64,000 bases of DNA from Bradyrhizobium sp. 186 (GTDB taxonomy: Bacteria > Pseudomonadota > Alphaproteobacteria > Rhizobiales > Xanthobacteraceae): contig NZ_CP082164.1 of the NCBI RefSeq assembly GCF_023101685.1, positions 2,356,001 through 2,420,000 on the forward strand. The letters run 5' to 3'. A model generated the notes under the pieces. The model saw nothing but the letters and a program-made list of their open reading frames with translations, was not told the origin of the DNA and searched no databases. The first letter of the stretch is position 1. Each line of letters begins with the position of its first letter. Of this stretch, positions 1 through 64,000 are shown one piece after another. The position numbers were made by a program, and so were the translations under genes.

Positions 1-437
1 GCTACAATCAGGCCAAGTCAGCCTTCCTGGCGTCGGGCCTCGACCTCGTACCGTGCTTCAACGACCCCATGCCGGGGAATTTCCTCATTTCGGCCGAAAC
101 CGGCGCGCCCAGGCCGATGAAGCTGATTGACTACGAATTTTCCTCCAACAATGAGCGCAGCTACGAGCTCGGCGTGCTGTTTGCCGAAATGTTCTTTGAT
201 GAGAAGCTGACGGAAGCCCTCATCGAGCAATATCTGGGCGAGGTTCGTCCGCAGATGATTGCGCGCGTCATTCTCAACCGTGCGCTCGCGGACATGAAAT
301 GGGCCTCATGGGCGGTCGTCAACCGCAAGCTCAACACGTGGGATTTCGATTACCAGAAGTACGGCGTCTGGAAATACATGCGCGCCCACGACGTGATGTA
401 TGACCCGCGCTGGGACAGTTGGTTGCGGTTGGTGTGA
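1..437 (+). CDS. Choline-kinase-like phosphotransferase, C-terminal part (partial, runs off left edge)
   Basis: The reading frame is open from the left edge to TGA at 435-437, so only about 144 C-terminal residues are seen. The segment CFNDPMPGNFLI matches the catalytic-loop pattern of choline and aminoglycoside kinases, which have an Asp and a later Asn in HNDxxxxN. It is followed by LIDYEFSS, the usual metal-binding Asp. Family members phosphorylate small alcohols such as choline or ethanolamine in the cytoplasm. In this copy the His before Asn-Asp is replaced by Phe (C-F-N-D). The gene converges on the phosphatase at 462-1253 with 24 bp between stops. The substrate cannot be told from this fragment. 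Confidence 0.8.
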   Translation, partial: YNQAKSAFLASGLDLVPCFNDPMPGNFLISAETGAPRPMKLIDYEFSSNNERSYELGVLFAEMFFDEKLTEALIEQYLGEVRPQMIARVILNRALADMKWASWAVVNRKLNTWDFDYQKYGVWKYMRAHDVMYDPRWDSWLRLV

Positions 438-461
438 GCCGGCGTCGTCCGCCTCTTGCGA

Positions 462-1253
462 CTATTGCTTCAGGACGGCCAGGGCCTGTTTGAGCAGACT
501 GTCGTTCGCCGCGGCGATCACGCGTCCGTCGGAGACCGGCGTGAGTGGCCGCCCATCCCAGTCGCGTATGATTCCGCCGGCGCCCTCGACCACGGGAATC
601 AATGCCATGAAGTCGAACGACTTGAGCGACGTCTCTACGACGAGATCGCAATGGCCGGACGCCAGTAGCCCATACTGATAGCAGTCGCCGCCAAATCGTC
701 GGAACATAGCCTTCTTGCTCAGCAAGTCATAGCGAGCCCAATCCTGCGGCGTAAAGAAGTCCGGCGAGGATGTATAGATCTGTGCGTCTTCCAATCTTGC
801 CGTGCGGCTCACCTTGGCGGGCTTGCCGTTGAACGTGACCCCACGCGGCGTGCCGTACCACCGTTCGGCCAGCGCCGGCATGTCGATCATGCCGGCGACG
901 ACCGCGCCCTTGCGCTCGTCGGCGAGAGCGACAAGCGTGCCGAACAGCGGCATGCCAGAGATAAAGCTCTTCGTTCCGTCGATCGGATCGAGATACCAGG
1001 TGTAGCGATCGCCCAGGGTTGATCCCATCTCCTCGCCGAGGATGCCGTGATCTGGGAAGCGCGCGCTGATCAAGCGCCGCAATTCCACTTCGATCGCGCG
1101 ATCGGCGATCGTCACCGGCGTCAGATCCTGCTTGCGTTCGAAATCGACGCTGGAACGAAAGTGGGTCAACGCTATCCGGCCGGCCATGTCGGCGAGCTCA
1201 TGGAAGAACGAAGCGAGTTCGTTCGCAGAAACCTTGTCTTGAATGTCGTCCAA
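462..1253 (-). CDS. Inositol-monophosphatase-family phosphatase (histidinol-phosphatase HisN-like)
   Basis: The protein has the metal-binding motifs of the family: ILGEEMG (Glu of the GEE motif), WYLDPIDGTKSF (the DPxDGT core) and a late SFDFMALIPVVEGAGG, where the usual W-D-xA-A motif reads SFDF. Members are Mg-dependent monophosphatases acting on inositol phosphate, histidinol phosphate or PAP. The frame is open upstream to 1358, but I chose TTG at 1251-1253. A GGAG lies about 6 bp before it, the resulting 263-residue protein has normal family length, and the extra upstream residues look non-coding. The next gene upstream, an AraC regulator, ends at 1319. Proximity to a choline-kinase-like gene hints at a phospho-metabolite role, but the substrate is not determined. 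Confidence 0.85.
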   Translation of the reverse strand: MDDIQDKVSANELASFFHELADMAGRIALTHFRSSVDFERKQDLTPVTIADRAIEVELRRLISARFPDHGILGEEMGSTLGDRYTWYLDPIDGTKSFISGMPLFGTLVALADERKGAVVAGMIDMPALAERWYGTPRGVTFNGKPAKVSRTARLEDAQIYTSSPDFFTPQDWARYDLLSKKAMFRRFGGDCYQYGLLASGHCDLVVETSLKSFDFMALIPVVEGAGGIIRDWDGRPLTPVSDGRVIAAANDSLLKQALAVLKQ

Positions 1254-1318
1254 TGCTTGCTCCAGGGGAAAGCACGTCGCGCATGAGCGGCGCAACGGCT
1301 GGCCTTGGGAATTCGGCT

Positions 1319-2353
1319 CTAAACCGTCTCGTGAAGCTCTTGCTTGTGGACGTCCCAATACGGGGACCCGAAAGCCCTGCGTGAAGAGGCCATTCGTGGC
1401 GAAGACGATCCGTTCGGTTCGGCAGCGCGCGTACCTGGGCCCGGCTGCGGCGCGGCCTCCGGTGCCTGGCGAACGTCTCGCGGGGCCACCTTGAAATGAC
1501 GGCTGAAGCAGCGCGAGAAGTGCGAGACGTTCTTGAAGCCCACTTCGTAGGCGACCTCTGACACGGTACGGTGGCCCTTGGGATCGGCAACCAGGATTTC
1601 GTAGGCTCGCTGCAGCCGCTTGGTCTGCACGAACTGGCTGACTGTGGTTTCGTTGTCCGTGAATAGACTGTAGAGATAGCTCAGCGAGATTCGGCTGCTG
1701 GCCGCAATTTTCTTCGGTGACAGCGACTGGTCGCCGAGATGGCTTTCAATGAAATCAACGATCCTGCGGCGCAGATGATAGCGCGCATTGCGGACGTCTG
1801 TGGCGGCGCCCCGGTCCTCCGAGCCGATCGTGAGCGCTACGAAGCTGATAACTTCGGTCGCAAGCGCCTGTGGATTCGGCGCCGGAAACTCGATGAACAG
1901 CTCGGCCACGTTTCCGATCATTCCGGCCATAAGGCGGGTCATCTGTTGGTTCGGCTTGAAGCGTCGGCTGATGTGATCCTCGATCGAGATGAGACGTCCG
2001 CGCAGCTCCGCGGCCGGGATCCGAAGCACCAGAAAGCGTGCGGTCTTGTCGGACGACAATTCGTAGAAGGCGAGTTCGCTGAGCAGGACATATTCGCCAG
2101 TTCGGGCAATACCGACGCGGCCGTCCTGACTGAATGCCACACATCCTGTCAGAGGAAATACAAGCACATAGGAAGCATCGTGGATGCTGGAGATGCGCTT
2201 CCAACTGCAGGTGAAGGCTTGGTGCGGCGCGACGAGTTCAAGATCCAGGCGTCCGATCCTGGTTCGCTGATGCGGTGCAGGACCCTTGTCTCCGCCACCA
2301 TCATCAAGGCCAGTATACTCCTCGCGAGAAGCAAGAGATGTGAGGCTTGCCAT
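1319..2353 (-). CDS. AraC-family transcriptional regulator
   Basis: The C-terminal third carries the two AraC helix-turn-helix units: LSPKKIAASSRISLSYLYSLF and TVSEVAYEVGFKNVSHFSRCF, followed by the usual FKVAPRDVR. The N-terminal ~190 residues resemble the AraC-binding-like sensor domain (PLTGCVAFSQDGR, TGEYVLLSELAFYE) of regulators of amine and aromatic catabolism. I chose ATG at 2353; a TTG at 2380 would add nine residues and overlap the DeoR gene. A proline- and serine-rich tail of about 50 residues follows the HTH and is longer than usual. With the DeoR gene upstream on the same strand, it probably controls the divergent catabolic operon at 3554-10103. The inducer is unknown. Confidence 0.85.
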   Translation of the reverse strand: MASLTSLASREEYTGLDDGGGDKGPAPHQRTRIGRLDLELVAPHQAFTCSWKRISSIHDASYVLVFPLTGCVAFSQDGRVGIARTGEYVLLSELAFYELSSDKTARFLVLRIPAAELRGRLISIEDHISRRFKPNQQMTRLMAGMIGNVAELFIEFPAPNPQALATEVISFVALTIGSEDRGAATDVRNARYHLRRRIVDFIESHLGDQSLSPKKIAASSRISLSYLYSLFTDNETTVSQFVQTKRLQRAYEILVADPKGHRTVSEVAYEVGFKNVSHFSRCFSRHFKVAPRDVRQAPEAAPQPGPGTRAAEPNGSSSPRMASSRRAFGSPYWDVHKQELHETV

Positions 2354-2366
2354 GGTTTGGTCTTTC

Positions 2367-3203
2367 TCAGGGTTGGGCAACTATCAACTCCGTTCCGGCT
2401 TCACGGAGTGCCGTTGCCAGAGCTCCTTCCGGTTGCCGGTCGGTAACCAGACGGTCGATATCGGTCCAATGCGCAAACACGGTCAGAGCGCGCTGGTCGA
2501 ACTTGCTGTGATCGGCGACAAGGATCGCTTCCGCAGCGCGCTTCACCATCGCGCCATAGATCGCGCCGGCCTCATCATCCGCATCGTTCGCGCCCCGGGC
2601 GCTGATGCCTGTCGCACTCACGATGGCACGGTTGGCCTCGTAGCTGTTGATGTTGGCGATCGTCTGTGTACCGAACACGTAGCCTTCGGTCGGGTGATAG
2701 CGGCCTGGGCAGCACAGCACCCGGATGGATGAATTGACCGCGAGCGCGCCCGCAATCGCATAGTCGTGCGTGATAACCGTGATGTCGCGCGCGCGCGAAG
2801 CCAATCGTCTCGCGATATGAAACGTCGTGGCGCCCGCGGCCAGCATCAGGACTTCGTTTGGTAGAACGAGGTCGGCGATCACGGCGGCGATCGCTTCGCG
2901 TTCGGCGATCATGAGCGCCTTGCGATCGGTGAGAGCCGGTTCGAGCGCAAACGGGCGGGAAGCGCCGCCATAGGTTCGGTTGATGAGCTTCTGTTCCTGA
3001 AGCTCCACGAGGTCTCGGCGTATGGTTTCGCCGGATACACCAAGCACCGCGGCAATCTCGGAGGCTCGCAGAGTAGGAGCGGCGGTGAGTTGGGCGATGA
3101 TGTGCTTGTGTCGCGCCAGCTTCGAGAGGCGATCGCCATCGGTCTTTCGCGGCCGTTTGTCGGCCAGTGGGGCGTCGCTGGTTTGCAACCGCTCGCTCGT
3201 CAT
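2367..3203 (-). CDS. DeoR-family transcriptional regulator
   Basis: An N-terminal winged helix (RHKHIIAQLTAAPTLRASEI, VLGVSGETIRRDLVELQEQKLI) is followed by the DeoR sensor domain. That domain shows the conserved order AGATTFHIARRL, ITVITHDYAIA, ATGISARGA and ILVADHSKFDQRA. DeoR proteins are usually repressors that sense a phosphorylated sugar or related catabolite through this domain. ATG at 3201-3203 is the start. The 278-residue length is slightly above the typical 250 because of a charged N-terminal extension of about 25 residues. It lies just upstream of the AraC gene and divergent from the aminotransferase operon, so control of that operon is likely but inferred. Confidence 0.88.
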   Translation of the reverse strand: MTSERLQTSDAPLADKRPRKTDGDRLSKLARHKHIIAQLTAAPTLRASEIAAVLGVSGETIRRDLVELQEQKLINRTYGGASRPFALEPALTDRKALMIAEREAIAAVIADLVLPNEVLMLAAGATTFHIARRLASRARDITVITHDYAIAGALAVNSSIRVLCCPGRYHPTEGYVFGTQTIANINSYEANRAIVSATGISARGANDADDEAGAIYGAMVKRAAEAILVADHSKFDQRALTVFAHWTDIDRLVTDRQPEGALATALREAGTELIVAQP

Positions 3204-3553
3204 TCAGCTGTCCTCGCCGTCCCGAACGCAGCCGGTCGTCGGCATGAGTGATCCTTTCTCAGGGCGGGTTGGGAGGCCACACTAAGTTTGTGGCAAGTCC
3301 CGCAAATTTTGTGCAGTCGACTGCCTACAATCTTCGCAACGTGTCGTCCTCTTGCATGCAACAGGTTGAGATGTAAGGCGTATCTTTGGTTGCGTGGAGT
3401 TGTGTGTCTGACGCTCTGATGTCTTTTGCCTCTGATCCGCTTTGTCATTGTGGGAATTCACACATTTCTCCAAGCTGATCGTGGAATGGTCGCGGCGCGG
3501 TCGCCGCGGCGATCGCTTTGACTTGCGCAAGGCGCGGTCAGAGGAGGCGTGTG
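3204..3553. promoter_or_regulatory. Divergent control region between deoR-like gene and catabolic operon
   Basis: This 350-bp gap separates two divergent transcription units. It holds a perfect 12-bp palindrome, GCAGTCGACTGC, at 3313-3324 and a second inverted repeat, TGTG-GGAATT-CACA, at 3449-3462. Either could be an operator for the neighbouring DeoR or AraC protein. A strong ribosome binding site GAGGAGG lies at 3541-3547 ahead of the aminotransferase start. I see no convincing ORF in the gap. Confidence 0.5.
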
Positions 3554-4897
3554 GTGCAGCAGGAAAGAGAAATTCTGGCGTTGAACGCCTTCGACCAGAG
3601 CCGTGCGTCCGTGATGGGCGCCGAACTCGGGGAGGCTGTGCAACGACGCCTGCGGTCCTTCGGCAAGGCTTCGGTCCTGTTTTACCAGGAGCCGATCCGA
3701 ATGGAGCGCGCCGAGGGCGTCTACATGTTCGACGTCGACGGCCGCCGATATCTCGATCTCTATAACAACGTCCCATCGGTCGGGCATTCGCACCCCCGCG
3801 TCGTCGAGGCCATTCGCCGCCAGGTCGGCGTGCTCAACACCCACACGCGCTATCTCAACGACGTGGTCGATGCCTATGCGGAGCGCTTGTTGGCGACATT
3901 CCCATCCGAAATCGATCATCTGGTGCTGACGTGCACTGGTAGCGAGGCTAACGATCTCGCGCTGCGGATCGCGAAGGTCGCAACCGGCCGGGCCGGCTTC
4001 ATCGTCACGGAGACGGCGTATCACGGCAACACCACAGCCGTGACCGACGTATCGCCGTCCTCACGTCCCGGCCAACCATTGCCGTCCCATGTGCGTGTGG
4101 TGCCAGCGCCTGAGATGTTCCGCAATCCCGTCGGCGATCCCGGTAGGCGTTTCGCCGACAGTGTTGCGGCGGCAATTACCGATCTCGAGCGAAGCGGTGT
4201 CGGGTTTGCAGGGCTGCTGGTGGACACGATCTTTTCGAGCGACGGTGTCTACGCCGAACCGGCCGGCTTCCTGGCACCGACCATAAAGCTCGTCCACGAA
4301 CGCCGGGGGTTGTTCATCGCCGACGAGGTGCAGCCCGGTTTCGGACGCACCGGCGCAGCCATGTGGGGCTTCGCTCGCCATGGTGTTGTCCCCGACATCG
4401 TGACCATGGGCAAGCCCATGGGCAATGGCTTTCCCATGGGAGGCGTCGCTCTGCGTGCACCGCTGCTCGATCGTTTTGCGGCGGAAGTGAAGTACTTCAA
4501 CACGTTCGGCGGCAATCCGGTGGCCGCAGCGGCTGGGCTTGCGGTGCTCGACGTGATCAAAGATGAGGGCCTGTTGCAGAATGCGCGCGAGGTCGGACGT
4601 CATCTGATGGACGGATTGCGCGAGATCGGCAATCGCCACATCCAGATCGGCGATGTTCGCGGCGCCGGTCTGTTCATCGGTCTCGAGCTCGTACTTGATC
4701 GTGAGAGCAAGGAGCCGGCGCCGGAGCTCGCCATCATGCTGATCAACCGCCTGCGCCAGCGCGGCTTCCTGATCGGCGCTACAGGACCATTCGGCAGTAC
4801 GCTCAAGATTCGTCCGCCGCTGTGTTTCGGCACGGATCACGCGGATATGTTCATCACCGCTTGCGACGAAGAGTTGCAGGCGATTGCGCCGGCTTAA
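3554..4897 (+). CDS. Class III PLP-dependent aminotransferase
   Basis: The protein has class III motifs: YLDLYNNVPSVGHSHP near the N terminus, TCTGSEANDLALRIAK, LFIADEVQPGFGRTG with the PLP-binding Asp, and TMGKPMGNGFP, whose Lys (about residue 287) forms the Schiff base. Members move the amino group from omega-amino acids or amines to a keto acid. I chose GTG 3554, six bases after GAGGAGG at 3541-3547; GTG 3551 is also possible. It heads a five-gene operon, with the glutamine-synthetase-like gene 18 bp downstream. In this context it probably deaminates an amine or amino acid whose aldehyde goes to the dehydrogenase at 6319. The exact substrate is unknown. Confidence 0.88.
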   Translation: MQQEREILALNAFDQSRASVMGAELGEAVQRRLRSFGKASVLFYQEPIRMERAEGVYMFDVDGRRYLDLYNNVPSVGHSHPRVVEAIRRQVGVLNTHTRYLNDVVDAYAERLLATFPSEIDHLVLTCTGSEANDLALRIAKVATGRAGFIVTETAYHGNTTAVTDVSPSSRPGQPLPSHVRVVPAPEMFRNPVGDPGRRFADSVAAAITDLERSGVGFAGLLVDTIFSSDGVYAEPAGFLAPTIKLVHERRGLFIADEVQPGFGRTGAAMWGFARHGVVPDIVTMGKPMGNGFPMGGVALRAPLLDRFAAEVKYFNTFGGNPVAAAAGLAVLDVIKDEGLLQNAREVGRHLMDGLREIGNRHIQIGDVRGAGLFIGLELVLDRESKEPAPELAIMLINRLRQRGFLIGATGPFGSTLKIRPPLCFGTDHADMFITACDEELQAIAPA

Positions 4898-4915
4898 GGG
4901 GCTCGTTCAAAGTTC

Positions 4916-6283
4916 ATGGGTGCAAGAAACGTAAAAACCGCTGCCGATGCTAAGGCTCTTGTCGAGGAACGGGGTCTGTCCCACGTCAAACTTGGGGTCG
5001 TCGATCTCGATGGAATCATTCGTGGAAAATATCTCGCGCGTGACAAGTTCTTTGGCGCACTGGAGAGCGGCCTCAGCTTCTGCGACATCATCTTCGGTTG
5101 GGATTCCAACGACCAGATGTACGACGCCGGCAAGTTTACCGGGTGGCACACGGCTTTTCCAGACGCCACTGCCCGCATCGATCCCGCGACCTGCCGCGAT
5201 ATCCCGATGGAAGAGAACATGCTGTTCTTCCTCGGCGAGTTCGAGGGCGAGGCGGAAAAGCTGTGCCCGCGCCGGCTGCTTCGCCGGGTCGTCGATCGTG
5301 CCGAAAGCATGGGACTTGCCCCGTCAGTGGCCGCCGAGTTCGAGTTCTTCGTGTTCGATGAAACCCCCCACAGCGTGCGGGAAAAGGGCTTTCGAGGGCT
5401 GAAGAATCTCACGCCGGGCTGGTTCGGCTATTCCATGCTGCGTGCCTCTGTGGAGTCGGAACTCCATCGCTCGCTCCTCAAGCTGTGTGACGAGATGGAC
5501 ATGCCGATCGAGGGCCTGCACACCGAGACCGGGCCCGGTGTCCTGGAAGCCGCGATCCAGTACACCGATGCGCTCGCGGCTGCCGATCGAGCGGTGCTGT
5601 TCAAGACCTTCTCCAAGATATGGGCCGAGCGTCAGGGCAAGATGCTCACCTTCATGGCCAAATGGTCGAACGCGTATCCTGGACAATCCGGGCACCTGCA
5701 TCTTTCGCTGCGCGACAAGGACGGCGATCCGGTATTTTACCAGAGCGGACGCCACGGCAACATGTCCGACACCATGCGCTGGTTTGTCGGCGGCCAGCAG
5801 GCACTGCTGCCGGAACTGCTTGCGATGGTCGCATCGACCGTGAACAGCTATTCCCGTCTGGTGCCGGGCTTCTGGGCGCCGACGGATGCGACCTGGGGAA
5901 TCGAGAATCGCACCTGTGCGCTGCGGGTCATTCCCGGCAAGCCGGCGAGCCAGCGTGTGGAATACCGGGTCGCTGCCGCCGATATCAATCCGTACCTTGC
6001 GATCGCCGCGGCACTGGGATCGGGGCTCTGGGGGATCGAGCACAAAATCGAACCGAGCGAGCCAGTCGCCGGTAATGCCTATGTGCGTACGCACCCGCCC
6101 GAGCGTGCGTTTCCGCGCACGCTGTCGGAAGCCGCCGAGCGATTGATGGCTTCGCAGGCGGCCCGCAATCTGTTTGGAGACGTCTTCGTCGATCACTACG
6201 CCATGACACGGCAGTGGGAGGAACGCGAATTCCGCAAAGCCATCACCGATTGGGAGCTTGCGCGCTACTTCGAGATCACCTGA
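4916..6283 (+). CDS. Glutamine-synthetase-family ligase (gamma-glutamylamine synthetase-like)
   Basis: The 455-residue protein has the GS fold motifs: an N-terminal beta-grasp segment with VKLGVVDLDGIIRGKYL, then AAEFEFFVFDE (metal Glu), LHTETGPGVLEAAI, and SGHLHLSLRD with the active-site His. NSYSRLVPGFWAPTDATWG and the ENRTCALRVI segment follow. Family members join ammonia or an amine to the gamma-carboxyl of glutamate using ATP. True GlnA sits with nitrogen genes; this one lies in a catabolic operon with an aminotransferase and aldehyde dehydrogenase, as in gamma-glutamylation routes for polyamines or ethanolamine. ATG 4916 is the start. The amine substrate is inferred only as a class. Confidence 0.85.
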   Translation: MGARNVKTAADAKALVEERGLSHVKLGVVDLDGIIRGKYLARDKFFGALESGLSFCDIIFGWDSNDQMYDAGKFTGWHTAFPDATARIDPATCRDIPMEENMLFFLGEFEGEAEKLCPRRLLRRVVDRAESMGLAPSVAAEFEFFVFDETPHSVREKGFRGLKNLTPGWFGYSMLRASVESELHRSLLKLCDEMDMPIEGLHTETGPGVLEAAIQYTDALAAADRAVLFKTFSKIWAERQGKMLTFMAKWSNAYPGQSGHLHLSLRDKDGDPVFYQSGRHGNMSDTMRWFVGGQQALLPELLAMVASTVNSYSRLVPGFWAPTDATWGIENRTCALRVIPGKPASQRVEYRVAAADINPYLAIAAALGSGLWGIEHKIEPSEPVAGNAYVRTHPPERAFPRTLSEAAERLMASQAARNLFGDVFVDHYAMTRQWEEREFRKAITDWELARYFEIT

Positions 6284-6318
6284 TCCCGTTCCTCCTTCCC
6301 TCGAACGAGTGACCTACC

Positions 6319-7701
6319 GTGAGCGATATTATCTGCATTTCACCGATCGATGGCAGCGAGGTGGCCCGGCGCCCAATTGCAACTGACGCGGAGATCGCGA
6401 CTATCCTTGCGCTGGCGCGACAGGCCCAGCAGCAGTGGTCGACGGTCCCGCTCGCAGAGCGTAAGGGGAGGATGCTTGCCTTCCTTGATGTGATGCGGAC
6501 GCAGAACGACGAGGTCGTTCCGGAACTTGCCATGCAGATGGGGCGACCTGTGCGCTACGGCGGCGAACTGCGCAGTCTCGAGGAGCGCGTTCGCGGGCTG
6601 GTAGAGCTCAGCGATGAGGCGCTGGCCCCCGTCGCGCACGAGCGCGCCGGCTTTCGGCGCATGATCAAGCGGGTTCCCGCAGGCGTTGTGCCGGTGATCG
6701 CGCCCTGGAACTATCCTTACCTGACGGCTGTCAACGCGATTGTCCCGGCGCGGCTGGCCGGCAACGCCGTGATCTTGAAACATGCCGCGCAGACCTTGCT
6801 CGTCGGTGACCGCCTCCAGTCCGCGATGGACCTCGTCGGCTTACCGAAGGGGCTGTTCAGGACGCTGACGCTCGACCATTCCGCGACCGAAAAACTGATC
6901 TCATCTCGTTCGGTCGATCATGTGAATTTCACGGGATCGGTTGCCGGCGTTCGCGCGGTCGAACGGGCGGCGGCCGGGACCTTCATCAGTCTCGGGCTGG
7001 AATTGGGCGGGAAGGATCCGGCCTATGTGCGGCCCGATGCCGACTTTGATTTTGCGGTCGAGCAACTCGTGGATGGCGCGTTCTACAATTACGGCCAATG
7101 CTGTTGTGGGATCGAGCGCGTCTATGTGCACGAACAGATCTACGATCGCTTCGTCGGCGCATTTGCCGATCTGACCTCTCGCTACCGGCTCGGCAATCCG
7201 TTGTTGCAGGATACGACCTTGGGTCCGATGGCGGCGACACGTTTCGCCGACACGGTCCGTGCGCACGTCGACGAAGCTCTCGCCAGGAACGCCCGTCCGC
7301 TGATCGATCCGAAACAATTCTCCGCCGACAGCGGGGGCACGGCATATCTGATGCCCCAGGTTCTCGTCGACGTCGATCATTCCATGTGGGTGATGATGGA
7401 AGAGAGCTTCGGTCCCGTGGTCGGTATCATGAAGGTCTCGTCCGACCAGGAGGCCGTCGTACTCATGAACGACAGCCCCTACGGACTGACGGCGTCGGTC
7501 TGGACCGAAGATGCTGCCGCGGCCGAACGCGTCGGCGACGCTACCGCCACAGGCACCGTGTTCATGAATCGCTGTGATTATGTCGATCCCTCACTCGCAT
7601 GGACCGGCGTCAAGGACTCCGGGCGCGGCCTCGGCATGTCGCGCCTCGGCTTTGAGGCGCTGACCCGATCGAAATCATTCCACCTTCGCATCGAGCACTG
7701 A
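6319..7701 (+). CDS. NAD(P)-dependent aldehyde dehydrogenase
   Basis: The ALDH superfamily signature is complete. VPVIAPWNYPYL and the HVNFTGSVAGVRAV Rossmann segment come first. The general-base Glu follows in LELGGKDPAYV, then the catalytic Cys in YGQCCCGIERV (Cys 261-263), and EESFGPVVGI, NDSPYGLTASVWT and GVKDSGRG near the end. Three adjacent cysteines at the active site are uncommon; normally only one or two are present. The enzyme oxidises an aldehyde to the acid. GTG 6319 starts the gene 35 bp after the ligase, and the alcohol dehydrogenase follows after 9 bp, so the genes form one operon. In context it should oxidise the aldehyde made by the aminotransferase or by the alcohol dehydrogenase. 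Confidence 0.9.
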   Translation: MSDIICISPIDGSEVARRPIATDAEIATILALARQAQQQWSTVPLAERKGRMLAFLDVMRTQNDEVVPELAMQMGRPVRYGGELRSLEERVRGLVELSDEALAPVAHERAGFRRMIKRVPAGVVPVIAPWNYPYLTAVNAIVPARLAGNAVILKHAAQTLLVGDRLQSAMDLVGLPKGLFRTLTLDHSATEKLISSRSVDHVNFTGSVAGVRAVERAAAGTFISLGLELGGKDPAYVRPDADFDFAVEQLVDGAFYNYGQCCCGIERVYVHEQIYDRFVGAFADLTSRYRLGNPLLQDTTLGPMAATRFADTVRAHVDEALARNARPLIDPKQFSADSGGTAYLMPQVLVDVDHSMWVMMEESFGPVVGIMKVSSDQEAVVLMNDSPYGLTASVWTEDAAAAERVGDATATGTVFMNRCDYVDPSLAWTGVKDSGRGLGMSRLGFEALTRSKSFHLRIEH

Positions 7702-7710
7702 GAGCCGCAT

Positions 7711-8883
7711 ATGGACGTTCATATCACCGGGGCCTGGAATTTTCCGACGCGCGTCACCGCCGGTCCGGGCCGGATCGCCGAACTTCCCGAGGCCTGCCGG
7801 ACATACGGCCTGGCCAGGCCATTGCTGGTCACCGACCACGGTCTTGCCAAGACCGATCTCATCACCGGCGTTGTCAGCCGCGTTCGCGAGGCGGGCATAC
7901 CGCTCGGCATATTTTCCGATGTGAAGACAAATCCGACCGAAGCGAACCTGATCGCCGGGGTGGGCGCATTCAAGGCCGGTAGTCATGACGGCGTGATCGC
8001 GGTCGGCGGAGGTTCGGCGCTGGACGTCGGAAAATGCGTGGCGTTCATGGTGGCGCAGTCGCGGCCGGTATGGGACTTCGAGGACATCGGCGACTGGTGG
8101 ACCCGCGCCAACACGGACGGCATCGTGCCGATCATCGCCGTGCCGACCACGGCCGGCACGGGTTCCGAGGTGGGCCGTGCCGGTGTGATCACGCGTGAAG
8201 ACACCCATGAGAAGAAGATCATCTTCCATCCCGCGATGATGCCGAAGATCGCGATCGAGGACCCCGAGCTTGCGGTCGGCCTCCCGCCATTTCTCACGAT
8301 GGCGACGGGCATGGACGCGCTGTCTCACTGCTTTGAGGCCTATTGCGTCAATGCGTTTCATCCGCTCGCCGACGGCATTGCCCTTGAGGGGATGAAGATC
8401 GTCGACACCTACCTGCCGCGCGCGGTCGAGAATGGTCGCGATCTCGCGGCTCGATCCTACATGTTCGCCGCGGCGTCGATGGGGGCCACCGCATTCCAGA
8501 AGGGACTGGGCGCCATCCACTCGGTGTCCCATCCGATCGGTGCGCGATACGATACCCATCATGGGCTTACCAACGGCGTGGTCTTTCCCTATGTTCTCGT
8601 CTGCAACAGGCGTGCGATCGCCGACAAGATCCCGCACATTGCCCGGACGCTGAATCTGCCGGGACGGGATTTCGATGCTGTTCTGTCCTGGATCCTGGCC
8701 CTTCGGAAGAAGCTTGGCGTGCCGCACACGCTCGCGGAGCTCGGTGTGAAGGAGGCCGATGCGAGGGCAATTGCGGCCGATGCCGTCAAGGATCCGACTG
8801 CGGGCGCCAATCCCCGGCGGTTGGCCGAACCAGAGTTCGAGCAATTGACGCTTGCAGCGATTCGCGGCGATCTCGGAACATGA
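7711..8883 (+). CDS. Iron-containing alcohol dehydrogenase
   Basis: The protein shows the group III Fe-ADH pattern: HDGVIAVGGGSALDVGKCVA for nucleotide binding, VPTTAGTGSEVGRAGVIT, and the metal-ligand region MDALSHCFEAYCVNAFHPLADG, with a later AIHSVSHPIGARYDTHHG. Such enzymes interconvert alcohols and aldehydes with NAD(H). ATG 7711 is the start and length (390) is normal. Its stop overlaps the start of the amidohydrolase by four bases (ATGA at 8880-8883), which indicates translational coupling. It may feed an aldehyde to the dehydrogenase encoded just upstream, or detoxify that aldehyde. Confidence 0.9.
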   Translation: MDVHITGAWNFPTRVTAGPGRIAELPEACRTYGLARPLLVTDHGLAKTDLITGVVSRVREAGIPLGIFSDVKTNPTEANLIAGVGAFKAGSHDGVIAVGGGSALDVGKCVAFMVAQSRPVWDFEDIGDWWTRANTDGIVPIIAVPTTAGTGSEVGRAGVITREDTHEKKIIFHPAMMPKIAIEDPELAVGLPPFLTMATGMDALSHCFEAYCVNAFHPLADGIALEGMKIVDTYLPRAVENGRDLAARSYMFAAASMGATAFQKGLGAIHSVSHPIGARYDTHHGLTNGVVFPYVLVCNRRAIADKIPHIARTLNLPGRDFDAVLSWILALRKKLGVPHTLAELGVKEADARAIAADAVKDPTAGANPRRLAEPEFEQLTLAAIRGDLGT

Positions 8884-10103
8884 CCGCCTTGCACGATCTC
8901 ATCGCAAGTTTCGCGGCGATTGGCGCGACCGACGACGGCGGCGTTTGCAGGCTTGCGGCAACGGCGCTCGACAAGCGGGCTCGCGACCTTTTCCTGCGCG
9001 AGATCAGCAGCCGCGGCCTTGTCCCGAGGATCGACGCGATCGGTAACATGTTCGGCGTCGCAATTCTCGAACCTGCATCGGACGACGTCGTGATCGCCGG
9101 TTCGCACCTCGATTCCCAGCCGACGGGCGGACGATACGATGGTGCTTATGGCGTGCTGGCAGGGCTCCTTGCGGTTGATGCGGTCGCGGAGCGCTGTCTT
9201 GCCAACCCCGGCGCCGCACGACGCAACCTAGCCGTCGCGAACTGGACCAACGAGGAAGGAGCGCGGTTTCAGCCGAGCCTGACCGGCAGCTCCGCTTTCG
9301 CCGGCAGCTTGAGCTTGCAGGATGCCTATGCCTGTGCGGACGGCGACGGCGTTACGCTCGGCGCGGCGCTGGCCGCGATCGGCTACTGTGGTGTCACGCC
9401 GCTCGAGTATCGCCCCGTACGTTATGTGGAACTTCACGTCGAGCAGGGCGATCGGCTCGAGCAGGTTTCACGGGACATTGCCGCGGTTTCCGGCGCCTGG
9501 ATGACGCGAAAACTGTCGGTCGTCTTCGACGGTGATTATTCGCACACGGGCCCGATGCCGATGGCCCTGCGTCGCGACGCCTTGCGCGCGGCGGCTCGTG
9601 CGATCGAAGCCCTCTACGTCGAAGTCGCACGCGAAAACGCGGGTGCGCACGCCTCCGCGGCGCGCATCAGCGTTTACCCGAATTCGCCGAATGTGGTAGC
9701 AGGCCGAGCTAGAGTCTGGTTCGAGATCCGACACGAAGAAGAAGCCGTGGTTGCCGCCATCAGTGACCGTTTTCTGAAGCGGATCGAACGCGAGGCTCGC
9801 GAGATCGGAGTCGACATTTCGATCGCCGCCGACGACAGGCGGGCGGCCCCCTTGCTCGACCCGGCTGGCGTCGAGTTGATCCTGGCCGTTGCGAGCGATC
9901 TCGGCTGCAAGGCCATGACACTCAAGACCATCACGGGGCATGACGCGTTGGCGATCCAGAAACGCATCCCGGCGTCGCTCATATTCGTGCCGAGCCAGGG
10001 TGGGCTCAGCCACAATCCGCATGAATTCACGGCACCTGAAGCTCTCGACAAGGGCTATGCCGTGCTGGCTGAGACGTTGTGGCGCATGGTCACTGCCGGG
10101 TAA
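8880..10103 (+). CDS. M20-family Zn amidohydrolase (N-carbamoyl amino acid hydrolase or allantoate amidohydrolase type)
   Basis: The metal-binding core is seen as AGSHLDSQPTGGRYDGAYGV (His and Asp ligands), NWTNEEGARFQPSLTGS (catalytic and ligand Glu) and YVELHVEQGDRLE. A dimerisation domain follows, then SGHDA-like TGHDALAIQKR and GLSHNPHEFT with the last His ligand. Family members cleave N-carbamoyl amino acids, allantoate or ureido compounds with two metal ions. Start ATG 8880 overlaps the preceding stop. As the last gene of the operon, it probably releases ammonia and CO2 or an amino acid from an N-carbamoyl or ureido intermediate. The precise substrate cannot be read from sequence. Confidence 0.88.
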   Translation: MTALHDLIASFAAIGATDDGGVCRLAATALDKRARDLFLREISSRGLVPRIDAIGNMFGVAILEPASDDVVIAGSHLDSQPTGGRYDGAYGVLAGLLAVDAVAERCLANPGAARRNLAVANWTNEEGARFQPSLTGSSAFAGSLSLQDAYACADGDGVTLGAALAAIGYCGVTPLEYRPVRYVELHVEQGDRLEQVSRDIAAVSGAWMTRKLSVVFDGDYSHTGPMPMALRRDALRAAARAIEALYVEVARENAGAHASAARISVYPNSPNVVAGRARVWFEIRHEEEAVVAAISDRFLKRIEREAREIGVDISIAADDRRAAPLLDPAGVELILAVASDLGCKAMTLKTITGHDALAIQKRIPASLIFVPSQGGLSHNPHEFTAPEALDKGYAVLAETLWRMVTAG

Positions 10104-10709
10104 CGATTCGTCCCGCAATCCAGACCCCAAGATCAGGTCCGGGCCACACGCCCTGACCACGGGATCTGTGTCTGCATACGCAGACCACTCGGGATGATCC
10201 GATCACTTCGATCACCACAGTGCAACGAACGACTATGATCGTGCGACGGATACCCAGTTCGCCCCAGCCAGCCCTCAAAGCACTAAGTTCGTTATATAAG
10301 CAGCTCTATTCTTGCCAAATTTTTGAGCGCGTTTGGAATGGGATTCCATTTCTGAATCTCGAAAATCGAACTAGGCATCGCGCGTTATGTGACGATATCG
10401 ACCATCTCCACTGCTTTCATCTCAAGATATACCGCGGGGGTAAGTTGGGGCAGGTCCGTCAGGTCTTCATCGTAGAATAGGGTATTACGACGAGCAAATC
10501 GGACAACCAATCGAATGATGCGCTTGTGCGCATTCGGCACCGACATCGATGGACGTTACACAAGCGGGCCGGGCCATGGCTGGGGCGAGAACGCGCCTGG
10601 GATAGGCCTCAATGGGCGAACCCGTCCCTTGCCAGGATGCCCACAATGAGGAACCAACGCCCCTCTCCTTGAGGGCCCCGTCAGGTATCGATGACGGATG
10701 CCTCGACGG
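10104..10709. other. 606-bp gap between catabolic operon and galE
   Basis: I see no gene I trust here. A 6-bp-stem hairpin with sequence GTCTGC-ATAC-GCAGAC lies at 10170-10185, 67 bp after the operon's last stop. It lacks a T-run, so it is a weak terminator candidate. The middle part (about 10280-10480) is clearly more AT-rich than its surroundings, which suggests either promoter DNA or acquired sequence. The two neighbouring transcription units end here convergently. Confidence 0.4.
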
Positions 10710-11705
10710 TCAGGCCCGCTTTAAAGGATGCGCATTCTGATGCCAAGCCCATGCCGTCCGGATGATGGTCGGCAGGTCGGAATGACGAGGGACGAAGTTC
10801 AGCACATGGCGCGCTGCCGAGGGATTGGCGACCAGGAAGGTCGGATCGCCCGGCCGTCGCAGCTTGACAACATGAGGCACCTCGCGCCCGGTCTCCTGCT
10901 TAATCGCGGATAGAATTTCGCGCACGGAGAAGCCCGAGCCGGTGCCGAGATTGAAACTGCCGCCCGCATGTCCTTCGAGCAGCAGCTTGAGCGCGGCAAT
11001 ATGAGCTGCGGCGAGATCAGTGACGTGGATGTAGTCGCGGATCGCGGTGCCATCCGGCGTATCGTAGTCGTCGCTGAACACGGCGAAATCGCCGACATGC
11101 CCCTGTAACGCCATCATGGCGCGCGGAATGAGATGCGTCTCGTTGTCGCGCAACTCGCCGATGCCGCCGGCCGGATCGGCGCCGGCCGCGTTGAAATAGC
11201 GCAGGCAGAAGACACCGAAGCCGTAGGCCGAGCGATAGTCGGAGAGCATGCGCTCGATCATCCATTTCGATGCGCCGTAGGGGTTGATGGGCGTGCAGGG
11301 AAAGTCCTCCGGCAGTGCCTTGGAGTCGGCGTTGCCATAGACCGCGCCGGTCGAGGAGAACACAATGCGATTGTATCCGGCATCGCGCATGGCCTTGAGC
11401 AGCGACAGCGTGCCTTGCACGTTGTTGATGTAGTATTTCTGCGGGTCCGCGACCGACTCTCCGACCAGGCTGGCCGCCGCGAAATGTATCACAGCCGAAA
11501 CCTTGTGCTCGGCAAAGGTGTGCGCCAGTGCTGCCTCGTCCAGCAGATCACCGGTGACGAGCGCACCCGTGGCAAAGCTGCGATGTCCGGTGGAGAGGTT
11601 GTCATAGACGATGGGCTGATAACCCGCCGCGGCCAGCGCCCTGCAGCAATGCGAGCCGATATAGCCGGCGCCTCCGGTGACAAGGACAATCGGTTGGTCG
11701 GTCAT
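10710..11705 (-). CDS. galE: UDP-glucose 4-epimerase
   Basis: The extended SDR signature is complete: VTGGAGYIGSHCCRAL for NAD binding, the YDNLSTGH segment, VIHFAAASLVGES, FSSTGAVYGN, and the catalytic YGASK. DYIHVTDLAAAH and FNLGTGSGFSV near the C terminus are typical of GalE. The enzyme interconverts UDP-glucose and UDP-galactose in the cytoplasm and so supplies galactose for polysaccharide. Length (331) is normal and ATG 11705 is the start. It lies at one end of the EPS locus on the same strand as the initiating transferase. A 12-bp palindrome TTGATTGATCAA lies at 11752-11763, 46 bp upstream. Confidence 0.95.
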   Translation of the reverse strand: MTDQPIVLVTGGAGYIGSHCCRALAAAGYQPIVYDNLSTGHRSFATGALVTGDLLDEAALAHTFAEHKVSAVIHFAAASLVGESVADPQKYYINNVQGTLSLLKAMRDAGYNRIVFSSTGAVYGNADSKALPEDFPCTPINPYGASKWMIERMLSDYRSAYGFGVFCLRYFNAAGADPAGGIGELRDNETHLIPRAMMALQGHVGDFAVFSDDYDTPDGTAIRDYIHVTDLAAAHIAALKLLLEGHAGGSFNLGTGSGFSVREILSAIKQETGREVPHVVKLRRPGDPTFLVANPSAARHVLNFVPRHSDLPTIIRTAWAWHQNAHPLKRA

Positions 11706-12045
11706 GTCGTCACTGTTTGCTTCACTTGGGGGCCTTGAGAGATGGTTCCAGTTGATTGATCAATAAGAGGGCGAAGGTCGTGGTCAAACGGTCCGTGCTA
11801 GAGCAGGCAGGGGTGAGCGTTCGACGGCGTGTTTGACCCACTACCCACGTGATGCCGAATGGGACTGTTGCGCCGCAGGTCCGCATCGACTTGGTTCGCG
11901 TCTCCTCGCTTGTCGTAGAGCTCACGGCTGAATATGCCGGGGCGCACAATATGGACGGGCGCGACGTTCAACTGGTTGCATTTCTGAAAATGGCCTTCAG
12001 CAGCGTAGCGGCGCACGCTGGCGGGCTGCTCAGCTGACGCGGGCT
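11706..12045. other. 340-bp gap upstream of galE
   Basis: This holds the presumed galE promoter. The only structure I note is the palindrome TTGATTGATCAA at 11752-11763, which resembles the locus-wide TTGA-N6-TCAA boxes but with only two central bases. Longer open frames on the minus strand here are rich in Arg, His and Ser, and I do not support them. Confidence 0.35.
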
Positions 12046-12333
12046 TTAGACGCTCCGCTGCACAATCCATTCTGAGCCCACGAATCGAGGTGTGGGGAAA
12101 GGGAAAGTCGCTGGAGTGAGCCGCCGGAGATGGCCGCTGTCCACTTCGATAACAACGGCAGAGGGTGATGAGGCAAGCACAGTGCCGTATATGATCGTGG
12201 CATGCCCCAAAAGGATAGGCAAATCGATGCCTACTGGCGGAAGGCCTTGCTGCCTGGTGCTGCTCGTCAACCAGACCAAGGCGCCAGTTTGAAGGGTCCA
12301 ATTGAGAGTGTATGCCGCCCAACTCAATTTCAA
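12046..12333 (-). CDS. Hypothetical protein, about 95 residues
   Basis: I do not recognise this protein. It has a plausible composition: a hydrophobic middle (DLPILLGHATIIYGTVLASS) and a regular C-terminal part (VVIEVDSGHLRRL, FPTPRFVGSEWIVQ) that reads like a folded beta-rich domain. The start is TTG at 12333. A Crp/Fnr-type box lies 50 bp upstream at 12384-12397, where a promoter for this gene would be, which supports it being expressed. It is unrelated to its neighbours as far as I can see. Confidence 0.45.
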   Translation of the reverse strand: MKLSWAAYTLNWTLQTGALVWLTSSTRQQGLPPVGIDLPILLGHATIIYGTVLASSPSAVVIEVDSGHLRRLTPATFPFPTPRFVGSEWIVQRSV

Positions 12334-12383
12334 ACGCCGCGGTTAATTGCCGGCCGTTCGTACGAAGTTTGGATCTCCTAAAT

Positions 12384-12397
12384 TTGATGGATGTCAA
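12384..12397. promoter_or_regulatory. Crp/Fnr-type box (TTGAT-GGAT-GTCAA)
   Basis: The site is one of the TTGA-N6-TCAA palindromes of the EPS locus and the one closest to the classical FNR half-site TTGAT on one side. It lies 50 bp upstream of the minus-strand ORF at 12046-12333. Binding by the regulator at 36621-37292 is inferred. Confidence 0.5.
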
Positions 12398-12534
12398 AAC
12401 CGACTCGGTGACAAATTGTCGCCCGCGAGGTGCGCGTCTTCCTATCAGCCGGGACTATCACCTCATCTCGAAGGGATACCTTCCGACCTGTCAAGTGACT
12501 TCGGTTCCCCATGGTGATCCGCGGGGGATTACGT

Positions 12535-12774
12535 CTAGTCCTCGATCTCGGCCGCAATATCCATCGCCTTGAGGTTCCAGCTCCACGAGAGGATCAAAAG
12601 CAAAATGACCGGGCAGGCGGTCAAAACTATTGCTTTCAAATGCAGCTCCCGCATGGACTGAAAGAAAAATGGCGCGAACATCATCGTTATCGCAACGATC
12701 GCAGTCCCGGCGCTCAGATTGCTAAAGAACCTTGCTCGGATTCTCCGAATCTCGTTGTTGGCCGCCTTCCCCAT
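12535..12774 (-). CDS. Small two-helix membrane protein
   Basis: A basic N terminus (MGKAANNEIRRIRARF) precedes two hydrophobic stretches, roughly residues 20-38 (SAGTAIVAITMMFAPFFF) and 48-65 (AIVLTACPVILLLILSW), with a short acidic tail. Two inner-membrane helices with a cytoplasmic N terminus fit this pattern. No family is recognised. ATG 12774 is the start. It stands alone between galE and the initiating transferase on the same strand, and its role is unknown. Confidence 0.6.
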   Translation of the reverse strand: MGKAANNEIRRIRARFFSNLSAGTAIVAITMMFAPFFFQSMRELHLKAIVLTACPVILLLILSWSWNLKAMDIAAEIED

Positions 12775-13132
12775 GATCCGCCTCTGTAAGCTATCTGCGT
12801 GCTCTTACTTCCCTAAGCTGGCGGCGCCATAACATTCGCCGGGATCCGCTCACGAGCCAAATAAATGTTGTGGCCCCGCCTTTAGGCTTGGCAAAAGCCG
12901 AACATGGCCTGCGCGCCACTAGCGCGCATTTCGCCTAGAGTCATCCTTATCCGAGGGTCATGGGCGCGCAAGCCCAGCCCTCGGCGAGATAGTTACAACC
13001 CACGCTTCTAAAATGAGCTTGATGCTGCCGTTGCGGCTTGATTGTCCTTCACTGCCACGGTTCAGCAGCGAAAGCTTCTTCTACCCGCCAGCACAACGCC
13101 ATCGCGAAATGAACACCTGTGGAATCGCGATC
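12775..13132. other. 358-bp gap without recognised genes
   Basis: This lies between the 3' end of the polyprenyl-phosphate transferase gene and the start of the small membrane protein gene. I see no reading frame, box or clear terminator in it. Confidence 0.4.
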
Positions 13133-14572
13133 TCAGTAAGCATCTAGGCTCGAAAGCACAATCGCTGTACGCATTAAAATGCGAAGATCCAGCCAGATGC
13201 TCCAATTGGTAACATACCAGACGTCGTATTCGACGCGCTTTTTCATCAAGTCGATGGTTGGTGTTTCACCACGGAAGCCGTTGACTTGGGCCCAGCCAGT
13301 TAGGCCAGGCTTCACGTGGTGGCGATAAGCGTAGTTACTGATCATCTGATTGTAGTAGTTGTCGTGCGCAAGCGCGTGCGGGCGCGGGCCAACTAACGAC
13401 ATTTCTCCGCGCAGGACATTCCAGAGTTGAGGCAATTCATCGATGCTCGTCCTGCGCAAGAGACGCCCGATCCTGGTAACTCTCGCATCCCGTTTGCTTG
13501 CCTGCCTAATCTCGGGGCCATTATCCGAAACCGTCATGCTGCGAAATTTCCAGATATCGAACGGCGTGCCGTTGAAACCGCGTCGTGTTTGACGAAAAAT
13601 GACGCTGCCCGGGGAGTCCAGCTTGATCAGAATCGCTATTATGATCAGTAGCGGGCCCATGCACAACAGCCCTAGAGAGGCCAAGCTGACATCGAGGCCG
13701 CGTTTCAGGGCACGTTCGGCGATTGAAAGAGGGGGCCGCTGGATTTCGATCGCCATCGTGCCGCTGAAGGGCACGAAAGGCCGTGACACGAGGTCCGCGA
13801 TCGCAAAATCAGGCAGCAAGCGAACGGCATTTGGTACCTGGCGCAACCGTTGGCTCAGCTTTTGTAATGTTGGAAGTTCGTTCCAGTCGAAAGCGAGGAG
13901 AAATTCATCTGCTTCCGCCGCACGAGACCCTCGAACGATCTGGAGAACATCCCGGTCCCACGCTGCATCGTCGTGCTGCAACGTCAAATTCAGCACGACG
14001 TGATGCACGACCTCAAAACCGTTCTTGCGCAAATCCTTGAAACGGCTGGAGGTGAAATCGAGTGGTCTTGGGCTGAGCAACACGACCCGCCGCTTGAAGG
14101 AGTGGCCCTTGGCAAAGGATGAAGTCAAGACGAGGCGCCAGACCGCGCGGTGTGCGCCCAGGCCAATGAGGCCCATTACCGCGAACAAAATGATGGTGAA
14201 GCGGGATAGAACGGCCGTTGATTTCAACAGGAATGCAGCAACCGCCAGAATTGTCAGTGACAAGACCCAAACAAGGAGGATCTTGCGCGATTGCCAGCTC
14301 GCATTTAGCAGATTGTGACGGTCGTAGCCGCCTTGAACGAAAGCAATCGTGACAAATAGCATGGCCACGATCAAGCCGGCGCCCACTGAAAGCTCCTGGT
14401 CGGCCGGAATTCCCATGAGTTCACGATGAGCGAGGTTAGCGCAGATGTAGCTGAGCAGAACCAGCAGGAAATCGCCTGCCATGATGACGATTTGAAACGG
14501 TCTTTGCAGCGAAGGGCTACGACCGGTGACTGTAGAAGATAAATGCTTGGAACCGTATGTGGCTGAGGACAT
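13133..14572 (-). CDS. Polyprenyl-phosphate sugar phosphotransferase initiating EPS synthesis (WcaJ/GumD type)
   Basis: Four or five hydrophobic segments fill the first ~140 residues, a middle soluble region follows, and a further membrane segment (LASLGLLCMGPLLIIIAIL) precedes the catalytic domain. That domain has the bacterial sugar-transferase motifs: IFRQTRRGFNGTPFDIWKFR, RIGRLLRRTSIDELPQLWNV, LRGEMSLVGPRP and YRHHVKPGLTGWAQVNG. Members transfer a hexose-1-phosphate from a UDP-sugar to undecaprenyl phosphate at the inner membrane, the first step of repeat-unit assembly. A Crp/Fnr-type box lies 112 bp upstream at 14684-14697. Length (479) and architecture match the GumD/WcaJ group rather than the short ExoY type. 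Confidence 0.92.
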   Translation of the reverse strand: MSSATYGSKHLSSTVTGRSPSLQRPFQIVIMAGDFLLVLLSYICANLAHRELMGIPADQELSVGAGLIVAMLFVTIAFVQGGYDRHNLLNASWQSRKILLVWVLSLTILAVAAFLLKSTAVLSRFTIILFAVMGLIGLGAHRAVWRLVLTSSFAKGHSFKRRVVLLSPRPLDFTSSRFKDLRKNGFEVVHHVVLNLTLQHDDAAWDRDVLQIVRGSRAAEADEFLLAFDWNELPTLQKLSQRLRQVPNAVRLLPDFAIADLVSRPFVPFSGTMAIEIQRPPLSIAERALKRGLDVSLASLGLLCMGPLLIIIAILIKLDSPGSVIFRQTRRGFNGTPFDIWKFRSMTVSDNGPEIRQASKRDARVTRIGRLLRRTSIDELPQLWNVLRGEMSLVGPRPHALAHDNYYNQMISNYAYRHHVKPGLTGWAQVNGFRGETPTIDLMKKRVEYDVWYVTNWSIWLDLRILMRTAIVLSSLDAY

Positions 14573-14683
14573 CGAGAGCCTCTTTCGAAAAGACTAGCCG
14601 CAGCAATGCATTACCCTTAGCGATCATTCGTCCCTCGCGCCCGTAGATCAGCGGAAGGATATTGCTCCATGCGTCTCATGAAC

Positions 14684-14697
14684 TTGACGAATCTCAA
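14684..14697. promoter_or_regulatory. Crp/Fnr-type box (TTGAC-GAAT-CTCAA) in gap 14573-15006
   Basis: The palindrome lies 112 bp upstream of the initiating transferase start at 14572, in a 434-bp gap that otherwise holds no gene I can support. Small plus-strand frames in the gap are Arg-rich and look random. Regulation by the Crp/Fnr protein at 36621-37292 is inferred. Confidence 0.55.
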
Positions 14698-15006
14698 CCG
14701 CGAGATCCGGTGCTTCATGATGAGACAGCAGAAAGAAGGTTCGTGAGCGCAGAGATATGTCATGAGGACGCGACGTCGACGGCCGACCCTTGGTCCATAT
14801 TCAGAGCGGCTTAATTCGCAAGCTCACCGACATCGGGTGCTTCACACAAGGTGTTATCGAGGTGCCAGGACGCGCAGGCACGGCGATGAGGAATTTGGGG
14901 CGCGCCGCGTGCTCGCGGGTTGTGTCGGAAGTGGCGACTCGGTCAACGGTGGAGGGGCGTCCGCAGTAAATTGCGAGGTGCTCCCGGAGAAGAAATAGAG
15001 GGTAGA

Positions 15007-15786
15007 CTAGTCTGCTGACAGTTCGACCCAGTTGCTGTTGCCAGCCCCTCGATTGTTAACGCCACTATGCGGCGAATCCGGGGCTCGCCACCAGTCGGCT
15101 CCAATGTTGGCGACAACCTTCATGTTCGGATCCGACGTCTTCATGTCCATCTGCATGTACACTGCATCCACGCTTCCGGCAGCGAAGCTGCCCCGTCTCA
15201 CCATCCACATCAGGTCGTTGCGGCCAGGCGGAGGACCGCCGACAAGGGTGCCTCCATCGGCTTGCACCTCGACCTTCATTTGGATGGCCAGATTCTTGGG
15301 AGCCATAGCGTCAAAATGGGCTCCAACGATCTCGTTTTCATTCTGGTCTTGCACGAGGGCCCATTCCTTTGTGGCGCGGAGGCGTACATACGTCTTTCCA
15401 TTTGCCACGAGGATCTTTCCGTCCGAATTGGCGGGTTGGGGCGCGCCAAATTCTGGAAAGACCGAAGCTAGTCCTGTGACGGCCGTGAAGTCCGAAGGGG
15501 GGCCACCGTCATCAGGTTTGGAGGTGCCGTTGCACCATGATGACGTTTTGGGAGCGCCGGCGGGAAATGCCTCGCTGTAACCGGGAGTATTCTGCTCGAT
15601 GACGTTCAACGAGAGTCCGGCCGCGACGGCTCCGCTTGACGAAACGGCGCCTTCTGGAGTGGCGACAAAAAACGCAGCCAATCCGATTGGCAAGAGCCAA
15701 GTCTGGAGCCGCCGAAGGGTGCGGACCGCACATCCAGGTGTTGTGAGCAGCAAGTGCATAGCGGAAAAATGATGAGCGTCAGACAT
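15007..15786 (-). CDS. Exported single-domain protein of the locus-specific paralog family (paralog 1)
   Basis: The N terminus has a signal-peptide-like stretch: basic (RTLRRLQTW), then LLPIGLAAFFVATPEGAV, with an Ala-rich possible cleavage region after it. The mature part is one domain that I cannot name. It is shared with the proteins at 17227-18258 and 26172-28379: IEQNTPGYSEAFPAG, ANGKTYVRL with WALVQDQ, GSVDAVYMQMDMKTSDPN, NIGADWWR and NSNWVEL recur in all three. It ends right after this domain. ATG 15786 is used; M at 15759 is possible. A Crp/Fnr-type box lies 65 bp upstream. An extracellular or periplasmic role in EPS binding or handling is inferred from context only. Confidence 0.75.
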   Translation of the reverse strand: MSDAHHFSAMHLLLTTPGCAVRTLRRLQTWLLPIGLAAFFVATPEGAVSSSGAVAAGLSLNVIEQNTPGYSEAFPAGAPKTSSWCNGTSKPDDGGPPSDFTAVTGLASVFPEFGAPQPANSDGKILVANGKTYVRLRATKEWALVQDQNENEIVGAHFDAMAPKNLAIQMKVEVQADGGTLVGGPPPGRNDLMWMVRRGSFAAGSVDAVYMQMDMKTSDPNMKVVANIGADWWRAPDSPHSGVNNRGAGNSNWVELSAD

Positions 15787-15850
15787 AGGACCGACCCATA
15801 ATCAGTTAAACTTCTCCGCCTATACCGTAGGCATCGAATACGTGGCCGAC

Positions 15851-15864
15851 TTGACGAACATCAA
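15851..15864. promoter_or_regulatory. Crp/Fnr-type box (TTGAC-GAAC-ATCAA)
   Basis: The palindrome lies 65 bp upstream of paralog 1 (start 15786) and points the inferred regulon at this gene. The rest of the 259-bp gap to the acyltransferase stop at 16046 shows nothing else. Confidence 0.55.
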
Positions 15865-16045
15865 TTGGCTGAACGATTGGAACTGATGTCAGCGACGACG
15901 CAGGGCCGTTAATCGGAGCTGCAAGGCTGGGACGTCGTGCGTTCAGTTATTTGGCAGGGCCACGTGGCAACGTGTTGCAGGCCATGACGGTCAGGCGTTG
16001 CTCACTGTTCGCACGCACTGGCGCGAGCGTTCTGGCACCCAGCAA

Positions 16046-17230
16046 CTACAGCTTATTGCTCAGGCGCGTGTCGTTACGCTCGGCTTGTCCGATATTTAGA
16101 CCGTTTGTAGCTGAATACCAAGACGCCGACGGCGTCGTGCGCGCCCGTTTCGAGCCAAGATTGTCGATATAGCGCCGTGCTGGAGTCTCGATAAAAAAGT
16201 ACGAGAGATACGCAATTGCGAAGATGATCGCGTAGCACATCGCGCAGAATGCGGACATCAAGCTGGTGGAAGCGTGAACCAGCTTGTCGGCAACCGCATT
16301 CATGACAATCAAAACGATGAGAGAATGCCACATGTAAAGTGAGTAGGTGAGTTGCCCAAGAGGGGCGAGGCGGTTCACAAATGTTGGCACGATCCGCTGC
16401 GTGTCGGCTGCGACCGCCGCGATCGATACGACATAGACGAGCCCGAGTGCAACCAGGTGGTGAACATACGTAATCATCGAGGCCAGCAGCAGCACGAAGG
16501 ACAATAGCAAGAAGCGCCCGGGCGCAGGAATCACGCTGATTTTGTCTCGAAAGTGGAATAGGGAGACTCCAATCATGAAGGAGGGGAGCGCCCTGAAGGG
16601 CGGCCACACATCTACCCACGAGCGATCGACTGCGTTCTGGGCCAAGTCGACGACAATAGCAGCAACAAGGGTGAGGACAGCTGCCACGAGAAGTCCCAGC
16701 CTTGATCTAAGGCCCGCCCAGGCGAAAAGCGGGAACATCAGATACATCACCATCTCGGCGCCTATCGACCAAGACACGCTGCTAAACGAAATTCCATTGC
16801 CGCAGATCGCCATTGCGTTCAGGAGAAGTGCAGTCTCTGCGATGCAGCGAAGCTCGAAAGCCGGTTCGTGAGTCCCCGCCTTGCCGAGCGCGACAAATCC
16901 GAACCAGACAATGATAGAAATTAGTAGCGTCAACCAGTGGAGCGGCATGAGCCGTCCGACTCGTCTCTGAAGAAATGAGCCATAACCGGAGAGGGTATCG
17001 ACCTTTCCTTGATACACGTGCGCGATCACGAATCCGGAGATCACGAAAAACAGGTCGACGAACAAAGCGAGGCCGCTCGGCAGCGTGGGCCGGACGGCCG
17101 CTGGAAAAAAGAATTCAAAAGAATGGCGAACGACGATACCGACGGAGGCGACGAATCTTAGCAGATCCAGGTGCAGCATCTCGTTGGATGCGGCGCGAAG
17201 AGCTGGCAGTCTCCACGATTTTGCAGTCAT
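16046..17230 (-). CDS. Acyltransferase 3 family membrane protein (OafA/ExoZ type)
   Basis: About ten hydrophobic helices are visible, and the N terminus has the family signature LHLDLLRFVASVGIVVRHSFEFF, including the conserved Arg and His of the catalytic region. Members acetylate or succinylate sugars of exopolysaccharide or lipopolysaccharide at the inner membrane. ATG 17230 overlaps the stop of paralog 2 by four bases (ATGA), so the two are translationally coupled. Together with the polymerase upstream they form one operon. The link suggests this enzyme decorates the polysaccharide handled by paralog 2. The acyl group cannot be told. Confidence 0.88.
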   Translation of the reverse strand: MTAKSWRLPALRAASNEMLHLDLLRFVASVGIVVRHSFEFFFPAAVRPTLPSGLALFVDLFFVISGFVIAHVYQGKVDTLSGYGSFLQRRVGRLMPLHWLTLLISIIVWFGFVALGKAGTHEPAFELRCIAETALLLNAMAICGNGISFSSVSWSIGAEMVMYLMFPLFAWAGLRSRLGLLVAAVLTLVAAIVVDLAQNAVDRSWVDVWPPFRALPSFMIGVSLFHFRDKISVIPAPGRFLLLSFVLLLASMITYVHHLVALGLVYVVSIAAVAADTQRIVPTFVNRLAPLGQLTYSLYMWHSLIVLIVMNAVADKLVHASTSLMSAFCAMCYAIIFAIAYLSYFFIETPARRYIDNLGSKRARTTPSASWYSATNGLNIGQAERNDTRLSNKL

Positions 17231-18258
17231 GGCACGTTGCTCCAGCGCCTTCTTGCTCGGCCCGGCGAGCCGCCCCGACGGACTTTGACCAATGCTCCCA
17301 AGGCCAAGGCGAGCACCAGAAGGGAGTCGTTCGACAAGGCATCGGTCGTTTTGATCGAGCCGGCGAAGGTGAGGCGCGAACCGGCCTCCATAAACTGGTG
17401 ATAGCTTTGCGGGGCCTGATGAGAACCGTCATTGACGTTGGCAATCTTCCGCTCGCCCGAACCAGCCGTCGGCTCAAACGACCCGCCGTCCATGAGTTTC
17501 TCGCCGCCCCGCCTCGGCATCGGGGAGGGCGGGGGCGCTTCCGCGGGCGGCATTTCGATCGCTGATCCATGGAGCGGCGGGGCTGGACCTGCGCGAAATT
17601 CTTCCGCGCTCATCGAATAGAAGCCGATCGTCTTCCATTGGGTCGAGAGCTCAATCCAGTTGCTGCCGCCGATGCCTGGATTGTTACTGTGATCATCAAG
17701 ATAGGGGGCCTTCGTATGCCGCCACCAGTCTGCGCCCACCATGGCCACGAGATGCAAGTTCGGATCGGTGGTCCTCATGTCCATTTGAACATAGACGGCA
17801 TCCACGGTTCCGGCTGGGTAGGTCCCTCGAGCTTTGTACCAAAAATGGTTGTTATAGCCGGCTGGAGGAGCGTCGAAGGAAATGGTCGCGCCGGCCAGAG
17901 GGATTGCTTTCATAGGAATGGCCACATTCCCCACGAAGTCCGGGACGAAATGCCCTCCGGTCAGCTGGGTCTTAGACTGGTCCTGTACCAACGCCCATTC
18001 ACCCGATTGCTTTATACGAACATAGGTCTTCGCGTTTGCGACCTCGATCGCCGCATTTGGATTCGAATAGGGCGGTGCTCCGACCTTGGGGTAGACTTGC
18101 CCCCAACCCTCAACCGCGCTGAAATCCGCGGGCGGCGACCATAGCCCCCCGTCGTTCCAGCCTTGGTACCAGTTGTAGCTCGGAGGCACTCCTGCGGGAA
18201 AACCTTCGCTATTCCCACGCGTGTTCTGTCTGATGAGATCGGACATTGAGAAGTCCAT
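17227..18258 (-). CDS. Paralog 2 of the locus-specific domain family, with C-terminal hydrophobic-basic tail
   Basis: Residues 1-215 form the shared domain: MSDLIRQNTRGNSEGFPAG, ANAKTYVRI, WALVQDQSK, GTVDAVYVQMDMRTTDPN, MVGADWWR and GGSNWIELSTQW. I chose ATG 18258. GGAACGG lies before it, it avoids overlap with the polymerase gene, and paralog 3 begins at the same point. No Sec signal peptide follows this start. A Pro-rich linker leads to a C-terminal part that ends in NDSLLVLALALGALV followed by KVRRGG and more Arg. That is a hydrophobic stretch plus basic tail, as in C-terminal sorting or anchoring signals, but with no LPXTG or PEP motif. The product is 343 residues and is coupled to the acyltransferase. 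Function is unknown. Confidence 0.75.
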   Translation of the reverse strand: MDFSMSDLIRQNTRGNSEGFPAGVPPSYNWYQGWNDGGLWSPPADFSAVEGWGQVYPKVGAPPYSNPNAAIEVANAKTYVRIKQSGEWALVQDQSKTQLTGGHFVPDFVGNVAIPMKAIPLAGATISFDAPPAGYNNHFWYKARGTYPAGTVDAVYVQMDMRTTDPNLHLVAMVGADWWRHTKAPYLDDHSNNPGIGGSNWIELSTQWKTIGFYSMSAEEFRAGPAPPLHGSAIEMPPAEAPPPSPMPRRGGEKLMDGGSFEPTAGSGERKIANVNDGSHQAPQSYHQFMEAGSRLTFAGSIKTTDALSNDSLLVLALALGALVKVRRGGSPGRARRRWSNVP

Positions 18259-18295
18259 CGGCCGTTCCGTCTTTACGCTGTGCGAGAGTTGCGCG

Positions 18296-19516
18296 TCACT
18301 CGGCTGGAGACCATTTCGGCGACGTGAACCGGCCCGCATAGGAGAAGAACAGCGTCATCGACGTAAAATTGTCGATCAGGTTCTCGGACAAAAAATAGAT
18401 GAGAAGCACGGTGTACATGGTTTTCGCCGCCCGCTCCTTCAGCGAAAACATTATGCTGAACACGAAAACGACAAAGAGCACGCAGTTCAACAGTCCGTAT
18501 TCCGCCAGCACGCGCAGGTAATCGTTGTGCGGCGGCAGCGGCAACACGGTCAAGACGCCGGTCTGACTTGCACCGTAACCGAACAATATTCCGCCGAGCC
18601 CTAGCGACGAATAAATCTGCCATATGTTCGTCCAGTGGGTGATGCGGAAGAACGCGGACATGTCCGTCGTACCCGTCAAATCGATCAACTGCTTGGTTGA
18701 CATTCGCGCGATGGTGCTCGGGTCGAGGCTCCAGATAAGCGCTATTGCGCTCAGACCCGTTATCAGTCGATCCAGCGCGCCAAGCGCGTAGGCGGCGAGG
18801 CTGGCTATTGCCAACAAGAAGAGCGCGACGAATACCTGTGGTCTCAACGGGAAGAAAGACCAGAGACCAATGGCGACGATGGTTGCCAATGCGGGGCCAA
18901 CTCGGTTCATGATCGCAGCATTTACGAACTGCGCTATCAGGACCTTGTTTCCGAACCAGGGAGAAACGGCAAAGAATAGAGCCGAAAAGTAAAGCGCTGC
19001 GGTGTTTGTGTTCGGAAAATAGGAGAACACGTCAGGATATTCGATGCCGGTATAGACTTTCGTCTGGCCGACCACCTTGAAAAGTAGTGGCAGAGCCGCG
19101 AGTGCGTAGATGCACCGCTTCTCGGATCGGTGCAACCGCTCCGGCGTAGTGCGGCCTGCGACGTAGAATGAATAGATGGATAGGAGCTTCAAGCCGTCCG
19201 ATAGCTCGAAAGCGCCAAAATTCACCAGATAGCTCGTACCTGTGAAGATACAGGCGAGCATCAGCAAGATCTTGTAAAAGGCACTGCCCTCTCTCGTTAC
19301 CAGTACGTGGTAGGCGGACCATGAAATAAGCAGCAGGCTTGTCGAGTTGCTCAGGACGTTGAATACACTCGATCCGGTGAGGTGGTAGAGAAACGTCAAG
19401 CAGTTCAGGAACACGAGGCCGAGGCAGGTTACCACGAAGAACCGGCCGTGGACGGCCATCGAGGCGGAAGCGCGGTGTGATGTCTCTCTTCCCAGAGCCA
19501 GATCGTTCACAACCAA
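18296..19516 (-). CDS. Wzy-like O-antigen ligase/polymerase family membrane protein
   Basis: The protein has roughly ten to eleven hydrophobic helices and a large loop, followed by PPHNDYLRVLAEYGLLNC. That is the conserved HN-containing region of the O-antigen ligase/polymerase family. Members polymerise lipid-linked repeat units on the outer face of the inner membrane. Length (406) is typical. It starts the three-gene operon with paralog 2 and the acyltransferase. Its start at 19516 shares a divergent promoter region with the Wzz-like gene, with a Crp/Fnr-type box at 19629-19642 between them. Confidence 0.88.
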   Translation of the reverse strand: MVVNDLALGRETSHRASASMAVHGRFFVVTCLGLVFLNCLTFLYHLTGSSVFNVLSNSTSLLLISWSAYHVLVTREGSAFYKILLMLACIFTGTSYLVNFGAFELSDGLKLLSIYSFYVAGRTTPERLHRSEKRCIYALAALPLLFKVVGQTKVYTGIEYPDVFSYFPNTNTAALYFSALFFAVSPWFGNKVLIAQFVNAAIMNRVGPALATIVAIGLWSFFPLRPQVFVALFLLAIASLAAYALGALDRLITGLSAIALIWSLDPSTIARMSTKQLIDLTGTTDMSAFFRITHWTNIWQIYSSLGLGGILFGYGASQTGVLTVLPLPPHNDYLRVLAEYGLLNCVLFVVFVFSIMFSLKERAAKTMYTVLLIYFLSENLIDNFTSMTLFFSYAGRFTSPKWSPAE

Positions 19517-19628
19517 CTTACTCCACTTCCCTGGCCGTACAGTTCCCGCGGTGCCCTGTTAGCAGCCTTAGCCTGCTCGAACTGGGCCAATCTCAGCGCT
19601 CAACATGTCGGCGATCGCTGAATCCGAT

Positions 19629-19642
19629 TTGACGGTCGTCAA
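19629..19642. promoter_or_regulatory. Crp/Fnr-type box (TTGAC-GGTC-GTCAA) in divergent promoter
   Basis: The palindrome lies between the divergent polymerase gene (start 19516, 112 bp away) and the Wzz-like gene (start 19687 or 19699, about 45-57 bp away). It could control both. The spacer and flank (GGTC, then ATATCGG) resemble the box at 47932-47945. Confidence 0.6.
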
Positions 19643-19686
19643 TATCGGTCCGCGCGCTTCGGTGGAGGCTGCGGCAATCAGAAGAA

Positions 19687-21264
19687 GTGGAGTCGTCGGT
19701 GGAACGTAGAAGCACAATATTCGCCGGCGCCTTTGGTCTGTTATGGCGGCGACAGTGGATCATTTACCTGGCCGTTTTGCTGACGTCCGGGGTAGCCTTT
19801 CTTTACTACGCGACGGTCGGGGACCGGTTCGAGGCGTATGTGCTGTTGCGCGCCGGGCAGGGGATCAAGGAACGTTCCGGCAACGCGACCTCGCCTTTCG
19901 GGGAGGGCGTTGACCTTCAAAGCCGGATGGAATCACTGTCGCGCATCGCCAAGATCGACCAGGTCATTTTGGAAGCCGCGAAGAACGTTGGCTACGACAG
20001 GCTATCATCTGATTCTAACCCGACGCTCCTTGCCAGGTTTATGGCATGGGGGAAGGAAATCGATCTTCGGGATGTGTTCGCCAAGGAGCCGGCAGAGCCG
20101 CGGCCGCAGCCACAGGCGCGAGCGGAAGCAGAGGAAGACATAGAGCGTAACCAGTCTGGAATTCTCAGTCTGCGAGACCGCATCAATGCCAAGCAGGAGG
20201 GCCGATCCGACCTGTTGAGAATAACGTTCCGTCACAAGGATCCGTCGATCGCCGCTAGTTATCTGAACGAGCTCGCGAACGCATTGGTAACCGTTCAAAG
20301 TCTCGATGTTCAAATGCCGGGCGCGCAGGAGTTCTTTCAGCAGCAAACGAAGCGCCTCGAGGAAGAGGCAGAGGTCGCGGCTGCCGATCTGAAGCGTTTC
20401 TCCGTTGAGGCATCGATTTATGCCGTCGACGATCAGCGGCAACTCCTGCTCAAGCGCGCCAGTGATTTGGCCGCGCTGATCTCCACGACGCGGGGTGCAA
20501 TCGAGGACAAGAAAGGGCAGAAACTTGCGATCGCGGACCAGTTGGCCGTCCTGCGGCCGGTCACGCAGTCCAAGACCGTGAGCCGAATGGTGAGCACGCT
20601 GGCAGGGCCGGACTCTCGAAGGCCCCTCGATTCCTCCGCTAAGCCGCCGGACCAGTTTGAGGAGCAGCCTCCCTTGCTTCTGATCAAGGTCTACCAGGAC
20701 AACATGTCGACGCTGATGAAGATAAATGCCGACCTCAACGGGCAGATAGAGCTGCTGAATCAATTGGGTGCCGAGCTCGAGAAAGTGAGTAAGGAACTTG
20801 CATCGCTCTCTGCAAAAGAGGCCGAGTACGGAAGGTTGAAGCGCGTTCTCACGACCGCGTCATCAGCTGCGGCGCAGTATGCAGCCCGCATTCAGGAGGA
20901 GCAGATAAGCACCGAGGTCGCCAAAAAGAGCCAGCTTTCCAGCCTCAGAGTAGTGCAGAAAGCGATAACTCCAACGGCGCCTGTATTTCCTCAAGTCTCT
21001 CAACTCGTAGCCTTGGCGCTTGCCGGCGGCGTTCTGCTCGGTCTTGGAGGCGTCTTCGGGCCGGAACTCGCGAGAAGCACAATGCATGCCCACCCAAGTC
21101 TCGGAGGGGCCGTCGGGGATGACGATCCGGTAAGGAATCTGCTGTTGGTGGCCCGGCAAAGAACGGAAGGACTGAAGGACCTTCATTCTACCGGACGGGC
21201 AGACCTCAAAGAAGAAGCGGTTGTCGGCCCTGTTCCTCGATCGACCAGGATGCCTCCGCTCTAG
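19687..21264 (+). CDS. Wzz/GumC-like polysaccharide chain-length and export protein
   Basis: One membrane helix near the N terminus (WIIYLAVLLTSGVAFLYYATV) is followed by a Wzz-like periplasmic region and a long helical coiled-coil section (about residues 205-410, many Glu, Lys and Gln). A second helix (LVALALAGGVLLGLGGVF) lies near residue 440. Such proteins set chain length and couple polymerisation to export. There is no C-terminal tyrosine-kinase domain: the tail after the second helix is short and has no Walker motif. GTG 19687 is used; GTG 19699, six bases after a GGAG, is equally plausible. No outer-membrane Wza-type partner is visible in the window. Confidence 0.88.
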   Translation: MESSVERRSTIFAGAFGLLWRRQWIIYLAVLLTSGVAFLYYATVGDRFEAYVLLRAGQGIKERSGNATSPFGEGVDLQSRMESLSRIAKIDQVILEAAKNVGYDRLSSDSNPTLLARFMAWGKEIDLRDVFAKEPAEPRPQPQARAEAEEDIERNQSGILSLRDRINAKQEGRSDLLRITFRHKDPSIAASYLNELANALVTVQSLDVQMPGAQEFFQQQTKRLEEEAEVAAADLKRFSVEASIYAVDDQRQLLLKRASDLAALISTTRGAIEDKKGQKLAIADQLAVLRPVTQSKTVSRMVSTLAGPDSRRPLDSSAKPPDQFEEQPPLLLIKVYQDNMSTLMKINADLNGQIELLNQLGAELEKVSKELASLSAKEAEYGRLKRVLTTASSAAAQYAARIQEEQISTEVAKKSQLSSLRVVQKAITPTAPVFPQVSQLVALALAGGVLLGLGGVFGPELARSTMHAHPSLGGAVGDDDPVRNLLLVARQRTEGLKDLHSTGRADLKEEAVVGPVPRSTRMPPL

Positions 21265-21348
21265 GGATTAACATACAAACGAATCGCTGCAATTTTTACG
21301 TGGTGCGTCGGTGGCTCCTGATCGGCGCCAAGTGAGGAGACCTTCAGC

Positions 21349-22272
21349 ATGAAGATTTTCAGCATTTGCTGCGTTCGAGACGAGAACGACATTGTCAGCG
21401 AGGCTCTGGAGGCCGCTCTAAGCTGGAGTGACAGGATATTCGTTTTTGACAATGGCAGTGTCGATGGAACGTGGGAAACGGTACAGGCCATCGCGAGCAG
21501 GAACTCGAAGATCGAAATCGTTGGTCATGACAATCGCATTTTCACTGACGAAATCCGCGGAGAAATATTCGAAATGCGTCGCGGTGTAGCATCTCCGGGA
21601 GATTGGTGGTGCAGGCTAGACTCAGACGAAATCTACATTGACGATCCGGCCCGCTTCCTCGCGCGCGTCCCGAACAGCTACGGCTTCGTCCTCTCTGCTA
21701 CGTTCAATTTCTACTTCACCGACGTAGATCTTCGGAATTACGAACAGAGTCCTTCGGACTGGCTGGATCGTCCGGTGCAAGACAGGCTCAAATGTTATCA
21801 GAACAATTGGGGTGAACCCCGATTTGTCCGCCACCGCAACGATCTCCGCTGGGGCGGGTTGGTCTGGCCGCATAACCGGGGCCGGACATTTCCGTCGCGG
21901 ATTCGCTTGAAGCACTTTCCGTACCGCTCGCCTGCGCAGATATCGAGCCGGCTGGAAATACGTCAAGGGCAACCGGCGCTATTCAAACACGAAGCCAACC
22001 GAACGCTTGCAACGGGCTTGCAGCCCGATTGGACAGACGAAGGCCTGGCGCCGATGCACGAGACAGCCTCCTGGCGGGATCGCGTGCGAAAGGCTGTCGA
22101 ATGCGACGTCGATCGGGGAGATGGAATTTTCACCACGCGAAACGACCTGATGCCTCCGCTTCCGTCGCCGGCCGTGGACCTGGTCAAAGTTGGCTTGCGG
22201 CGCAGTCATGTGGGACGGGCAATTTTGTCACCAATTCTCAGGTGGCGTCGGAGCCAGTTCGGTTGGCGGTGA
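21349..22272 (+). CDS. Family 2 glycosyltransferase
   Basis: The N terminus reads MKIFSICCVRDENDIVSEAL and continues with IFVFDNGSVDGTWE, the GT-A nucleotide-binding start. RLDSDEIYIDDP contains the DxD metal motif. These are features of GT2-like enzymes that transfer sugars to growing lipid-linked chains in the cytoplasm. ATG 21349 has GAGGAG about ten bases upstream. It sits 84 bp after the Wzz-like gene and 72 bp before the FkbM methyltransferase, probably in one operon. Donor and acceptor are unknown. Confidence 0.85.
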   Translation: MKIFSICCVRDENDIVSEALEAALSWSDRIFVFDNGSVDGTWETVQAIASRNSKIEIVGHDNRIFTDEIRGEIFEMRRGVASPGDWWCRLDSDEIYIDDPARFLARVPNSYGFVLSATFNFYFTDVDLRNYEQSPSDWLDRPVQDRLKCYQNNWGEPRFVRHRNDLRWGGLVWPHNRGRTFPSRIRLKHFPYRSPAQISSRLEIRQGQPALFKHEANRTLATGLQPDWTDEGLAPMHETASWRDRVRKAVECDVDRGDGIFTTRNDLMPPLPSPAVDLVKVGLRRSHVGRAILSPILRWRRSQFGWR

Positions 22273-22344
22273 ACATTTCGTCTCCATGACACACGCAAGC
22301 ATCGACGGATTCGTCAGTGGACTAGAAATCAGGGAAGCAGAGAC

Positions 22345-23070
22345 ATGATAGTGAAGGACCGACTGAAATCGATCGTCAGATCAGCGGGTTATGAAATTCG
22401 GCGTCATCACCCGGATTTGGTGGAGTTTCTCCACTCACGGTCTGTCAACCTTGTTCTGGACGTCGGGGCTAACGAAGGCCAGTTTGCGCAAGAACTCAGG
22501 TTGCGAGGTTACACGGGCAGGGTTGTCTCTTTCGAGCCTGTCGTCGATGTGTTCGAACGGCTCAAGACGAACTGCTCAGCTGACGAGAAGTGGGATTGCC
22601 GAAACCTGGCTCTCGGCGAGACCATGGGCACCATCGAGATCAACGTCAGCAGGAATACGGCGATGAGCTCGATTGTCAGCCAAACGGAGGTCGGCCGCAA
22701 CAGCATCTATGAGGCTGATGTGGTCCGCGTCGACAAGGTGCCGATCACGACGCTCGACTCGATGTATTCGGAATTCGCCGACGATCGTGTGTTCCTGAAG
22801 GTCGACACGCAGGGGTTCGAGCAGAATGTATTGCGAGGCGGCAAGAGTTCGCTTCATCGTCTTCTTGGCGTCCAGCTGGAATTGCCCCTCGTCCACCTCT
22901 ATGAAGGCACCTGGAAGTTTGATGAGGCGCTCCACTTCATGCGGGAGGCCGGCTTCACGTTGAGCCAGATGCGCCCTGTGACTTACTATTCTCAGGATCC
23001 TGCGTCCCTGCTCGAGGTGGATTGCATATTCAGACGGGCTGACTACACCGACGGTGTCAGCTACCACTGA
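22345..23070 (+). CDS. FkbM-family methyltransferase
   Basis: The SAM-binding motif appears as NLVLDVGANEGQFAQELRLRG, followed by VVSFEPVVDVFERL and the FkbM features TTLDSMY, VFLKVDTQGFEQNVLRGG and LGVQLELPLVHLYEGT. The family O-methylates sugars and secondary metabolites. Length (241) is normal and ATG 22345 is the start. As the third gene of the plus-strand operon with the Wzz-like protein and GT2, it probably methylates a sugar of the EPS repeat unit. Confidence 0.9.
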   Translation: MIVKDRLKSIVRSAGYEIRRHHPDLVEFLHSRSVNLVLDVGANEGQFAQELRLRGYTGRVVSFEPVVDVFERLKTNCSADEKWDCRNLALGETMGTIEINVSRNTAMSSIVSQTEVGRNSIYEADVVRVDKVPITTLDSMYSEFADDRVFLKVDTQGFEQNVLRGGKSSLHRLLGVQLELPLVHLYEGTWKFDEALHFMREAGFTLSQMRPVTYYSQDPASLLEVDCIFRRADYTDGVSYH

Positions 23071-23124
23071 CATCTGGGACATACGGTCCTTCAGCGTGTA
23101 GCTTGGAGGCGCATCTGGTCGGGG

Positions 23125-24411
23125 TTAGGCCCCCACCCGACCGGAGTCGACGTTCGCGAGTGAGAAACCGAACAGGAGCCGGTAGCGCCAAAACGCAATG
23201 ACGAGAGACGTGAACAGGATTGCTGCGCCAGCCCCGTGGAGACCGGCGAACGGCAGGAGTGACATCTGCGCAATCACCGAGACACATACCGATGCCACGT
23301 TTGTGACCGTCGTCATCCGATCGCGATGTGCCGTAAACAGGCTGAGGGCTCCGAAATCCGCCATGTAGCGTACGGCGAGCCCTGCAACGATCAGCCAGAA
23401 GGCCGACCACTGGACAGCGAGAGCGGGCTGATCCAGCCACGGCAAAAGGATCTGGAAAGCAAATCCGACCGCAATGCTAAGCGCCACGGTGGCGAGCGCT
23501 GTCGTCTGCATGAAGCGCCAGGCCAGCAGGCAGTGCGCGGACGAGCCTCCGGTCCGATATGCGCTGATCAGCAGAGGGCGCTGCTTTTGCTGGAGGACCA
23601 ATGCGAGAAAGGTGGTTGCGGAACTCCCGACCGTCCAGAAGAGGAAGTAGATGCCGGCGACCTTCAAGCCCAGGAACAATGTGATGAGATAGCGGTCGAT
23701 GTACTGGCTCGCAACAAAGCCGAGATCGCTTACCAGCATGAGGAAGGACTTCCGGATCGCTCCGGTAATCACCGAAGGTCTAAACGGGCGGGAAAAGGAT
23801 GCTCGCCATGGCCAGGACCAGCTCAGGAAAACGAAAAGCCCTATCGAGACGACGCTTCCCGCCAGCCAAAAACCGAACAGGTACGGAAGCGCCCCAAAGC
23901 TCGGGTCCCAAATAGCGAGCGGAACATAGACGAGAATCCAGGCCGCACCGCGAATGAAGCCGATGGCGTTTGCCGAGAAGTGGTGCTGCAGGCTTGAAAG
24001 AAGATAGAAGATGTCGTTACCGACATGTTCGAACAGGATCACGGCAACGATCAGGACCCATAAAGCGGAAGTTCCAAGGACGATGGTAACCAGAATGGCG
24101 ATCGTCAAGAGAACCATGTAGGCCGAGATCACGAAAGACCAGTAATGGCGCATGCTGTCGATCATTTCGCCTGCGGGAGCGGTGACCGCGTCGCGCATCA
24201 GCAGATGGTTCATTCCAAGATTGACGACGATCGGAACGGCCGCAATGGCGCCGGCGGCAAGTCCATACAGACCCAGTGACGACAGATCGAGATAACGGGC
24301 AATGAACAGGGCGAGGCCGAATTTGCAGCCCATGACGCTGGCCCGCATGGCCATGACTACAAGATCGACGAGGAGCCGCTTGTGTGAAGTGGGCACGGCT
24401 GCGGCGCTCAT
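23125..24411 (-). CDS. Wzx-like polysaccharide flippase (PST/MATE-type)
   Basis: About twelve hydrophobic helices span the 428 residues. The N-terminal GCKFGLALFIARYLDLSSLGLYGL is typical of polysaccharide-transport flippases (gain of a lipid-linked oligosaccharide across the inner membrane). ATG 24411 is the start. It converges with the FkbM gene (54 bp between stops) and lies downstream of the GT2 gene at 24689 on the same strand, with 277 bp between them. It is the only flippase candidate in the window, so it probably moves the repeat unit polymerised by the Wzy-like protein. Confidence 0.87.
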   Translation of the reverse strand: MSAAAVPTSHKRLLVDLVVMAMRASVMGCKFGLALFIARYLDLSSLGLYGLAAGAIAAVPIVVNLGMNHLLMRDAVTAPAGEMIDSMRHYWSFVISAYMVLLTIAILVTIVLGTSALWVLIVAVILFEHVGNDIFYLLSSLQHHFSANAIGFIRGAAWILVYVPLAIWDPSFGALPYLFGFWLAGSVVSIGLFVFLSWSWPWRASFSRPFRPSVITGAIRKSFLMLVSDLGFVASQYIDRYLITLFLGLKVAGIYFLFWTVGSSATTFLALVLQQKQRPLLISAYRTGGSSAHCLLAWRFMQTTALATVALSIAVGFAFQILLPWLDQPALAVQWSAFWLIVAGLAVRYMADFGALSLFTAHRDRMTTVTNVASVCVSVIAQMSLLPFAGLHGAGAAILFTSLVIAFWRYRLLFGFSLANVDSGRVGA

Positions 24412-24688
24412 AATGTAGACGGTGAATCAGGCACAGCGAACCACCAGTATGTTTTGTACCCGACCTGCCACGACGTCCCCGGACGCCGCCCGTTGGATCG
24501 AATGGATAGTGGCTCGTTATGTGAACTGATGACCATGAACTCGCTTCCGCAAGGAAGCCTACATATGTCGAGTCCCCAGGATTTGAGGGGCATCAATAAC
24601 CGCGTGGCTGAGAAGATGTGCGTGACTGCGCGATTGCCGAGCGAGGCGGCGCATGTTGAGTAGCGCGACGACGCCGTGGTGGGCGCCG

Positions 24689-25765
24689 TCAGGCTAGTTG
24701 CTCCGGTGTGCTGTGCCTCAGCCGGCGCAGCCGGGCAGCAAGCCGTTGTGGACAAAGGGTCACAGCAACGAAGCGAAGAACGGCCTTCAGGCTGATACCG
24801 TAAAGGTCGCGACGAAATTGCCAGGCGACGTTCAAGGTCTCCTGAATGCTGCCGCCGCTCTTGCGGTAATCGGATAGCGTGATCAGCCCGCGGCGCGCGA
24901 AGCAGCGCCTGGCCTGGATTTGGATGGTCTTGCGCATCCGCGGGTCCTGGACATGAACCTCCGCGGTCTGTGCGATCAGATCGGCTACCTTGCGCCCGTC
25001 GTGCAGAAGCTTTTCGACGCCCAATCGAGCCGTCTCGGAATCGTCGTGATAGGTGTAGGTCGCGCAGGCCTCGTTGATCAACCCAGCTCTGCCCAGCAGC
25101 AGGAGCGGCGCCCAAGCGGCGACGTCGGCGGTGTGCGGCAGATCAAGCGGGATGCCTCCTCGTTCGCGCAGGAGTTCGGTCCGCATCACCACGCCGCACA
25201 TATTTACAGTGATCTGATCGGTCAAGAAGGCCTTCAGAATCGCGGCGCCGTCCCGAATGCCTGTATCGTAGAGACGACTGGTACGCGGGGGCCTCGTCTG
25301 TCCGAGCGATGCAGCATGAAGGTTGCTTAGCGTAATCACGCTCGAAAGCTGCGGCTGTTGCTTGATGAGGGCCGCTGACCGCTCGAGCAGCCACGGCATG
25401 ACCCTGTCATCATCAGAAACGAAGACTATGTAATCGCCCTTGGCATTCTCGAGACACGCATTCCAGTTTGGGAGCAGGCCGATATTCATTTCCTGGTTGA
25501 TGACTCGCAATCTTGTGTCGCTAAAGCTTTCCAGAACGCGGACGGTATCGTCCGGCGAGGCGTTATTCGAGACGAGGACCTCGAAATGGGGGTAGGTCTG
25601 TGACAGCGCTGACGCAATGCATCCCTTTAGGAGCGCGGCCCGATTATATGTAGGAATGGCGATCGTCACGAACGGGTAGTCCCGGCCGGCCCGAAAGTTG
25701 TGGTTCGCGACCGTTTGCACGGAATCTAAGGATGCGCCCTTCGTGATGTTTACAGAAGGTACCAT
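24689..25765 (-). CDS. Family 2 glycosyltransferase
   Basis: The GT-A signature is clear: FVTIAIPTYNRAALLKGCIA, FEVLVSNNASPDDTVRVLES and DYIVFVSDDDRVMP with the DxD metal site. The enzyme adds a sugar to a lipid-linked precursor in the cytoplasm. ATG 25765 is the start. A Crp/Fnr-type box lies 207 bp upstream at 25973-25986. The C-terminal ~60 residues are Arg-rich (AARLRRLRHSTPEQLA) and may touch the membrane. Sugar specificity is unknown. Confidence 0.88.
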   Translation of the reverse strand: MVPSVNITKGASLDSVQTVANHNFRAGRDYPFVTIAIPTYNRAALLKGCIASALSQTYPHFEVLVSNNASPDDTVRVLESFSDTRLRVINQEMNIGLLPNWNACLENAKGDYIVFVSDDDRVMPWLLERSAALIKQQPQLSSVITLSNLHAASLGQTRPPRTSRLYDTGIRDGAAILKAFLTDQITVNMCGVVMRTELLRERGGIPLDLPHTADVAAWAPLLLLGRAGLINEACATYTYHDDSETARLGVEKLLHDGRKVADLIAQTAEVHVQDPRMRKTIQIQARRCFARRGLITLSDYRKSGGSIQETLNVAWQFRRDLYGISLKAVLRFVAVTLCPQRLAARLRRLRHSTPEQLA

Positions 25766-25972
25766 GGATCAGGATTGCCGAACGTGGCGCATCAGCAATG
25801 CGCGCGGGTGCCATGTGTCCGACCAAATATGCGCCGGTTTCTGATCAGAAGTGAACCTGGTGGCGTGCACGACCGTCTCCCACACTCGATCATACATAGC
25901 GCGCATGGACGGCGAACGGCATCATTCAGGGCACGCCCAGTGTCAACTAGTGCAGAGTGGGCTGACCCGAGT

Positions 25973-25986
25973 TGACGGCGATCAAT
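25973..25986. promoter_or_regulatory. Crp/Fnr-type box (TTGAC-GGCG-ATCAA) in gap 25766-26171
   Basis: The palindrome is the only notable structure in a 406-bp gap between the GT2 gene start (25765) and the stop of paralog 3 (26172). It would serve the GT2 gene. Short Arg- and Ser-rich frames in the gap are not supported. Confidence 0.55.
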
Positions 25987-26171
25987 TCCGCCTCGTTGCT
26001 CTCGAACTGCGGCGGCGTACCTCAGGCGTGCTCATTCCGCGTTGCCCAGCCTGCGTTCGCGTGCTCGATCGGGATTTGCCTCGCGTGGGCTACAAGTCCA
26101 CGTGGGCGACGTCCCAAAAAGGTGCCGTTGCGCGACACCCTTTGGGCTGCCTTCGCTCAATCGCCAGCGAA

Positions 26172-28379
26172 CTAGTGCTGCCAGGGAAGGGAAAGTGTCT
26201 GCGTGGGAGAAGCGTTGGCCTCACTGGCTAAGACCCTGCTGGTCTCGGCGCCGGAGCTGATGACAGCAGTCGCCGCATATTGATTCATCAGCGCCATTGC
26301 ATGACTTGCATCACTCAGCAGGGACGACGAAGCGGCGCTTGGCGGCTTGGCAACCAACGAAACGTTGTCATAGAGCGCACCTAGTCCGTCACCTGACTGG
26401 CCTGCCAGCTCGCGGAATGTCAGGCGGTCCTGTCCGCCGGTGCCGGTCACCGTGAAATCATAGCTTTGCCAGGTGCTACCGGGTGGAACTACGTCAATGA
26501 CCGAGCCGTTCCACAACACCGCAATTGAGCAGGTAGAGCTTGTGAACCCCGGCCGAGAGCGCGCGTCAAAGGAAAGAGCGTACTCTTGTCCAGCGACGGT
26601 CTTTACATCCTGGTACAAGCCATCAAGAGCTCCGGCAAAGTCCAACTCGCCGTAATTGCCTCCGTTGCTGGCCTTCACGCCGTTGAGATTGTTCCAGAGC
26701 TCGATGGTGCCGCCACTGATGGCGTGCCAGCCCTGAATGGAATTGGAGGCTCCCCACCGACCGTCCTGCAAGGGCGCCAGTGATGACGACTCGAAGGATC
26801 CGTTCACAAGGAGATTCGTACCCGCTGCCGGCGATGACGTGACTGGCGGGGACGTGGCGGTGGTTAGTTCAATATTGTCATAGAGCGCACCGAGTCCGTC
26901 ACTGCCTTGGCCCGCCACCTCACGGAAAGTGAGGCGATCCTTGGCACCGGTCCCTACCACCTTGAAGTCGTAGGTTTGCCAGTCGGTGCCTGGAGGGACA
27001 GTGGCAATGAGTGAGCCATTCCACAACACCTCGATCGAGCAGGTCGAACCGGTGAAGCCAGATCGTGAGCGCGCGTCGAAGGACAGGTTGTAGGCCTGCC
27101 CGGCAACGGTCTTTACGTCCTGGTAGAAGCCATCTCGAGCGCCGGCATAGTCGAGTTCGCCGAAATTGCCTCCGTCGCTGGCCTTGACCCTGTCGAGATT
27201 GTTCCAGAGCTCGATCGTGCCACCGGCGATCGCGGTCCAGCCGGAAACGGACTGGTAGGCTCCCCAACGGCCGCCGGCGAAGGGCGCCAAGGTAGTTGCC
27301 TCGAACGATCCATTAACCAGCAGGTTCTGGCCGGCTGCCGGCGGCGAGGTGACGGGAGGAGTCGCACTCACTATCACATTCAGGGCAGCGGATTTCGAAC
27401 TGACGTTGCCCGCAGCGTCTGTGGCGTTCGCGATGAACGTGTGGGTCCCGTCCGACAATTGCGCCGTGGTGAGGCTCCAGGCGCCGCTCGCATTGGCTTT
27501 CGTCGTGCCAATGACGGTCGTCCCTTCAAACACCTTTACAGTGCTGCCGGCTTCCGCCGTACCACTCAGCGTCAATTGTTTGGCGTCCGTGGTCTTGTCT
27601 CCGACTGTACCCGTATCGGGCGTAAACGCCGCGATCTTGGGTGCTGCCGGTGCCAGCGTGTCCGGCGGCACGACCGGAGGCGTTTGTGAAGATCCGAGCA
27701 GCGGCGGAGGCAAGTCTGCCTGGAATGCCGCAGTGCTCATGGAATAGTAGCCAACCGTCCTCCATTGGGTCGACAGCTCAACCCAGTTGCTGCCACCAAC
27801 GCCCGGATTGTTGCTGTGGTCGGAAAGAAACGGAGCCGTCGCGTTGCGCCACCAATCGACGCCTACCATGGCCACCAGTTTCGCGTTCGGATCGGTCGTC
27901 CTCATATCCATTTGGACATAGACGCCGTCGACCGTTCCAGCCGCGTATGTCCCTCGCGATCCATACCAGAAATGATCATTGTAGCCGGCCGCAGGGGCAT
28001 CAAAGCTCGCGGCGCCACCTGGCAGGCGAGTCACCTGCATCGGATAGGCTGAGTTGCCGGCGAAATCGGCGACGAAATGCCCCCCCCCCAGACCAAGCTT
28101 TGACTGGTCCTGCACCAGCACCCATTGGCCGGTTTCCTCGATATGCACATAGGTTTTCGCGTTCGCGACTTCGACATCTGCGTTCGCGGAGGCGGCGGCC
28201 CCTTCCTCGGTATAAACTTGCCCCCAACCCTCGACGGCGGAAAAGCCTGGAGGCGGGGTCAGCTGACCACCAGGGTTCCAGCCCTTGTACCAGCTGTAGC
28301 TGTGCGGCACGCCGGTAGGAAACCCCTCGCTCCGACCAAGCGTGTTCTGTTTGATCAGCTCCGATAACGAAATCGCCAT
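26172..28379 (-). CDS. Paralog 3: multidomain carbohydrate-binding-like protein, probable type I secretion substrate
   Basis: The true start is taken as ATG 28379 (735 residues), aligned with paralog 2; no Sec signal peptide follows. Domains in order are: the shared unknown domain, residues 1-215 (SLSELIKQNTLGRSEGFPTG, GTVDGVYVQMDMRTTDPN, MVGVDWWR, GGSNWVELSTQW); a bacterial Ig-like domain, about 250-340 (GTAEAGSTVKVFEGTTVIG, DAAGNVSSKS); and two tandem jelly-roll-like domains starting at residues 352 and 522 (NLLVNGSFE through GLGALYDN). A low-complexity tail ends in TQTLSLPWQH. No RTX repeats are seen. An uncleaved N terminus plus a distinctive C-terminal tail suits type I secretion, and an exporter is encoded at 43507-47746. 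A surface or EPS-binding role is inferred. Confidence 0.8.
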   Translation of the reverse strand: MAISLSELIKQNTLGRSEGFPTGVPHSYSWYKGWNPGGQLTPPPGFSAVEGWGQVYTEEGAAASANADVEVANAKTYVHIEETGQWVLVQDQSKLGLGGGHFVADFAGNSAYPMQVTRLPGGAASFDAPAAGYNDHFWYGSRGTYAAGTVDGVYVQMDMRTTDPNAKLVAMVGVDWWRNATAPFLSDHSNNPGVGGSNWVELSTQWRTVGYYSMSTAAFQADLPPPLLGSSQTPPVVPPDTLAPAAPKIAAFTPDTGTVGDKTTDAKQLTLSGTAEAGSTVKVFEGTTVIGTTKANASGAWSLTTAQLSDGTHTFIANATDAAGNVSSKSAALNVIVSATPPVTSPPAAGQNLLVNGSFEATTLAPFAGGRWGAYQSVSGWTAIAGGTIELWNNLDRVKASDGGNFGELDYAGARDGFYQDVKTVAGQAYNLSFDARSRSGFTGSTCSIEVLWNGSLIATVPPGTDWQTYDFKVVGTGAKDRLTFREVAGQGSDGLGALYDNIELTTATSPPVTSSPAAGTNLLVNGSFESSSLAPLQDGRWGASNSIQGWHAISGGTIELWNNLNGVKASNGGNYGELDFAGALDGLYQDVKTVAGQEYALSFDARSRPGFTSSTCSIAVLWNGSVIDVVPPGSTWQSYDFTVTGTGGQDRLTFRELAGQSGDGLGALYDNVSLVAKPPSAASSSLLSDASHAMALMNQYAATAVISSGAETSRVLASEANASPTQTLSLPWQH
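26355..27326 (-). repeat. Tandem intragenic duplication, 510-bp period, in paralog 3
   Basis: Two copies, about 26355-26816 and 26865-27326, encode near-identical ~155-residue domains that begin NLLVNGSFE and end LYDN. Shared blocks include GGTIELWNN, GELD-AGA-DG-YQDVKTVAGQ, LSFDARSR and DRLTFRE. The period is 170 codons. This looks like recent duplication of a carbohydrate-binding-like jelly-roll domain. Confidence 0.8.
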
Positions 28380-29102
28380 TTCAATGTCCCGCTCGTTTGG
28401 AGGTGTCGGTATTATGAGAGCAGCAATCAGCGTTGACCGGGCGAGCACCGCCTGCGGCCCTAAAGCATGATCGCCTCGCGCCGCTCACGCTATCCGAACG
28501 CAATTTCTGCTGAGACGCGATAGTCACAAAGAACGGCCGCACGCCCGCACGGCCCAACTTTCAAGCGTCACTGAAATCGGCCTTGCCGAATCACATCGAG
28601 TCCTTCTCCAAAAGATGAACCAAGCCACAGCAAAGTTCAATCGACGCGCGTATCGAACTCGTTGCATCTCGCCTGAGACTTGCACGGATTTTATGCACCG
28701 GCCGCCAAATTGGGCGGTCGACGCAATGCAAGCCGACCCCATTTTCAATTTTGACGCTCGCAACAGAATTTGTCGCCAATGTGATTGAGCTGTTCCCGAA
28801 TGGGGTGTTAGTGCGGCGTTCTTCGATCAAAGAGAGACGATGAGGGTGGTGTTTGTCTCTTCGAAGAGCGAAAGGCGCTTGAGCGCTCATCGTGCTACAG
28901 TAAAGAGTTATAAGCTGTTTTTCGCCTTCACCCGTTGTGCAGTAAACGCGCTTTCAGCGGACTTGCGTCGAATTGTCTCGCGTCAGTTGGGCGCGTGCAC
29001 GGCTTCTCGAATTCGGGCGTCCTAGGCATCGCGTTGACTCGATTCGCGCATTGTTCGGCAGCTAGGCAGAGGCCAGTCGGGATCGTTCCGCGCCGCGCAT
29101 TA
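28380..29102. other. Long gap upstream of paralog 3 and the fusion gene
   Basis: This is a divergent intergenic region of more than 700 bp. Apart from the box at 29103-29116 I find only a half-site-like TTGACGCTCGCAAC near 28751. Open frames are short and have no coding character. It is long enough for a small RNA or complex promoter, but nothing in it identifies one. Confidence 0.35.
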
Positions 29103-29116
29103 TTGAGAAGCGTCAA
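29103..29116. promoter_or_regulatory. Crp/Fnr-type box variant (TTGAG-AAGC-GTCAA)
   Basis: The palindrome lies 87 bp upstream of the GTG start of the acyltransferase-reductase fusion. It shares the AAGC-GTCAA half with the box at 32750-32763. Confidence 0.5.
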
Positions 29117-29203
29117 TTCGACCCCGGAAAATCGCGGCTAAGCACTCGGAAAGCTTGCATCGCTTCCCTGATTCGCCGGGTTGCTCGAGACGGAAGGCAT
29201 GAC

Positions 29204-31417
29204 GTGATCGGTTTTCGCGCGGAGACCGGAGTGTCTCCTGTTCTGTCGGACTGGCTCGACCTCGCCCGCGGACTTGCTGCCGTCGAGGTCGTGGCATTCC
29301 ATTCCTATCAGTTGATGTTCATGGAGAAGCTGCCGAGTGAGAGTTATGACCCGGCGATCAGATTGGTCTATTCCGTTCTCTGGACCCTGAGCGCATATGG
29401 CCCTGCTGCCGTTCTGGTGTTCTTTGTCTTAAGCGGCTACCTGGTGGGTGGGCCTGCGCTGGTCAGAAGTCTGCGCGGACGATTGCATGTAGTCGACTAT
29501 TTCTCCGCGCGCTTTGCACGGCTCTATGTCGTACTTCTGCCTGCGCTGACCATCTCCTTCTGCGTCTATATTTCAGCGCAGCAATCCGCGGGCTGGCAGG
29601 CCTATGTTTCCTCTCATCAAGACGTCTACAACAGTGCGGCAATCTTCCACGCGCCTGTCGGTGTCGCGACCGCAATCTGCAATGGCTTGTTTCTCCAGAC
29701 GATAGCTTGTTCGGAATTCGCCGGAAACGCGGCCCTGTGGAGCTTGTCGAACGAGTTTTGGTATTACGTGCTGTTTTTTGCGCTGATTTCGGTCCGCAAG
29801 ACACCGGCCTACGGTCTGCTCATCATCGCGGTTTTCGGATTGTTCGTGGTGGCGGAGCACGTCGATGGCCATGGCACGCATATTGGCCTTAAACTCATCT
29901 TCTTCTTTTCCATTTGGTGCCTCGGTGTGATTGCCTATGCCGTGACTGCACCGATCTGGGCATGGTGTTGCGGCTTCCTCGTGAGTATGGGTGGCCTGTA
30001 CCTTCTCACATCCAAAGGCCTTTTCCCGCAATGGGCCGCATTCAGCCTGGCCGTGGGGTTGGGCGCAGCCGCATTCATTATCGGCCTCGACTATCTAAAG
30101 ATACCACTACCCTCATTGCTGCGACGCGGCAGAGAACTCGCAAAATTCAGCTTTTCATTGTACGCGATTCACTACCCGATCCTCTTGCTGCTGAACGTCA
30201 CGGTTGCAAGTAGTCGTCAGGATTTCACTCTCGCATCAGTCGGGCTTGACGCGAGCTTCATCCTGACTTGCCTGCTCGCCGCAGGCATCGTCTATTTCAT
30301 GTTCGAAAGTCGCACGCCTGCGATCCGAGACTGGTTGAAGGGCATTATGCTTCACGGCACAGTGGGCCGTGGTCGTATATTCCGTCCGACAGCGATAGCT
30401 GACACCGTTAGTTCGCCGAGCGCGCTCGCAGCAGATCGTGCGATGATGATACCTAGTGCGGTGGCAAAGCCGCCCTTGCAATCGTCCGGCACCGACGCTT
30501 CGCTGGTGCAGATCGCCTCTCCGCAAGTGCGATATGGGGCGCCCGCGGCGAACGTTCCGATGGTGCTGCTGAATGACGGCCATGCACTGCCTCAACTCGG
30601 CTTCGGTGTCTGGCAGATCGACAATGCGCGCGCACCTGAGGTCATCGCCACCGCGATGAATGCCGGCTATCGCTTGATCGACACTGCGGCGAACTACGGA
30701 AACGAAGCCAGTGTCGGCGTGGCCTTGAGGCGGATGAATCTGCCGAGAAGCCAGTTGTATGTCACGACGAAGCTCCGTAACGAAGATCAGGGATACGATC
30801 GGACAATGCGCGCCTTCGACGCCAGCGCTGCGAGGTTGCAACTCGACGTGATCGATCTGTACTTGATTCATTGGCCATGTCCTCAACGCGCGGCCTACGT
30901 CGAAACCTGGCGTGCGCTCATTGAACTCCAGAAGCAGGGACGTGTTCGGTCGATCGGGGTGTCCAACTTCACGGCCGATCATTTGGAGCGCATCATCCAT
31001 GAGACCGGCGTCACACCGGCGGTGAATCAGATCGAATTGCATCCCGCGTTTCAGCAGCAAATGCTGCGGAATATCCATGAACGCTACGGCATCGTGACCC
31101 AGGCCTGGAGCCCGCTCGGCCAGGGCAGGGCTCTTGACGATCCGAGGATCCGGGCCATCGCTGAGCGCAGCAGCCGTACCGTCGCGCAGGTCATTCTTCG
31201 CTGGCACCTCGAGACCGGCTCTATCGCGATTCCGAAATCGGCAAACGCGGCCCGCATGGCTGAAAACATCGATCTATTCGGCTTTGGGCTGACCAGCAAC
31301 GACCATGCTGTAATTGCGGGGCTGGACCGGCCCGATGGACGGATCGGCCCCGATCCAGCAGCGTATGGGCAAATGCGCATCCTGCGCCGGCTGACCCGAC
31401 GCTTCTTGACGACCTGA
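29204..31417 (+). CDS. Fusion of acyltransferase 3 membrane domain and aldo/keto reductase
   Basis: Residues 1-385 form an acyltransferase-3 domain: about ten helices, with LARGLAAVEVVAFHSYQLMF carrying the family Arg/His region and WSLSNEFWYYV. A linker of about 60 residues follows. Residues 449-737 form a full aldo/keto reductase: LPQLGFGVWQI, LIDTAANYGNE with Asp493 and Tyr498, Lys523 in VTTKLRNED, His556 in LYLIHWPCP, GVSNF, NQIELHP and IPKSANAARM. All four catalytic AKR residues are present, so both halves look active. The reading frame is continuous with no stop between. Start is GTG 29204 with GGAAGG upstream. I know of no standard family with this architecture. It probably modifies a sugar or acyl donor at the membrane; this is inference. 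Confidence 0.88.
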   Translation: MIGFRAETGVSPVLSDWLDLARGLAAVEVVAFHSYQLMFMEKLPSESYDPAIRLVYSVLWTLSAYGPAAVLVFFVLSGYLVGGPALVRSLRGRLHVVDYFSARFARLYVVLLPALTISFCVYISAQQSAGWQAYVSSHQDVYNSAAIFHAPVGVATAICNGLFLQTIACSEFAGNAALWSLSNEFWYYVLFFALISVRKTPAYGLLIIAVFGLFVVAEHVDGHGTHIGLKLIFFFSIWCLGVIAYAVTAPIWAWCCGFLVSMGGLYLLTSKGLFPQWAAFSLAVGLGAAAFIIGLDYLKIPLPSLLRRGRELAKFSFSLYAIHYPILLLLNVTVASSRQDFTLASVGLDASFILTCLLAAGIVYFMFESRTPAIRDWLKGIMLHGTVGRGRIFRPTAIADTVSSPSALAADRAMMIPSAVAKPPLQSSGTDASLVQIASPQVRYGAPAANVPMVLLNDGHALPQLGFGVWQIDNARAPEVIATAMNAGYRLIDTAANYGNEASVGVALRRMNLPRSQLYVTTKLRNEDQGYDRTMRAFDASAARLQLDVIDLYLIHWPCPQRAAYVETWRALIELQKQGRVRSIGVSNFTADHLERIIHETGVTPAVNQIELHPAFQQQMLRNIHERYGIVTQAWSPLGQGRALDDPRIRAIAERSSRTVAQVILRWHLETGSIAIPKSANAARMAENIDLFGFGLTSNDHAVIAGLDRPDGRIGPDPAAYGQMRILRRLTRRFLTT

Positions 31418-31489
31418 TTGGCGCGCGTCCGCGGCGGTGGATGCGAAGTCGGTCTTGCGCGGCTGATGAACGCTGAACAAACGTCCACT

Positions 31490-32680
31490 CTACCGGCTCA
31501 GATCATCATCCCAGCTCGTGTGGACCGTTTGCTTGGGTGACGTCGCGTGTGCGGGTTCCGCGGAGCGACGAACCAGAAAGCCCCGAGCGAGTACAAGGTG
31601 ATTTCGTGTACGGTCTACGAGCGTCGAGACGAACGCGAGAATGATCTTCTTCCTCGCCATCACCTTGGATTCAAGCAGATGCCACGATGCCATCGCGAAG
31701 ACGAGCGTCGCGGCGAGGCTGAGCCCGAAATTGACGTACCACACGCGGTGATCGGGCAACAGCTGAGCCACTGTCTGCTGCACCGGAAATCCATAGAGAT
31801 ACACGCCGTACGAATAGTCGGCGACCTTGGCAATCGGTCCTGTGCTGAAATTGAGCAGTCCGAGATAGACCGTGAGGTAGGCAACGAAGATGGCGGCGAG
31901 ATCCTCGCCGGCTCGGGTCGAGGTGAGCACGGAAACAACGAAACCGGCGGCGCTGGCCAGAAAGAGCCAGGGGGAATACGCGATCCTGCTTCGGTTCAGG
32001 AATAGCGCGACCCCGCACAGAAAAGCGAGGACCAACATTCGGCCTGGGGGCGCGGCCGGCGAACCCGGCTTGCCGCCAAGCACGTCGCGCAGCGCCAATG
32101 CGATAATGATGAACAGCACGGCGAAGAGGAACAGCCGGTGGCGCTTGGTTAGGCCGATCAATGCCGCCGCGCTGATCGCCAGATAGCATTCGAGCTCGTG
32201 TGGGATGGTCCAGAGCTGGCTGTTCACCATGTTTGGTACGGGCAAATCAGAAAAAACGCTCGGCAGGTAGAAGTGAATATCGCCGATCGTATTAAGCAAG
32301 TAACGGAAGAAGTCCGGATCGGTGAAATACTGCGATAGTGGGAGAGTCGTAAAGATTGAACCGATCAATATCGCCGAGATCATGACTTCCGCGGTCAGAG
32401 CGGGAAATATTCGTATAATCCGCAACACGACGAATAACGGAAGATTGTTGCGCTCGAGGCTTCCTGCGACGAGGAAGCCGCTCAGCGCAAAGAAGGCCGG
32501 AATGACAAGCCAGACCAGTGGTTTGAGAGGGCCGCCATAGAACCACTGCTCGGCGGCCAGGCCGTAGCACACTGCGACGGTATGCCAGAGGATTACTGCG
32601 ATCGCCAATGTGATGCGTAGGACGTCGAAGCCCGCGGGCCTCCCCTTCGTCGCTTCCCATTTGTCTTCAATCGATGCCAT
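31490..32680 (-). CDS. Acyltransferase 3 family membrane protein
   Basis: The N terminus carries the family signature (FDVLRITLAIAVILWHTVAV, with Arg and His). About ten hydrophobic helices follow, and the third region IPAFFALSGFLVAGSLER is typical. The family O-acylates surface sugars at the inner membrane. It converges on the fusion gene (72 bp between stops). Its start at 32680 lies 69 bp from a Crp/Fnr-type box at 32750-32763. This is the third acyltransferase-3 domain in the locus. Confidence 0.88.
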   Translation of the reverse strand: MASIEDKWEATKGRPAGFDVLRITLAIAVILWHTVAVCYGLAAEQWFYGGPLKPLVWLVIPAFFALSGFLVAGSLERNNLPLFVVLRIIRIFPALTAEVMISAILIGSIFTTLPLSQYFTDPDFFRYLLNTIGDIHFYLPSVFSDLPVPNMVNSQLWTIPHELECYLAISAAALIGLTKRHRLFLFAVLFIIIALALRDVLGGKPGSPAAPPGRMLVLAFLCGVALFLNRSRIAYSPWLFLASAAGFVVSVLTSTRAGEDLAAIFVAYLTVYLGLLNFSTGPIAKVADYSYGVYLYGFPVQQTVAQLLPDHRVWYVNFGLSLAATLVFAMASWHLLESKVMARKKIILAFVSTLVDRTRNHLVLARGFLVRRSAEPAHATSPKQTVHTSWDDDLSR

Positions 32681-32749
32681 CGCTCGGTCCTGCCGAGTGT
32701 AGTACGAGGTCGCTCTGATCCTTGATTATGAGCGGTTGGGATCGGGAAG

Positions 32750-32763
32750 TTGACAAGCGTCAA
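32750..32763. promoter_or_regulatory. Crp/Fnr-type box (TTGAC-AAGC-GTCAA)
   Basis: The palindrome lies 69 bp upstream of the acyltransferase start at 32680. It is the first of two boxes in the 368-bp divergent gap; no gene is seen between them. Confidence 0.6.
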
Positions 32764-32935
32764 ATCGTCGACGTGAGCGTTGTGACGGCGCGGTAGGCTT
32801 ATTCGCAGCGCGTGTGCTGCGGGCAGACGTTTCGAGCGTTGGTGCGCGACCGGCAACGAAATGGAAGTTGGTCCCTAATCGTGCAGATGACCAAGGGCAG
32901 CGCTCTGCCACTCAGTTCAATGCGACTTAGTCGAG

Positions 32936-32949
32936 TTGACGGTTATCAA
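32936..32949. promoter_or_regulatory. Crp/Fnr-type box (TTGAC-GGTT-ATCAA)
   Basis: The palindrome lies 99 bp upstream of the rfbF start at 33049. Having one box for each of the two divergent genes in this gap argues that the motif is functional. Confidence 0.6.
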
Positions 32950-33048
32950 CTTGGTCTTGCGGCTGCGACCTAGGGTTCGATCTCGTCGCCCCATCCGCGA
33001 TTGTTCATCCGGATGAGTCGGGCGGTGTCCCTGAGACAGGAGATCCCG

Positions 33049-33894
33049 ATGAAGGTTGTCATTCTCGCCGGCGGCTATGGTACGAGATTGAGCGAGCATA
33101 CCTCGGTGGTTCCAAAGCCATTGGTTGAGATCGGTGGTCGTCCGATCCTGTGGCACATCATGAAGCTCTATTCTCATCACGGCCTGAATGAATTCGTCAT
33201 CTGCTGTGGTTACAAGAGCACGGTGATCAAAGACTATTTCATGAGCTACCTGTCTCATCAGGGAGATTTCACGCTCGACCTCCAGTCCAATCGCATTGAA
33301 ATGCATCGAAATGGCTGCGAACCCTGGAAGGTGACGCTGGTCGATACCGGCGAGAAGACGATGACCGGTGGCCGGCTTAAGCGGGTGCGCGATCATCTCG
33401 GGGATTCGACGTTTTGCATGACGTATGGCGATGGTGTCTGCGACGTCAACATACGCGAATTGATCAAGTTTCATCATCAGCAAGGCGCGCTGGCGACGGT
33501 CACTGCGGTACAGTTGCCTGGCCGCTTCGGCGCGATCAATCTCTCTTCGGACCGCCCGCGCGCGGCGCAGTTCCGCGAAAAGGACGCGGGCGACGGCCAG
33601 GTCATCAACGGAGGCTTCTTCGTCGTGGAGCCGCAGGCTCTCGATCTTGTCGACAGTGATAGCACAAGCTGGGAGAGTGAACCGCTGACGCGGTTGATCG
33701 AACAGGACCAACTCGCGGTCTATAGGCACCGTGGTTACTGGCAGAACATGGACACCTTGCGCGACAAGACCGTGCTGCAAGGGCTATGGGATGCAGGCAA
33801 TCCGCCTTGGTGCGTGTGGGGCAAGGGTGGCGTCGCGGCGAGTGCGAACACGCCGACGCCGAAGCCGGCCATTGCCCATCAAGTCACGCTCTGA
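33049..33894 (+). CDS. rfbF: Glucose-1-phosphate cytidylyltransferase
   Basis: The nucleotidyltransferase signature VVILAGGYGTRLSEHT starts the protein, followed by PKPLVEIGGRPILWHIMK. Then come the RfbF-type segments FVICCGYKSTVIKDYF, TYGDGVCDVNI and GAINLSSDRPRAAQFREK, with GGFFVVEP and HRGYWQNMDTLRDK near the end. The enzyme makes CDP-glucose from CTP and glucose-1-phosphate, the entry to CDP-deoxyhexoses. I chose ATG 33049 with AGGAG 8 bp upstream over an upstream TTG. A C-terminal extension of about 25 residues follows the usual end. The next enzyme of the known pathway, CDP-glucose 4,6-dehydratase, is not in the window. Confidence 0.92.
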   Translation: MKVVILAGGYGTRLSEHTSVVPKPLVEIGGRPILWHIMKLYSHHGLNEFVICCGYKSTVIKDYFMSYLSHQGDFTLDLQSNRIEMHRNGCEPWKVTLVDTGEKTMTGGRLKRVRDHLGDSTFCMTYGDGVCDVNIRELIKFHHQQGALATVTAVQLPGRFGAINLSSDRPRAAQFREKDAGDGQVINGGFFVVEPQALDLVDSDSTSWESEPLTRLIEQDQLAVYRHRGYWQNMDTLRDKTVLQGLWDAGNPPWCVWGKGGVAASANTPTPKPAIAHQVTL

Positions 33895-33906
33895 GGAGAT
33901 GATCAC

Positions 33907-34980
33907 ATGCGCATTCTCTTCACGGGAGCCGACGGATATATCGGTGCGGTGCTCGGTCCAAAATTGCTTGAACGCGGTCACCACGCGACCGGTATTGACA
34001 CGGGTCTGTACCGTCGTGGTTGGCTATTCGATGACGGCAGGACACGGCCGATGGTGATGTCACGTGATACGCGGCAATTGTCGCGGTCCGATTTGGTAAA
34101 CTTCGACGCTGTGGTTCACTTGGCGGAACTGTCCAATGATCCGCTCGGGGAGAACAATCCCGCTATAACGATGGAGATCAACCATCGTGGATCGGTGGAG
34201 TTTGCGCTCAAATGCAAGGAAGCGGGCATCGAACGATTCGTCTATGCGTCGTCTTGCAGTATCTATGGTGCGGCAGGGGGCGACCTGAAATCCGAGACGT
34301 CAACCTGCGATCCTCAAACGGCCTACGCGCGATGCAAGGTACTGGTTGAACGTGATCTCGTCGCGTTGACAGATTCCCGCTTCACGCCGGTGTTTCTGCG
34401 CAACGCGACAGCGTTTGGAGCATCCCCCCGACAGCGCTTCGACCTGGTCTTGAACAATCTTGCCGGCTGGGCGTTCACGACGGGAAAGATACGCGTCATG
34501 AGCGACGGCACGCCTTGCCGTCCTCTGGTCCATATCGAGGACATCTGCCAGGCAATCCTGTGTGCTCTCGAAGCGCCACGCGGGGCAGTCTGCGCCGAGG
34601 CATTCAATGTTGGCGACGAAACCCAGAACTATACGGTGCGCGAGATTGCAGAGATCGTGAACGAGACTTTTCCCGGTTGCGAGCTATCATTCGGTCCGAG
34701 CGGCCCAGACAACCGCAGCTATCGTGTATCTTTTGCAAAGATTAAGGCTCACATGCCAAGCTTCCGCTGCGGATGGAATGCGCAGCGCGGTGCGCGGCAA
34801 TTGAGAAGCGTGTTCGAACATATTCAGTTGGACGAAGCCACGTTCAATGCGGCGCCCTTTACTCGCCTTTCCGAGCTTCGCCACTTGCAACACACGGAGC
34901 AGTTGGATTCCCATTTGCGGTGGACGCCGATTCCCGAATTCGTTCCGGGGGCGAACGCGTTATCATTGGTCGGCGGCTGA
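33907..34980 (+). CDS. NAD-dependent sugar epimerase/dehydratase (extended SDR)
   Basis: The Rossmann motif ILFTGADGYIGAVLGPKLLERG begins the protein. VVHLAELSNDP, YASSCSIYGAAGG and the catalytic YARCK (YxxxK) follow, with FLRNATAFGASPRQRFDLVLNN, RPLVHIEDICQAI and AFNVGDETQNYTVREIAE. The family makes or modifies NDP-sugars. It starts 12 bp after rfbF and so probably acts on CDP-glucose or a derivative, but it does not look like a standard RfbG dehydratase. Length (357) is normal. The precise reaction is open. Confidence 0.85.
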   Translation: MRILFTGADGYIGAVLGPKLLERGHHATGIDTGLYRRGWLFDDGRTRPMVMSRDTRQLSRSDLVNFDAVVHLAELSNDPLGENNPAITMEINHRGSVEFALKCKEAGIERFVYASSCSIYGAAGGDLKSETSTCDPQTAYARCKVLVERDLVALTDSRFTPVFLRNATAFGASPRQRFDLVLNNLAGWAFTTGKIRVMSDGTPCRPLVHIEDICQAILCALEAPRGAVCAEAFNVGDETQNYTVREIAEIVNETFPGCELSFGPSGPDNRSYRVSFAKIKAHMPSFRCGWNAQRGARQLRSVFEHIQLDEATFNAAPFTRLSELRHLQHTEQLDSHLRWTPIPEFVPGANALSLVGG

Positions 34981-35062
34981 GCGCCGGTGGATGGGCCACA
35001 GGTGCGATAGCTCTCGGCCGTCGACGCACGTGCCGCGGCAAAAAGCGGAGCCTTACAATCTG

Positions 35063-35090
35063 TTGACTTTCTCTCAAGCTATCATATTGT
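35063..35090 (+). promoter_or_regulatory. Possible sigma-70-type promoter upstream of the LuxR-type gene
   Basis: TTGACT at 35063-35068 and TATTGT at 35085-35090 are 16 bp apart, about 160 bp upstream of the GTG start at 35252, in a locally AT-rich stretch. The match is moderate and I have no transcript evidence. The TTGAC here is followed by CTCAA after five bases, not four, so I do not count it as a Crp/Fnr box. Confidence 0.3.
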
Positions 35091-35251
35091 TTTTGCAGTG
35101 CCGCATTTTGGTCACGGTCCGGTTGCCAAGAGCGGCTAGGATGCAAGTCGATAGTTAGACGGGGCGATTTTTTGCTCGCACTTTTGTCAGTCGAGCTGCC
35201 AACGATGTGAGCATTCCGGGTAAGAGTACGGGATTGCTCGAGGATTGAGCG

Positions 35252-36022
35252 GTGTCTGTTATATTAGTAGTCGATGCGCACAGTGTTTATCGTAGCGGCC
35301 TCCGGGACGTGATTGGGACCCGGTTCAAGAAATCTCGCGTTGTTGATACCTCGGGGCTCGAAGGCTTCGATCTGGAGACCAGTTTCGATCTGATTTTGAT
35401 CGACCTCGGCTGCCTCACCCCGCGTTCGCTCGGTGTTCTTGCTGAAGTATTCGACATAAGGCCCGCGACGCGTATTGCCGTGATGTCAACGTCGACTACG
35501 CGTGAGGATGTGTTGAGGTGTCTTTCGGCCGGCTTCCACGGTTTCGTGCCCAAGCTTCAGTCGGATGAGGAATTGCTGTCCGCGATCGATGATTTGTTGT
35601 CGGGACGCATCTATGTACCCCGGTGGCTGGCTGATGATGACGTTCGCCGGCCAGAAACTACTCAGACGGTCAACTTCGATCTAGAGGCCCTGCGATTGAC
35701 GCGCCGGCAGAACGAAATTCTTCCGCTCCTGGCTCAGGGAATGTCGAACAAGGAGATTGCGCGCGAACTGAGTATTGCGGAAGGGACCAGCAAGATTCAT
35801 ACAGCGGCTCTTCTGCGCGCGCTTGGCGCTCGCAATCGCACGGAGGCCGCGTTTATGGCCGCGAAGCTGGTCGGGCCCAGAGACCGGTTAACCACAAAAA
35901 TGAAGAGCCAGAGGTTCGTGATCAACAGGAGCAATGGCTCAGGTTCCGATCAGATCTCCGGCACCCGGTGGACCGGCCGTTCTTTCGAAGACCGGCGGAG
36001 CGATCGCCGCCTTCTCAAATGA
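35252..36022 (+). CDS. LuxR/NarL-family response regulator
   Basis: An N-terminal receiver-like domain (ILVVDAHSVYRSGLRDVIG; probable phospho-acceptor Asp in LILIDLGCL; Lys in GFVPKLQSDEE) is followed by a LuxR helix-turn-helix: LTRRQNEILPLLAQGMSNKEIARELSIAEGTSKIHTAALL. The first acidic pair of the receiver is reduced to D-A-H, where most members have D-D-H, so phosphorylation may be weak or absent. GTG 35252 starts the gene. A basic tail of about 40 residues follows the HTH. No cognate kinase is seen nearby. It lies 600 bp upstream of the Crp/Fnr gene and may be the second regulator of the EPS locus. Confidence 0.88.
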   Translation: MSVILVVDAHSVYRSGLRDVIGTRFKKSRVVDTSGLEGFDLETSFDLILIDLGCLTPRSLGVLAEVFDIRPATRIAVMSTSTTREDVLRCLSAGFHGFVPKLQSDEELLSAIDDLLSGRIYVPRWLADDDVRRPETTQTVNFDLEALRLTRRQNEILPLLAQGMSNKEIARELSIAEGTSKIHTAALLRALGARNRTEAAFMAAKLVGPRDRLTTKMKSQRFVINRSNGSGSDQISGTRWTGRSFEDRRSDRRLLK

Positions 36023-36620
36023 GCGGCGGCATCATCTTGTCACGTCTCCGGGCGGGATCCGGCGCGCTGCCCGCATCCAGGAGTTAGCAAACGAAGCGGT
36101 CGACGCGGCGCGCCGACGAGCCTTGGTTCGCCACACTTCTCGGCCAGCGCCAGAGCCTCCAGGAAGGCAAGTGTATCGTCGCCGCCGAATTGCGCGCGGG
36201 TCTTCAGGTTGCGTCTTCTCCATCTTCCTGGGACATTTCAATATACCGGCATCGCACTCGGAGTTCCACCAAAGTGGATAATCCCGGGACGCCTCTGGAA
36301 ACTCAGACCGTTAAGAGTTACTGGGGGAGCGCGCCTTGTGCATGCTTCGCGTCGGTTGCTCCGCTGTCGCAAATCGGTGAGAACGAAGGTAGGCGCGGAA
36401 ATCGGCGCGACTGCCGCAGAGACGCGCATCTTGCCAATCGTTTGCACGAATTTTTCGCTCGATTGAGTGCTGCGTGAGCAGCGAATAGTTTTCTCGCCTG
36501 ACGGACTAGATCGACCGGCTTATTCGGAACCGGCAAAATCCTAACGCATTAGCCTGAATATCCTTCGGATCAAGAGGGCCTACACTTCAATGCGCCGGAT
36601 TAGGTGCTGAGGTGATAGAC
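36023..36620. other. 598-bp gap before the Crp/Fnr gene
   Basis: No convincing intact gene is present. A short minus-strand stretch around 36140-36215 reads KTRAQFGGDDTLAFLEALAL, which looks protein-like, but the frame soon turns random. It may be a decayed gene fragment. I find no TTGA-N6-TCAA box here, so the Crp/Fnr gene does not look self-regulated through the common motif. Confidence 0.35.
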
Positions 36621-37292
36621 ATGCTTACGGAATCGGCTTCGCTCGACGACGGAAAATTATCTACGCCAATCTTCAGATCGACCCGTAACGACGCTCCTGA
36701 GTTCCGACGGCCCTCCACATCCTTCATACCCCGTGGCCGGGCCCTATTCTGGGAGGGAGAAGAAGAGGCTCAAAAGATCGAAATTGTTGAGGGCGTCGTC
36801 CGGGCGGTCCGGCTACTTGAGAACGGAAACCGCCAAATCCTCGCCTTCTATTGGCCCGGCGATGTGGTCATGCCAACTCATTCAACCAACCAGCAGTATA
36901 CCGCAGAGGCTGTGACAGATTGTCGTGTAGTTCGATCGAAAGTCTCTGGAGTGTGTCGGAGCGATGAGCCCTGTGGTGCACACCAGGTCTTGGCGGATAC
37001 GCTCTCGTTGGTGCTGACCATGAGCCAAAAAAATTGCGTGGCGCGCATCGCGTGGCTGTTGTTGCGCATTCGGCCGCACTTGCCCGCCGATCTCAAACGC
37101 CCGGAAGCACTCCGGCTTCAGTTGCCCCGGGCCGATCTTGCCGACCACGTCGGAACATCGCTTGAAACGGTTTGCCGCACGCTCGCAGAGTTCAAAGCGA
37201 AAAAACTAATTGACCTGCCCAACCGCAAGACCATCAGGTTCGTCAACTTGGAAGGTTTGGCGAGGATCTCCAACGGGCCGGCCTTCGATTGA
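36621..37292 (+). CDS. Crp/Fnr-family transcription factor, candidate master regulator of the EPS locus
   Basis: A cyclic-nucleotide-binding-like beta barrel is seen (FIPRGRALFWEGEEEAQKIE, GVVRAVRLLENGNRQILAFY, WPGDVVMP), then a dimerisation helix and a Crp-type HTH. The recognition helix is GTSLETVCRTLAEFKAKKLI. The E-x-x-C-R pattern parallels E-x-x-S-R of FNR and FixK with Cys for Ser. FNR-type N-terminal cysteine clusters are absent, so an oxygen-sensing iron-sulfur cluster is unlikely; cysteines elsewhere (TDCRVV, GVCRSDEPCG) could sense redox state. ATG 36621 has AGGTGA five bases upstream. Twelve or more boxes of the family's site type lie in the surrounding locus, which makes it the likely regulator. 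The ligand is unknown. Confidence 0.9.
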   Translation: MLTESASLDDGKLSTPIFRSTRNDAPEFRRPSTSFIPRGRALFWEGEEEAQKIEIVEGVVRAVRLLENGNRQILAFYWPGDVVMPTHSTNQQYTAEAVTDCRVVRSKVSGVCRSDEPCGAHQVLADTLSLVLTMSQKNCVARIAWLLLRIRPHLPADLKRPEALRLQLPRADLADHVGTSLETVCRTLAEFKAKKLIDLPNRKTIRFVNLEGLARISNGPAFD

Positions 37293-37478
37293 TTTGATTT
37301 CGATTTGCGAATGAGAAAGTTCATTTGGTTCCTTCCACGCGGCGGCGGCGGCAGGTTCGGTTCGGACTGGGCTGAGCGTTCGCACTTTCGCCGTGACTGT
37401 TTCCCTTGCTTACCGCGGGCCAACGGTTGGAGTGGCCCACCGTCTGCTGAAGTATGTTAGAAGCCGACCTACGGAGCG

Positions 37479-38903
37479 TCAGGCCTTGAGCGATTCATTT
37501 GCTTTTGCGTCGCTTAACATTTGGCATGTCGGCTGCAGAGCTGGATTGGCTCGCCGACGGAATACGGGTTGAACCGGTCGACCGATCAGATGGGCTTCGG
37601 GTCCGTCTTCCAGCGCCTTCCGGTACACGTCGAGTGCTCCATCGATGGCCTCGATGGTCTGGTCGATATCATCATCAGAGTGCGAATAGCTCACGACCAG
37701 TGACGGAGCTAGCAAGCCGCGGCGGATTGTCTCCTGCAAAAACAGCGCGCGAAAGATCTGTGATGGCGCTCCGTCGTCATCGAGGCAGGTATAGATCAAG
37801 TTGGACGTCCGGCCGGCGAGCTTGAAATGGTTGGCTAGTCCGCGACGGCGTGCGCAAGCTTCGACCCCGGCCTTCAGGCGGTCTCCCTGGCGGTGGAGCG
37901 TCTCGATGACAGGCCGGTCGCGATAGGTGTCCATGACGGCCAATGCCGCGGCCAACGCGTGGGTTTCGGCACCGTGCGTGGTTGACAGCAAGAAGACACG
38001 GTCTCGATCATGATCGAGGCCGCCGAGTTTCATGATATCGCTCTTGCCAACCAGCGCGGAGATCGCAATGCCGTTGCCCAGCGCCTTGCCGAACGTCGAT
38101 AGATCGGCCTCGACCTCGTGATACCTCTGAGCAGAGCATTTCGGCCACCGAAAGCCCGTGATCATCTCGTCGAGAATCAAGATGGCGCCGTTCCGATCAC
38201 AGAGTTCGCGCAACCCGGTCAGATATCCGGCGGCAGGCGGCACCTCCTTTTCGGCTTCGAGGATCAGCGCTGCGATCTGGCCCGGGTACTGAGCAAAAAG
38301 CGCTTCCGCCGAGGACAGGTCATTGTACCGGAATCCGAGCGTCAGCCGTGTCACATCGAGGGGGATGCCGGCGTCCATCGCCGTCGTGCAGATCGCCCAA
38401 TCGTCGTAGGAGAAGAAGGGGTGGTCGGAGCACATGGCGACCATATTCCGGCCGGTGTAGGCTCGGGCAAGGCGGATCGCGGCAGTCGTGGCCGTCGACC
38501 CGTCCTTCGTGAACTTTGCCATTTCGGCGCCGGGGACCAGCTCGATCAGACGCTCCGCGCACTCGACCTCCAGCGTCGATGGCCGCGTAAAATTTGTTCC
38601 TTGCGACAGCTGCTCTGTGGCGGCCCTGACTACAGCGGCAAAGCCATGGCCGAGTGACACGGCGCGCAACCCCATTCCGTATTCGATGAACTCGTTGCCG
38701 TCAGCGTCCCAGACGTGGCAGCCGAAGCCCTTCAAGATGAAGCCCGGCGCCAGCAGCGGATATTGATCATCGCCCTTCGCGTAGGTGTGTGCTCCACCAG
38801 GGATCGCTGCGCGGGCTCGAAGTCGTAGTTCGCCAGACGCCGTGAACCTGCCTAGATTTTCCCTCGTCGCCGTTCCTGACCAGCAGGAAGAACTCATCTT
38901 CAT
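37479..38903 (-). CDS. HemL-like class III aminotransferase or aminomutase
   Basis: The protein resembles glutamate-1-semialdehyde aminomutase. It has PGGAHTYAKGDDQYP, FIEYGMGLRAVSLGHGF, FTKDGSTATTAAIRLARAYTG, AILILDEMITGFRWP (PLP Asp) and LSTFGKALGNGIAISAL with the Schiff-base Lys. HemL itself makes aminolevulinate, but homologues in sugar clusters aminate keto-sugars or related acids, and the rfbF/rfbC context favours that. The frame is open to 38990. I favour ATG 38903 because the palindrome at 39003-39016 would sit too close to a start at 38990. It is transcribed opposite to rfbC. Confidence 0.82.
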   Translation of the reverse strand: MKMSSSCWSGTATRENLGRFTASGELRLRARAAIPGGAHTYAKGDDQYPLLAPGFILKGFGCHVWDADGNEFIEYGMGLRAVSLGHGFAAVVRAATEQLSQGTNFTRPSTLEVECAERLIELVPGAEMAKFTKDGSTATTAAIRLARAYTGRNMVAMCSDHPFFSYDDWAICTTAMDAGIPLDVTRLTLGFRYNDLSSAEALFAQYPGQIAALILEAEKEVPPAAGYLTGLRELCDRNGAILILDEMITGFRWPKCSAQRYHEVEADLSTFGKALGNGIAISALVGKSDIMKLGGLDHDRDRVFLLSTTHGAETHALAAALAVMDTYRDRPVIETLHRQGDRLKAGVEACARRRGLANHFKLAGRTSNLIYTCLDDDGAPSQIFRALFLQETIRRGLLAPSLVVSYSHSDDDIDQTIEAIDGALDVYRKALEDGPEAHLIGRPVQPVFRRRANPALQPTCQMLSDAKANESLKA

Positions 38904-39002
38904 AACCGACCCCGCTACCGCGCGTAATTTTCGAAGGACCAGCTTTCCTCTCGCCAATCCCTTGCCTGTCGACCCATTCGATATGGCCAAAATGCCGCAT
39001 AC

Positions 39003-39016
39003 TTGAGAGTTCTCAA
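39003..39016. promoter_or_regulatory. Crp/Fnr-type box variant (TTGAG-AGTT-CTCAA)
   Basis: The palindrome lies 99 bp upstream of the preferred HemL-like start at 38903. Its outer arms (TTGAGA and TCTCAA) pair perfectly across a two-base centre. Confidence 0.5.
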
Positions 39017-39162
39017 TTCGGCACCGTTCGTCGCAAACGTTTCAGCAGTCATTTCGAGTTGGTCGCTCTCTGCAACGAGATGGAAGCGGAGAGCTCCCAG
39101 ACCGCAGGCTCTGCCCCTGCGCCGTTCCTCAACTGAAGTCATCGCCTCCCATCCCATCGTTA

Positions 39163-39176
39163 TTGAGCTTCGTCAG
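39163..39176. promoter_or_regulatory. Degenerate Crp/Fnr-type box (TTGAG-CTTC-GTCAG)
   Basis: One mismatch separates this from the TTGA-N6-TCAA pattern. It lies 61 bp upstream of the small membrane protein at 39238, the first gene of the rfbC direction. Confidence 0.35.
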
Positions 39177-39237
39177 ATTGATGAATGCGGCGTCAGCTAG
39201 GCTGAAGGCCGTTGTGTTTCAGGGTTGAGTGCCAAGT

Positions 39238-39420
39238 ATGTCTGAAGCTGAACAACTCAGAACCGCAAGATACGTATCCGAAATCAGCGTCGCGAAAACG
39301 GCGAGGCGAGGCATCGACTGGCCTGTTCTCGGTGTCGCTTTGGCGCTGGTTTGCGTCGTCGCATGGGACCTCGCTCTGCTGTGGCTTGCCTTTCAACTTT
39401 GCCGAATCGTGTTCCTCTAG
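39238..39420 (+). CDS. Small single-helix membrane protein
   Basis: The 60-residue product has a polar N terminus (MSEAEQLRTARYVSEISVAK) and a long hydrophobic C-terminal segment (about residues 28-59: WPVLGVALALVCVVAWDLAL and LWLAFQLCRIVFL). I chose ATG 39238; a GTG at 39229 is possible. It lies 31 bp upstream of rfbC on the same strand, so it probably shares its transcript. No family is recognised. Confidence 0.55.
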   Translation: MSEAEQLRTARYVSEISVAKTARRGIDWPVLGVALALVCVVAWDLALLWLAFQLCRIVFL

Positions 39421-39451
39421 AAATCGGTAACCTAACGGTCTCTCCTGCAGC

Positions 39452-40033
39452 ATGATATTCTCAGAAACGATCCTCACCGGAGCCTATACGGTGGACGTCG
39501 ACAGGCACCAGGATAACCGCGGGTACTTTGCCCGGATATTCTGCGCCGATACGTTTCTGGCGCACGGTCTCAAACCCGTCGTCGCGCAGGGGAGTATCAG
39601 CTACAACGCGAAACGCGGCACGTTGCGCGGGATGCATTTTCAATATCCGCCGGCGGCGGAGGCCAAGTATGTGCGATGCTCCAAGGGTGCGGTGGCCGAC
39701 GTGATCGTCGACTTAAGGCCGGAATCGCCGACCTATTTGCGCTCTGTCACGGTCAACCTGTCTGCGGAAAACGGCCGCGGCCTCTACATACCCGAGCGCT
39801 TCGCACACGGCTTCATCACGCTCACCGACGACACCGAGCTGATCTACCTCATCAGCAACTACCACGTACCGGGCGCCGAAGGCGGGCTGTCGCATGATGA
39901 TCCGGCGCTTGCAATCGCCTGGCCGACAGACGTACGCGTGATCTCGGAACGCGACACGGCATGGAAGCCCTACAGCGAGATCGGTGCTGAATTGAAGGCG
40001 CGGATGAGATCCGCTGTGCGGGCAGGCACTTAG
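39452..40033 (+). CDS. rfbC: dTDP-4-dehydrorhamnose 3,5-epimerase family protein
   Basis: The cupin-fold epimerase motifs are clear: DNRGYFARIFCADTFLAHG, the active-site strand GTLRGMHFQYPPAAEAKYVRC with its His, AVADVIVDLRPESPTY, and LYIPERFAHGFITLTDDTELIYLIS. The enzyme epimerises C3 and C5 of a 4-keto-6-deoxy NDP-sugar. The other dTDP-rhamnose genes (rfbA, rfbB, rfbD) are not in the window, so it may act on a CDP-linked sugar from rfbF instead. ATG 39452 is the start and length (193) is normal. Confidence 0.9.
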   Translation: MIFSETILTGAYTVDVDRHQDNRGYFARIFCADTFLAHGLKPVVAQGSISYNAKRGTLRGMHFQYPPAAEAKYVRCSKGAVADVIVDLRPESPTYLRSVTVNLSAENGRGLYIPERFAHGFITLTDDTELIYLISNYHVPGAEGGLSHDDPALAIAWPTDVRVISERDTAWKPYSEIGAELKARMRSAVRAGT

Positions 40034-40113
40034 ATCAAGCGGCGGCGCGACCTCGTCAACACGAAGTCTCGCCATATGCATCCCGAGAACGGCGCCAGAA
40101 ACCCAAGCGTGAC

Positions 40114-40127
40114 TTGACGACCGTCAA
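40114..40127. promoter_or_regulatory. Crp/Fnr-type box (TTGAC-GACC-GTCAA)
   Basis: The palindrome lies 66 bp upstream of the C-methyltransferase start at 40194, in the 160-bp gap after rfbC. It suggests a separate promoter for the methyltransferase and DUF4910 genes. Confidence 0.6.
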
Positions 40128-40193
40128 TAGCTCCACGCCGACGAGAGCTAGCGTGTCGGAAACTATCGTCGCTTGCTCGGCAGGAGCCACAGA

Positions 40194-41483
40194 ATGTTGG
40201 AAGAAGAAGCTACTCGCCCCCTCAACGCCATGGCGCCATCTGTACGGGCAGCGGAGCCGAGTTGCTGCCGCTTCTGCAATACGCCCCTCGAACGCGTGTT
40301 CATCGATCTCGGACTGTCGCCGCTGGCCAATTCCTATCTGCGAGATGAAAAAGCCAAGCGGGACGAGCGGTTCTTTCCGTTGCGCGCGTACGTTTGCGGA
40401 GAATGCTTCCTTGTTCAACTGGAGGAATGGGAAGCACCGGAGAATATCTTCGGGGACTACGCCTACTTTTCGTCCTATAGCGAGTCATGGCTGCAACACG
40501 CCAAGTCCTACGTCGCGCGGGCTATGGAAAGGTTCGGAATCGGTCCTCAGAGTAAGGTCGTGGAGATTGCAAGCAACGATGGATACTTGTTGCAATACTT
40601 TGTCGAGAAGGACGTTCCGGTTCTAGGAATCGAGCCAGCTCAAAACGTCGCCGCTGTGGCGCGCGCGAGGGGGATTCCGACCCGCGTGGAGTTCTTTGGC
40701 GAACGCACCGCCCGCACCCTGAGGCGTGAGGGGTTGCGCGCCAATCTGTTGATTGGAAACAACGTCCTCGCCCACGTGCCGAACCTGAACGACTTCGTCA
40801 AAGGCATGAGCATCCTCCTCGAGGATCGAGGCGTCATTACAATGGAATTCCCGCATTTGATGCGGTTGTTCGATGAATGTCAGATCGACACGATTTATCA
40901 CGAGCACTTTTCCTACTTTTCCTTCATCTCCGTCGAGAAGATTTTTGCGGCGCATGGGCTGACGTTGTTTGACGTGGAGGAACTGCCTACGCATGGCGGG
41001 TCGCTGCGGATCTATGCCCAGCACAGCAAAGGATGGCATCCAATCTCGCACCGGGTCGACGATCTCCGGACGCGCGAGATCAGCGCTGGATACGCCGATC
41101 TTGATCACTACGATGCGTTTGAAGAACGCGCTATGCAAACCAAACGCAAGCTGCTCGCGTTTCTCGAGGAGGCGAAACGCCAGGGCAAGCGGGTGGTCGG
41201 GTACGGCGCCCCGGCGAAGGGAAACACCCTCCTGAACTATTGCGGTATTACCACCGATCATATCGAATATACGGTTGATCGAAGTCCACACAAGCAGGGC
41301 TGTCTGTTGCCGGGCACCCATATTCCGATCTTCGAGCCTGAGCGGATCAGCGTGACAAAGCCGGATTACATACTCATCCTGCCCTGGAACTTGAAACGAG
41401 AGATCGTCAACCAGCTGTCGTTTGCCCGCAGCTGGGGAGCGCAATTCGTGGTGCCGATCCCGGAGCCTAGACTCGTAGATTGA
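40194..41483 (+). CDS. NDP-sugar C-methyltransferase with N-terminal zinc-binding domain
   Basis: The N terminus has a four-cysteine zinc-binding pattern (CCRFCNTPL and later YVCGECFLVQLE), then a SAM methyltransferase core (KVVEIASNDGYLLQYF, LGIEPAQNVAAVA, LIGNNVLAHVPNLNDFVKG). The C-terminal domain shows HEHFSYFSFISVEKIF, VVGYGAPAKGNTLLNYCGI and YTVDRSPHKQG. This three-part build is that of sugar C-methyltransferases (NovU/TylCIII/TcaB9 type), which make branched-chain deoxysugars. I chose ATG 40194, seven bases after AGGAG. Together with rfbF and rfbC it implies a C-methylated deoxysugar in the polysaccharide. Confidence 0.88.
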   Translation: MLEEEATRPLNAMAPSVRAAEPSCCRFCNTPLERVFIDLGLSPLANSYLRDEKAKRDERFFPLRAYVCGECFLVQLEEWEAPENIFGDYAYFSSYSESWLQHAKSYVARAMERFGIGPQSKVVEIASNDGYLLQYFVEKDVPVLGIEPAQNVAAVARARGIPTRVEFFGERTARTLRREGLRANLLIGNNVLAHVPNLNDFVKGMSILLEDRGVITMEFPHLMRLFDECQIDTIYHEHFSYFSFISVEKIFAAHGLTLFDVEELPTHGGSLRIYAQHSKGWHPISHRVDDLRTREISAGYADLDHYDAFEERAMQTKRKLLAFLEEAKRQGKRVVGYGAPAKGNTLLNYCGITTDHIEYTVDRSPHKQGCLLPGTHIPIFEPERISVTKPDYILILPWNLKREIVNQLSFARSWGAQFVVPIPEPRLVD

Positions 41484-41513
41484 TCCTGGTTGAGTTCGTT
41501 AGCGAGGCGAGGG

Positions 41514-42875
41514 ATGGACGACATTGCGCGGCATGTAGATCTTGCGAACCTCAGGGAAAGTGAGATGGCGGTCGATCTGTCGGCTGATGAAAGCGGGCAG
41601 GCGATTTACGACTTTATCGCAGACATGTATCCGATCTGCCGTAGCATCACGGGAGACGGGGTTCGAAGAACAATTGACTTAATCCGAAACTACATCCCGC
41701 TCACAACTTGTGAGGTACCTTCAGGTCTGCAGGTGTTCGATTGGACTGTGCCCCCGGAGTGGAACGTTCGGGACGCATACATAAAGAACAGCGCCGGCGA
41801 ACGTGTGGTCGATTTTAAGAAGTCGAACCTGCATCTCCTCAGCTACAGCATGCCGGTGCGGGCGCGCATGACACTCGACGAGCTCAAGCCCCATCTTTAC
41901 TCGGATCCAGAAAGACCTGATTGGACGCCCTATCGCACGAGCTATTACCAGACGACCTGGGGCTTCTGTTTGCCGCACAATCAACTGCTGGCAATGCTGG
42001 AGGACGACTATGAGGTCTGTATCGACTCCAGGCTCGAACCGGGCCATTTGACATACGGCGATTTGAGGTTGCTTGGCCGTACTTCAGACGAGGTGTTGAT
42101 CTCTTGCCATATTTGTCATCCGTCGCTGTGCAATGACAATTTGTCGGGAATCGGGGTTGCCACGGCACTTGCCCAGTACCTTCGGAAGATGGACCATAGA
42201 TATACCTATCGTTTCGTTTTTGCCCCGGGCACGATCGGCTCGATCACGTGGTTGGCGCTGAACGAGGCACATGTCGGGCGAGTTAAGCATGGATTCGTCG
42301 TAACCTGTGCGGGAGATCCGGGGCCGATGACTTACAAAAGAAGCCGCCGCGGCAACGCCGAGATCGACAGGGCTTGGTCCTACGTCCTCAAGCAGAGTGG
42401 CGATCCGTACGAGATCGAGGAGTTTTCTCCCTATGGCTACGACGAACGGCAGTACTGTTCGCCTGGCTTCAATCTTCCGATTGGAACCGTGATGCGAACA
42501 CCCTACGGCAAGTTCGCGGAGTACCACAGCTCAGCCGACAATTTGGACCTTGTTCGTCCAGCTGCGCTGCGTGACACGCTGTCGAAAGCAATTTCGACCA
42601 TCGACATCATCGAGAACAATGCTTGCTACCGGAGCGAGAAGCCGTTCTGCGAGCCAAAACTTGGCAATTACGGCCTCTACAGCGGGCTGGGCGGTCTTGC
42701 GGCCGGAGACTACCAGATGGGCCTGTTATGGATTTTGAACATGTCGGACGGAGAAAACTCACTTCTTGATATCGCCGAACGGGCTCGACTGCCTTGGGAA
42801 ACGATCAAACAGGCAGCGGCGGCGCTGAGCGGAGCAGGGCTCATAAAATCGATTGTCCCGGACCCGGCGAAGTAG
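41514..42875 (+). CDS. DUF4910-type aminopeptidase-like zinc protein with C-terminal winged helix
   Basis: The layout matches the DUF4910/DUF2172 family: an N-terminal helical part (IYDFIADMYPICRSITGDGVR), a peptidase-like core with candidate zinc ligands in SCHICHPSLCNDNLSG, VVTCAGDPG, YGYDERQYCSPGFNLP and YHSSADN, and a winged-helix end (SLLDIAERARLPWETIKQAA). The fold is that of M28 aminopeptidases. The family is found beside sugar and lipopolysaccharide genes, but its substrate is not established to my knowledge. I chose ATG 41514, six bases after GAGG. It follows the C-methyltransferase by 30 bp and probably forms an operon with it. A deacylation or amidase step on an amino-sugar is conceivable. 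Confidence 0.85.
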   Translation: MDDIARHVDLANLRESEMAVDLSADESGQAIYDFIADMYPICRSITGDGVRRTIDLIRNYIPLTTCEVPSGLQVFDWTVPPEWNVRDAYIKNSAGERVVDFKKSNLHLLSYSMPVRARMTLDELKPHLYSDPERPDWTPYRTSYYQTTWGFCLPHNQLLAMLEDDYEVCIDSRLEPGHLTYGDLRLLGRTSDEVLISCHICHPSLCNDNLSGIGVATALAQYLRKMDHRYTYRFVFAPGTIGSITWLALNEAHVGRVKHGFVVTCAGDPGPMTYKRSRRGNAEIDRAWSYVLKQSGDPYEIEEFSPYGYDERQYCSPGFNLPIGTVMRTPYGKFAEYHSSADNLDLVRPAALRDTLSKAISTIDIIENNACYRSEKPFCEPKLGNYGLYSGLGGLAAGDYQMGLLWILNMSDGENSLLDIAERARLPWETIKQAAAALSGAGLIKSIVPDPAK

Positions 42876-43026
42876 CGCGATGGAGCTGGCTCGGCGTCAG
42901 ACCGCGGCGGGCCAGAGAACGCGAATGCAACTCTCTGTGACATGATGGGTTGCCATCTCCAGGTAGCGGCCAGCCGCGGCAAGCCGGTCGAGAAGCGGGT
43001 GGGCCGAACGTCAGATTGAAGAGAAT

Positions 43027-43434
43027 GTGGGTTGGCACGACGTCATGATCCAACGGCTGTCGTTAGTGACTGGCTGGGTGGCACTAGCTTTCATCGCCTT
43101 TGCAACACTTTCTCCGATCCGGGACCGCCCGACGCTGGCGGGGCTGCAACTTGAGCACTTCGCTGCCTTTGCCGTCATGGGGCTCGCCTTTGCCTTGGGC
43201 GCGCCGCGCCGCACGTTGCTCATCGCTACCATGATGATCGCCAGTGCCGTCGCTCTCGAAAGTTTGCAATTGCTGACACCGGACCGGCATGGTCGAGTAC
43301 TAGATGCATTCGTGAAGGCGGCTGGGGGAGTCTGCGGCGTCGGCGTCGGCCGCGTGGGAACGCAGGTCTGGTGGGCGCGGGTCGATCGGATCAAGAACAC
43401 CCTGAAGTCCCAACGACCCGGTACATCGGCATAA
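43027..43434 (+). CDS. VanZ-like small membrane protein
   Basis: The 135-residue protein has three to four hydrophobic helices (SLVTGWVALAFIAFATLSPI, FAAFAVMGLAFALG, TLLIATMMIASAVALESLQ, then a Gly-rich stretch AAGGVCGVGVG) in the VanZ-like arrangement. The H in LEHFAAFAVMG and the ESLQLLTPDRHG segment are conserved features. VanZ proteins affect glycopeptide sensitivity in some bacteria, but most homologues, often near EPS genes, have no known function. GTG 43027 has GAAGAG just upstream; ATG 43045 is an alternative. It ends 72 bp from the convergent secretion genes. Confidence 0.7.
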   Translation: MGWHDVMIQRLSLVTGWVALAFIAFATLSPIRDRPTLAGLQLEHFAAFAVMGLAFALGAPRRTLLIATMMIASAVALESLQLLTPDRHGRVLDAFVKAAGGVCGVGVGRVGTQVWWARVDRIKNTLKSQRPGTSA

Positions 43435-43506
43435 CGAACCAATTCGCGACACAGAATCGAACAGGAGTTGCGGCGGTCGTGACGCCTAACGTCCGCGGCG
43501 GGCCGA

Positions 43507-45519
43507 TTATCTCTCGCGTAGACTCTCGTGCTTGTACCTCATGATCGGTGAGAGGACGTAGCTGATGATGCTACGTGAGCCGGATTTGACTTCAACCGTT
43601 GCAGCCATGCCTGGAGAAAGGCTGACACGTCTGTTGTCGATGTCCATGTGATTGCGGTCGAGCGATACCCGCGCGGCGTACACAAGCTCCTGACCCTTCG
43701 GTTCGCTGCTGGTTGTCTCGGCACCCGACGACCTTGTGTTGCCGTTCTCTGGCGGTTTGTTGCGGGGAATGGCGTCCTGGGAGATGCTGACAATCGTGCC
43801 ATGCAGCAGTCCGTAGCGGGTGAAATTGAAAGTGTCGATCTTGATGGCGGCTTCCTGGCCTGCTTCGATGAAGCCGATGTCCTGGTTCGATATCATGGCT
43901 TCGACCTCGAGATTACTGTCGGTCGGAACAATCAGCATAAGCTGTTGCGCCGGCGTGACGACACCGCCGACTGTATGGACAGCGAGCTGCTGCACGACAC
44001 CGTCGATGGGAGCTGTCAGGCTCTGCAAACCCGTGTGTCGCTCCGCCTTGATGACGTCCTGGGTTAACCCGGCAGCCTTCTGTTCCGCTTTGGCGAGTTC
44101 CTCGAACAAGGTACGCTCATACTCGGCGATTGCCTTGTTGCGGGTCTCCATGAGAACGCCAATGGCGCCGTCCGCCTCGCCGAAACGGCTTTGCTGAACA
44201 AGTATCTCCTGGCGTTGGCCGACCAGTTCCTGGAGTTCAGTCAAGTACAACAGCTTCGAGCCCAGTTCTTTCTGATACAGCTGCTCACGTATTTCAACGC
44301 GCTGCTGAAGTGGACCGATGGTTGCCTTCAGCTTCTCAATTGACGCTTTGGAGGTCGCTCGCTCTGCTTCTTTCTGCGCGATTTGACGATCAATTGTGGC
44401 GAGCTTCGCATTCTGCTCGGTGGTCTGGCTGATAAGAAAGCGACGGTGCATCTCGACCAGCGCAGGTGACGCGCCGGGCGGGGCTTCGAATGTTGAGGCG
44501 GGATCGGTCTTGTTTGAGAGCAAGGACTTCAAACGCGCGACGTCGAGCTGTGCGCTCATCAGATCGCCCTTCAAGTGGCTCAGTTCGGCCGCGGAAACGG
44601 TAGCATCCAGATCGATCAGGCGTTCGCCGGCTGCGACAATCTGCCCGTCGCGGACGTAGATCGCGCGGACAACGCTGGTTTCGAAGGGTTGAATGGTCTT
44701 GGTCCGGCCGCTTGGAATGATCTTGCCCGGAGCAATGGCAACAATGTCGACCGTTCCAATGCAGGCCCAGGTCAATGCGACAGCGAGCCCGGCCATAATG
44801 CTGACGACGATGGCGCGTCCCACCGGAGACGGAGGCGTCTCGACGATCTCTAGTGCTGCGGGCAGAAAGGCGAGCTCGTGGCTCGGGCGGGCCTCATCGG
44901 TGGGCCCGAGCCTTGCGACCGCGCGACCGAGCTTGCGGGCGTGATCTGCGAAGACAATGACGGCATTCCCAGAGCCGCTCTGCACCGGCCCCGCGGACCG
45001 CCGCTGTGCCGCTAAAGGCGCTCGGCCGGAAAACAGGTCGGTCAGTCGAGACGTCATTACCAGTGAACGCGCCTTCAAATCCTGCAATAGGCCCAGGCAA
45101 TTTTGAGAGAGGCGCAGGAGCCCAGCGGCGATGGCGCGGCGTCGGATAATCAAAATCAGCCGTCCATCCCAGATAGCTTCGAGTTCAGATCTGGAGATGA
45201 TAGCCGGCCTTTCGGCGCCGGGAGCAAGGATCACCGCTTCGTTGCCGTGCACTTTTCCAAGCAACAGGAAGCTTTGGCTGCGAAGCGGAACAATTCCCGG
45301 CAGAGGATGCTCTGACAGCTCATCCCAATCGGTCAGTGCACAACGTGCAGAAAGGTTGACCTCTCTTGCATAAGCGAGCATTTCCGGAACGCCGATCGGA
45401 GCGTAGCCTGACCGTCGGCGAATGTGATCGAGATTGCTCTCAATACCGCGCAGGCGTAGGAGGACGTCCAGGACAAAAAGCCCGGGGTCTTCGATAGCCT
45501 GTGTCACGGTCCGCTCCAT
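43507..45519 (-). CDS. Type I secretion membrane fusion protein (HlyD family) with extra N-terminal C39-like domain
   Basis: Residues 234-256 form the single membrane helix. After it come the HlyD features: lipoyl-like halves (IAPGKIIPSGRTKTIQPFET, LTAPIDGVVQQLAVHTVGGV), a long coiled coil (about 330-510) and the C-terminal VSLSPGMAATVEVKSG. Unusually, residues 1-130 form a domain homologous to the N-terminal C39-peptidase-like domain of the exporter at 45605-47746. Shared blocks include D-x-G-L near residue 11, SFLLLGK, and SRSELEAIWDGRLILIIRR versus SRMEIEAAWDGSVILMTRR. The catalytic Cys position is Pro (DPG). HlyD proteins normally start with a short cytoplasmic tail. It lies 85 bp after the exporter gene. 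No outer-membrane partner is seen. Confidence 0.88.
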   Translation of the reverse strand: MERTVTQAIEDPGLFVLDVLLRLRGIESNLDHIRRRSGYAPIGVPEMLAYAREVNLSARCALTDWDELSEHPLPGIVPLRSQSFLLLGKVHGNEAVILAPGAERPAIISRSELEAIWDGRLILIIRRRAIAAGLLRLSQNCLGLLQDLKARSLVMTSRLTDLFSGRAPLAAQRRSAGPVQSGSGNAVIVFADHARKLGRAVARLGPTDEARPSHELAFLPAALEIVETPPSPVGRAIVVSIMAGLAVALTWACIGTVDIVAIAPGKIIPSGRTKTIQPFETSVVRAIYVRDGQIVAAGERLIDLDATVSAAELSHLKGDLMSAQLDVARLKSLLSNKTDPASTFEAPPGASPALVEMHRRFLISQTTEQNAKLATIDRQIAQKEAERATSKASIEKLKATIGPLQQRVEIREQLYQKELGSKLLYLTELQELVGQRQEILVQQSRFGEADGAIGVLMETRNKAIAEYERTLFEELAKAEQKAAGLTQDVIKAERHTGLQSLTAPIDGVVQQLAVHTVGGVVTPAQQLMLIVPTDSNLEVEAMISNQDIGFIEAGQEAAIKIDTFNFTRYGLLHGTIVSISQDAIPRNKPPENGNTRSSGAETTSSEPKGQELVYAARVSLDRNHMDIDNRRVSLSPGMAATVEVKSGSRSIISYVLSPIMRYKHESLRER

Positions 45520-45604
45520 CGGCCCTCAGCGATTCCAATACGGAGTGCGAGACGGATAGGCCGGGCCGCATCGTCTCCTTGCGCGGTCGTGAGAGAGGAA
45601 CGTG

Positions 45605-47746
45605 CTATGGAAGCTCATGGAAACCTGTCTGCAGGCGATAGAGCTTGGAATACCGCCCGCCGCGATTGATCAGTTCTTGATGGGAGCCGTCCTCGATCAG
45701 GCGGCCATCCTCAATCGTGATGATGCGGTCGGCCATTCGCAGGGCCGACAACCGATGCGCAATGATCAGTACAGTCCGGCCCTGTGAGATCTTCGCCATA
45801 TTCTGTTGAACAATGTGCTCGCTCTCATAGTCGAGTGCGCTGGTGGCCTCGTCAAGAATCAGGATTCGAGGATCGGTTACAAGTGCGCGCGCGATTGCAA
45901 TGCGCTGACGCTGTCCACCTGACAGACTATTCCCCCGTTCCCCTACGGTGGTGTCATAGCCCTGCGGTAGCTGCAGAATAAAGTTATGTGCACCAGCCAT
46001 TGTCGCCGCCTCGATCACGCGTTCCGTCGATGTCGCGGGATCGGCGAACGCAATATTATCCCTGATCGAGCAGTTGAAAAGTATGCTGTCCTGAAGAACC
46101 ACGCCAATCTGGCGACGCAACCAGGCGGGATCCACCTGCGCAACGTCGATGCCGTCGACCAGGACTCGGCCGCGCTCAGGTATGTAGAGTCGTTGCACCA
46201 GCTTGGCCAACGTGCTCTTTCCCGACCCCGAGGCGCCTACTATTCCAATGACCTGGTTCGCGGGAACATGGAAGTGCACATCCCGCAGGATCTCGGGTCC
46301 GTCAATGCGGTAGCGAAAGGTCACGTGCTCGAAAGTGATATGGCCTCGGATCGCAGCCAGTGCCATCTTGCCGGGATTGTAGACCGGCTCGGTCTCCGTA
46401 TTCAGAATATCGCCAAGGCGTGCGATCGAAAGCCTGGCCTGATGAAAGTCTTGCCAAGTCTGAGCCAATCGAAGCACTGGAGCGCTTACGCGGCCGGCGA
46501 GCAAATTGAAAGCAACAAGTTCGCCAACGGTAAGATCGCCACTTATGACAAGTCTCGCGCCGAAATAGAGGATAGCCGCGCTGACCAGTTTGCTGACAAA
46601 TTGCACCGATTGACTAGCCACGTTGGCCAGGCTGATGACTCGAAAACTCGCGGCGACATATCCGGCGAGCTGCTGCTCCCATCGGCGCTGCATCTGGGGC
46701 TCGACGGCCATTGCCTTGAGTGTCTCGATTCCAGTCACACTTTCCACAAGAAAGGCCTGATTTTCCGCGCCACGCTGAAACTTCTCATCGAGCCGTCGCC
46801 GAAACAGCGGCGTGGCGGCGGCGGAAATTCCGACATAGATTGGAAGCGAGAAGAGAACGATCCATGTCAGCGCCGGTGAGTAGAAGAACAGCATCGCGAT
46901 GAAGATGGTCGCAAAGAACAAATCGATGATCAGCGTCAAGGCCGAGCTGGTCAGGAAATTGCGGATATTCTCCAGTTCCCGCACCCTCGCAACGGAGTCG
47001 CCAACGCGCCGTGCCTGAAAATAGCCAATTGGCAGAGCCAATAGGTGACGAAACAGCCGGGCGCCCAGTTCCACGTCGATCCGATTTGTGGTGTGGGAAA
47101 ACAGATAGGTGCGAAGGATGCCAAGTATCGTTTCAAACAACGCGATTGCGACAAGGCCAACGGCGAGCACGTCCAGAGTGCCCATGCTCTGGTGAACCAG
47201 GACCTTGTCGATTACGACCTGAAAGAAGAGGGGCGATACAAGCGCAAAAAGCTGCAGGCAGAATGATGCAGCCAGAACTTCGGTCAGCAGCCGCCGGTAC
47301 TTGTGAATTGCGCCGAGAAACCAGGTGATGTCGAAACGGCGGGCGAGATCGGAGAGGGACGCGCGGCGCGTCATCAGGATCACCGATCCGTCCCAGGCGG
47401 CCTCGATCTCCATTCGCGACATTATGACCGGCTGAGGGCGACCAGGCTCGAGAGCGATGACCTTGTCCTCACTGGCCTTTCCGAAGATCAGGAACTTGTC
47501 CTCGCGCAGGATGGCGAGTGCCGGCATGGGTAGACCGGAAAGCCTAGACCAATTCGTTCTGACGACGCGTGCCCTCAGCCCCAGCTCCTTGGCGCAGCGG
47601 AGCATCTCGGCGATCCTGACAACTCCTCCGAACTGATGACGGATCCGTTCAGGATCAACTGCGACCCCGTGAAATCGGAGCATCATGACCAACGCGATCA
47701 ATCCTTGATCGGGGATTGCGCCAGTTGGCTCAAGTTGCTCGTGCAT
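45605..47746 (-). CDS. Type I secretion ABC transporter (HlyB type) with degenerate C39 domain
   Basis: Domains are in the usual order: residues 1-130 are a C39-like domain lacking the catalytic Cys (DQG for DCG); a six-helix ABC membrane domain follows (FCLQLFALVSPLFFQVVID, LTLIIDLFFATIFIAMLFF); then an ATPase with Walker A GIVGASGSGKSTLAK, signature NSLSGGQRQRIAIARAL, Walker B ILILDEATSAL and the H-loop IIAHRLS. Such transporters use the C39-like domain to dock unfolded substrates and export them in one step. I chose ATG 47746 with GGAG six bases upstream. Length (713) is normal. Likely cargo is paralog 3, inferred. A Crp/Fnr-type box lies 185 bp upstream. Confidence 0.93.
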   Translation of the reverse strand: MHEQLEPTGAIPDQGLIALVMMLRFHGVAVDPERIRHQFGGVVRIAEMLRCAKELGLRARVVRTNWSRLSGLPMPALAILREDKFLIFGKASEDKVIALEPGRPQPVIMSRMEIEAAWDGSVILMTRRASLSDLARRFDITWFLGAIHKYRRLLTEVLAASFCLQLFALVSPLFFQVVIDKVLVHQSMGTLDVLAVGLVAIALFETILGILRTYLFSHTTNRIDVELGARLFRHLLALPIGYFQARRVGDSVARVRELENIRNFLTSSALTLIIDLFFATIFIAMLFFYSPALTWIVLFSLPIYVGISAAATPLFRRRLDEKFQRGAENQAFLVESVTGIETLKAMAVEPQMQRRWEQQLAGYVAASFRVISLANVASQSVQFVSKLVSAAILYFGARLVISGDLTVGELVAFNLLAGRVSAPVLRLAQTWQDFHQARLSIARLGDILNTETEPVYNPGKMALAAIRGHITFEHVTFRYRIDGPEILRDVHFHVPANQVIGIVGASGSGKSTLAKLVQRLYIPERGRVLVDGIDVAQVDPAWLRRQIGVVLQDSILFNCSIRDNIAFADPATSTERVIEAATMAGAHNFILQLPQGYDTTVGERGNSLSGGQRQRIAIARALVTDPRILILDEATSALDYESEHIVQQNMAKISQGRTVLIIAHRLSALRMADRIITIEDGRLIEDGSHQELINRGGRYSKLYRLQTGFHELP

Positions 47747-47931
47747 TGGCACTCCGCGCCGCATCACGCAGTTTGGCCCGGTAATGCCTGTGGCAGTGAA
47801 TATCGACCATGATGGTATGTCGCCCGATGCTGCGCGTGGCTCAGGACGCAACCCGATATCGGCCGATTAGGGAAGAAATCCGGCGAGGCAGCAGGCCATC
47901 AACCCATTTTAGGAGCCGCTCCGAAAGCGAG

Positions 47932-47945
47932 TTGACGGCTGTCAA
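47932..47945. promoter_or_regulatory. Crp/Fnr-type box (TTGAC-GGCT-GTCAA) in divergent promoter
   Basis: The palindrome lies between the secretion operon (start 47746) and the glycosyltransferase gene (start 48095), in a 348-bp gap with no other feature. It would place protein secretion and sugar assembly under the same control. Confidence 0.6.
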
Positions 47946-48094
47946 TATCGGGGGGAGGCGGTCGCATATCATCCCTCAGATGGTTGGAATTGTAACGAGA
48001 ACAGCCGTGCGCCGCCTGGCCGAACGCCAGGCAACAGGAATTGGTGTTGGCATCGGATCTCGGCTTGTTCCGACCTCTCGGTCAGGAACGCGAA

Positions 48095-49456
48095 ATGACT
48101 GAATCTTCGTTCGAGTTCGGTGAGGAACCAGTAGCGACGTTTTCGACCGAGCGTTCGAGAGCGCGTCCTGAACGAGATGCTCAACACACCGGACGGGATC
48201 AGCTCAACGATCCGGATCGGCGCAACCTGAAAGTCCTGTTCGCGAACAAATTCTTTTTCCGCAACGGCGGCTCCGAGGTCGTCATGTTCGACGAGATGGA
48301 GCTGATGCGGAGCCGAAACGCCGATGTCATTGAATTCTCCATGAATGATGACCGAAATGCCCCATCGCGCTTTCAGCCATACTTCGTATCACAAAAATCA
48401 TATCGGGCTCCATCGCGGAGCGACAAGCTGAAGTCTGCACTTTCCCTTATTCACTCCCCGGAAGCCGTTTCGAAGATTACTGATCTCATTCGGGACGAGA
48501 GACCGAATATCCTCCATTGCCACAACATCTACCATCAGCTCACCCCATCCATCATCTCCGCCGCGGCAAGATTGGGGGTTCCTGTCGTTCTCACGCTTCA
48601 TGACTACAAACCGGTCTGTCCTGTCTACACGCGGCTCAGCAACGGAAAGGTATGCACGAGATGCGCAGACGGTGGCTTCGAGGCCATTCTCACTCGACGC
48701 TGCGCGGATGGGGCATTGGGCCGCAGCGCCTTACTCTGGGCGGAGGCGCGCTATCACGCGTTGGCAGGAAGCTACCATCGGGTCGCCAAATTCGTTGCGC
48801 CGAGCAAATTCATGTACGAGGCCATCGTCCGCCGGTTTGGTACAGAGAAGGTGGTTCATATTCCGAACGGAATAGACGCGTCGCGTATCGAGGTGTCTAC
48901 CGACGACGAGGGCTACGTGTTGTACTTTGGGCGCTTGTCGCCTGAAAAGGGCGTCGAAACCCTTCTCCAAGCCCATGCGGCGGATCAAGGAGCCTGGCGG
49001 TTGGTGATCGCCGGCACAGGTCCGCTGCTGGAGGAGCTTCAGCGGAAGTATCCGATGGCGGAGTTCAAGGGGCACCTCACGGGCATAGACCTGGAACGAA
49101 CGATCAAGCGAGCGGCGTTGATAGCTGTCCCCTCCGGATGGCACGAGAACAGTCCTCTCTCAATTCTTGAAGCGATGGCACACGGGAAGCCGATCGTCGC
49201 GTCGCGCATCGGCGGCATTCCCGAACTCGTGAGAGACGAATCGACGGGTCTGTTGTTTGAGCCCGGCGACGTTTCTCAGCTGTCGGAAAGTATCAGAAAG
49301 CTTCTTGCCGATCGCAATCGTCGAGACGCACTCGGCTGCAGTGCGCGAAGGATCGTCGAGGTTGAGTATTCACTTCAGGCGCATGGAGCCGCGTTGTTCT
49401 CGCTGTATGAGAGCCTGATTGGAGCGGCCGGCTTACACAAGAAAGTTGGATCATAA
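48095..49456 (+). CDS. Family 4 glycosyltransferase
   Basis: The GT-B fold is visible: KVLFANKFFFRNGGSEVVMF at the N-terminal nucleotide-free domain, LTLHDYKPVCPVYTRL, and the C-terminal donor domain with FVAPSKFM, HIPNGIDASRI, VLYFGRLSPEKGVETLLQA and the E-x7-E region PSGWHENSPLSILEAMAHGKPIVA. GT4 enzymes are retaining transferases that use nucleotide sugars. I chose ATG 48095, 54 bases inside the open frame, preceded by AGGAACG. The next gene starts one base after its stop, so the two are tightly coupled. Sugar specificity is unknown. Confidence 0.9.
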   Translation: MTESSFEFGEEPVATFSTERSRARPERDAQHTGRDQLNDPDRRNLKVLFANKFFFRNGGSEVVMFDEMELMRSRNADVIEFSMNDDRNAPSRFQPYFVSQKSYRAPSRSDKLKSALSLIHSPEAVSKITDLIRDERPNILHCHNIYHQLTPSIISAAARLGVPVVLTLHDYKPVCPVYTRLSNGKVCTRCADGGFEAILTRRCADGALGRSALLWAEARYHALAGSYHRVAKFVAPSKFMYEAIVRRFGTEKVVHIPNGIDASRIEVSTDDEGYVLYFGRLSPEKGVETLLQAHAADQGAWRLVIAGTGPLLEELQRKYPMAEFKGHLTGIDLERTIKRAALIAVPSGWHENSPLSILEAMAHGKPIVASRIGGIPELVRDESTGLLFEPGDVSQLSESIRKLLADRNRRDALGCSARRIVEVEYSLQAHGAALFSLYESLIGAAGLHKKVGS

Positions 49457-49457
49457 A

Positions 49458-50591
49458 ATGGACCTCACTGTCATTTCAACGTTCCGCTGCAATTCGAAGT
49501 GCCAGATGTGTTACATCTGGCAAAACCCGACCGAGCCGAAGGAAGAGGTGTCGCTCGACACGCTGTCAAAACTTCCTGCCGGATTTGACAACCTGAATGT
49601 GTCAGGCGGAGAACCGACGCTTCGGAAAGACCTCTCGGAAGTGATCGACCTTCTCTATCCCAAGGCAAGGGTGACGGAGATATCGTCGAACGGCCTTCAC
49701 ACTGAGCGCCTGGTTCCAATCATCAAGAAATACCCGAATATCAAGGTGCGGTTTTCGCTGGAGGGCGATGAGGAAACGAACGACAGGATTCGCGGCGAGA
49801 AGGACGGTTATAGCACCAAGATCGCAGGACTGCGTATGCTTCGTGAGGCGGGTGGCACCGACCTCGGTTTTGCGATGGTCATTCAGGATGAGAACGTCGA
49901 TCAGCTCGTCAATGTCTACGAATTTGCCCGGACGGAAGGCTTCGAACTGGCGACCTCCACGCTCCACAACGCGTGGCAGTTCTACAAGAACGACAACTAC
50001 TTCTATGACCGGATGGCGGTCGCGCGAAAGGTCGAAGGACTGATTTCGGCGATGTTGCGCAGTCCGAAGCCAAAGAACTGGTTTCGGGCTTACCTGAATC
50101 TCGGTCTGATCGAGAAGATCCTTGGTCACGATCGGCTGATACCCTGCAGCGCAGGCAAGGATTTCGCGTTCATCGATCCTTGGTCGGACGTATGGGCTTG
50201 CAACGTCCGGTCCGATCTTCCCATGGGCAATCTTGCGCGCCAGTCATGGGACGAGATCATGAACAGCGAGGTCGCGCAGCAGACGCGGAAGAAGGTCGCT
50301 GGCTGCGGTCAGAATTGCTGGATGGTGACAACCGCGCGGACCGCCATGCGGTCCAACCTGGTCCCTCAGTTGCCGAAATCCGAGCCTCTGCTCTGGGTCC
50401 TCAAGAACAAGCTGAAGGTATCGATCGGCAAGAGCATCTGCTTTGACAGCTACATCAATTATTCCGACGTGAGGCCGTCCCCGCACGTCGAACGAACGTC
50501 CTTCCTGAACAAGAACGTCAAGGCCCGGTTGGTCAAAGGGCGCGTTACCCCCGACGAACATTACCCGTTGCGAACTTTCATGAACAATTAA
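49458..50591 (+). CDS. Radical SAM protein with SPASM-like C-terminal cysteines
   Basis: The iron-sulfur motif CNSKCQMCYIW (CxxxCxxC) lies within the first 20 residues, followed by LNVSGGEPTLRKDLSEV and FSLEGDEETNDRIRG, the usual radical SAM barrel segments. C-terminal cysteines (IPCSAGKDF, VWACNVRSD, VAGCGQNCWM) resemble a SPASM or twitch domain that binds an additional cluster. Members cut SAM to a radical and modify sugars, peptides or cofactors. ATG 49458 follows the GT4 stop by one base and the next GT4 starts 19 bp after this gene, so it is embedded in a glycosyltransferase operon. A sugar epimerisation, oxidation or peptide-tailoring role is inferred; no precursor peptide is evident. 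Confidence 0.88.
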   Translation: MDLTVISTFRCNSKCQMCYIWQNPTEPKEEVSLDTLSKLPAGFDNLNVSGGEPTLRKDLSEVIDLLYPKARVTEISSNGLHTERLVPIIKKYPNIKVRFSLEGDEETNDRIRGEKDGYSTKIAGLRMLREAGGTDLGFAMVIQDENVDQLVNVYEFARTEGFELATSTLHNAWQFYKNDNYFYDRMAVARKVEGLISAMLRSPKPKNWFRAYLNLGLIEKILGHDRLIPCSAGKDFAFIDPWSDVWACNVRSDLPMGNLARQSWDEIMNSEVAQQTRKKVAGCGQNCWMVTTARTAMRSNLVPQLPKSEPLLWVLKNKLKVSIGKSICFDSYINYSDVRPSPHVERTSFLNKNVKARLVKGRVTPDEHYPLRTFMNN

Positions 50592-50610
50592 ATTAGTGGA
50601 GGAAATCCTG

Positions 50611-51894
50611 ATGAGCAGGCGTGAGATCTACATGTTCGGTTTCCGTGGTTTCCCGCAGGTCCAGGGTGGCATCGAAACGCACGCAGAGAATCTTGCGCCA
50701 CGGGTGGTCGAACTCGGCAGACGAGTCACCGTGTGCATGCGATCCCCCTATGTCGAGCCCAGCCTCGCCAAAGTATGGAAGGGCGTCCGCATATTGCGGC
50801 TGTGGACCGCGCCAAACAAGTACTTCGAAACACTGCTGCATTCCGTGATTTGTGCGATTGTTGCTGCGGTTCGGAGGCCGGGTCTGGTGCACATTCACGG
50901 CATCGGACCCGCAATCGTAACGCCATTGCTGCGAGCCATCGGTCTGCGGGTCGTCGTCACCCATCACGGCGAGGACTACAACCGGGAGAAATGGGGCTGG
51001 GCGGCGCGGGCGGTGCTGCGGACCGGTGAAGCGATGGGGATGCGCTACGCCAACAAACGCATCGCTGTCAGCCGTAGTATCGGCGACCTTATTGCGTCCA
51101 AATATGGCCAGCCGTGCGAGGTGATACCGAATGGGGTCGTGTTCTCGGAGATGCCGCAACAGAGCGACAAGGTCGTCGAATTGGGATTGGAGCCGGGACG
51201 ATACGTACTCACGGTCGGTCGGCTGGTGCCCGAGAAACGCCAGCTCGATCTCCTGCGTGCGTTTTCGGCCGCGGCACTGCCTGGATGGAAGTTGGCGATC
51301 GTTGGCAAGATCGATCACCAGAACGAATACGCAGATCAACTGGTCAGAGAGGCGGCCGGCCGGCAAAACGTCGTCATGGCGGGCTTTCAGACCGGCGATG
51401 CGTTGCGACAACTCTATGCTCACGCCGCGCTGTTCGTGTTGCCCTCGTCACATGAGGGCCTACCCATTGTGTTGCTCGAAGCGCTTAGCTATGGATTGCC
51501 GGTGCTGGTGAGTGATATTGCTCCCAACCTCGAAGTCGTGGACGATCCCGCCCGCATTTTCCATGTTGGAGATTGCGAGGAGATGCGCGCGAAGCTTTCG
51601 GCGCTGACGCTCGCGAGCCTGAATGCGGAGGAGCGCGAAACCGTCCGCCGCGAGAGTGCTCAGCGATACGATTGGTCCGACATCGCGCACAGGACGCTGG
51701 AAGTATACGACGAACTGCTTGGCCGGAGACGGCCACAAGGCAACATCGCGCGTTCGGGCGGGGCCGGAAATAGAGTGCAACAATTGGAATTGGGCAGGCC
51801 GGTGGCTGCTCGTTACGGCCTCGCTCGCAGTGTCAACGACAATTTGACGAAACCGCTCACGGGTGTGCCGTCGGCAAAAGTCAAATTGAAATAG
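50611..51894 (+). CDS. Family 4 glycosyltransferase
   Basis: The N terminus reads YMFGFRGFPQVQGGIETHAE, the Gly-rich start typical of GT4. VVVTHHGEDYNREKWGWAAR, VIPNGVVFSE, VLTVGRLVPEKRQLDLLRAF and LPSSHEGLPIVLLEALSYGLPVLVSD (E-x7-E motif) follow. I chose ATG 50611, which has GGAGG upstream. The last ~45 residues (after DELLGRRRPQ) have no family match and look like a disordered tail. It is the last gene of the operon that starts at 48095. Confidence 0.9.
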   Translation: MSRREIYMFGFRGFPQVQGGIETHAENLAPRVVELGRRVTVCMRSPYVEPSLAKVWKGVRILRLWTAPNKYFETLLHSVICAIVAAVRRPGLVHIHGIGPAIVTPLLRAIGLRVVVTHHGEDYNREKWGWAARAVLRTGEAMGMRYANKRIAVSRSIGDLIASKYGQPCEVIPNGVVFSEMPQQSDKVVELGLEPGRYVLTVGRLVPEKRQLDLLRAFSAAALPGWKLAIVGKIDHQNEYADQLVREAAGRQNVVMAGFQTGDALRQLYAHAALFVLPSSHEGLPIVLLEALSYGLPVLVSDIAPNLEVVDDPARIFHVGDCEEMRAKLSALTLASLNAEERETVRRESAQRYDWSDIAHRTLEVYDELLGRRRPQGNIARSGGAGNRVQQLELGRPVAARYGLARSVNDNLTKPLTGVPSAKVKLK

Positions 51895-52288
51895 TCGCGG
51901 CGCTAATCGGAAGCCGAGGACGCGTACGCCGAGCCCTTCTGGGGTTGAGCTCTTCCGCGGGCGGTCGACATCGTTCGTTGGCACGGGTCCATAGTGCTCC
52001 TTTCTGTGCGGTCTTTGCGGTCGCCCGCGCCTTAAAGGCCGGTTACCTCAGCCCGCGGCCTTGAGGCCGGACATCCTCAACGCATCGACGTAAGCCTCTG
52101 CAACAGCGGGCATTTCGCGGTCGGGTTATGCACATCGCCCCGGCTGCCGGCGGGCGTAGGCTTGATATCGCACCGCCGGCTTGATTCTGAGCACAAATTA
52201 GGCTTCCGAAAGCGACTGAACCCTGAGAGGCTCAGGACAGGGGATTCGCAAGCCAACGAAGCATCGGGTCAGACGCTGAAACGGCTAA
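51895..52288. other. 394-bp gap after the last EPS glycosyltransferase
   Basis: A GC-rich stretch near 52018-52070 contains two similar CCTTAAAGGCCGG and CCTTGAGGCCGG blocks that could form a hairpin and end the operon. No gene or Crp/Fnr-type box is seen. Confidence 0.35.
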
Positions 52289-53044
52289 GTGTTGCTGGAT
52301 GTTGTGAGAGTGACCAGGGTGGACAAGGCAACGGTAAGCGAAATTGACCGGCTGATCGCACCGATCGTCGAGTTGGCCGGCGAAAACCTGATGTGCCTGT
52401 CCGATCCCTCATTTGAGTTCGTACCGGATAGAACGAGAGGAGGAATCTCGGCCATTCATCAGCGCTTGAAAGCGGAGCTGAGGGCGCTTCTGCAACTGCG
52501 CACGGTGTATGGCGACATGATCGCCTGCCGGGTTGTCGCCGGCGAATATCCGTGGGCGCGAGGCGAATTGTCGCACTACCAGCATTTGAGACTTGCGTGG
52601 TCGCAGTTCGCGCGGCTGAGCGACATGTTCAATGAATCCATGAAGGAGATTGATTGCCTTCATGGCGAGACGCTGGAGCTGCTTTCTGTCGATGTCGAGC
52701 GAGCGGATAGTTGGTCGGCTGGCGGCGGGGCCCTGCCAACCGAGGCTATCGATCGGGGTGCGCTCGTGGATCGCTGGTATGACGTTGCGCCAAAGTCGGG
52801 ACTGCCAATCTTTGATACCATGAGGGTGGCAAGCGAATGGTCCGATGTCGCTCATCCTTTCGCTGATCACTACGGTGCAGCCCGAAGCGCGCTATTGGGG
52901 CAGATTGACGCAAAGATGCAGGCAGTCGCTTCGGGCATTGCCGGTTTTCTGTCGGATCATGGCGACGAACTTATAGACCTGATTGGACGGTACAACGACA
53001 TGGTCAGGAACTACCGAATGCGGCATGACAGAGATATGATATGA
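52289..53044 (+). CDS. Hypothetical helical protein, about 250 residues
   Basis: I do not recognise this protein. It reads as real coding sequence: no low-complexity runs, a helix-rich profile (ISAIHQRLKAELRALLQLRT, ARGELSHYQHLRLAWSQFAR) and a C-terminal helix (LIDLIGRYNDMVRNYRMRH). There is no signal peptide or membrane helix. The start is uncertain: GTG 52289 is the longest, and a later GTG before DKATVSEIDRLIAP fits equally. It stands alone between the EPS operon and the cold-shock gene. Confidence 0.55.
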   Translation: MLLDVVRVTRVDKATVSEIDRLIAPIVELAGENLMCLSDPSFEFVPDRTRGGISAIHQRLKAELRALLQLRTVYGDMIACRVVAGEYPWARGELSHYQHLRLAWSQFARLSDMFNESMKEIDCLHGETLELLSVDVERADSWSAGGGALPTEAIDRGALVDRWYDVAPKSGLPIFDTMRVASEWSDVAHPFADHYGAARSALLGQIDAKMQAVASGIAGFLSDHGDELIDLIGRYNDMVRNYRMRHDRDMI

Positions 53045-53121
53045 AGGGTCCGCGCGGTGAGGACCAACGATGTCCGCGCACGGGAGCAGGTCAGCAATTA
53101 GATTGCACCGGCGAACTGAGC

Positions 53122-53358
53122 TTATCCCTCGGTTGGAGGAGTGCCAATTCGCAGTTGACTGGCGGTCATCTTGCCAGAGACTGACACAAGCTCGTAGCCT
53201 ACCCGTTGCCCCTCGAGCAACGTGGAAAGGCCAGCTTGTTCGACCGCCGACATATGAACGAATATGTCCTTGCCTCCGCCGTCGGGTCTAATGAACCCGT
53301 AACCCTTAAACTTGTTAAACCAAACTACAAATCCGGTCGGCACAGTACCTCCAGGCAA
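53122..53358 (-). CDS. Cold-shock domain protein (CspA family)
   Basis: A single cold-shock domain is seen with RNP1 as KFKGYGFIRPD and RNP2 as DIFVHMSAV, after the conserved VVWFN. Such proteins bind single-stranded RNA and DNA and unwind transcripts. Length (78) is slightly longer than usual owing to a short tail (QLRIGTPPTEG). Start is TTG 53358 with AAGGA upstream, or GTG 53343 with GGAGG upstream. It is transcribed alone. Confidence 0.9.
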   Translation of the reverse strand: MPGGTVPTGFVVWFNKFKGYGFIRPDGGGKDIFVHMSAVEQAGLSTLLEGQRVGYELVSVSGKMTASQLRIGTPPTEG

Positions 53359-54343
53359 TTTCTTGGTCCTTCCGGAGCGAACGCCGTGATGAGGAGCTGA
53401 AATCGGGCGCAGATACGGGGTTGTTGAACTTGAGAACCCGGTCTCTTGCAGTTAATCCGCATCGCTCTATCTAGGTTCCTTCTCCTCTCCCTGGGCAGTT
53501 GCGCAGACAATCCAGCTTGATTGCCGACAGCATCTGTGCCCGGAATCGCGCTGCACAAGTACACAATCAGCGCTGGATGTTGCTTAAACGACAAGGCGCC
53601 TCGCAAACAGGCGTTCCATCTGGTGGAGATTGGATCTCAAGATGAGTCTCTCGCACCTAGCGTCGGCCGGATCGTCTCGTTGTTTGCGGGTGCAAATGTT
53701 GGCTCGCCGTACCAGATGCTCACGGCCAGCACCTAATACGGTAGTATGTTCAACACGGTAATACGTTCAATGACACCCTCCACATGGCGTGCAGGTATCA
53801 AAAGGTCGTCTTGGACATTGCTTATCAGACTGAGTGCCAGACGACGCTCGGGAAGTGGGGAGCTATCAAAGCTCTAACCGGCGATGTTTGCGGCGTCCAA
53901 CGTATGGACGGGCAGGCGAGTTGTTCGCCGAACGGATCAGAAAGGCGGGCGGTTGGTTGGTCTCGTTGGCGGACGCCGATTTGGCTTGAATCTCAGATAC
54001 TCCGCACGGCGTCTGCGGGAGATAACCTCACGCGTCCCATACCCGGCTGCGAACGAGATCGAAACTATTGCGAGAAGTAGCAGGAGACCGAGCACGTCTT
54101 ATCTCCAACCGAGTGTTTGTTAGGGGCGCCGTCAAAAGCCGATCTTCGGGCGCAAAACCGCGCTCGCGTCGCGCCGACCGGCGACGGTGGCGCCGATGTG
54201 GCTTGGAATAAGAGAACGGCACATAGTGGCAGTTGGCTGAGCATACGAGTTGTTCGGGGGAGCCAGGTCCTGAGCCGACAGTGCCGATCGGAAGACCATT
54301 AGGCGCGTGACCAGTTCAGCATTGCGAAGAGCTTGATCCTGCA
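53359..54343. other. 985-bp stretch without a supported gene
   Basis: Frames here are short and biased to Arg and Ser, with no recognisable domain. A 17-bp imperfect direct repeat (ACGGTAGTATGTTCAAC and ACGGTAATACGTTCAAT) lies near 53738-53772. The region may be decayed DNA. Confidence 0.4.
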
Positions 54344-54504
54344 CGCTGCTCCGCTCCCATCGTCTCCGAGCGCAGGGAGAGGGCCCACTGACGCTACGCT
54401 ACGCTGACAAACCTGAATAGCGTGAGTTTTCACGCCCACATCAATGAAATTTACGCAAGCCTAGCGATGGCCAATTTGACGAAGGTCAAGTTAAAGAGAG
54501 CGAC
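54344..54504. repeat. Diverged 160-bp direct repeat, copy A
   Basis: This stretch aligns with 55087-55244 over its whole length with scattered changes. Shared blocks are CTGCTCCGCTCCCATCG, ACGCTGACAAA, TGAATAGCGT and GGTCAAGTT followed by AGAG and CGAC. It ends with a Crp/Fnr-type box. It lies just downstream of the 3' end of the small DNA-binding gene. Confidence 0.6.
54476..54489. promoter_or_regulatory. Crp/Fnr-type box (TTGAC-GAAG-GTCAA) inside repeat copy A
   Basis: The palindrome matches the EPS-locus motif but no gene start follows it in a sensible position; the nearest gene runs towards it. Copy B carries a one-mismatch version (CTGAC-CACG-GTCAA) at 55216-55229. It may belong to the repeat rather than to a gene. 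Confidence 0.4.
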
Positions 54505-54538
54505 TTGCTCTCTCGGCGCGGGCGCTCCCTTCAGGAGA

Positions 54539-54730
54539 TCAGACAATCCGGAGCGGGAGTTTTAGTCTGCTGGCGATCTTCCTTATGGCCTGTGGTGTTC
54601 TGCCGAGGTGTCTTGAGACGGCGTGCACGCTCTTGCCTTCCAGGATGAGAGACCGTAGCTGGTCGATTTCCTCATTGCTCCATGGTGGAGCAGTGGGACG
54701 CTTTGGAGTTGGCAGTGTTAGCAATGTCAA
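54539..54730 (-). CDS. Small Myb/SANT-like helix-turn-helix protein
   Basis: The last 50 residues form a compact HTH: PPWSNEEIDQLRSLILEGKS followed by VHAVSRHLGRTPQAIRKIAS. The Trp, the acidic EE pair and the RT-x-AIR segment resemble Myb/SANT-like DNA-binding domains, known in small alphaproteobacterial proteins. The frame is open to 54838. I chose TTG 54730, seven bases after GGGAG, which gives 63 residues and avoids overlap with the gene upstream. Role unknown; probably DNA binding. Confidence 0.55.
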   Translation of the reverse strand: MTLLTLPTPKRPTAPPWSNEEIDQLRSLILEGKSVHAVSRHLGRTPQAIRKIASRLKLPLRIV

Positions 54731-54779
54731 TGTCGCACTCCCTCTGACGCGGTTAACCAAGTTGAAAATATCGCCGAGG

Positions 54780-55055
54780 CTAAGGAAGCGGCGTGAGCTG
54801 GTAAGTCGTAACGATCGGTCGCTCTTCCCCCGCATCATAGTCCTGGCTGGCTATGGCTTGGATAGTTTCGCGGTGCCTATGATAGGTCGCGCGAACGTCT
54901 TTCTGATCGGTGCCGTCCACTGTTGCACGATCGGCCAGCGCCCCCCATTCGATTTCGCAGAGCACTGGTCTGCTGCCGTCAAACATGGCGAACAGAAGGA
55001 TGCCCGAATGTTGGTCAACTACAATTTCTCCAGAAGGATCTGGCTGAAGCGGCAT
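54780..55055 (-). CDS. DUF1488-like small protein
   Basis: The 91-residue product has the features I associate with DUF1488: a beta-rich start (HSGILLFAMFDGSRPVLCEI), a loop with ALADRATVDG, a helix with YHRHRETIQAIAS, and a final strand region (RPIVTTYQLTPL). These proteins are common in alphaproteobacteria and have no known function. It lies 49 bp upstream of the SANT-like gene on the same strand and 31 bp from repeat copy B. Confidence 0.55.
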   Translation of the reverse strand: MPLQPDPSGEIVVDQHSGILLFAMFDGSRPVLCEIEWGALADRATVDGTDQKDVRATYHRHRETIQAIASQDYDAGEERPIVTTYQLTPLP

Positions 55056-55086
55056 GGCAATCGATCCCCATTGAGCAATGCGCTAC

Positions 55087-55244
55087 GCGCTGCTCCGCTC
55101 CCATCGGCTCTGATCGCAGGAAGAGGGTTGACTAGCGTTACGCTGACAAATGTGAATAGCGTTGGTTCTCCAAGCCCGCATAAGGGTAGTTTACGTGGAT
55201 GGGGCGGCGGTGAATCTGACCACGGTCAAGTTGTAGAGAACGAC
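55087..55244. repeat. Diverged 160-bp direct repeat, copy B
   Basis: This is the second copy of the repeat at 54344-54504, in the same orientation and about 740 bp away. The two copies flank the DUF1488-like and SANT-like genes, as a duplicated flanking element would. Confidence 0.6.
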
Positions 55245-55760
55245 CGGCTTAGGGGACTGGGCCGCCGAAATAACTCCCCGCGTGCGCCACTGGTCCGAGC
55301 GCATAGGCCAAAGCCCAATGCTCGCGTCGTCAACCCGCCGGCGAGGCTACCCGTTGCGCCGACGGAAGCCAGGCGCGGCTGCGCGTTACCGAAAACTAGC
55401 AGTGCACGGCATCGAAGCGCGGCGTCCTCGCCAGCGCAAGGCTGTGAAGTTCAGCGACCTGCCCGATCGGCAGGAGCGCAATCGGCGATTGGCAGGAAGC
55501 CGGCCGAAGCGCGAGTTATTCGACCCGCCCTGCTTCGCCTCGCGGACCGCATCGCAACGCGGCTCCGGGCGAAGTGCAGGCCCGGTCGAACCGTGGCGGT
55601 CCGCGATCGCTTCGGTTGGGATGCGATCGGATACGGCTCGGCAGCGCTGAGTATTGCTCGTTCCGTGTCAGACGAGTTTCGCAAATTCGTCGAACGGGAC
55701 CTGTAACCCCGCCGGGCAGTGGTTCTTGTGCCCCGCGACTTAGACCTGGTCCGAGACCAT
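55245..55760. other. 516-bp stretch without a supported gene
   Basis: Long open frames run through here on both strands, but their products are dominated by Arg, Pro, Ala and Ser and show no domain, as expected from GC-rich non-coding DNA. I see no box or terminator. Confidence 0.4.
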
Positions 55761-56123
55761 TCAAGTCATGTCGAGCCGTTCGCATGCGATCGTGCGCGTG
55801 GAGAAGTCAACTAGCGACTTGCAATCTTTTTGGCGCCCCCGCCAGCAGGCCGCGACGATGTCCTGCTTCATTACTTCCATCCCAAGGGCGAAGTTCTTCT
55901 CGTCCTTGTCCGGGCCGGTCGTATACATGTTGGCGGCATAAAAGAAATAGCTCGGATGGTTCGTCCCCATCACAGGGGCCGTGCGCCCGCCGGGCAACGC
56001 CAGCTGTTTAACATCCCAGCCGGCCAGCGGGGCTCGATCCTGCAGCCAGACCGTATTTGCGGCTGGATAATCGTCGCCGTCGTTGATTTTCCTGCGCTTT
56101 TGCAGGAAACCGGCTGCGTTCAT
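55761..56123 (-). CDS. Hypothetical protein, possibly a gene remnant
   Basis: From about Met at 56123 the product reads like a real protein (GDDYPAANTVWLQDRAPLAG, GTNHPSYFFYAANMYTTGPD, FALGMEVMKQDIVAACW). Sequence further upstream in the same frame looks random. I do not recognise a family. There is no signal peptide at the chosen start, and the abrupt change of character suggests a 5'-truncated gene. It is divergent from tenA. Confidence 0.4.
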   Translation of the reverse strand: MNAAGFLQKRRKINDGDDYPAANTVWLQDRAPLAGWDVKQLALPGGRTAPVMGTNHPSYFFYAANMYTTGPDKDEKNFALGMEVMKQDIVAACWRGRQKDCKSLVDFSTRTIACERLDMT

Positions 56124-56382
56124 TTCGCTTCGTGCGGGTTGTTCTGGTACGAAACTGGTGCGGTTCGTTCGCAATCGAAACTTGGACTTGGAGCGTGTGC
56201 CTGCTGTTGGTAACGACGTGAGAACGCATGTCAATCCTAACGGCCCCGACGACCAGCGAATTGTGTGTCATCGTGCCGGTTGATCTCGGCTGCCTGTCAA
56301 GGTCAACGTTCACCCGGCTTGCAACGCGCTCTCGGAAGCGAGCCAAAGACTTTCTTGGGAAAGCAGGCCCGGAGAAAAAATC

Positions 56383-57057
56383 GTGAGTTTCTTCCAGCGT
56401 CTAAAGACAGAAGCATCTCTCGAGTGGCGGGCTTATACCGAGCATCCCTTCACGGACCGGTTGGCTGACGGCTCGCTCCCCGAAGCGGCGTTTCGTCACT
56501 ACCTCGCTCAGGACTACCTGTTCCTCATCGAGTTTGCTCGCGCCTACGCGCTCTCGGTCTACAAGTCGCCCAAGCTTGCCGACATGCATGAAGGGGCGGC
56601 CGGCCTCGCGGCCATCCTCGACGTCGAGATGAACCTGCATGTGAAGCTCTGCGCCGGTTGGGGCCTGTCCCCGAGCGACCTCGAACAAACCCCTCCGGCG
56701 GTCGAGATGCTGGCCTATACACGCTACGTGCTCGACGCCGGAATGCGCGGTGATCTGCTGGCACTCAAGGTGGCGCTTGCCCCCTGCGTGATCGGCTACG
56801 CGGAGATCGCAATGCGGCTCGCCTCGCGACCCGACGCGGACGCTGCGACGAACCCATATCGCGTTTGGATCGCCGAGTATGCTGGCATGCCATACCAGGA
56901 GGTCGCGGCGAAAGCACGGGCGCACCTGGAGCATCTCGCCGACCGCTACTCCACGCCAGCCCGCGAGGTAGAGCTGATCGCGGTATTCAAGGAAGCCACC
57001 CGACTCGAGGCCGACTTCTGGGAGATGGGCTGGCGCGCGGGCCAGCGTGTTGAATAG
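56383..57057 (+). CDS. tenA: TenA/thiaminase II family protein
   Basis: The all-helical TenA fold is marked by Asp44 in HYLAQDYLFL, YKSPKLADMHEGAAGL, and Cys135 in LAPCVIGYAEI, which match the active-site Asp and Cys of characterised TenA proteins. The C-terminal EADFWEMGW is also typical. The enzyme hydrolyses thiamine or salvages aminomethylpyrimidine from degraded thiamine. GTG 56383 with GGAG upstream is the start; length (224) is normal. No other thiamine gene is next to it. It ends 13 bp before the tRNA fragment. Confidence 0.9.
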   Translation: MSFFQRLKTEASLEWRAYTEHPFTDRLADGSLPEAAFRHYLAQDYLFLIEFARAYALSVYKSPKLADMHEGAAGLAAILDVEMNLHVKLCAGWGLSPSDLEQTPPAVEMLAYTRYVLDAGMRGDLLALKVALAPCVIGYAEIAMRLASRPDADAATNPYRVWIAEYAGMPYQEVAAKARAHLEHLADRYSTPAREVELIAVFKEATRLEADFWEMGWRAGQRVE

Positions 57058-57070
57058 TCATTTCGGCAAT

Positions 57071-57122
57071 CGTGAGGCTCATAACCTGAAGGTCATAGGT
57101 TCAAATCCTATCCCCGCAACCA
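57071..57122 (+). tRNA. 3' fragment (52 nt) of initiator tRNA-Met, attachment-site-like
   Basis: The stretch holds the anticodon arm GGCTCATAACC with CAU, the variable region, the T arm ATAGG-TTCAAAT-CCTAT and the end CCCCGCAACCA. It matches the last two thirds of alphaproteobacterial tRNA-fMet. The acceptor 5' strand and D arm are absent: the upstream bases do not pair. The T-stem has A-T where I recall G-C, so the change is compensated. Such 3' tRNA ends are the usual scar of island integration. On this strand orientation the intact gene would lie to the left, outside the window. Confidence 0.75.
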
Positions 57123-57152
57123 AATAAGATGCTGTATTTGCAGCACGAAATC

Positions 57153-57180
57153 AAAAAGCCGCCCTTCGGAGCGGCTTTTT
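57153..57180 (+). terminator. Rho-independent terminator after the tRNA fragment
   Basis: AAAAAGCCGC, a short CCTTCGGA loop region, and GCGGCTTTTT form a strong 10-bp hairpin ending in a T-run. It is symmetrical and could work in both directions. Its position just after CCA suggests it is the natural terminator of the tRNA gene. The 240 bp that follow hold only an unconvincing 68-codon minus-strand frame. Confidence 0.85.
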
Positions 57181-57420
57181 GTTTGTCTGGAATCGCCACC
57201 GAGTCGCCACGGCAAATGCAACGCCGCACCGTCCGTCCCACTCTCTCCGCCAGGCCACGACGATCTTGTCGTAAGACCTGTCTAAGCTTGTCGCATTGAA
57301 AAGCGTTTTCGTATCGAAGTCGATCGCGTTCGTCAGCCGGGGTAGTGGCTCGATCAACTCACTTGGGTTCCGATCGACAATTTCTCAGGAGGTGGCGGGG
57401 CACCCCAGAATTTTGTGGCT

Positions 57421-58689
57421 CTAACCGGCTTTGCGAGCCGGGTCGGCCTCATTCTCCAGCAGCGGCATTTCCAAGCTGGGGATTTCCGGCATCGCCTTGC
57501 CCGCGATAGCCTGAAGGTCTCCGACCATGCCAACCGTGGAATCGAGGACGGCCAGTATCTGTGCTTCTCGCTTGGCCCACTGTCTGACGAGGAACTTGCG
57601 TTCCTTGTCCAGGTCTTCGCGCATGTCATTGAATTTCTCGACGACCGCCTCCACACGCTGCCGAAACTTGTTGCCGCTCAGGTAGTGGTAGACCTGCTCC
57701 ATTTTGGTGTGCTGTCCCTGCTGCACAAGGCGAGAGCTGCTCACGTCGATCAGCGCCTGGCGAAGAGCTACGGCTACGGGTAGCGCGCACCGGGGGTGCG
57801 CCACCCACACGCCGTCGATCCGATCGAACTGCTCGACGTGTTTGGGCAGGGCCTGGGAAATGATCAGAGCCACATCTGCGCCCGAGCGACGTTGATCGTC
57901 ACGCAACTTGCCCAGCCACCCATCGCTCCAGGCCTTCGTGCGTTTCGTTTCCCACAGGATAATACCAGCGGGCTGACCGATCTGGCTGTTCACCTGCTGC
58001 ATAACGTCTGCGCCCAGCTCACCCTTACCGACCGGTTCAATCGAATCCGTGGGGAAACGACCTCGCAAAAGTTCCTCAAGTTCGAGCTCGAAAACCTCGC
58101 CTTGCGACTGCTGCGATCCCTGCTCAGCTTTCCTCTTCAATTCCTCGATCGTTCGAGTCATCGACTCGATAGTCTGGTCCTTCTCCGCAACCCGCAGCCG
58201 GGCAGCTTCGTCCGCCTCCTGCCTGGCTTTGGCGTGAATTTGTTCGATGGAGGCCTGCACGCGCCGCTCGATCGTCAGGTCGAGCTCGCGCTTCTCTTCG
58301 TCCAGCGCCCTCTGCTTGCGGATGAGCTCCGCTTGCGCCTGCTGCGCCTCCGCCAGCTTGGCGTTGTTGCTCTGTAACGTCCGCTGCAACTCTGCAATCT
58401 CGTTGGTCCGTGCCTCCAGGTCTGCTGCTGAAGCATCACGCGCCTTCCTGGCTTCGGCCTCGATCAGTTGGGCGCGTTCGGCCGCCAAACGCTGCATGAC
58501 TTGATCGTTGATCGCCTCGCGGTCCTTGAGGACTTGCTCGCGCTCCTGGCGTAACGCCTCGGTCTTGCGCGAAACTTCGGCATCCTTGCTGGCAAGCTGT
58601 TCCTGAAACTGCCGGCGGGTCTCCGCAAGAAGAGGAGCGGCAAGAGATTCGGTCAGCCTCGGCGATGGCTTCCGCATCACGGAAGTCAT
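57421..58689 (-). pseudogene. DUF2130 protein gene, 5'-truncated and joined to an IS110 remnant
   Basis: The C-terminal half has the DUF2130 features: GEVFELELEELLRGRFPTDSI, VQQ-like VMQQVNSQIGQPAGIILWETKR, LRDDQRRSGADVALIISQ and WVAHPRCALPVAVALRQ, which resemble a nuclease-like fold. A long coiled coil (about residues 25-200, Glu/Gln/Ala/Lys-rich) precedes it. The first ~15 codons (TSVMRKPSPRLTES) come from IS110 transposase DNA read in another frame. The usual N-terminal zinc-ribbon-like region is therefore missing. It may still be translated as a 422-residue chimera. Function of the family is unknown. Confidence 0.75.
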
Positions 58690-58969
58690 TCTTCTGTCCC
58701 TTCGAATAGGGGCGCACGTATTTCGCGGGCATCAGTCGGGCGTCGTGGCCGAGCATTTGGAGCTTGCGACTGAGATGATGCGCGCCGACGCAGGCCTCCA
58801 TACCGATTAAGCACGCTGGCAGGTTGGCGAGCCGTGCTTCTACCTGGCCGCGTGACCACTTCTGCCGCAGCACGATTGCGCCGCGCTGATCGTGGCCCAC
58901 GATGTGGAACGAGTTCTTGCCGATATCGATGCCTATCACGGCGATCGCTGAGCTGAGTTTCTGAGACAT
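58655..58969 (-). mobile_element. IS110-family transposase, N-terminal remnant
   Basis: From ATG 58969 the frame encodes the IS110 DEDD-type start: AVIGIDIGKNSFHIVGHD (first Asp), PACLIGMEACVGAHHLSRKL (Glu), and PYSKGQKNDFRDAEAIAEA (Asp pair). It then loses homology at about 58655 where the DUF2130 coding sequence begins. Only about 105 of the roughly 340 residues of a full transposase remain, so it is inactive. Confidence 0.85.
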
Positions 58970-59314
58970 GGCGTGCTCCTGTCTTGGCCGCCCCTTGCCA
59001 GCTTGTCGTGCTGGCAGGGCCGGAGCACGGCCGGACCATCCCATTAGCGGGCCTTGCCTTAGGCCGCCTCGGATGTCCGCCCCGCTCGCATCTCGCGCCG
59101 TCTGCGTTTGGAACTGAAACATTTTCTAGCCTGAATGATTTGCTCCCGGGGCTTCGCAAGATGCGAGGCATTCATGAACCCTCTTTCGGCGAGCGACGTG
59201 TTCCTTACGGTCGCGGTTATGAGCACGACGTTCCTGATTGAGATCGGGTTTTTCATCCTGATCGGAATGTTCTGAAATAGCGCGCTATGGGTGGTGCGCA
59301 GCGGGTGCGAAGGT
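58970..59314. other. IS110 left-end sequence and adjoining gap
   Basis: The first ~100 bp upstream of the transposase start are probably IS end DNA, with an inverted pair near 59000-59030 (TTGTCGTGCTGGCAGGGCC and nearby GGCCGG). No target duplication is visible and IS110 elements usually leave none. No gene is seen up to 59314. Confidence 0.4.
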
Positions 59315-59524
59315 CTAGTTCTCCTCGAACTTGATGGTTGAGACCGGCCATCTTCCGTCATGACCTTTGATTGAAATCCGAAGCCCGTGCAATTCATCCA
59401 GCCAAACGTTCTCGACCGTGCCTGCCTTTCCGTCGGTAAGGACGACGGTTTTGCCGATCAATTCGGATTGCGCCTTACCGTACTCATTCAAGATCGTCGA
59501 TGCACGAAGCTTCACCGGCGGCAT
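59315..59524 (-). CDS. Small hypothetical protein, 69 residues (PRC-barrel-like)
   Basis: The product is beta-rich: ELIGKTVVLTDGKAGTVENV, then LRISIKGHDGRWPVSTIKF. The layout of short strands with GKAGTVENVWLDE recalls small PRC-barrel-type or SH3-like folds. ATG 59524 is the start. It is one of several small minus-strand genes here. No function is known to me. Confidence 0.7.
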   Translation of the reverse strand: MPPVKLRASTILNEYGKAQSELIGKTVVLTDGKAGTVENVWLDELHGLRISIKGHDGRWPVSTIKFEEN

Positions 59525-59557
59525 CGTTCATCCATGTTCCGCCGAGCCGACTGCGGC

Positions 59558-59731
59558 TCAACCGCGCGACTTCCAGTGCTCGGCCGCTTCGAATTCGCGG
59601 AGCCGATCGATTTGCGCTCTCAGGCTCGCCGGTAGTTCCGGCTCTGGTTTCAGCGACGCACGTAGTCTCTCGCCGATCTCTCGAACGATGGCCCGACTGT
59701 GTATGTGGTCAATGTCAATTCGGTTGCGCAT
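59558..59731 (-). CDS. Small hypothetical helical protein, 57 residues
   Basis: From ATG 59731 (GAAGG about ten bases upstream) the frame gives MRNRIDIDHIHSRAIVREIG followed by an amphipathic helix (ERLRASLKPEPELPASLRAQ) and a C-terminal LREFEAAEHWKSR. The part of the frame upstream of this Met looks random. It lies 33 bp upstream of the 59315-59524 gene on the same strand and may share its transcript. Confidence 0.6.
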   Translation of the reverse strand: MRNRIDIDHIHSRAIVREIGERLRASLKPEPELPASLRAQIDRLREFEAAEHWKSRG

Positions 59732-60108
59732 GACGGAGCCTTCGGTTCCGCCAGCACGCCGTGCACTCCCCCCGCAACCGATCGGGGCACTGCTGGCGAT
59801 TTTGAATAGAACCGGAGACCGTCGCTTTTGGCTATCTGCGCGAGCGCTTGTATTGAGAACAGCGGGTCGTTCGCCACGACCTTTGGCTATCCGCGACATG
59901 CGCCGTGTTACTACCGGCGAGCGACGGCCTCAGTTTTTCTAAAGCCTGGCGGACGCTTTCGTTCCTTGATTTTCTGATCGCGACCGCGATGTTCCATTCC
60001 GAAGGAGGAACCTGCCCCAGCGGCTACTCGCTGGCGCCATGGAAGCAACTTCCGATGCGGCCGAAAACATTGGGCCGCATGCGTTCGGGAACCATTTCTG
60101 AGAGTGCC

Positions 60109-60255
60109 CGGTTAGTTCATGGGGCGATCCGGTTAGTTCATGGGGCGATCCGGTTAGTTCATGGGGCGATCCGGTTAGTTCATGGGGCGATCCGGTTAGT
60201 TCATGGGGCGATCCGGTTAGTTCATGGGGCCATCCGGTTAGTTCATGGGGCGATA
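60109..60255 (+). repeat. Seven-copy 21-bp tandem repeat
   Basis: The unit CGGTTAGTTCATGGGGCGAT plus C is repeated seven times without spacer. Copy six has C for G in GGGGCGATC, and copy seven ends in A. Twenty-one bases are seven codons, so every copy keeps the same frame; in the frame that continues into the next ORF it reads RLVHGAI. Each copy also holds an ATG. Copy number could vary between strains by slippage. Confidence 0.95.
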
Positions 60256-60270
60256 AAGGGGACCATCGTC

Positions 60271-60444
60271 ATGAGGACCAAATATCTCGCTGCGATTGCG
60301 ATAGCTGTTCTTGCTTGTAGTGGGCTGGTCGTGAATTCCGTCGGCTCGCTTCATCGCGAAAAGCAGTCCACGCTGGCCGCCATACAAGTGGCGGACCGAT
60401 TAGCTGGGTCCGTGGATCCGTATTTGATACGGTCTGGTGGCTAA
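60271..60444 (+). CDS. Small secreted or membrane-anchored protein, 57 residues
   Basis: From ATG 60271 (AAAGGGGA about ten bases upstream) the product has a signal-peptide-like start: MRTKYLAAIAIAVLACSGLV, then a short polar mature part (SLHREKQSTLAAIQVADRLA). The LACSG segment could act as a lipobox-like site, but it does not fit the consensus closely. The frame is open through the 21-bp repeat array just upstream, so a longer repeat-bearing form cannot be excluded. No family is recognised. Confidence 0.55.
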   Translation: MRTKYLAAIAIAVLACSGLVVNSVGSLHREKQSTLAAIQVADRLAGSVDPYLIRSGG

Positions 60445-61010
60445 AACGGCCGGTGTAACTCAGAAATGCATTGGCGGCGCTGCCTTAAGTCATGGGGCAT
60501 CGCGCCCGTTCGGCAAGCAAGGCTGTAACGCCTTTGCCTCACATCCCATCGCGCTCGCATCCATACGTCGCATTCCTCGTCTGTCGGATTGAACGCTGCC
60601 TCTGCCTACGCCGCAACTTCGTGTCCGTTACTTCCGATATTGTGCCCAACGCTGACGTCAGATTTACAACTTTGTTTGTCCGCTGAGTGCACCGGAGCGG
60701 ACCTCGTCTGAATCATTCCATAACATCGGATGTGCGAACGGCGGCCGACGCCTGCCAGCTGCTGATCATAGCCGGAGCCCAGGTCGGATACTGGAGGAAC
60801 AGCTGACCTGCTTCGCCCGACCCCGAGCACTTCCGTCTCTGACCTTAGGCTACATCGCGGCCACTCGGCGCTATTGCCAAAAAAATTTAGGCAACCGCTC
60901 AAGGTCGATCGGGCGCTACGAAAGGCTTGATCCTCTAAGTCTGAGCGTGTCCCTAAGCGCCGCAGCGAGCCTTCCGTGATCAACGCTGGACGGGCGCCGA
61001 ATTTCACGAA
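60445..61010. other. 566-bp gap without a supported gene
   Basis: Frames in this stretch are short and random in composition. I see no repeat, box or terminator. Confidence 0.35.
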
Positions 61011-61190
61011 TCATCCGATGAGCCATCGCCCTTTGTGGATATCGAACTTCACCAAGCCTTCGTCTCGCATTTTCAATAGAAGGGATTGGCATGCTTCTTC
61101 ATTCACGACATTGGCGCGTTTCATGACTTCGTAGACTTTGAGTGGCTTTTCGCGGAGCGCGCTCAGGATATTTTCTCGATCATTCAGCAC
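61011..61190 (-). CDS. Small winged-helix-like protein, 59 residues
   Basis: Reading from GTG 61190 gives MLNDRENILSALREKPLKVY, then EVMKRANVVNEEACQSLLLK, and a short ending MRDEGLVKFDIHKGRWLIG before TGA at 61011-61013. The order helix, helix, recognition helix and a beta wing (GLVKFDIHKGRW) is that of a minimal winged helix. It is short but has convincing composition. It may be a small DNA-binding regulator. It lies 33 bp downstream of the 61224-61430 gene on the same strand. Confidence 0.65.
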   Translation of the reverse strand: MLNDRENILSALREKPLKVYEVMKRANVVNEEACQSLLLKMRDEGLVKFDIHKGRWLIG

Positions 61191-61223
61191 GACTAGACTC
61201 CTAAGGTCACCAAGCGCGCCAGA

Positions 61224-61430
61224 TCACTGAGAATACGAAAGCTGATCTTCCGTAACGACTCGCTCGATATTCTCCGACTTGCACTTGATGCGGTATCTAA
61301 GACGTCCATCTGCCTCGACGGGCATATGTTGAACAATGGTGTAAATCATTGGTGGATCATTTGCGGCACGTCCTTGTGGACCTTGGGGCTGATGGCGAAC
61401 GTCTTCATTCAGCTTATAGGCAAATGACAT
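61224..61430 (-). CDS. Small hypothetical protein, 68 residues
   Basis: ATG 61430 starts a product with a disordered N terminus (LNEDVRHQPQGPQGRAAND) and a beta-rich C-terminal part (MIYTIVQHMPVEADGRLRYR, then IKCKSENIERVVTEDQL). The look is that of a small protein found widely in Bradyrhizobium-type genomes, but I cannot name a family. It probably forms a pair with the winged-helix gene that follows. Confidence 0.7.
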   Translation of the reverse strand: MSFAYKLNEDVRHQPQGPQGRAANDPPMIYTIVQHMPVEADGRLRYRIKCKSENIERVVTEDQLSYSQ

Positions 61431-61701
61431 GTGTCCACCTCTAAATTTGCCGCTGCTCTAGCGTGGACCGCGCTGTGATGCAATGCATCCTATTGCCCTC
61501 CAGCTTAGGCTCGTGAGAGATTGAGCAAGTCGGCGCAATTGCCCAGAACCTGCGGCGGCTCGCATCGCTGGTTGCGCGCCCGCCCACCCACTCAGGCGCT
61601 CTGTGTTGCGTAGCGTAAAGTTGCGTAGAGAGCATCAAAATCGGCCGTTTGCAGGCATTCGTCTTGCTTTTACGGAACTAGGTAAACGAACCAATTATCG
61701 T

Positions 61702-63000
61702 TCATTCCATGGCGTTCATCAGGCTGGCGATGTTGATCGTCGCGAAGTTGGAGAATGTATCCGAGACGGCGTAGGGGAAAATGATCTTGTCGTGATGTCG
61801 CAACGCGCCGCAGGTGTACACGACGTTTGGGACATATCCCTCGCGTTCGGACGGATCGGGCCGAAGCAAGGGTTCACTCAGGCGCGCAAGCACTTTCGAG
61901 GGATCGTTCTTGTCCAGCAACGCTGCCCCGATCGAATATTTTCGAACCGGCCCGACACCGTGGGTTAGCAGCAGCCAGCCCTCATCCAGTTCGATCGGCG
62001 ACCCGCAATTGCCGATCTGCACGAACTCCCACGGGAATTCGGGTTTCAGAAACGCGTGGCCGCAATCGTCCCATGTATAGAGGTCGTCGGAATAGATGAG
62101 ATAGAGATTTTCATTGTCTTGCCGGGCGATCATGGCATATCGGCCGCCGATCCTCTTCGGGAAGAGCGCCATACCCTTGTTGCGCGCGGCGCTGCCCTTC
62201 AGAGTGGACAGCCTGAACGATACGAAATCGGACGTCTCAATCAGCTCCGACCTGATCGCCCTGCCGCTATAGGCAGTGTAGGTCGCGTAGTAGATCTGTC
62301 GTTCGCCATCGCTGAACTGCACGAAGCGTGCGTCCTCAATGCCATTCGACTGAGATGAGGTAATGGGAAAGATGACCCGCTCGCTGATATCTTCGCCGCT
62401 TTGGAAAGCGATCTCGACATCCTCCCCGGCTGGCCCCTGCGTCTGCGCGAGAATGGCAGGACTCGAGGCCAGGCGCGTCGTTGGATCGACGCTGACCGCT
62501 CCGTCTGCCGCGATCATTCCGGACCGAAAGGTCAGCGACGAAATGTGGCCTTCTCCGACGGCACGAAGGCTCAAGACGAAACGTAACGCGTCGGGAGGCG
62601 CGCCGGACTGATCGGGATGCGCTACGATACTCGGGTTGAATAAGGCAGATGCTTCGAACGAATATTCGTTGAGAAAATAGGCACCGACCAATTGGCGTTG
62701 CGTTTGCGTGAACGAGGCGTGGACGGCCAACGCACCTTCCATTTCGTCGGCGCGGGCCTCGAACGCTCGCAGCAAATTGCGGTGGCGGCCGAGGAAATTC
62801 TCAAGAACATCGGCGAGTTGGCGGGCTGCCGCATCGGCACCGAGTGCTAGAACCCGATCGACGATGTGGTTCGCGCGGGTCTTGTCCGTGGGGTTGAGAT
62901 CGCGCGGCTCGGTAGCCGGCTTGAAGGGGCGCACGATGACCCGTGTTGGATCGGGCCGCAGATAAAGCGCCTGACGGTTCAGGAATGGAGATTGCGACAA
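61702..63000 (-). CDS. GH130-family glycoside phosphorylase or hydrolase
   Basis: The protein shows the five-bladed propeller pattern of GH130: FNPSIVAHPDQSG early, SNGIEDARFVQFSDGERQIYYATYTAYSG with the catalytic-region Asp, GMALFPKRIGGRYAMIARQDNENLYL, GNCGSPIELDEGWLLLTHGVGP and YSIGAALLDKNDPSKVLAR. Family enzymes split beta-mannosides by phosphorolysis or hydrolysis. The N-terminal ~95 residues are a helical extension (HIVDRVLALGADAAARQLAD) found in longer GH130 proteins. ATG 63000 is the start. The gene at 63043 is just upstream on the same strand, so the two are likely co-transcribed. Confidence 0.9.
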   Translation of the reverse strand: MSQSPFLNRQALYLRPDPTRVIVRPFKPATEPRDLNPTDKTRANHIVDRVLALGADAAARQLADVLENFLGRHRNLLRAFEARADEMEGALAVHASFTQTQRQLVGAYFLNEYSFEASALFNPSIVAHPDQSGAPPDALRFVLSLRAVGEGHISSLTFRSGMIAADGAVSVDPTTRLASSPAILAQTQGPAGEDVEIAFQSGEDISERVIFPITSSQSNGIEDARFVQFSDGERQIYYATYTAYSGRAIRSELIETSDFVSFRLSTLKGSAARNKGMALFPKRIGGRYAMIARQDNENLYLIYSDDLYTWDDCGHAFLKPEFPWEFVQIGNCGSPIELDEGWLLLTHGVGPVRKYSIGAALLDKNDPSKVLARLSEPLLRPDPSEREGYVPNVVYTCGALRHHDKIIFPYAVSDTFSNFATINIASLMNAME

Positions 63001-63042
63001 AGCATCCTCGGATTCAACGAGAGGGAAAATAATGACAGGCCG

Positions 63043-64000
63043 TCAGGCAACCAGCGGCGCGGGCTGTACGCGGCTTTCACTCAGGCGGGCGAGTTGTCTG
63101 ATCTCGCAGAGGCCGAGCAAGTACGACACGACCGATTCCCCGCCGCGGTTCTCATTCGGACGGTCGGGATGCAGGCCGTCCCGGCAACTCCCGGTTTCCA
63201 GATCGACCAGGGAAACCGAAAGGTCGTTGCTGCCAAGGAACCACGCGAACACACGCGCGGCTTCGGCTTTCCACTCGACGTCATGGTCGGCGCGCCATGC
63301 CGCGAGACAGGCGGCGATGGTGGCCGCGGCCTCTAGCGGTTGTTGATCGAACGCCCGCGGCGTCAGGCGTGTCTCGCCAAAGCCTTCGGTGCCGACCGGG
63401 CGGAACTGACCGCTCGCAGATGTCTGCCGCTTCACCAACCAACGCAGCGATTTCAGGCCGCCATCCAGATAGACGGCCCTCTTGGTGGCCATGCCGGTCA
63501 GGATGAGGGCTTGCGACAAACGGGCGTTGTCGTAGGCAAGCCCTTCTTCGAACCAAACCCAGTCCTGCGTCTCGACCGCATCGAAGATCGCGATTAATCT
63601 ATCCGCCAACCGAAGCCGGAGATCGGCGGCGCCCAAGTCGCCGGGAACGGCGGTGCAATAACCGTCGAGTCCCAGCAGGACGAAAGCCCAGGCGCGCGGC
63701 GAGTGAAAGGCGTCTACGCTCCCCACAGCCTCGGCGAAAAGCGCCGCAGCCCATGTCCGCCGCGACAGGTTCGCATCGGTCAACGAGCATGCGCCGAGCG
63801 CCCACAACGTCCGGCCATGGCTGTCTTCCGACCCCCTATCCTCAAGCCAGCTGCGGTTAAAGCCCATGAAATTGCGAAACCGCCGGGTGTTGGGATTCCA
63901 GGCATGCTGGACAAAGCCGGCAAACCGCGCCGTCAATACCTCCGGCAATCGCTCCTCGCCGGGAATGTTGAGCGCGCACGCCAGTAGCAGCGCGCGGGCG
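63043..64000 (-). CDS. C-terminal part of a probable glycosyltransferase-linked helical-barrel protein (partial, runs off right edge)
   Basis: The frame has no stop up to the window edge, so the N terminus is missing. The visible ~319 residues are helix-rich with recurring aromatic and small-residue motifs (HGRTLWALGACSL, RAWAFVLLGLDGYC, WFEEGLAYDNARLSQALILT, LKSLRWLV, ACLAAWRADHD), as in alpha/alpha-barrel glycosidase-like domains. Such a domain occurs at the end of some glycosyltransferases that sit beside GH130 genes in Rhizobiales. The gene ends 42 bp before the GH130 start. Which activity the missing part has cannot be told here. Confidence 0.7.
   Translation of the reverse strand, partial: ARALLLACALNIPGEERLPEVLTARFAGFVQHAWNPNTRRFRNFMGFNRSWLEDRGSEDSHGRTLWALGACSLTDANLSRRTWAAALFAEAVGSVDAFHSPRAWAFVLLGLDGYCTAVPGDLGAADLRLRLADRLIAIFDAVETQDWVWFEEGLAYDNARLSQALILTGMATKRAVYLDGGLKSLRWLVKRQTSASGQFRPVGTEGFGETRLTPRAFDQQPLEAAATIAACLAAWRADHDVEWKAEAARVFAWFLGSNDLSVSLVDLETGSCRDGLHPDRPNENRGGESVVSYLLGLCEIRQLARLSESRVQPAPLVA

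Follow-up and report, generated by a model that had tools for sequence, protein, structure and literature searches.

The polysaccharide locus of Bradyrhizobium sp. 186, a 42-kb block in which nearly all promoters carry a TTGA-N6-TCAA box, raises the question of whether it forms a regulon under a Crp/Fnr protein that it encodes itself. To our knowledge, regulators of surface polysaccharides in Bradyrhizobium and its kin are poorly mapped, and among the matches listed we found no description of this regulator, box or regulon in open-access PMC titles and abstract openings. We analysed the whole 64-kb stretch of DNA around the locus, here called the window.

Boxes in the polysaccharide locus

A scan of the window gives 13 exact TTGA-N6-TCAA palindromes; 100 shuffles of the same sequence gave a mean of 0.92 and at most 4. 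The first-pass annotation had put the number at 12 or more and the chance expectation at less than one site per 64 kb, and both estimates hold. Eleven of its 12 coordinates are exact; one (25973) is corrected to 25972, and a site at 24583 had been overlooked. On an independent gene map with Pfam support all 13 boxes are intergenic, as had been proposed, and all lie within the polysaccharide locus; the catabolic block at 1-10 kb is free of exact sites, again as first described. Eleven boxes lie upstream of genes, at about 44-210 bp from called or Pfam-supported starts if alternative start codons are allowed.

The boxes are given here with the distance in nucleotides to a downstream TA dinucleotide. 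Box 1 (12384-12397; TA at 21) faces, at 50 bp, a small ORF of 95 aa (12046-12333, minus strand) that is 48% identical to a stretch of genome G025, where the relative is also boxed about 270 bp upstream. Box 2 (14684-14697; TA at 22) precedes a WcaJ-type undecaprenyl-phosphate glucose phosphotransferase gene (13133-14572, minus), and box 3 (15851-15864; TA at 21) a gene without assigned function (15007-15786, minus). Box 4 (19629-19642), which lacks a TA at 18-25 on both sides, is shared by a divergent pair, wzy-like (18296-19516, minus) and chain-length-like (19687-21264, plus). Upstream of a flippase gene (23125-24411, minus) and a glycosyltransferase gene (24689-25765, minus) lie box 5 (24583-24596; TA at 21) and box 6 (25972-25985; TA at 22), respectively, and box 7 (29103-29116; TA at 22) stands before an acyltransferase/aldo-keto reductase gene (29204-31417, plus). 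The next gap has one box per gene, as had been noted: box 8 (32750-32763; TA at 21) for an acyltransferase (31490-32680, minus) and box 9 (32936-32949; -10-like TAGGGT at 21) for glucose-1-phosphate cytidylyltransferase (33001-33894, plus). Box 10 (39003-39016; TA at 19) precedes a class-III aminotransferase gene (37479-38990, minus; called start 38903) and box 11 (40114-40127; -10-like TAGCGT at 21) a C-methyltransferase gene (40173-41483, plus). Box 12 (47932-47945; TA at 20 and 21) is the second shared box that had been reported, between an HlyB-type exporter gene (45605-47851, minus) and a glycosyltransferase gene (48041-49456, plus). No convincing target was found in the window for box 13 (54476-54489; TA at 22 facing left): the nearest gene to the left, for a cold-shock protein (53122-53358, minus), is more than 1 kb away, and the ORF at 54585-55706 (plus) is absent from the gene caller output and gave no Pfam match that passed the cut-off.

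The locus reads as an island for Wzx/Wzy-type polysaccharide and type I secretion. A peptide product, considered because of the C39-type exporter and radical-SAM genes, was rejected: the exporter pair scores above the type I cut-offs for HlyB and HlyD and below those for peptide export, so a protein substrate is preferred, perhaps the predicted Ig-like/DUF642 protein at 26172-28448. We also rejected RNA-level control (no Rfam match at gathering thresholds in the window) and a tRNA-linked island (no tRNA in the window).

Promoter geometry

A TA lies exactly 21 nt downstream of the 14-bp box on 31 of 79 gene-facing sides, against a background of 1.9% and 3 of 31 sides that face no gene. Taken as a hexamer, the -10 match is weak: about 30% of sides have TANNNT at 21. 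This spacing, read directly from the sequence, fits a class II activator promoter with the box centre near -41.5 and the -10 element at about 21-22 nt. In footprints the boxes are kept: flanks have diverged to 24-27% identity, and the outer box bases are 100% conserved.

The TTGAC within the box resembles a -35 element, so an operator function is possible, and a dimer near the start could block transcription. The Crp/Fnr protein would then be a repressor whose boxes overlap the promoters, keeping the island silent until a signal releases it. However, a TA 21 nt past the box puts its centre near -41, an activator position, and a TTGAC serving as -35 would need a -10 element some 7-11 nt past the box, where TA occurs on 3, 4, 0, 1 and 1 of 79 sides. 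We therefore regard repression as improbable and infer activation.

The Crp/Fnr regulator

The candidate activator is encoded at 36621-37292 (plus strand; 223 aa; alternative GTG start at 36612). A cNMP-binding-like sensor domain and a Crp-type helix-turn-helix place it in the Crp/Fnr superfamily, as first annotated. Its recognition helix reads E182-T-V-C185-R186 (E-x-x-C-R), and FixK2 is its top match among solved structures, in sequence and fold alike. It scores 72.7 bits against the NCBIfam FixK equivalog model (cut-off 300), which judging from its name is a Caulobacter one, and 19.3 of 266 bits against the CRP equivalog. In FNR and FnrN a cluster of N-terminal cysteines serves a 4Fe-4S centre; the first cysteine here is C101, and those invariant in 21 sequences are C101, C112, C118 and C185. 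In cAMP-binding CRP, the phosphate-binding cassette has Arg-Ser after a Gly-Glu motif; by eye, G80-D81 is present here with Q-Y-T-A in place of Arg-Ser. Both FNR-type iron-sulphur sensing and cAMP sensing were rejected, as the required residues are absent. No exact box precedes the gene in the window and a matrix scan from 32936 to 39003 gave no hit of at least 8.5, which leaves autoregulation unsupported there.

Box code and genomic distribution

The extended site reads A-N-TTGACGR-YCGTCAA-N-T. A matrix built from seven relatives, with the window held out, scored all 13 window boxes at 15.2-26.6, and sites of at least 16 stood at 10.69 versus 0.12 per 100 kb. Used alone, the matrix yields false positives. 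It picks unrelated sequences in the window, inside a catabolic gene (14.1, at 6721) and at 55216 (14.0), and outside the window 5 of 22 scored sites at 15 or more. Off-window sites at or above 15 were noted at 952191, 2236930, 8160611, 8871756 and 1738245 and at one site of a second cluster. A further own-genome site, TTGACAATTGTCAA at 7048215, scores 24.9; it recurs in 8 of 16 regulator-lacking genomes of the genus and is thus probably outside this regulon.

The whole genome contains 150 TTGA-N6-TCAA sites in 10.77 Mb, 13 of them in the window, giving about 203/Mb in the window and about 12.8/Mb outside. The second cluster comprises eight boxes at 3.297-3.308 Mb and adjoins stress-type genes and two other Crp/Fnr genes. 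By match, the genome holds six further Crp/Fnr relatives, one of which, FixK2- or FnrN-like, might bind the boxes and so plug the island into the microoxic FixK network. The outer half-sites are indeed of FixK/FnrN type (PMC4999443), and some cross-recognition is likely. The inner six bases, however, separate the sets: their score averages +2.36 in the 13 window boxes (lowest -0.4), -5.73 in 14 published FixK2 boxes (highest -1.9) and -4.55 in the eight second-cluster boxes (highest -1.9). The window boxes do not match the FixK-type pattern TTGANCNNGATCAANG; position 6 is G or A in 24 of 26 window half-sites and C or T in 18 of 28 from the 14 FixK2 boxes. Position +2 is T on 23 of the 31 gene-facing sides with TA at 21, where the published FixK-type consensus has G (PMC4999443, in the part covered). 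Of the original assignment to the FNR/FixK site type, the outer half-sites thus stand, and the inner bases and flanks are unlike FixK2 and FnrN boxes. Together with the near absence of boxes in five regulator-lacking genomes described below, this makes a paralogue as binder improbable.

Regulator and boxes in relatives

Orthologues of the regulator (60-98%) occur in Bradyrhizobium, Rhodopseudomonas, Tardiphaga and Methylobacterium. At E 1e-25 it is present in 8 of 248 family genomes and gave no match in 72,556 plasmid records searched for plasmid-borne relatives. The eight regulator loci carry 69 boxes in 580 kb, 5-13 each, 62 of them intergenic, and a box precedes the C-methyltransferase gene in all eight. 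All 17 named regulator loci, four of whose records are common to the eight-locus set, have 2-6 boxes within 10 kb. Orthologous loci are non-independent samples. By comparison, 17 control loci with the exporter and without the regulator (55-67% GC) have 9 boxes in 800 kb, although 16 of them share little with the window beyond the exporter pair. The G123 control locus, with six more locus genes in common, has none in 60 kb, and five same-genus genomes with exporter and without regulator (G138, G153, G196, G220 and G235) have 0-1 per 40-60 kb examined.

Strict sites (TTGACRNNYGTCAA) number 40 in the eight regulator-bearing genomes, 26 of them in the fetched locus. The remaining 14 (about 0.28/Mb) are similar in density to the 32 sites in 20 regulator-lacking genomes (about 0.22/Mb). 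Across genomes the boxes thus go with the regulator, and they are mostly restricted to the locus, which supports the original reading of a locus regulon. The description "self-contained" suits this genome as far as tested; two relatives likely carry satellite sites elsewhere.

The LuxR-type response regulator

A candidate upstream controller is encoded at 35252-36022 (plus). This LuxR-type protein of the NarL/FixJ family passes the Pfam GerE cut-off, and falls just short for Response_reg (29.7, cut-off 30.2). Its best score is for NarL, at 106 bits with a cut-off of 250, and that for FixJ is low, at 25.8 bits with a cut-off of 255. The strongest matches to it, at E 1e-49 or better, are found in exactly the eight of 248 genomes with the Crp/Fnr gene; a LuxR relative also occurs in G029, a genome lacking a Crp/Fnr orthologue. 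In Methylobacterium an orthologue (57%) shares the regulator's contig, at a distance of about 14 kb provided that the contig numbering matches. Since both genes occur in the same eight genomes, co-occurrence alone cannot name the binder, and NarL-type proteins are able to bind inverted repeats. That the LuxR-type protein itself binds the boxes is nevertheless very unlikely: the site is of Crp/Fnr type, the Crp/Fnr protein has the E-x-x-C-R helix, and three LuxR-paralogue regions of G075 without the Crp/Fnr gene have no box in 57 kb. The GC content of the locus is 56-60%, compared with an average of 61-62% over 32 samples of its own genome, which raises AT-rich matches slightly. A chance or compositional artefact is nevertheless next to negligible, as the same-sequence shuffles, GC-spanning control loci, held-out matrix and footprints all speak against it.

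The Crp/Fnr promoter contains an imperfect palindrome (36506-36523, plus; consensus CTAGGCC-N4-GGCCTAG, with 4 of 14 positions mismatched in the window copy), a candidate response-regulator site. The co-inherited NarL/FixJ-type protein may control the Crp/Fnr gene. No box precedes the LuxR-type gene in the window; in G050 one lies 110 bp upstream of it.

Proposed mechanism

We infer, with a probability of roughly 0.8, that the Crp/Fnr protein is a FixK-like, locus-dedicated activator acting on the island through class II sites. Its dimer would bind the extended site, centred some 41 bp upstream of the point where transcription begins in almost all island operons, and recruit RNA polymerase in class II fashion, jointly switching on the operons of either strand for sugar nucleotides, transferases, flippase, polymerase and exporter. 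As neither regulatory gene has a box in the window, input probably comes in differently, most likely through action of the response regulator at the Crp/Fnr promoter; redox modulation through the invariant cysteines is possible. A single gene and a single box, with about a dozen operons, would then predict the complete on-switch of a mobile polysaccharide island.

More tentatively, the arrangement might be a portable two-tier switch, in which the response regulator, via its dedicated palindrome, turns on an activator derived from FixK that has moved away from the FixK2 box code, so that a horizontally moving island would bring a private, insulated, redox-gated regulon into hosts with a FixK network. 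A box unlike that of FixK2 at the inner bases, with both kinds of protein in one cell, makes this a natural case of insulation between related activators.

Comparison with known systems

The closest parallel is FixK2 of the FixLJ-FixK system of Bradyrhizobium, which according to the parts of the sources covered shares with our regulator a Crp/Fnr fold that lacks the cysteine cluster found at the N-terminus of FNR, and with the window boxes the TTGA-N6-TCAA outer half-sites (PMC9104804, PMC4999443). The response regulator that partners FixK belongs, broadly, to the family of the LuxR-type neighbour. The boxes, however, differ at inner bases and flanks, and FixK2 targets respiration genes whereas the predicted target here is one polysaccharide island. 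The redox cysteine of FixK2, C183, lies near the DNA-binding part (PMC9104804, PMC4999443); the invariant C185 of our regulator aligns with the serine in E-T-V-S-R of the 4i2o chain. In the text covered on Burkholderia cenocepacia, the Crp/Fnr protein Bcam1349 (BerA) binds exopolysaccharide cluster promoters and with c-di-GMP raises transcription (PMC3584217). It is thus, like our regulator with its predicted binding, tied to an exopolysaccharide gene cluster, but it answers to c-di-GMP, belongs to a different class of bacteria and has no palindromic box set in that text. CRP/FNRKx of Komagataeibacter, a gene of the Crp/Fnr family that was examined along with genes for cellulose synthesis, belongs to a cellulose operon system with no binding-site set in the text covered (PMC4686702), unlike the boxed island described here.

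Palindromic boxes across a polysaccharide locus

Thirteen exact TTGA-N6-TCAA palindromes (boxes, named by their start coordinates) span positions 12384 to 54476 of the window, compared with a mean of 0.92 and a maximum of 4 in dinucleotide shuffles of the same sequence. All 13 lie between genes on the gene map of this analysis, and an exact-motif scan revealed none in the catabolic block at 1-10 kb. The excess over chance, the intergenic placement and, for the exact motif, the box-free catabolic block claimed in the first-pass annotation are thus borne out. The inside/outside comparison that it proposed points the same way, as the whole genome holds 150 exact sites in 10.77 Mb, and sites are about 16 times as dense in the window as in the rest of the genome. 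Judging from sequence, a box regulon across the locus is very probably real, and the Crp/Fnr-family protein encoded at 36621-37292(+) (the regulator) is very probably its activator.

By gene content, the locus looks like a Wzx/Wzy-type polysaccharide system. Protein-family matches indicate a WcaJ-type priming transferase and a flippase, and there are polymerase-like and chain-length-like proteins (both slightly below the Pfam cut-offs), glycosyltransferases, acyltransferases, a glucose-1-phosphate cytidylyltransferase, sugar epimerases and a C-methyltransferase. An HlyB/HlyD type I exporter and an Ig-like-domain protein adjoin the polysaccharide genes. We infer that the product is an exopolysaccharide and not another surface glycan. 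A single 737-aa protein (29204-31417) is an acyltransferase fused to an aldo/keto reductase, and the HlyD-type adaptor (43507-45519) has an N-terminal C39-peptidase-like domain, as does the paired HlyB-type exporter. Flanked by two glycosyltransferases, the Radical SAM/SPASM protein at 49419-50591 is better conserved in the seven relatives (79-88% identity) than any other protein of the island.

Distribution of the regulator and its boxes

Orthologues of the regulator (E 1e-25) occur in 8 of 248 family genomes, our own included, and in 7 of 47 genera; none was detected at this threshold in the 16 other sampled genomes of the same genus. In an order-wide sample, three of 397 genomes carry it, all from the same family as the window. 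A scan of named genomes yielded 17 regulator loci, labelled Bradyrhizobium (13), Rhodopseudomonas (2), Tardiphaga (1) and Methylobacterium (1); L068, L069, L071 and L073 are the same records as the sampled genomes G075, G089, G190 and G026, and the other 13 are new. Nine new loci (L059-L067) are close to the window, with 87-98% identity, the 98% being reached by two Bradyrhizobium records. Since this spread is patchy and the GC content of the locus is slightly below that of its genome, the results suggest that the island moved horizontally.

Boxes accompany the regulator. The regions fetched around it in seven other family genomes (36-80 kb) contain 5-11 boxes each, giving together with the window 69 in 580 kb. 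The eight loci include two close relatives, G089 and G190. Of the 69 boxes, 62 fall outside called genes, in loci that are 78-87% coding. As controls we used 17 loci out of 67 exporter-matching, regulator-lacking genomes, picked for good matches and long contigs, which contain nine boxes in 800 kb and at most three in any one locus; 16 of them share little with the window beyond the exporter pair. The most telling control is G123, in which six more genes of the locus are present (35-52% identity), the regulator is missing and 60 kb of sequence contain no box. In each of the 17 named loci, two to six boxes lie within 10 kb of the regulator; in all except L074, the C-methyltransferase gene has a box closely upstream.

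The neighbouring LuxR-type gene (35252-36022(+)) encodes a NarL/FixJ-family response regulator, the receiver residues of which look kept by eye. Its strongest matches (E 1e-49 or better) are found in exactly the eight regulator-bearing family genomes; weaker relatives are near-universal (228/248 at E 1e-20), and the next-best match, in G029, is partial at 50%. LuxR-type paralogues or relatives (50-60%) without the Crp/Fnr gene nearby exist on three contigs of G075 (C16, C18 and C52), near which there are no boxes, and on C97 of G029. A palindrome, CTAGGCC-N4-GGCCTAG, precedes the Crp/Fnr gene with up to two mismatches in 14 positions in 11 of the 21 sequences compared, a set with many close relatives; the window copy has four mismatches. 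With up to three mismatches it precedes the LuxR-type gene in none of 20 sequences, and occurs 25 times in 800 kb of control loci and 14 times away from the Crp/Fnr gene in the eight regulator loci. We regard it as a lead only.

Box matrix and promoter geometry

A 20-column matrix was trained on 45 boxes from the seven relatives, selected by the exact outer motif. All 13 window boxes, the truly held-out set, score 15.2-26.6. Sites scoring at least 16 number 10.69 per 100 kb in regulator loci, the training loci included, versus 0.12 per 100 kb (one site) in controls. Lowering the cut-off to 14 adds two window hits, at 6721 (within a catabolic-block gene) and 55216.

Comparison of three orthologous promoters across seven loci shows 24-27% identity in the flanks, the level of unrelated sequence. 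All eight outer box bases are retained (100%), a consequence of selecting exact boxes; a downstream TA, for which there was no selection, is 71-100% kept. This -10-like TA stands exactly 21 nt past the box on 31 of 79 gene-facing sides (mean at other offsets, 1.9%) and on 3 of 31 non-gene-facing sides. Among the 12 window boxes with an assigned target, including 12384 with a small ORF, 11 have a TA at 19-22 nt on a gene-facing side, the exception being 19629; where a box has a gene on just one side, its other side lacks a TA at that spacing. If the TA belongs to a -10 element, the box centre would lie near -41, where class II activators bind. Box 54476 (matrix score 22.9) has its TA, in a -10-like TAAATT, to the left, where the sole gene is distant. 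No convincing gene lies within 1 kb of it; its target may be a small RNA or a short gene missing from the annotation.

Sites outside the locus

Of 40 copies of the strict site TTGACRNNYGTCAA in the eight regulator genomes, 26 are in the locus. The 14 off-locus copies (about 0.28 per Mb) come near the frequency in 20 regulator-lacking genomes (32 copies, about 0.22 per Mb), and in our own genome just four of nine lie in the window. Two off-locus sites score highly, one on contig C12 of G075 (27.2) before a weak glycosyltransferase match and one at 2.63 Mb in G071 (24.5) near homologues of locus proteins. Because they stand before polysaccharide-like genes, small satellite sites probably exist in these two relatives. 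TTGAC-N4-RTCAA is found at 26 places in our genome outside the window; five of the 22 scored reach 15, two of them intergenic.

The sequence TTGACAATTGTCAA (C1:7048215 in our genome) was found once each in 8 of 16 regulator-lacking genomes of the same genus; as it recurs independently of the regulator, it may be a site for another conserved factor. The regulator-lacking genomes G196, G204, G064 and G086 carry TTGACA-N4-TGTCAA-type palindromes as tandem pairs, 22-23 bp apart.

Comparison with FixK2-type boxes

A second cluster of eight TTGA-N6-TCAA boxes with FixK2-like inner bases lies at C1:3296642-3307974 of our genome (L048, 6642-17974), among CBS/BON, universal-stress and MlaE genes, together with two further Crp/Fnr genes. 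Genome-wide, the pattern box-N20-22-TANNNT is found 19 times: eight times in the window, four in the second cluster and seven elsewhere. The extended site derived from the 31 sides with a TA at 21 nt is A-N-TTGACGR-YCGTCAA-N-T; the FnrN/FixK consensus, as stated in a passage of PMC4999443, is TTGANCNNGATCAANG. Scored over all matrix columns, those for the flanks included, one of the eight second-cluster boxes reaches 18.3. Over the inner six columns, the window boxes average +2.36, versus -5.73 for 14 published boxes of FixK2, the Crp/Fnr activator of Bradyrhizobium, and -4.55 for the second cluster, and the window set overlaps neither of the other two. What goes beyond routine is that this private box code comes together with an island of patchy distribution and with a second regulator inherited alongside the first.
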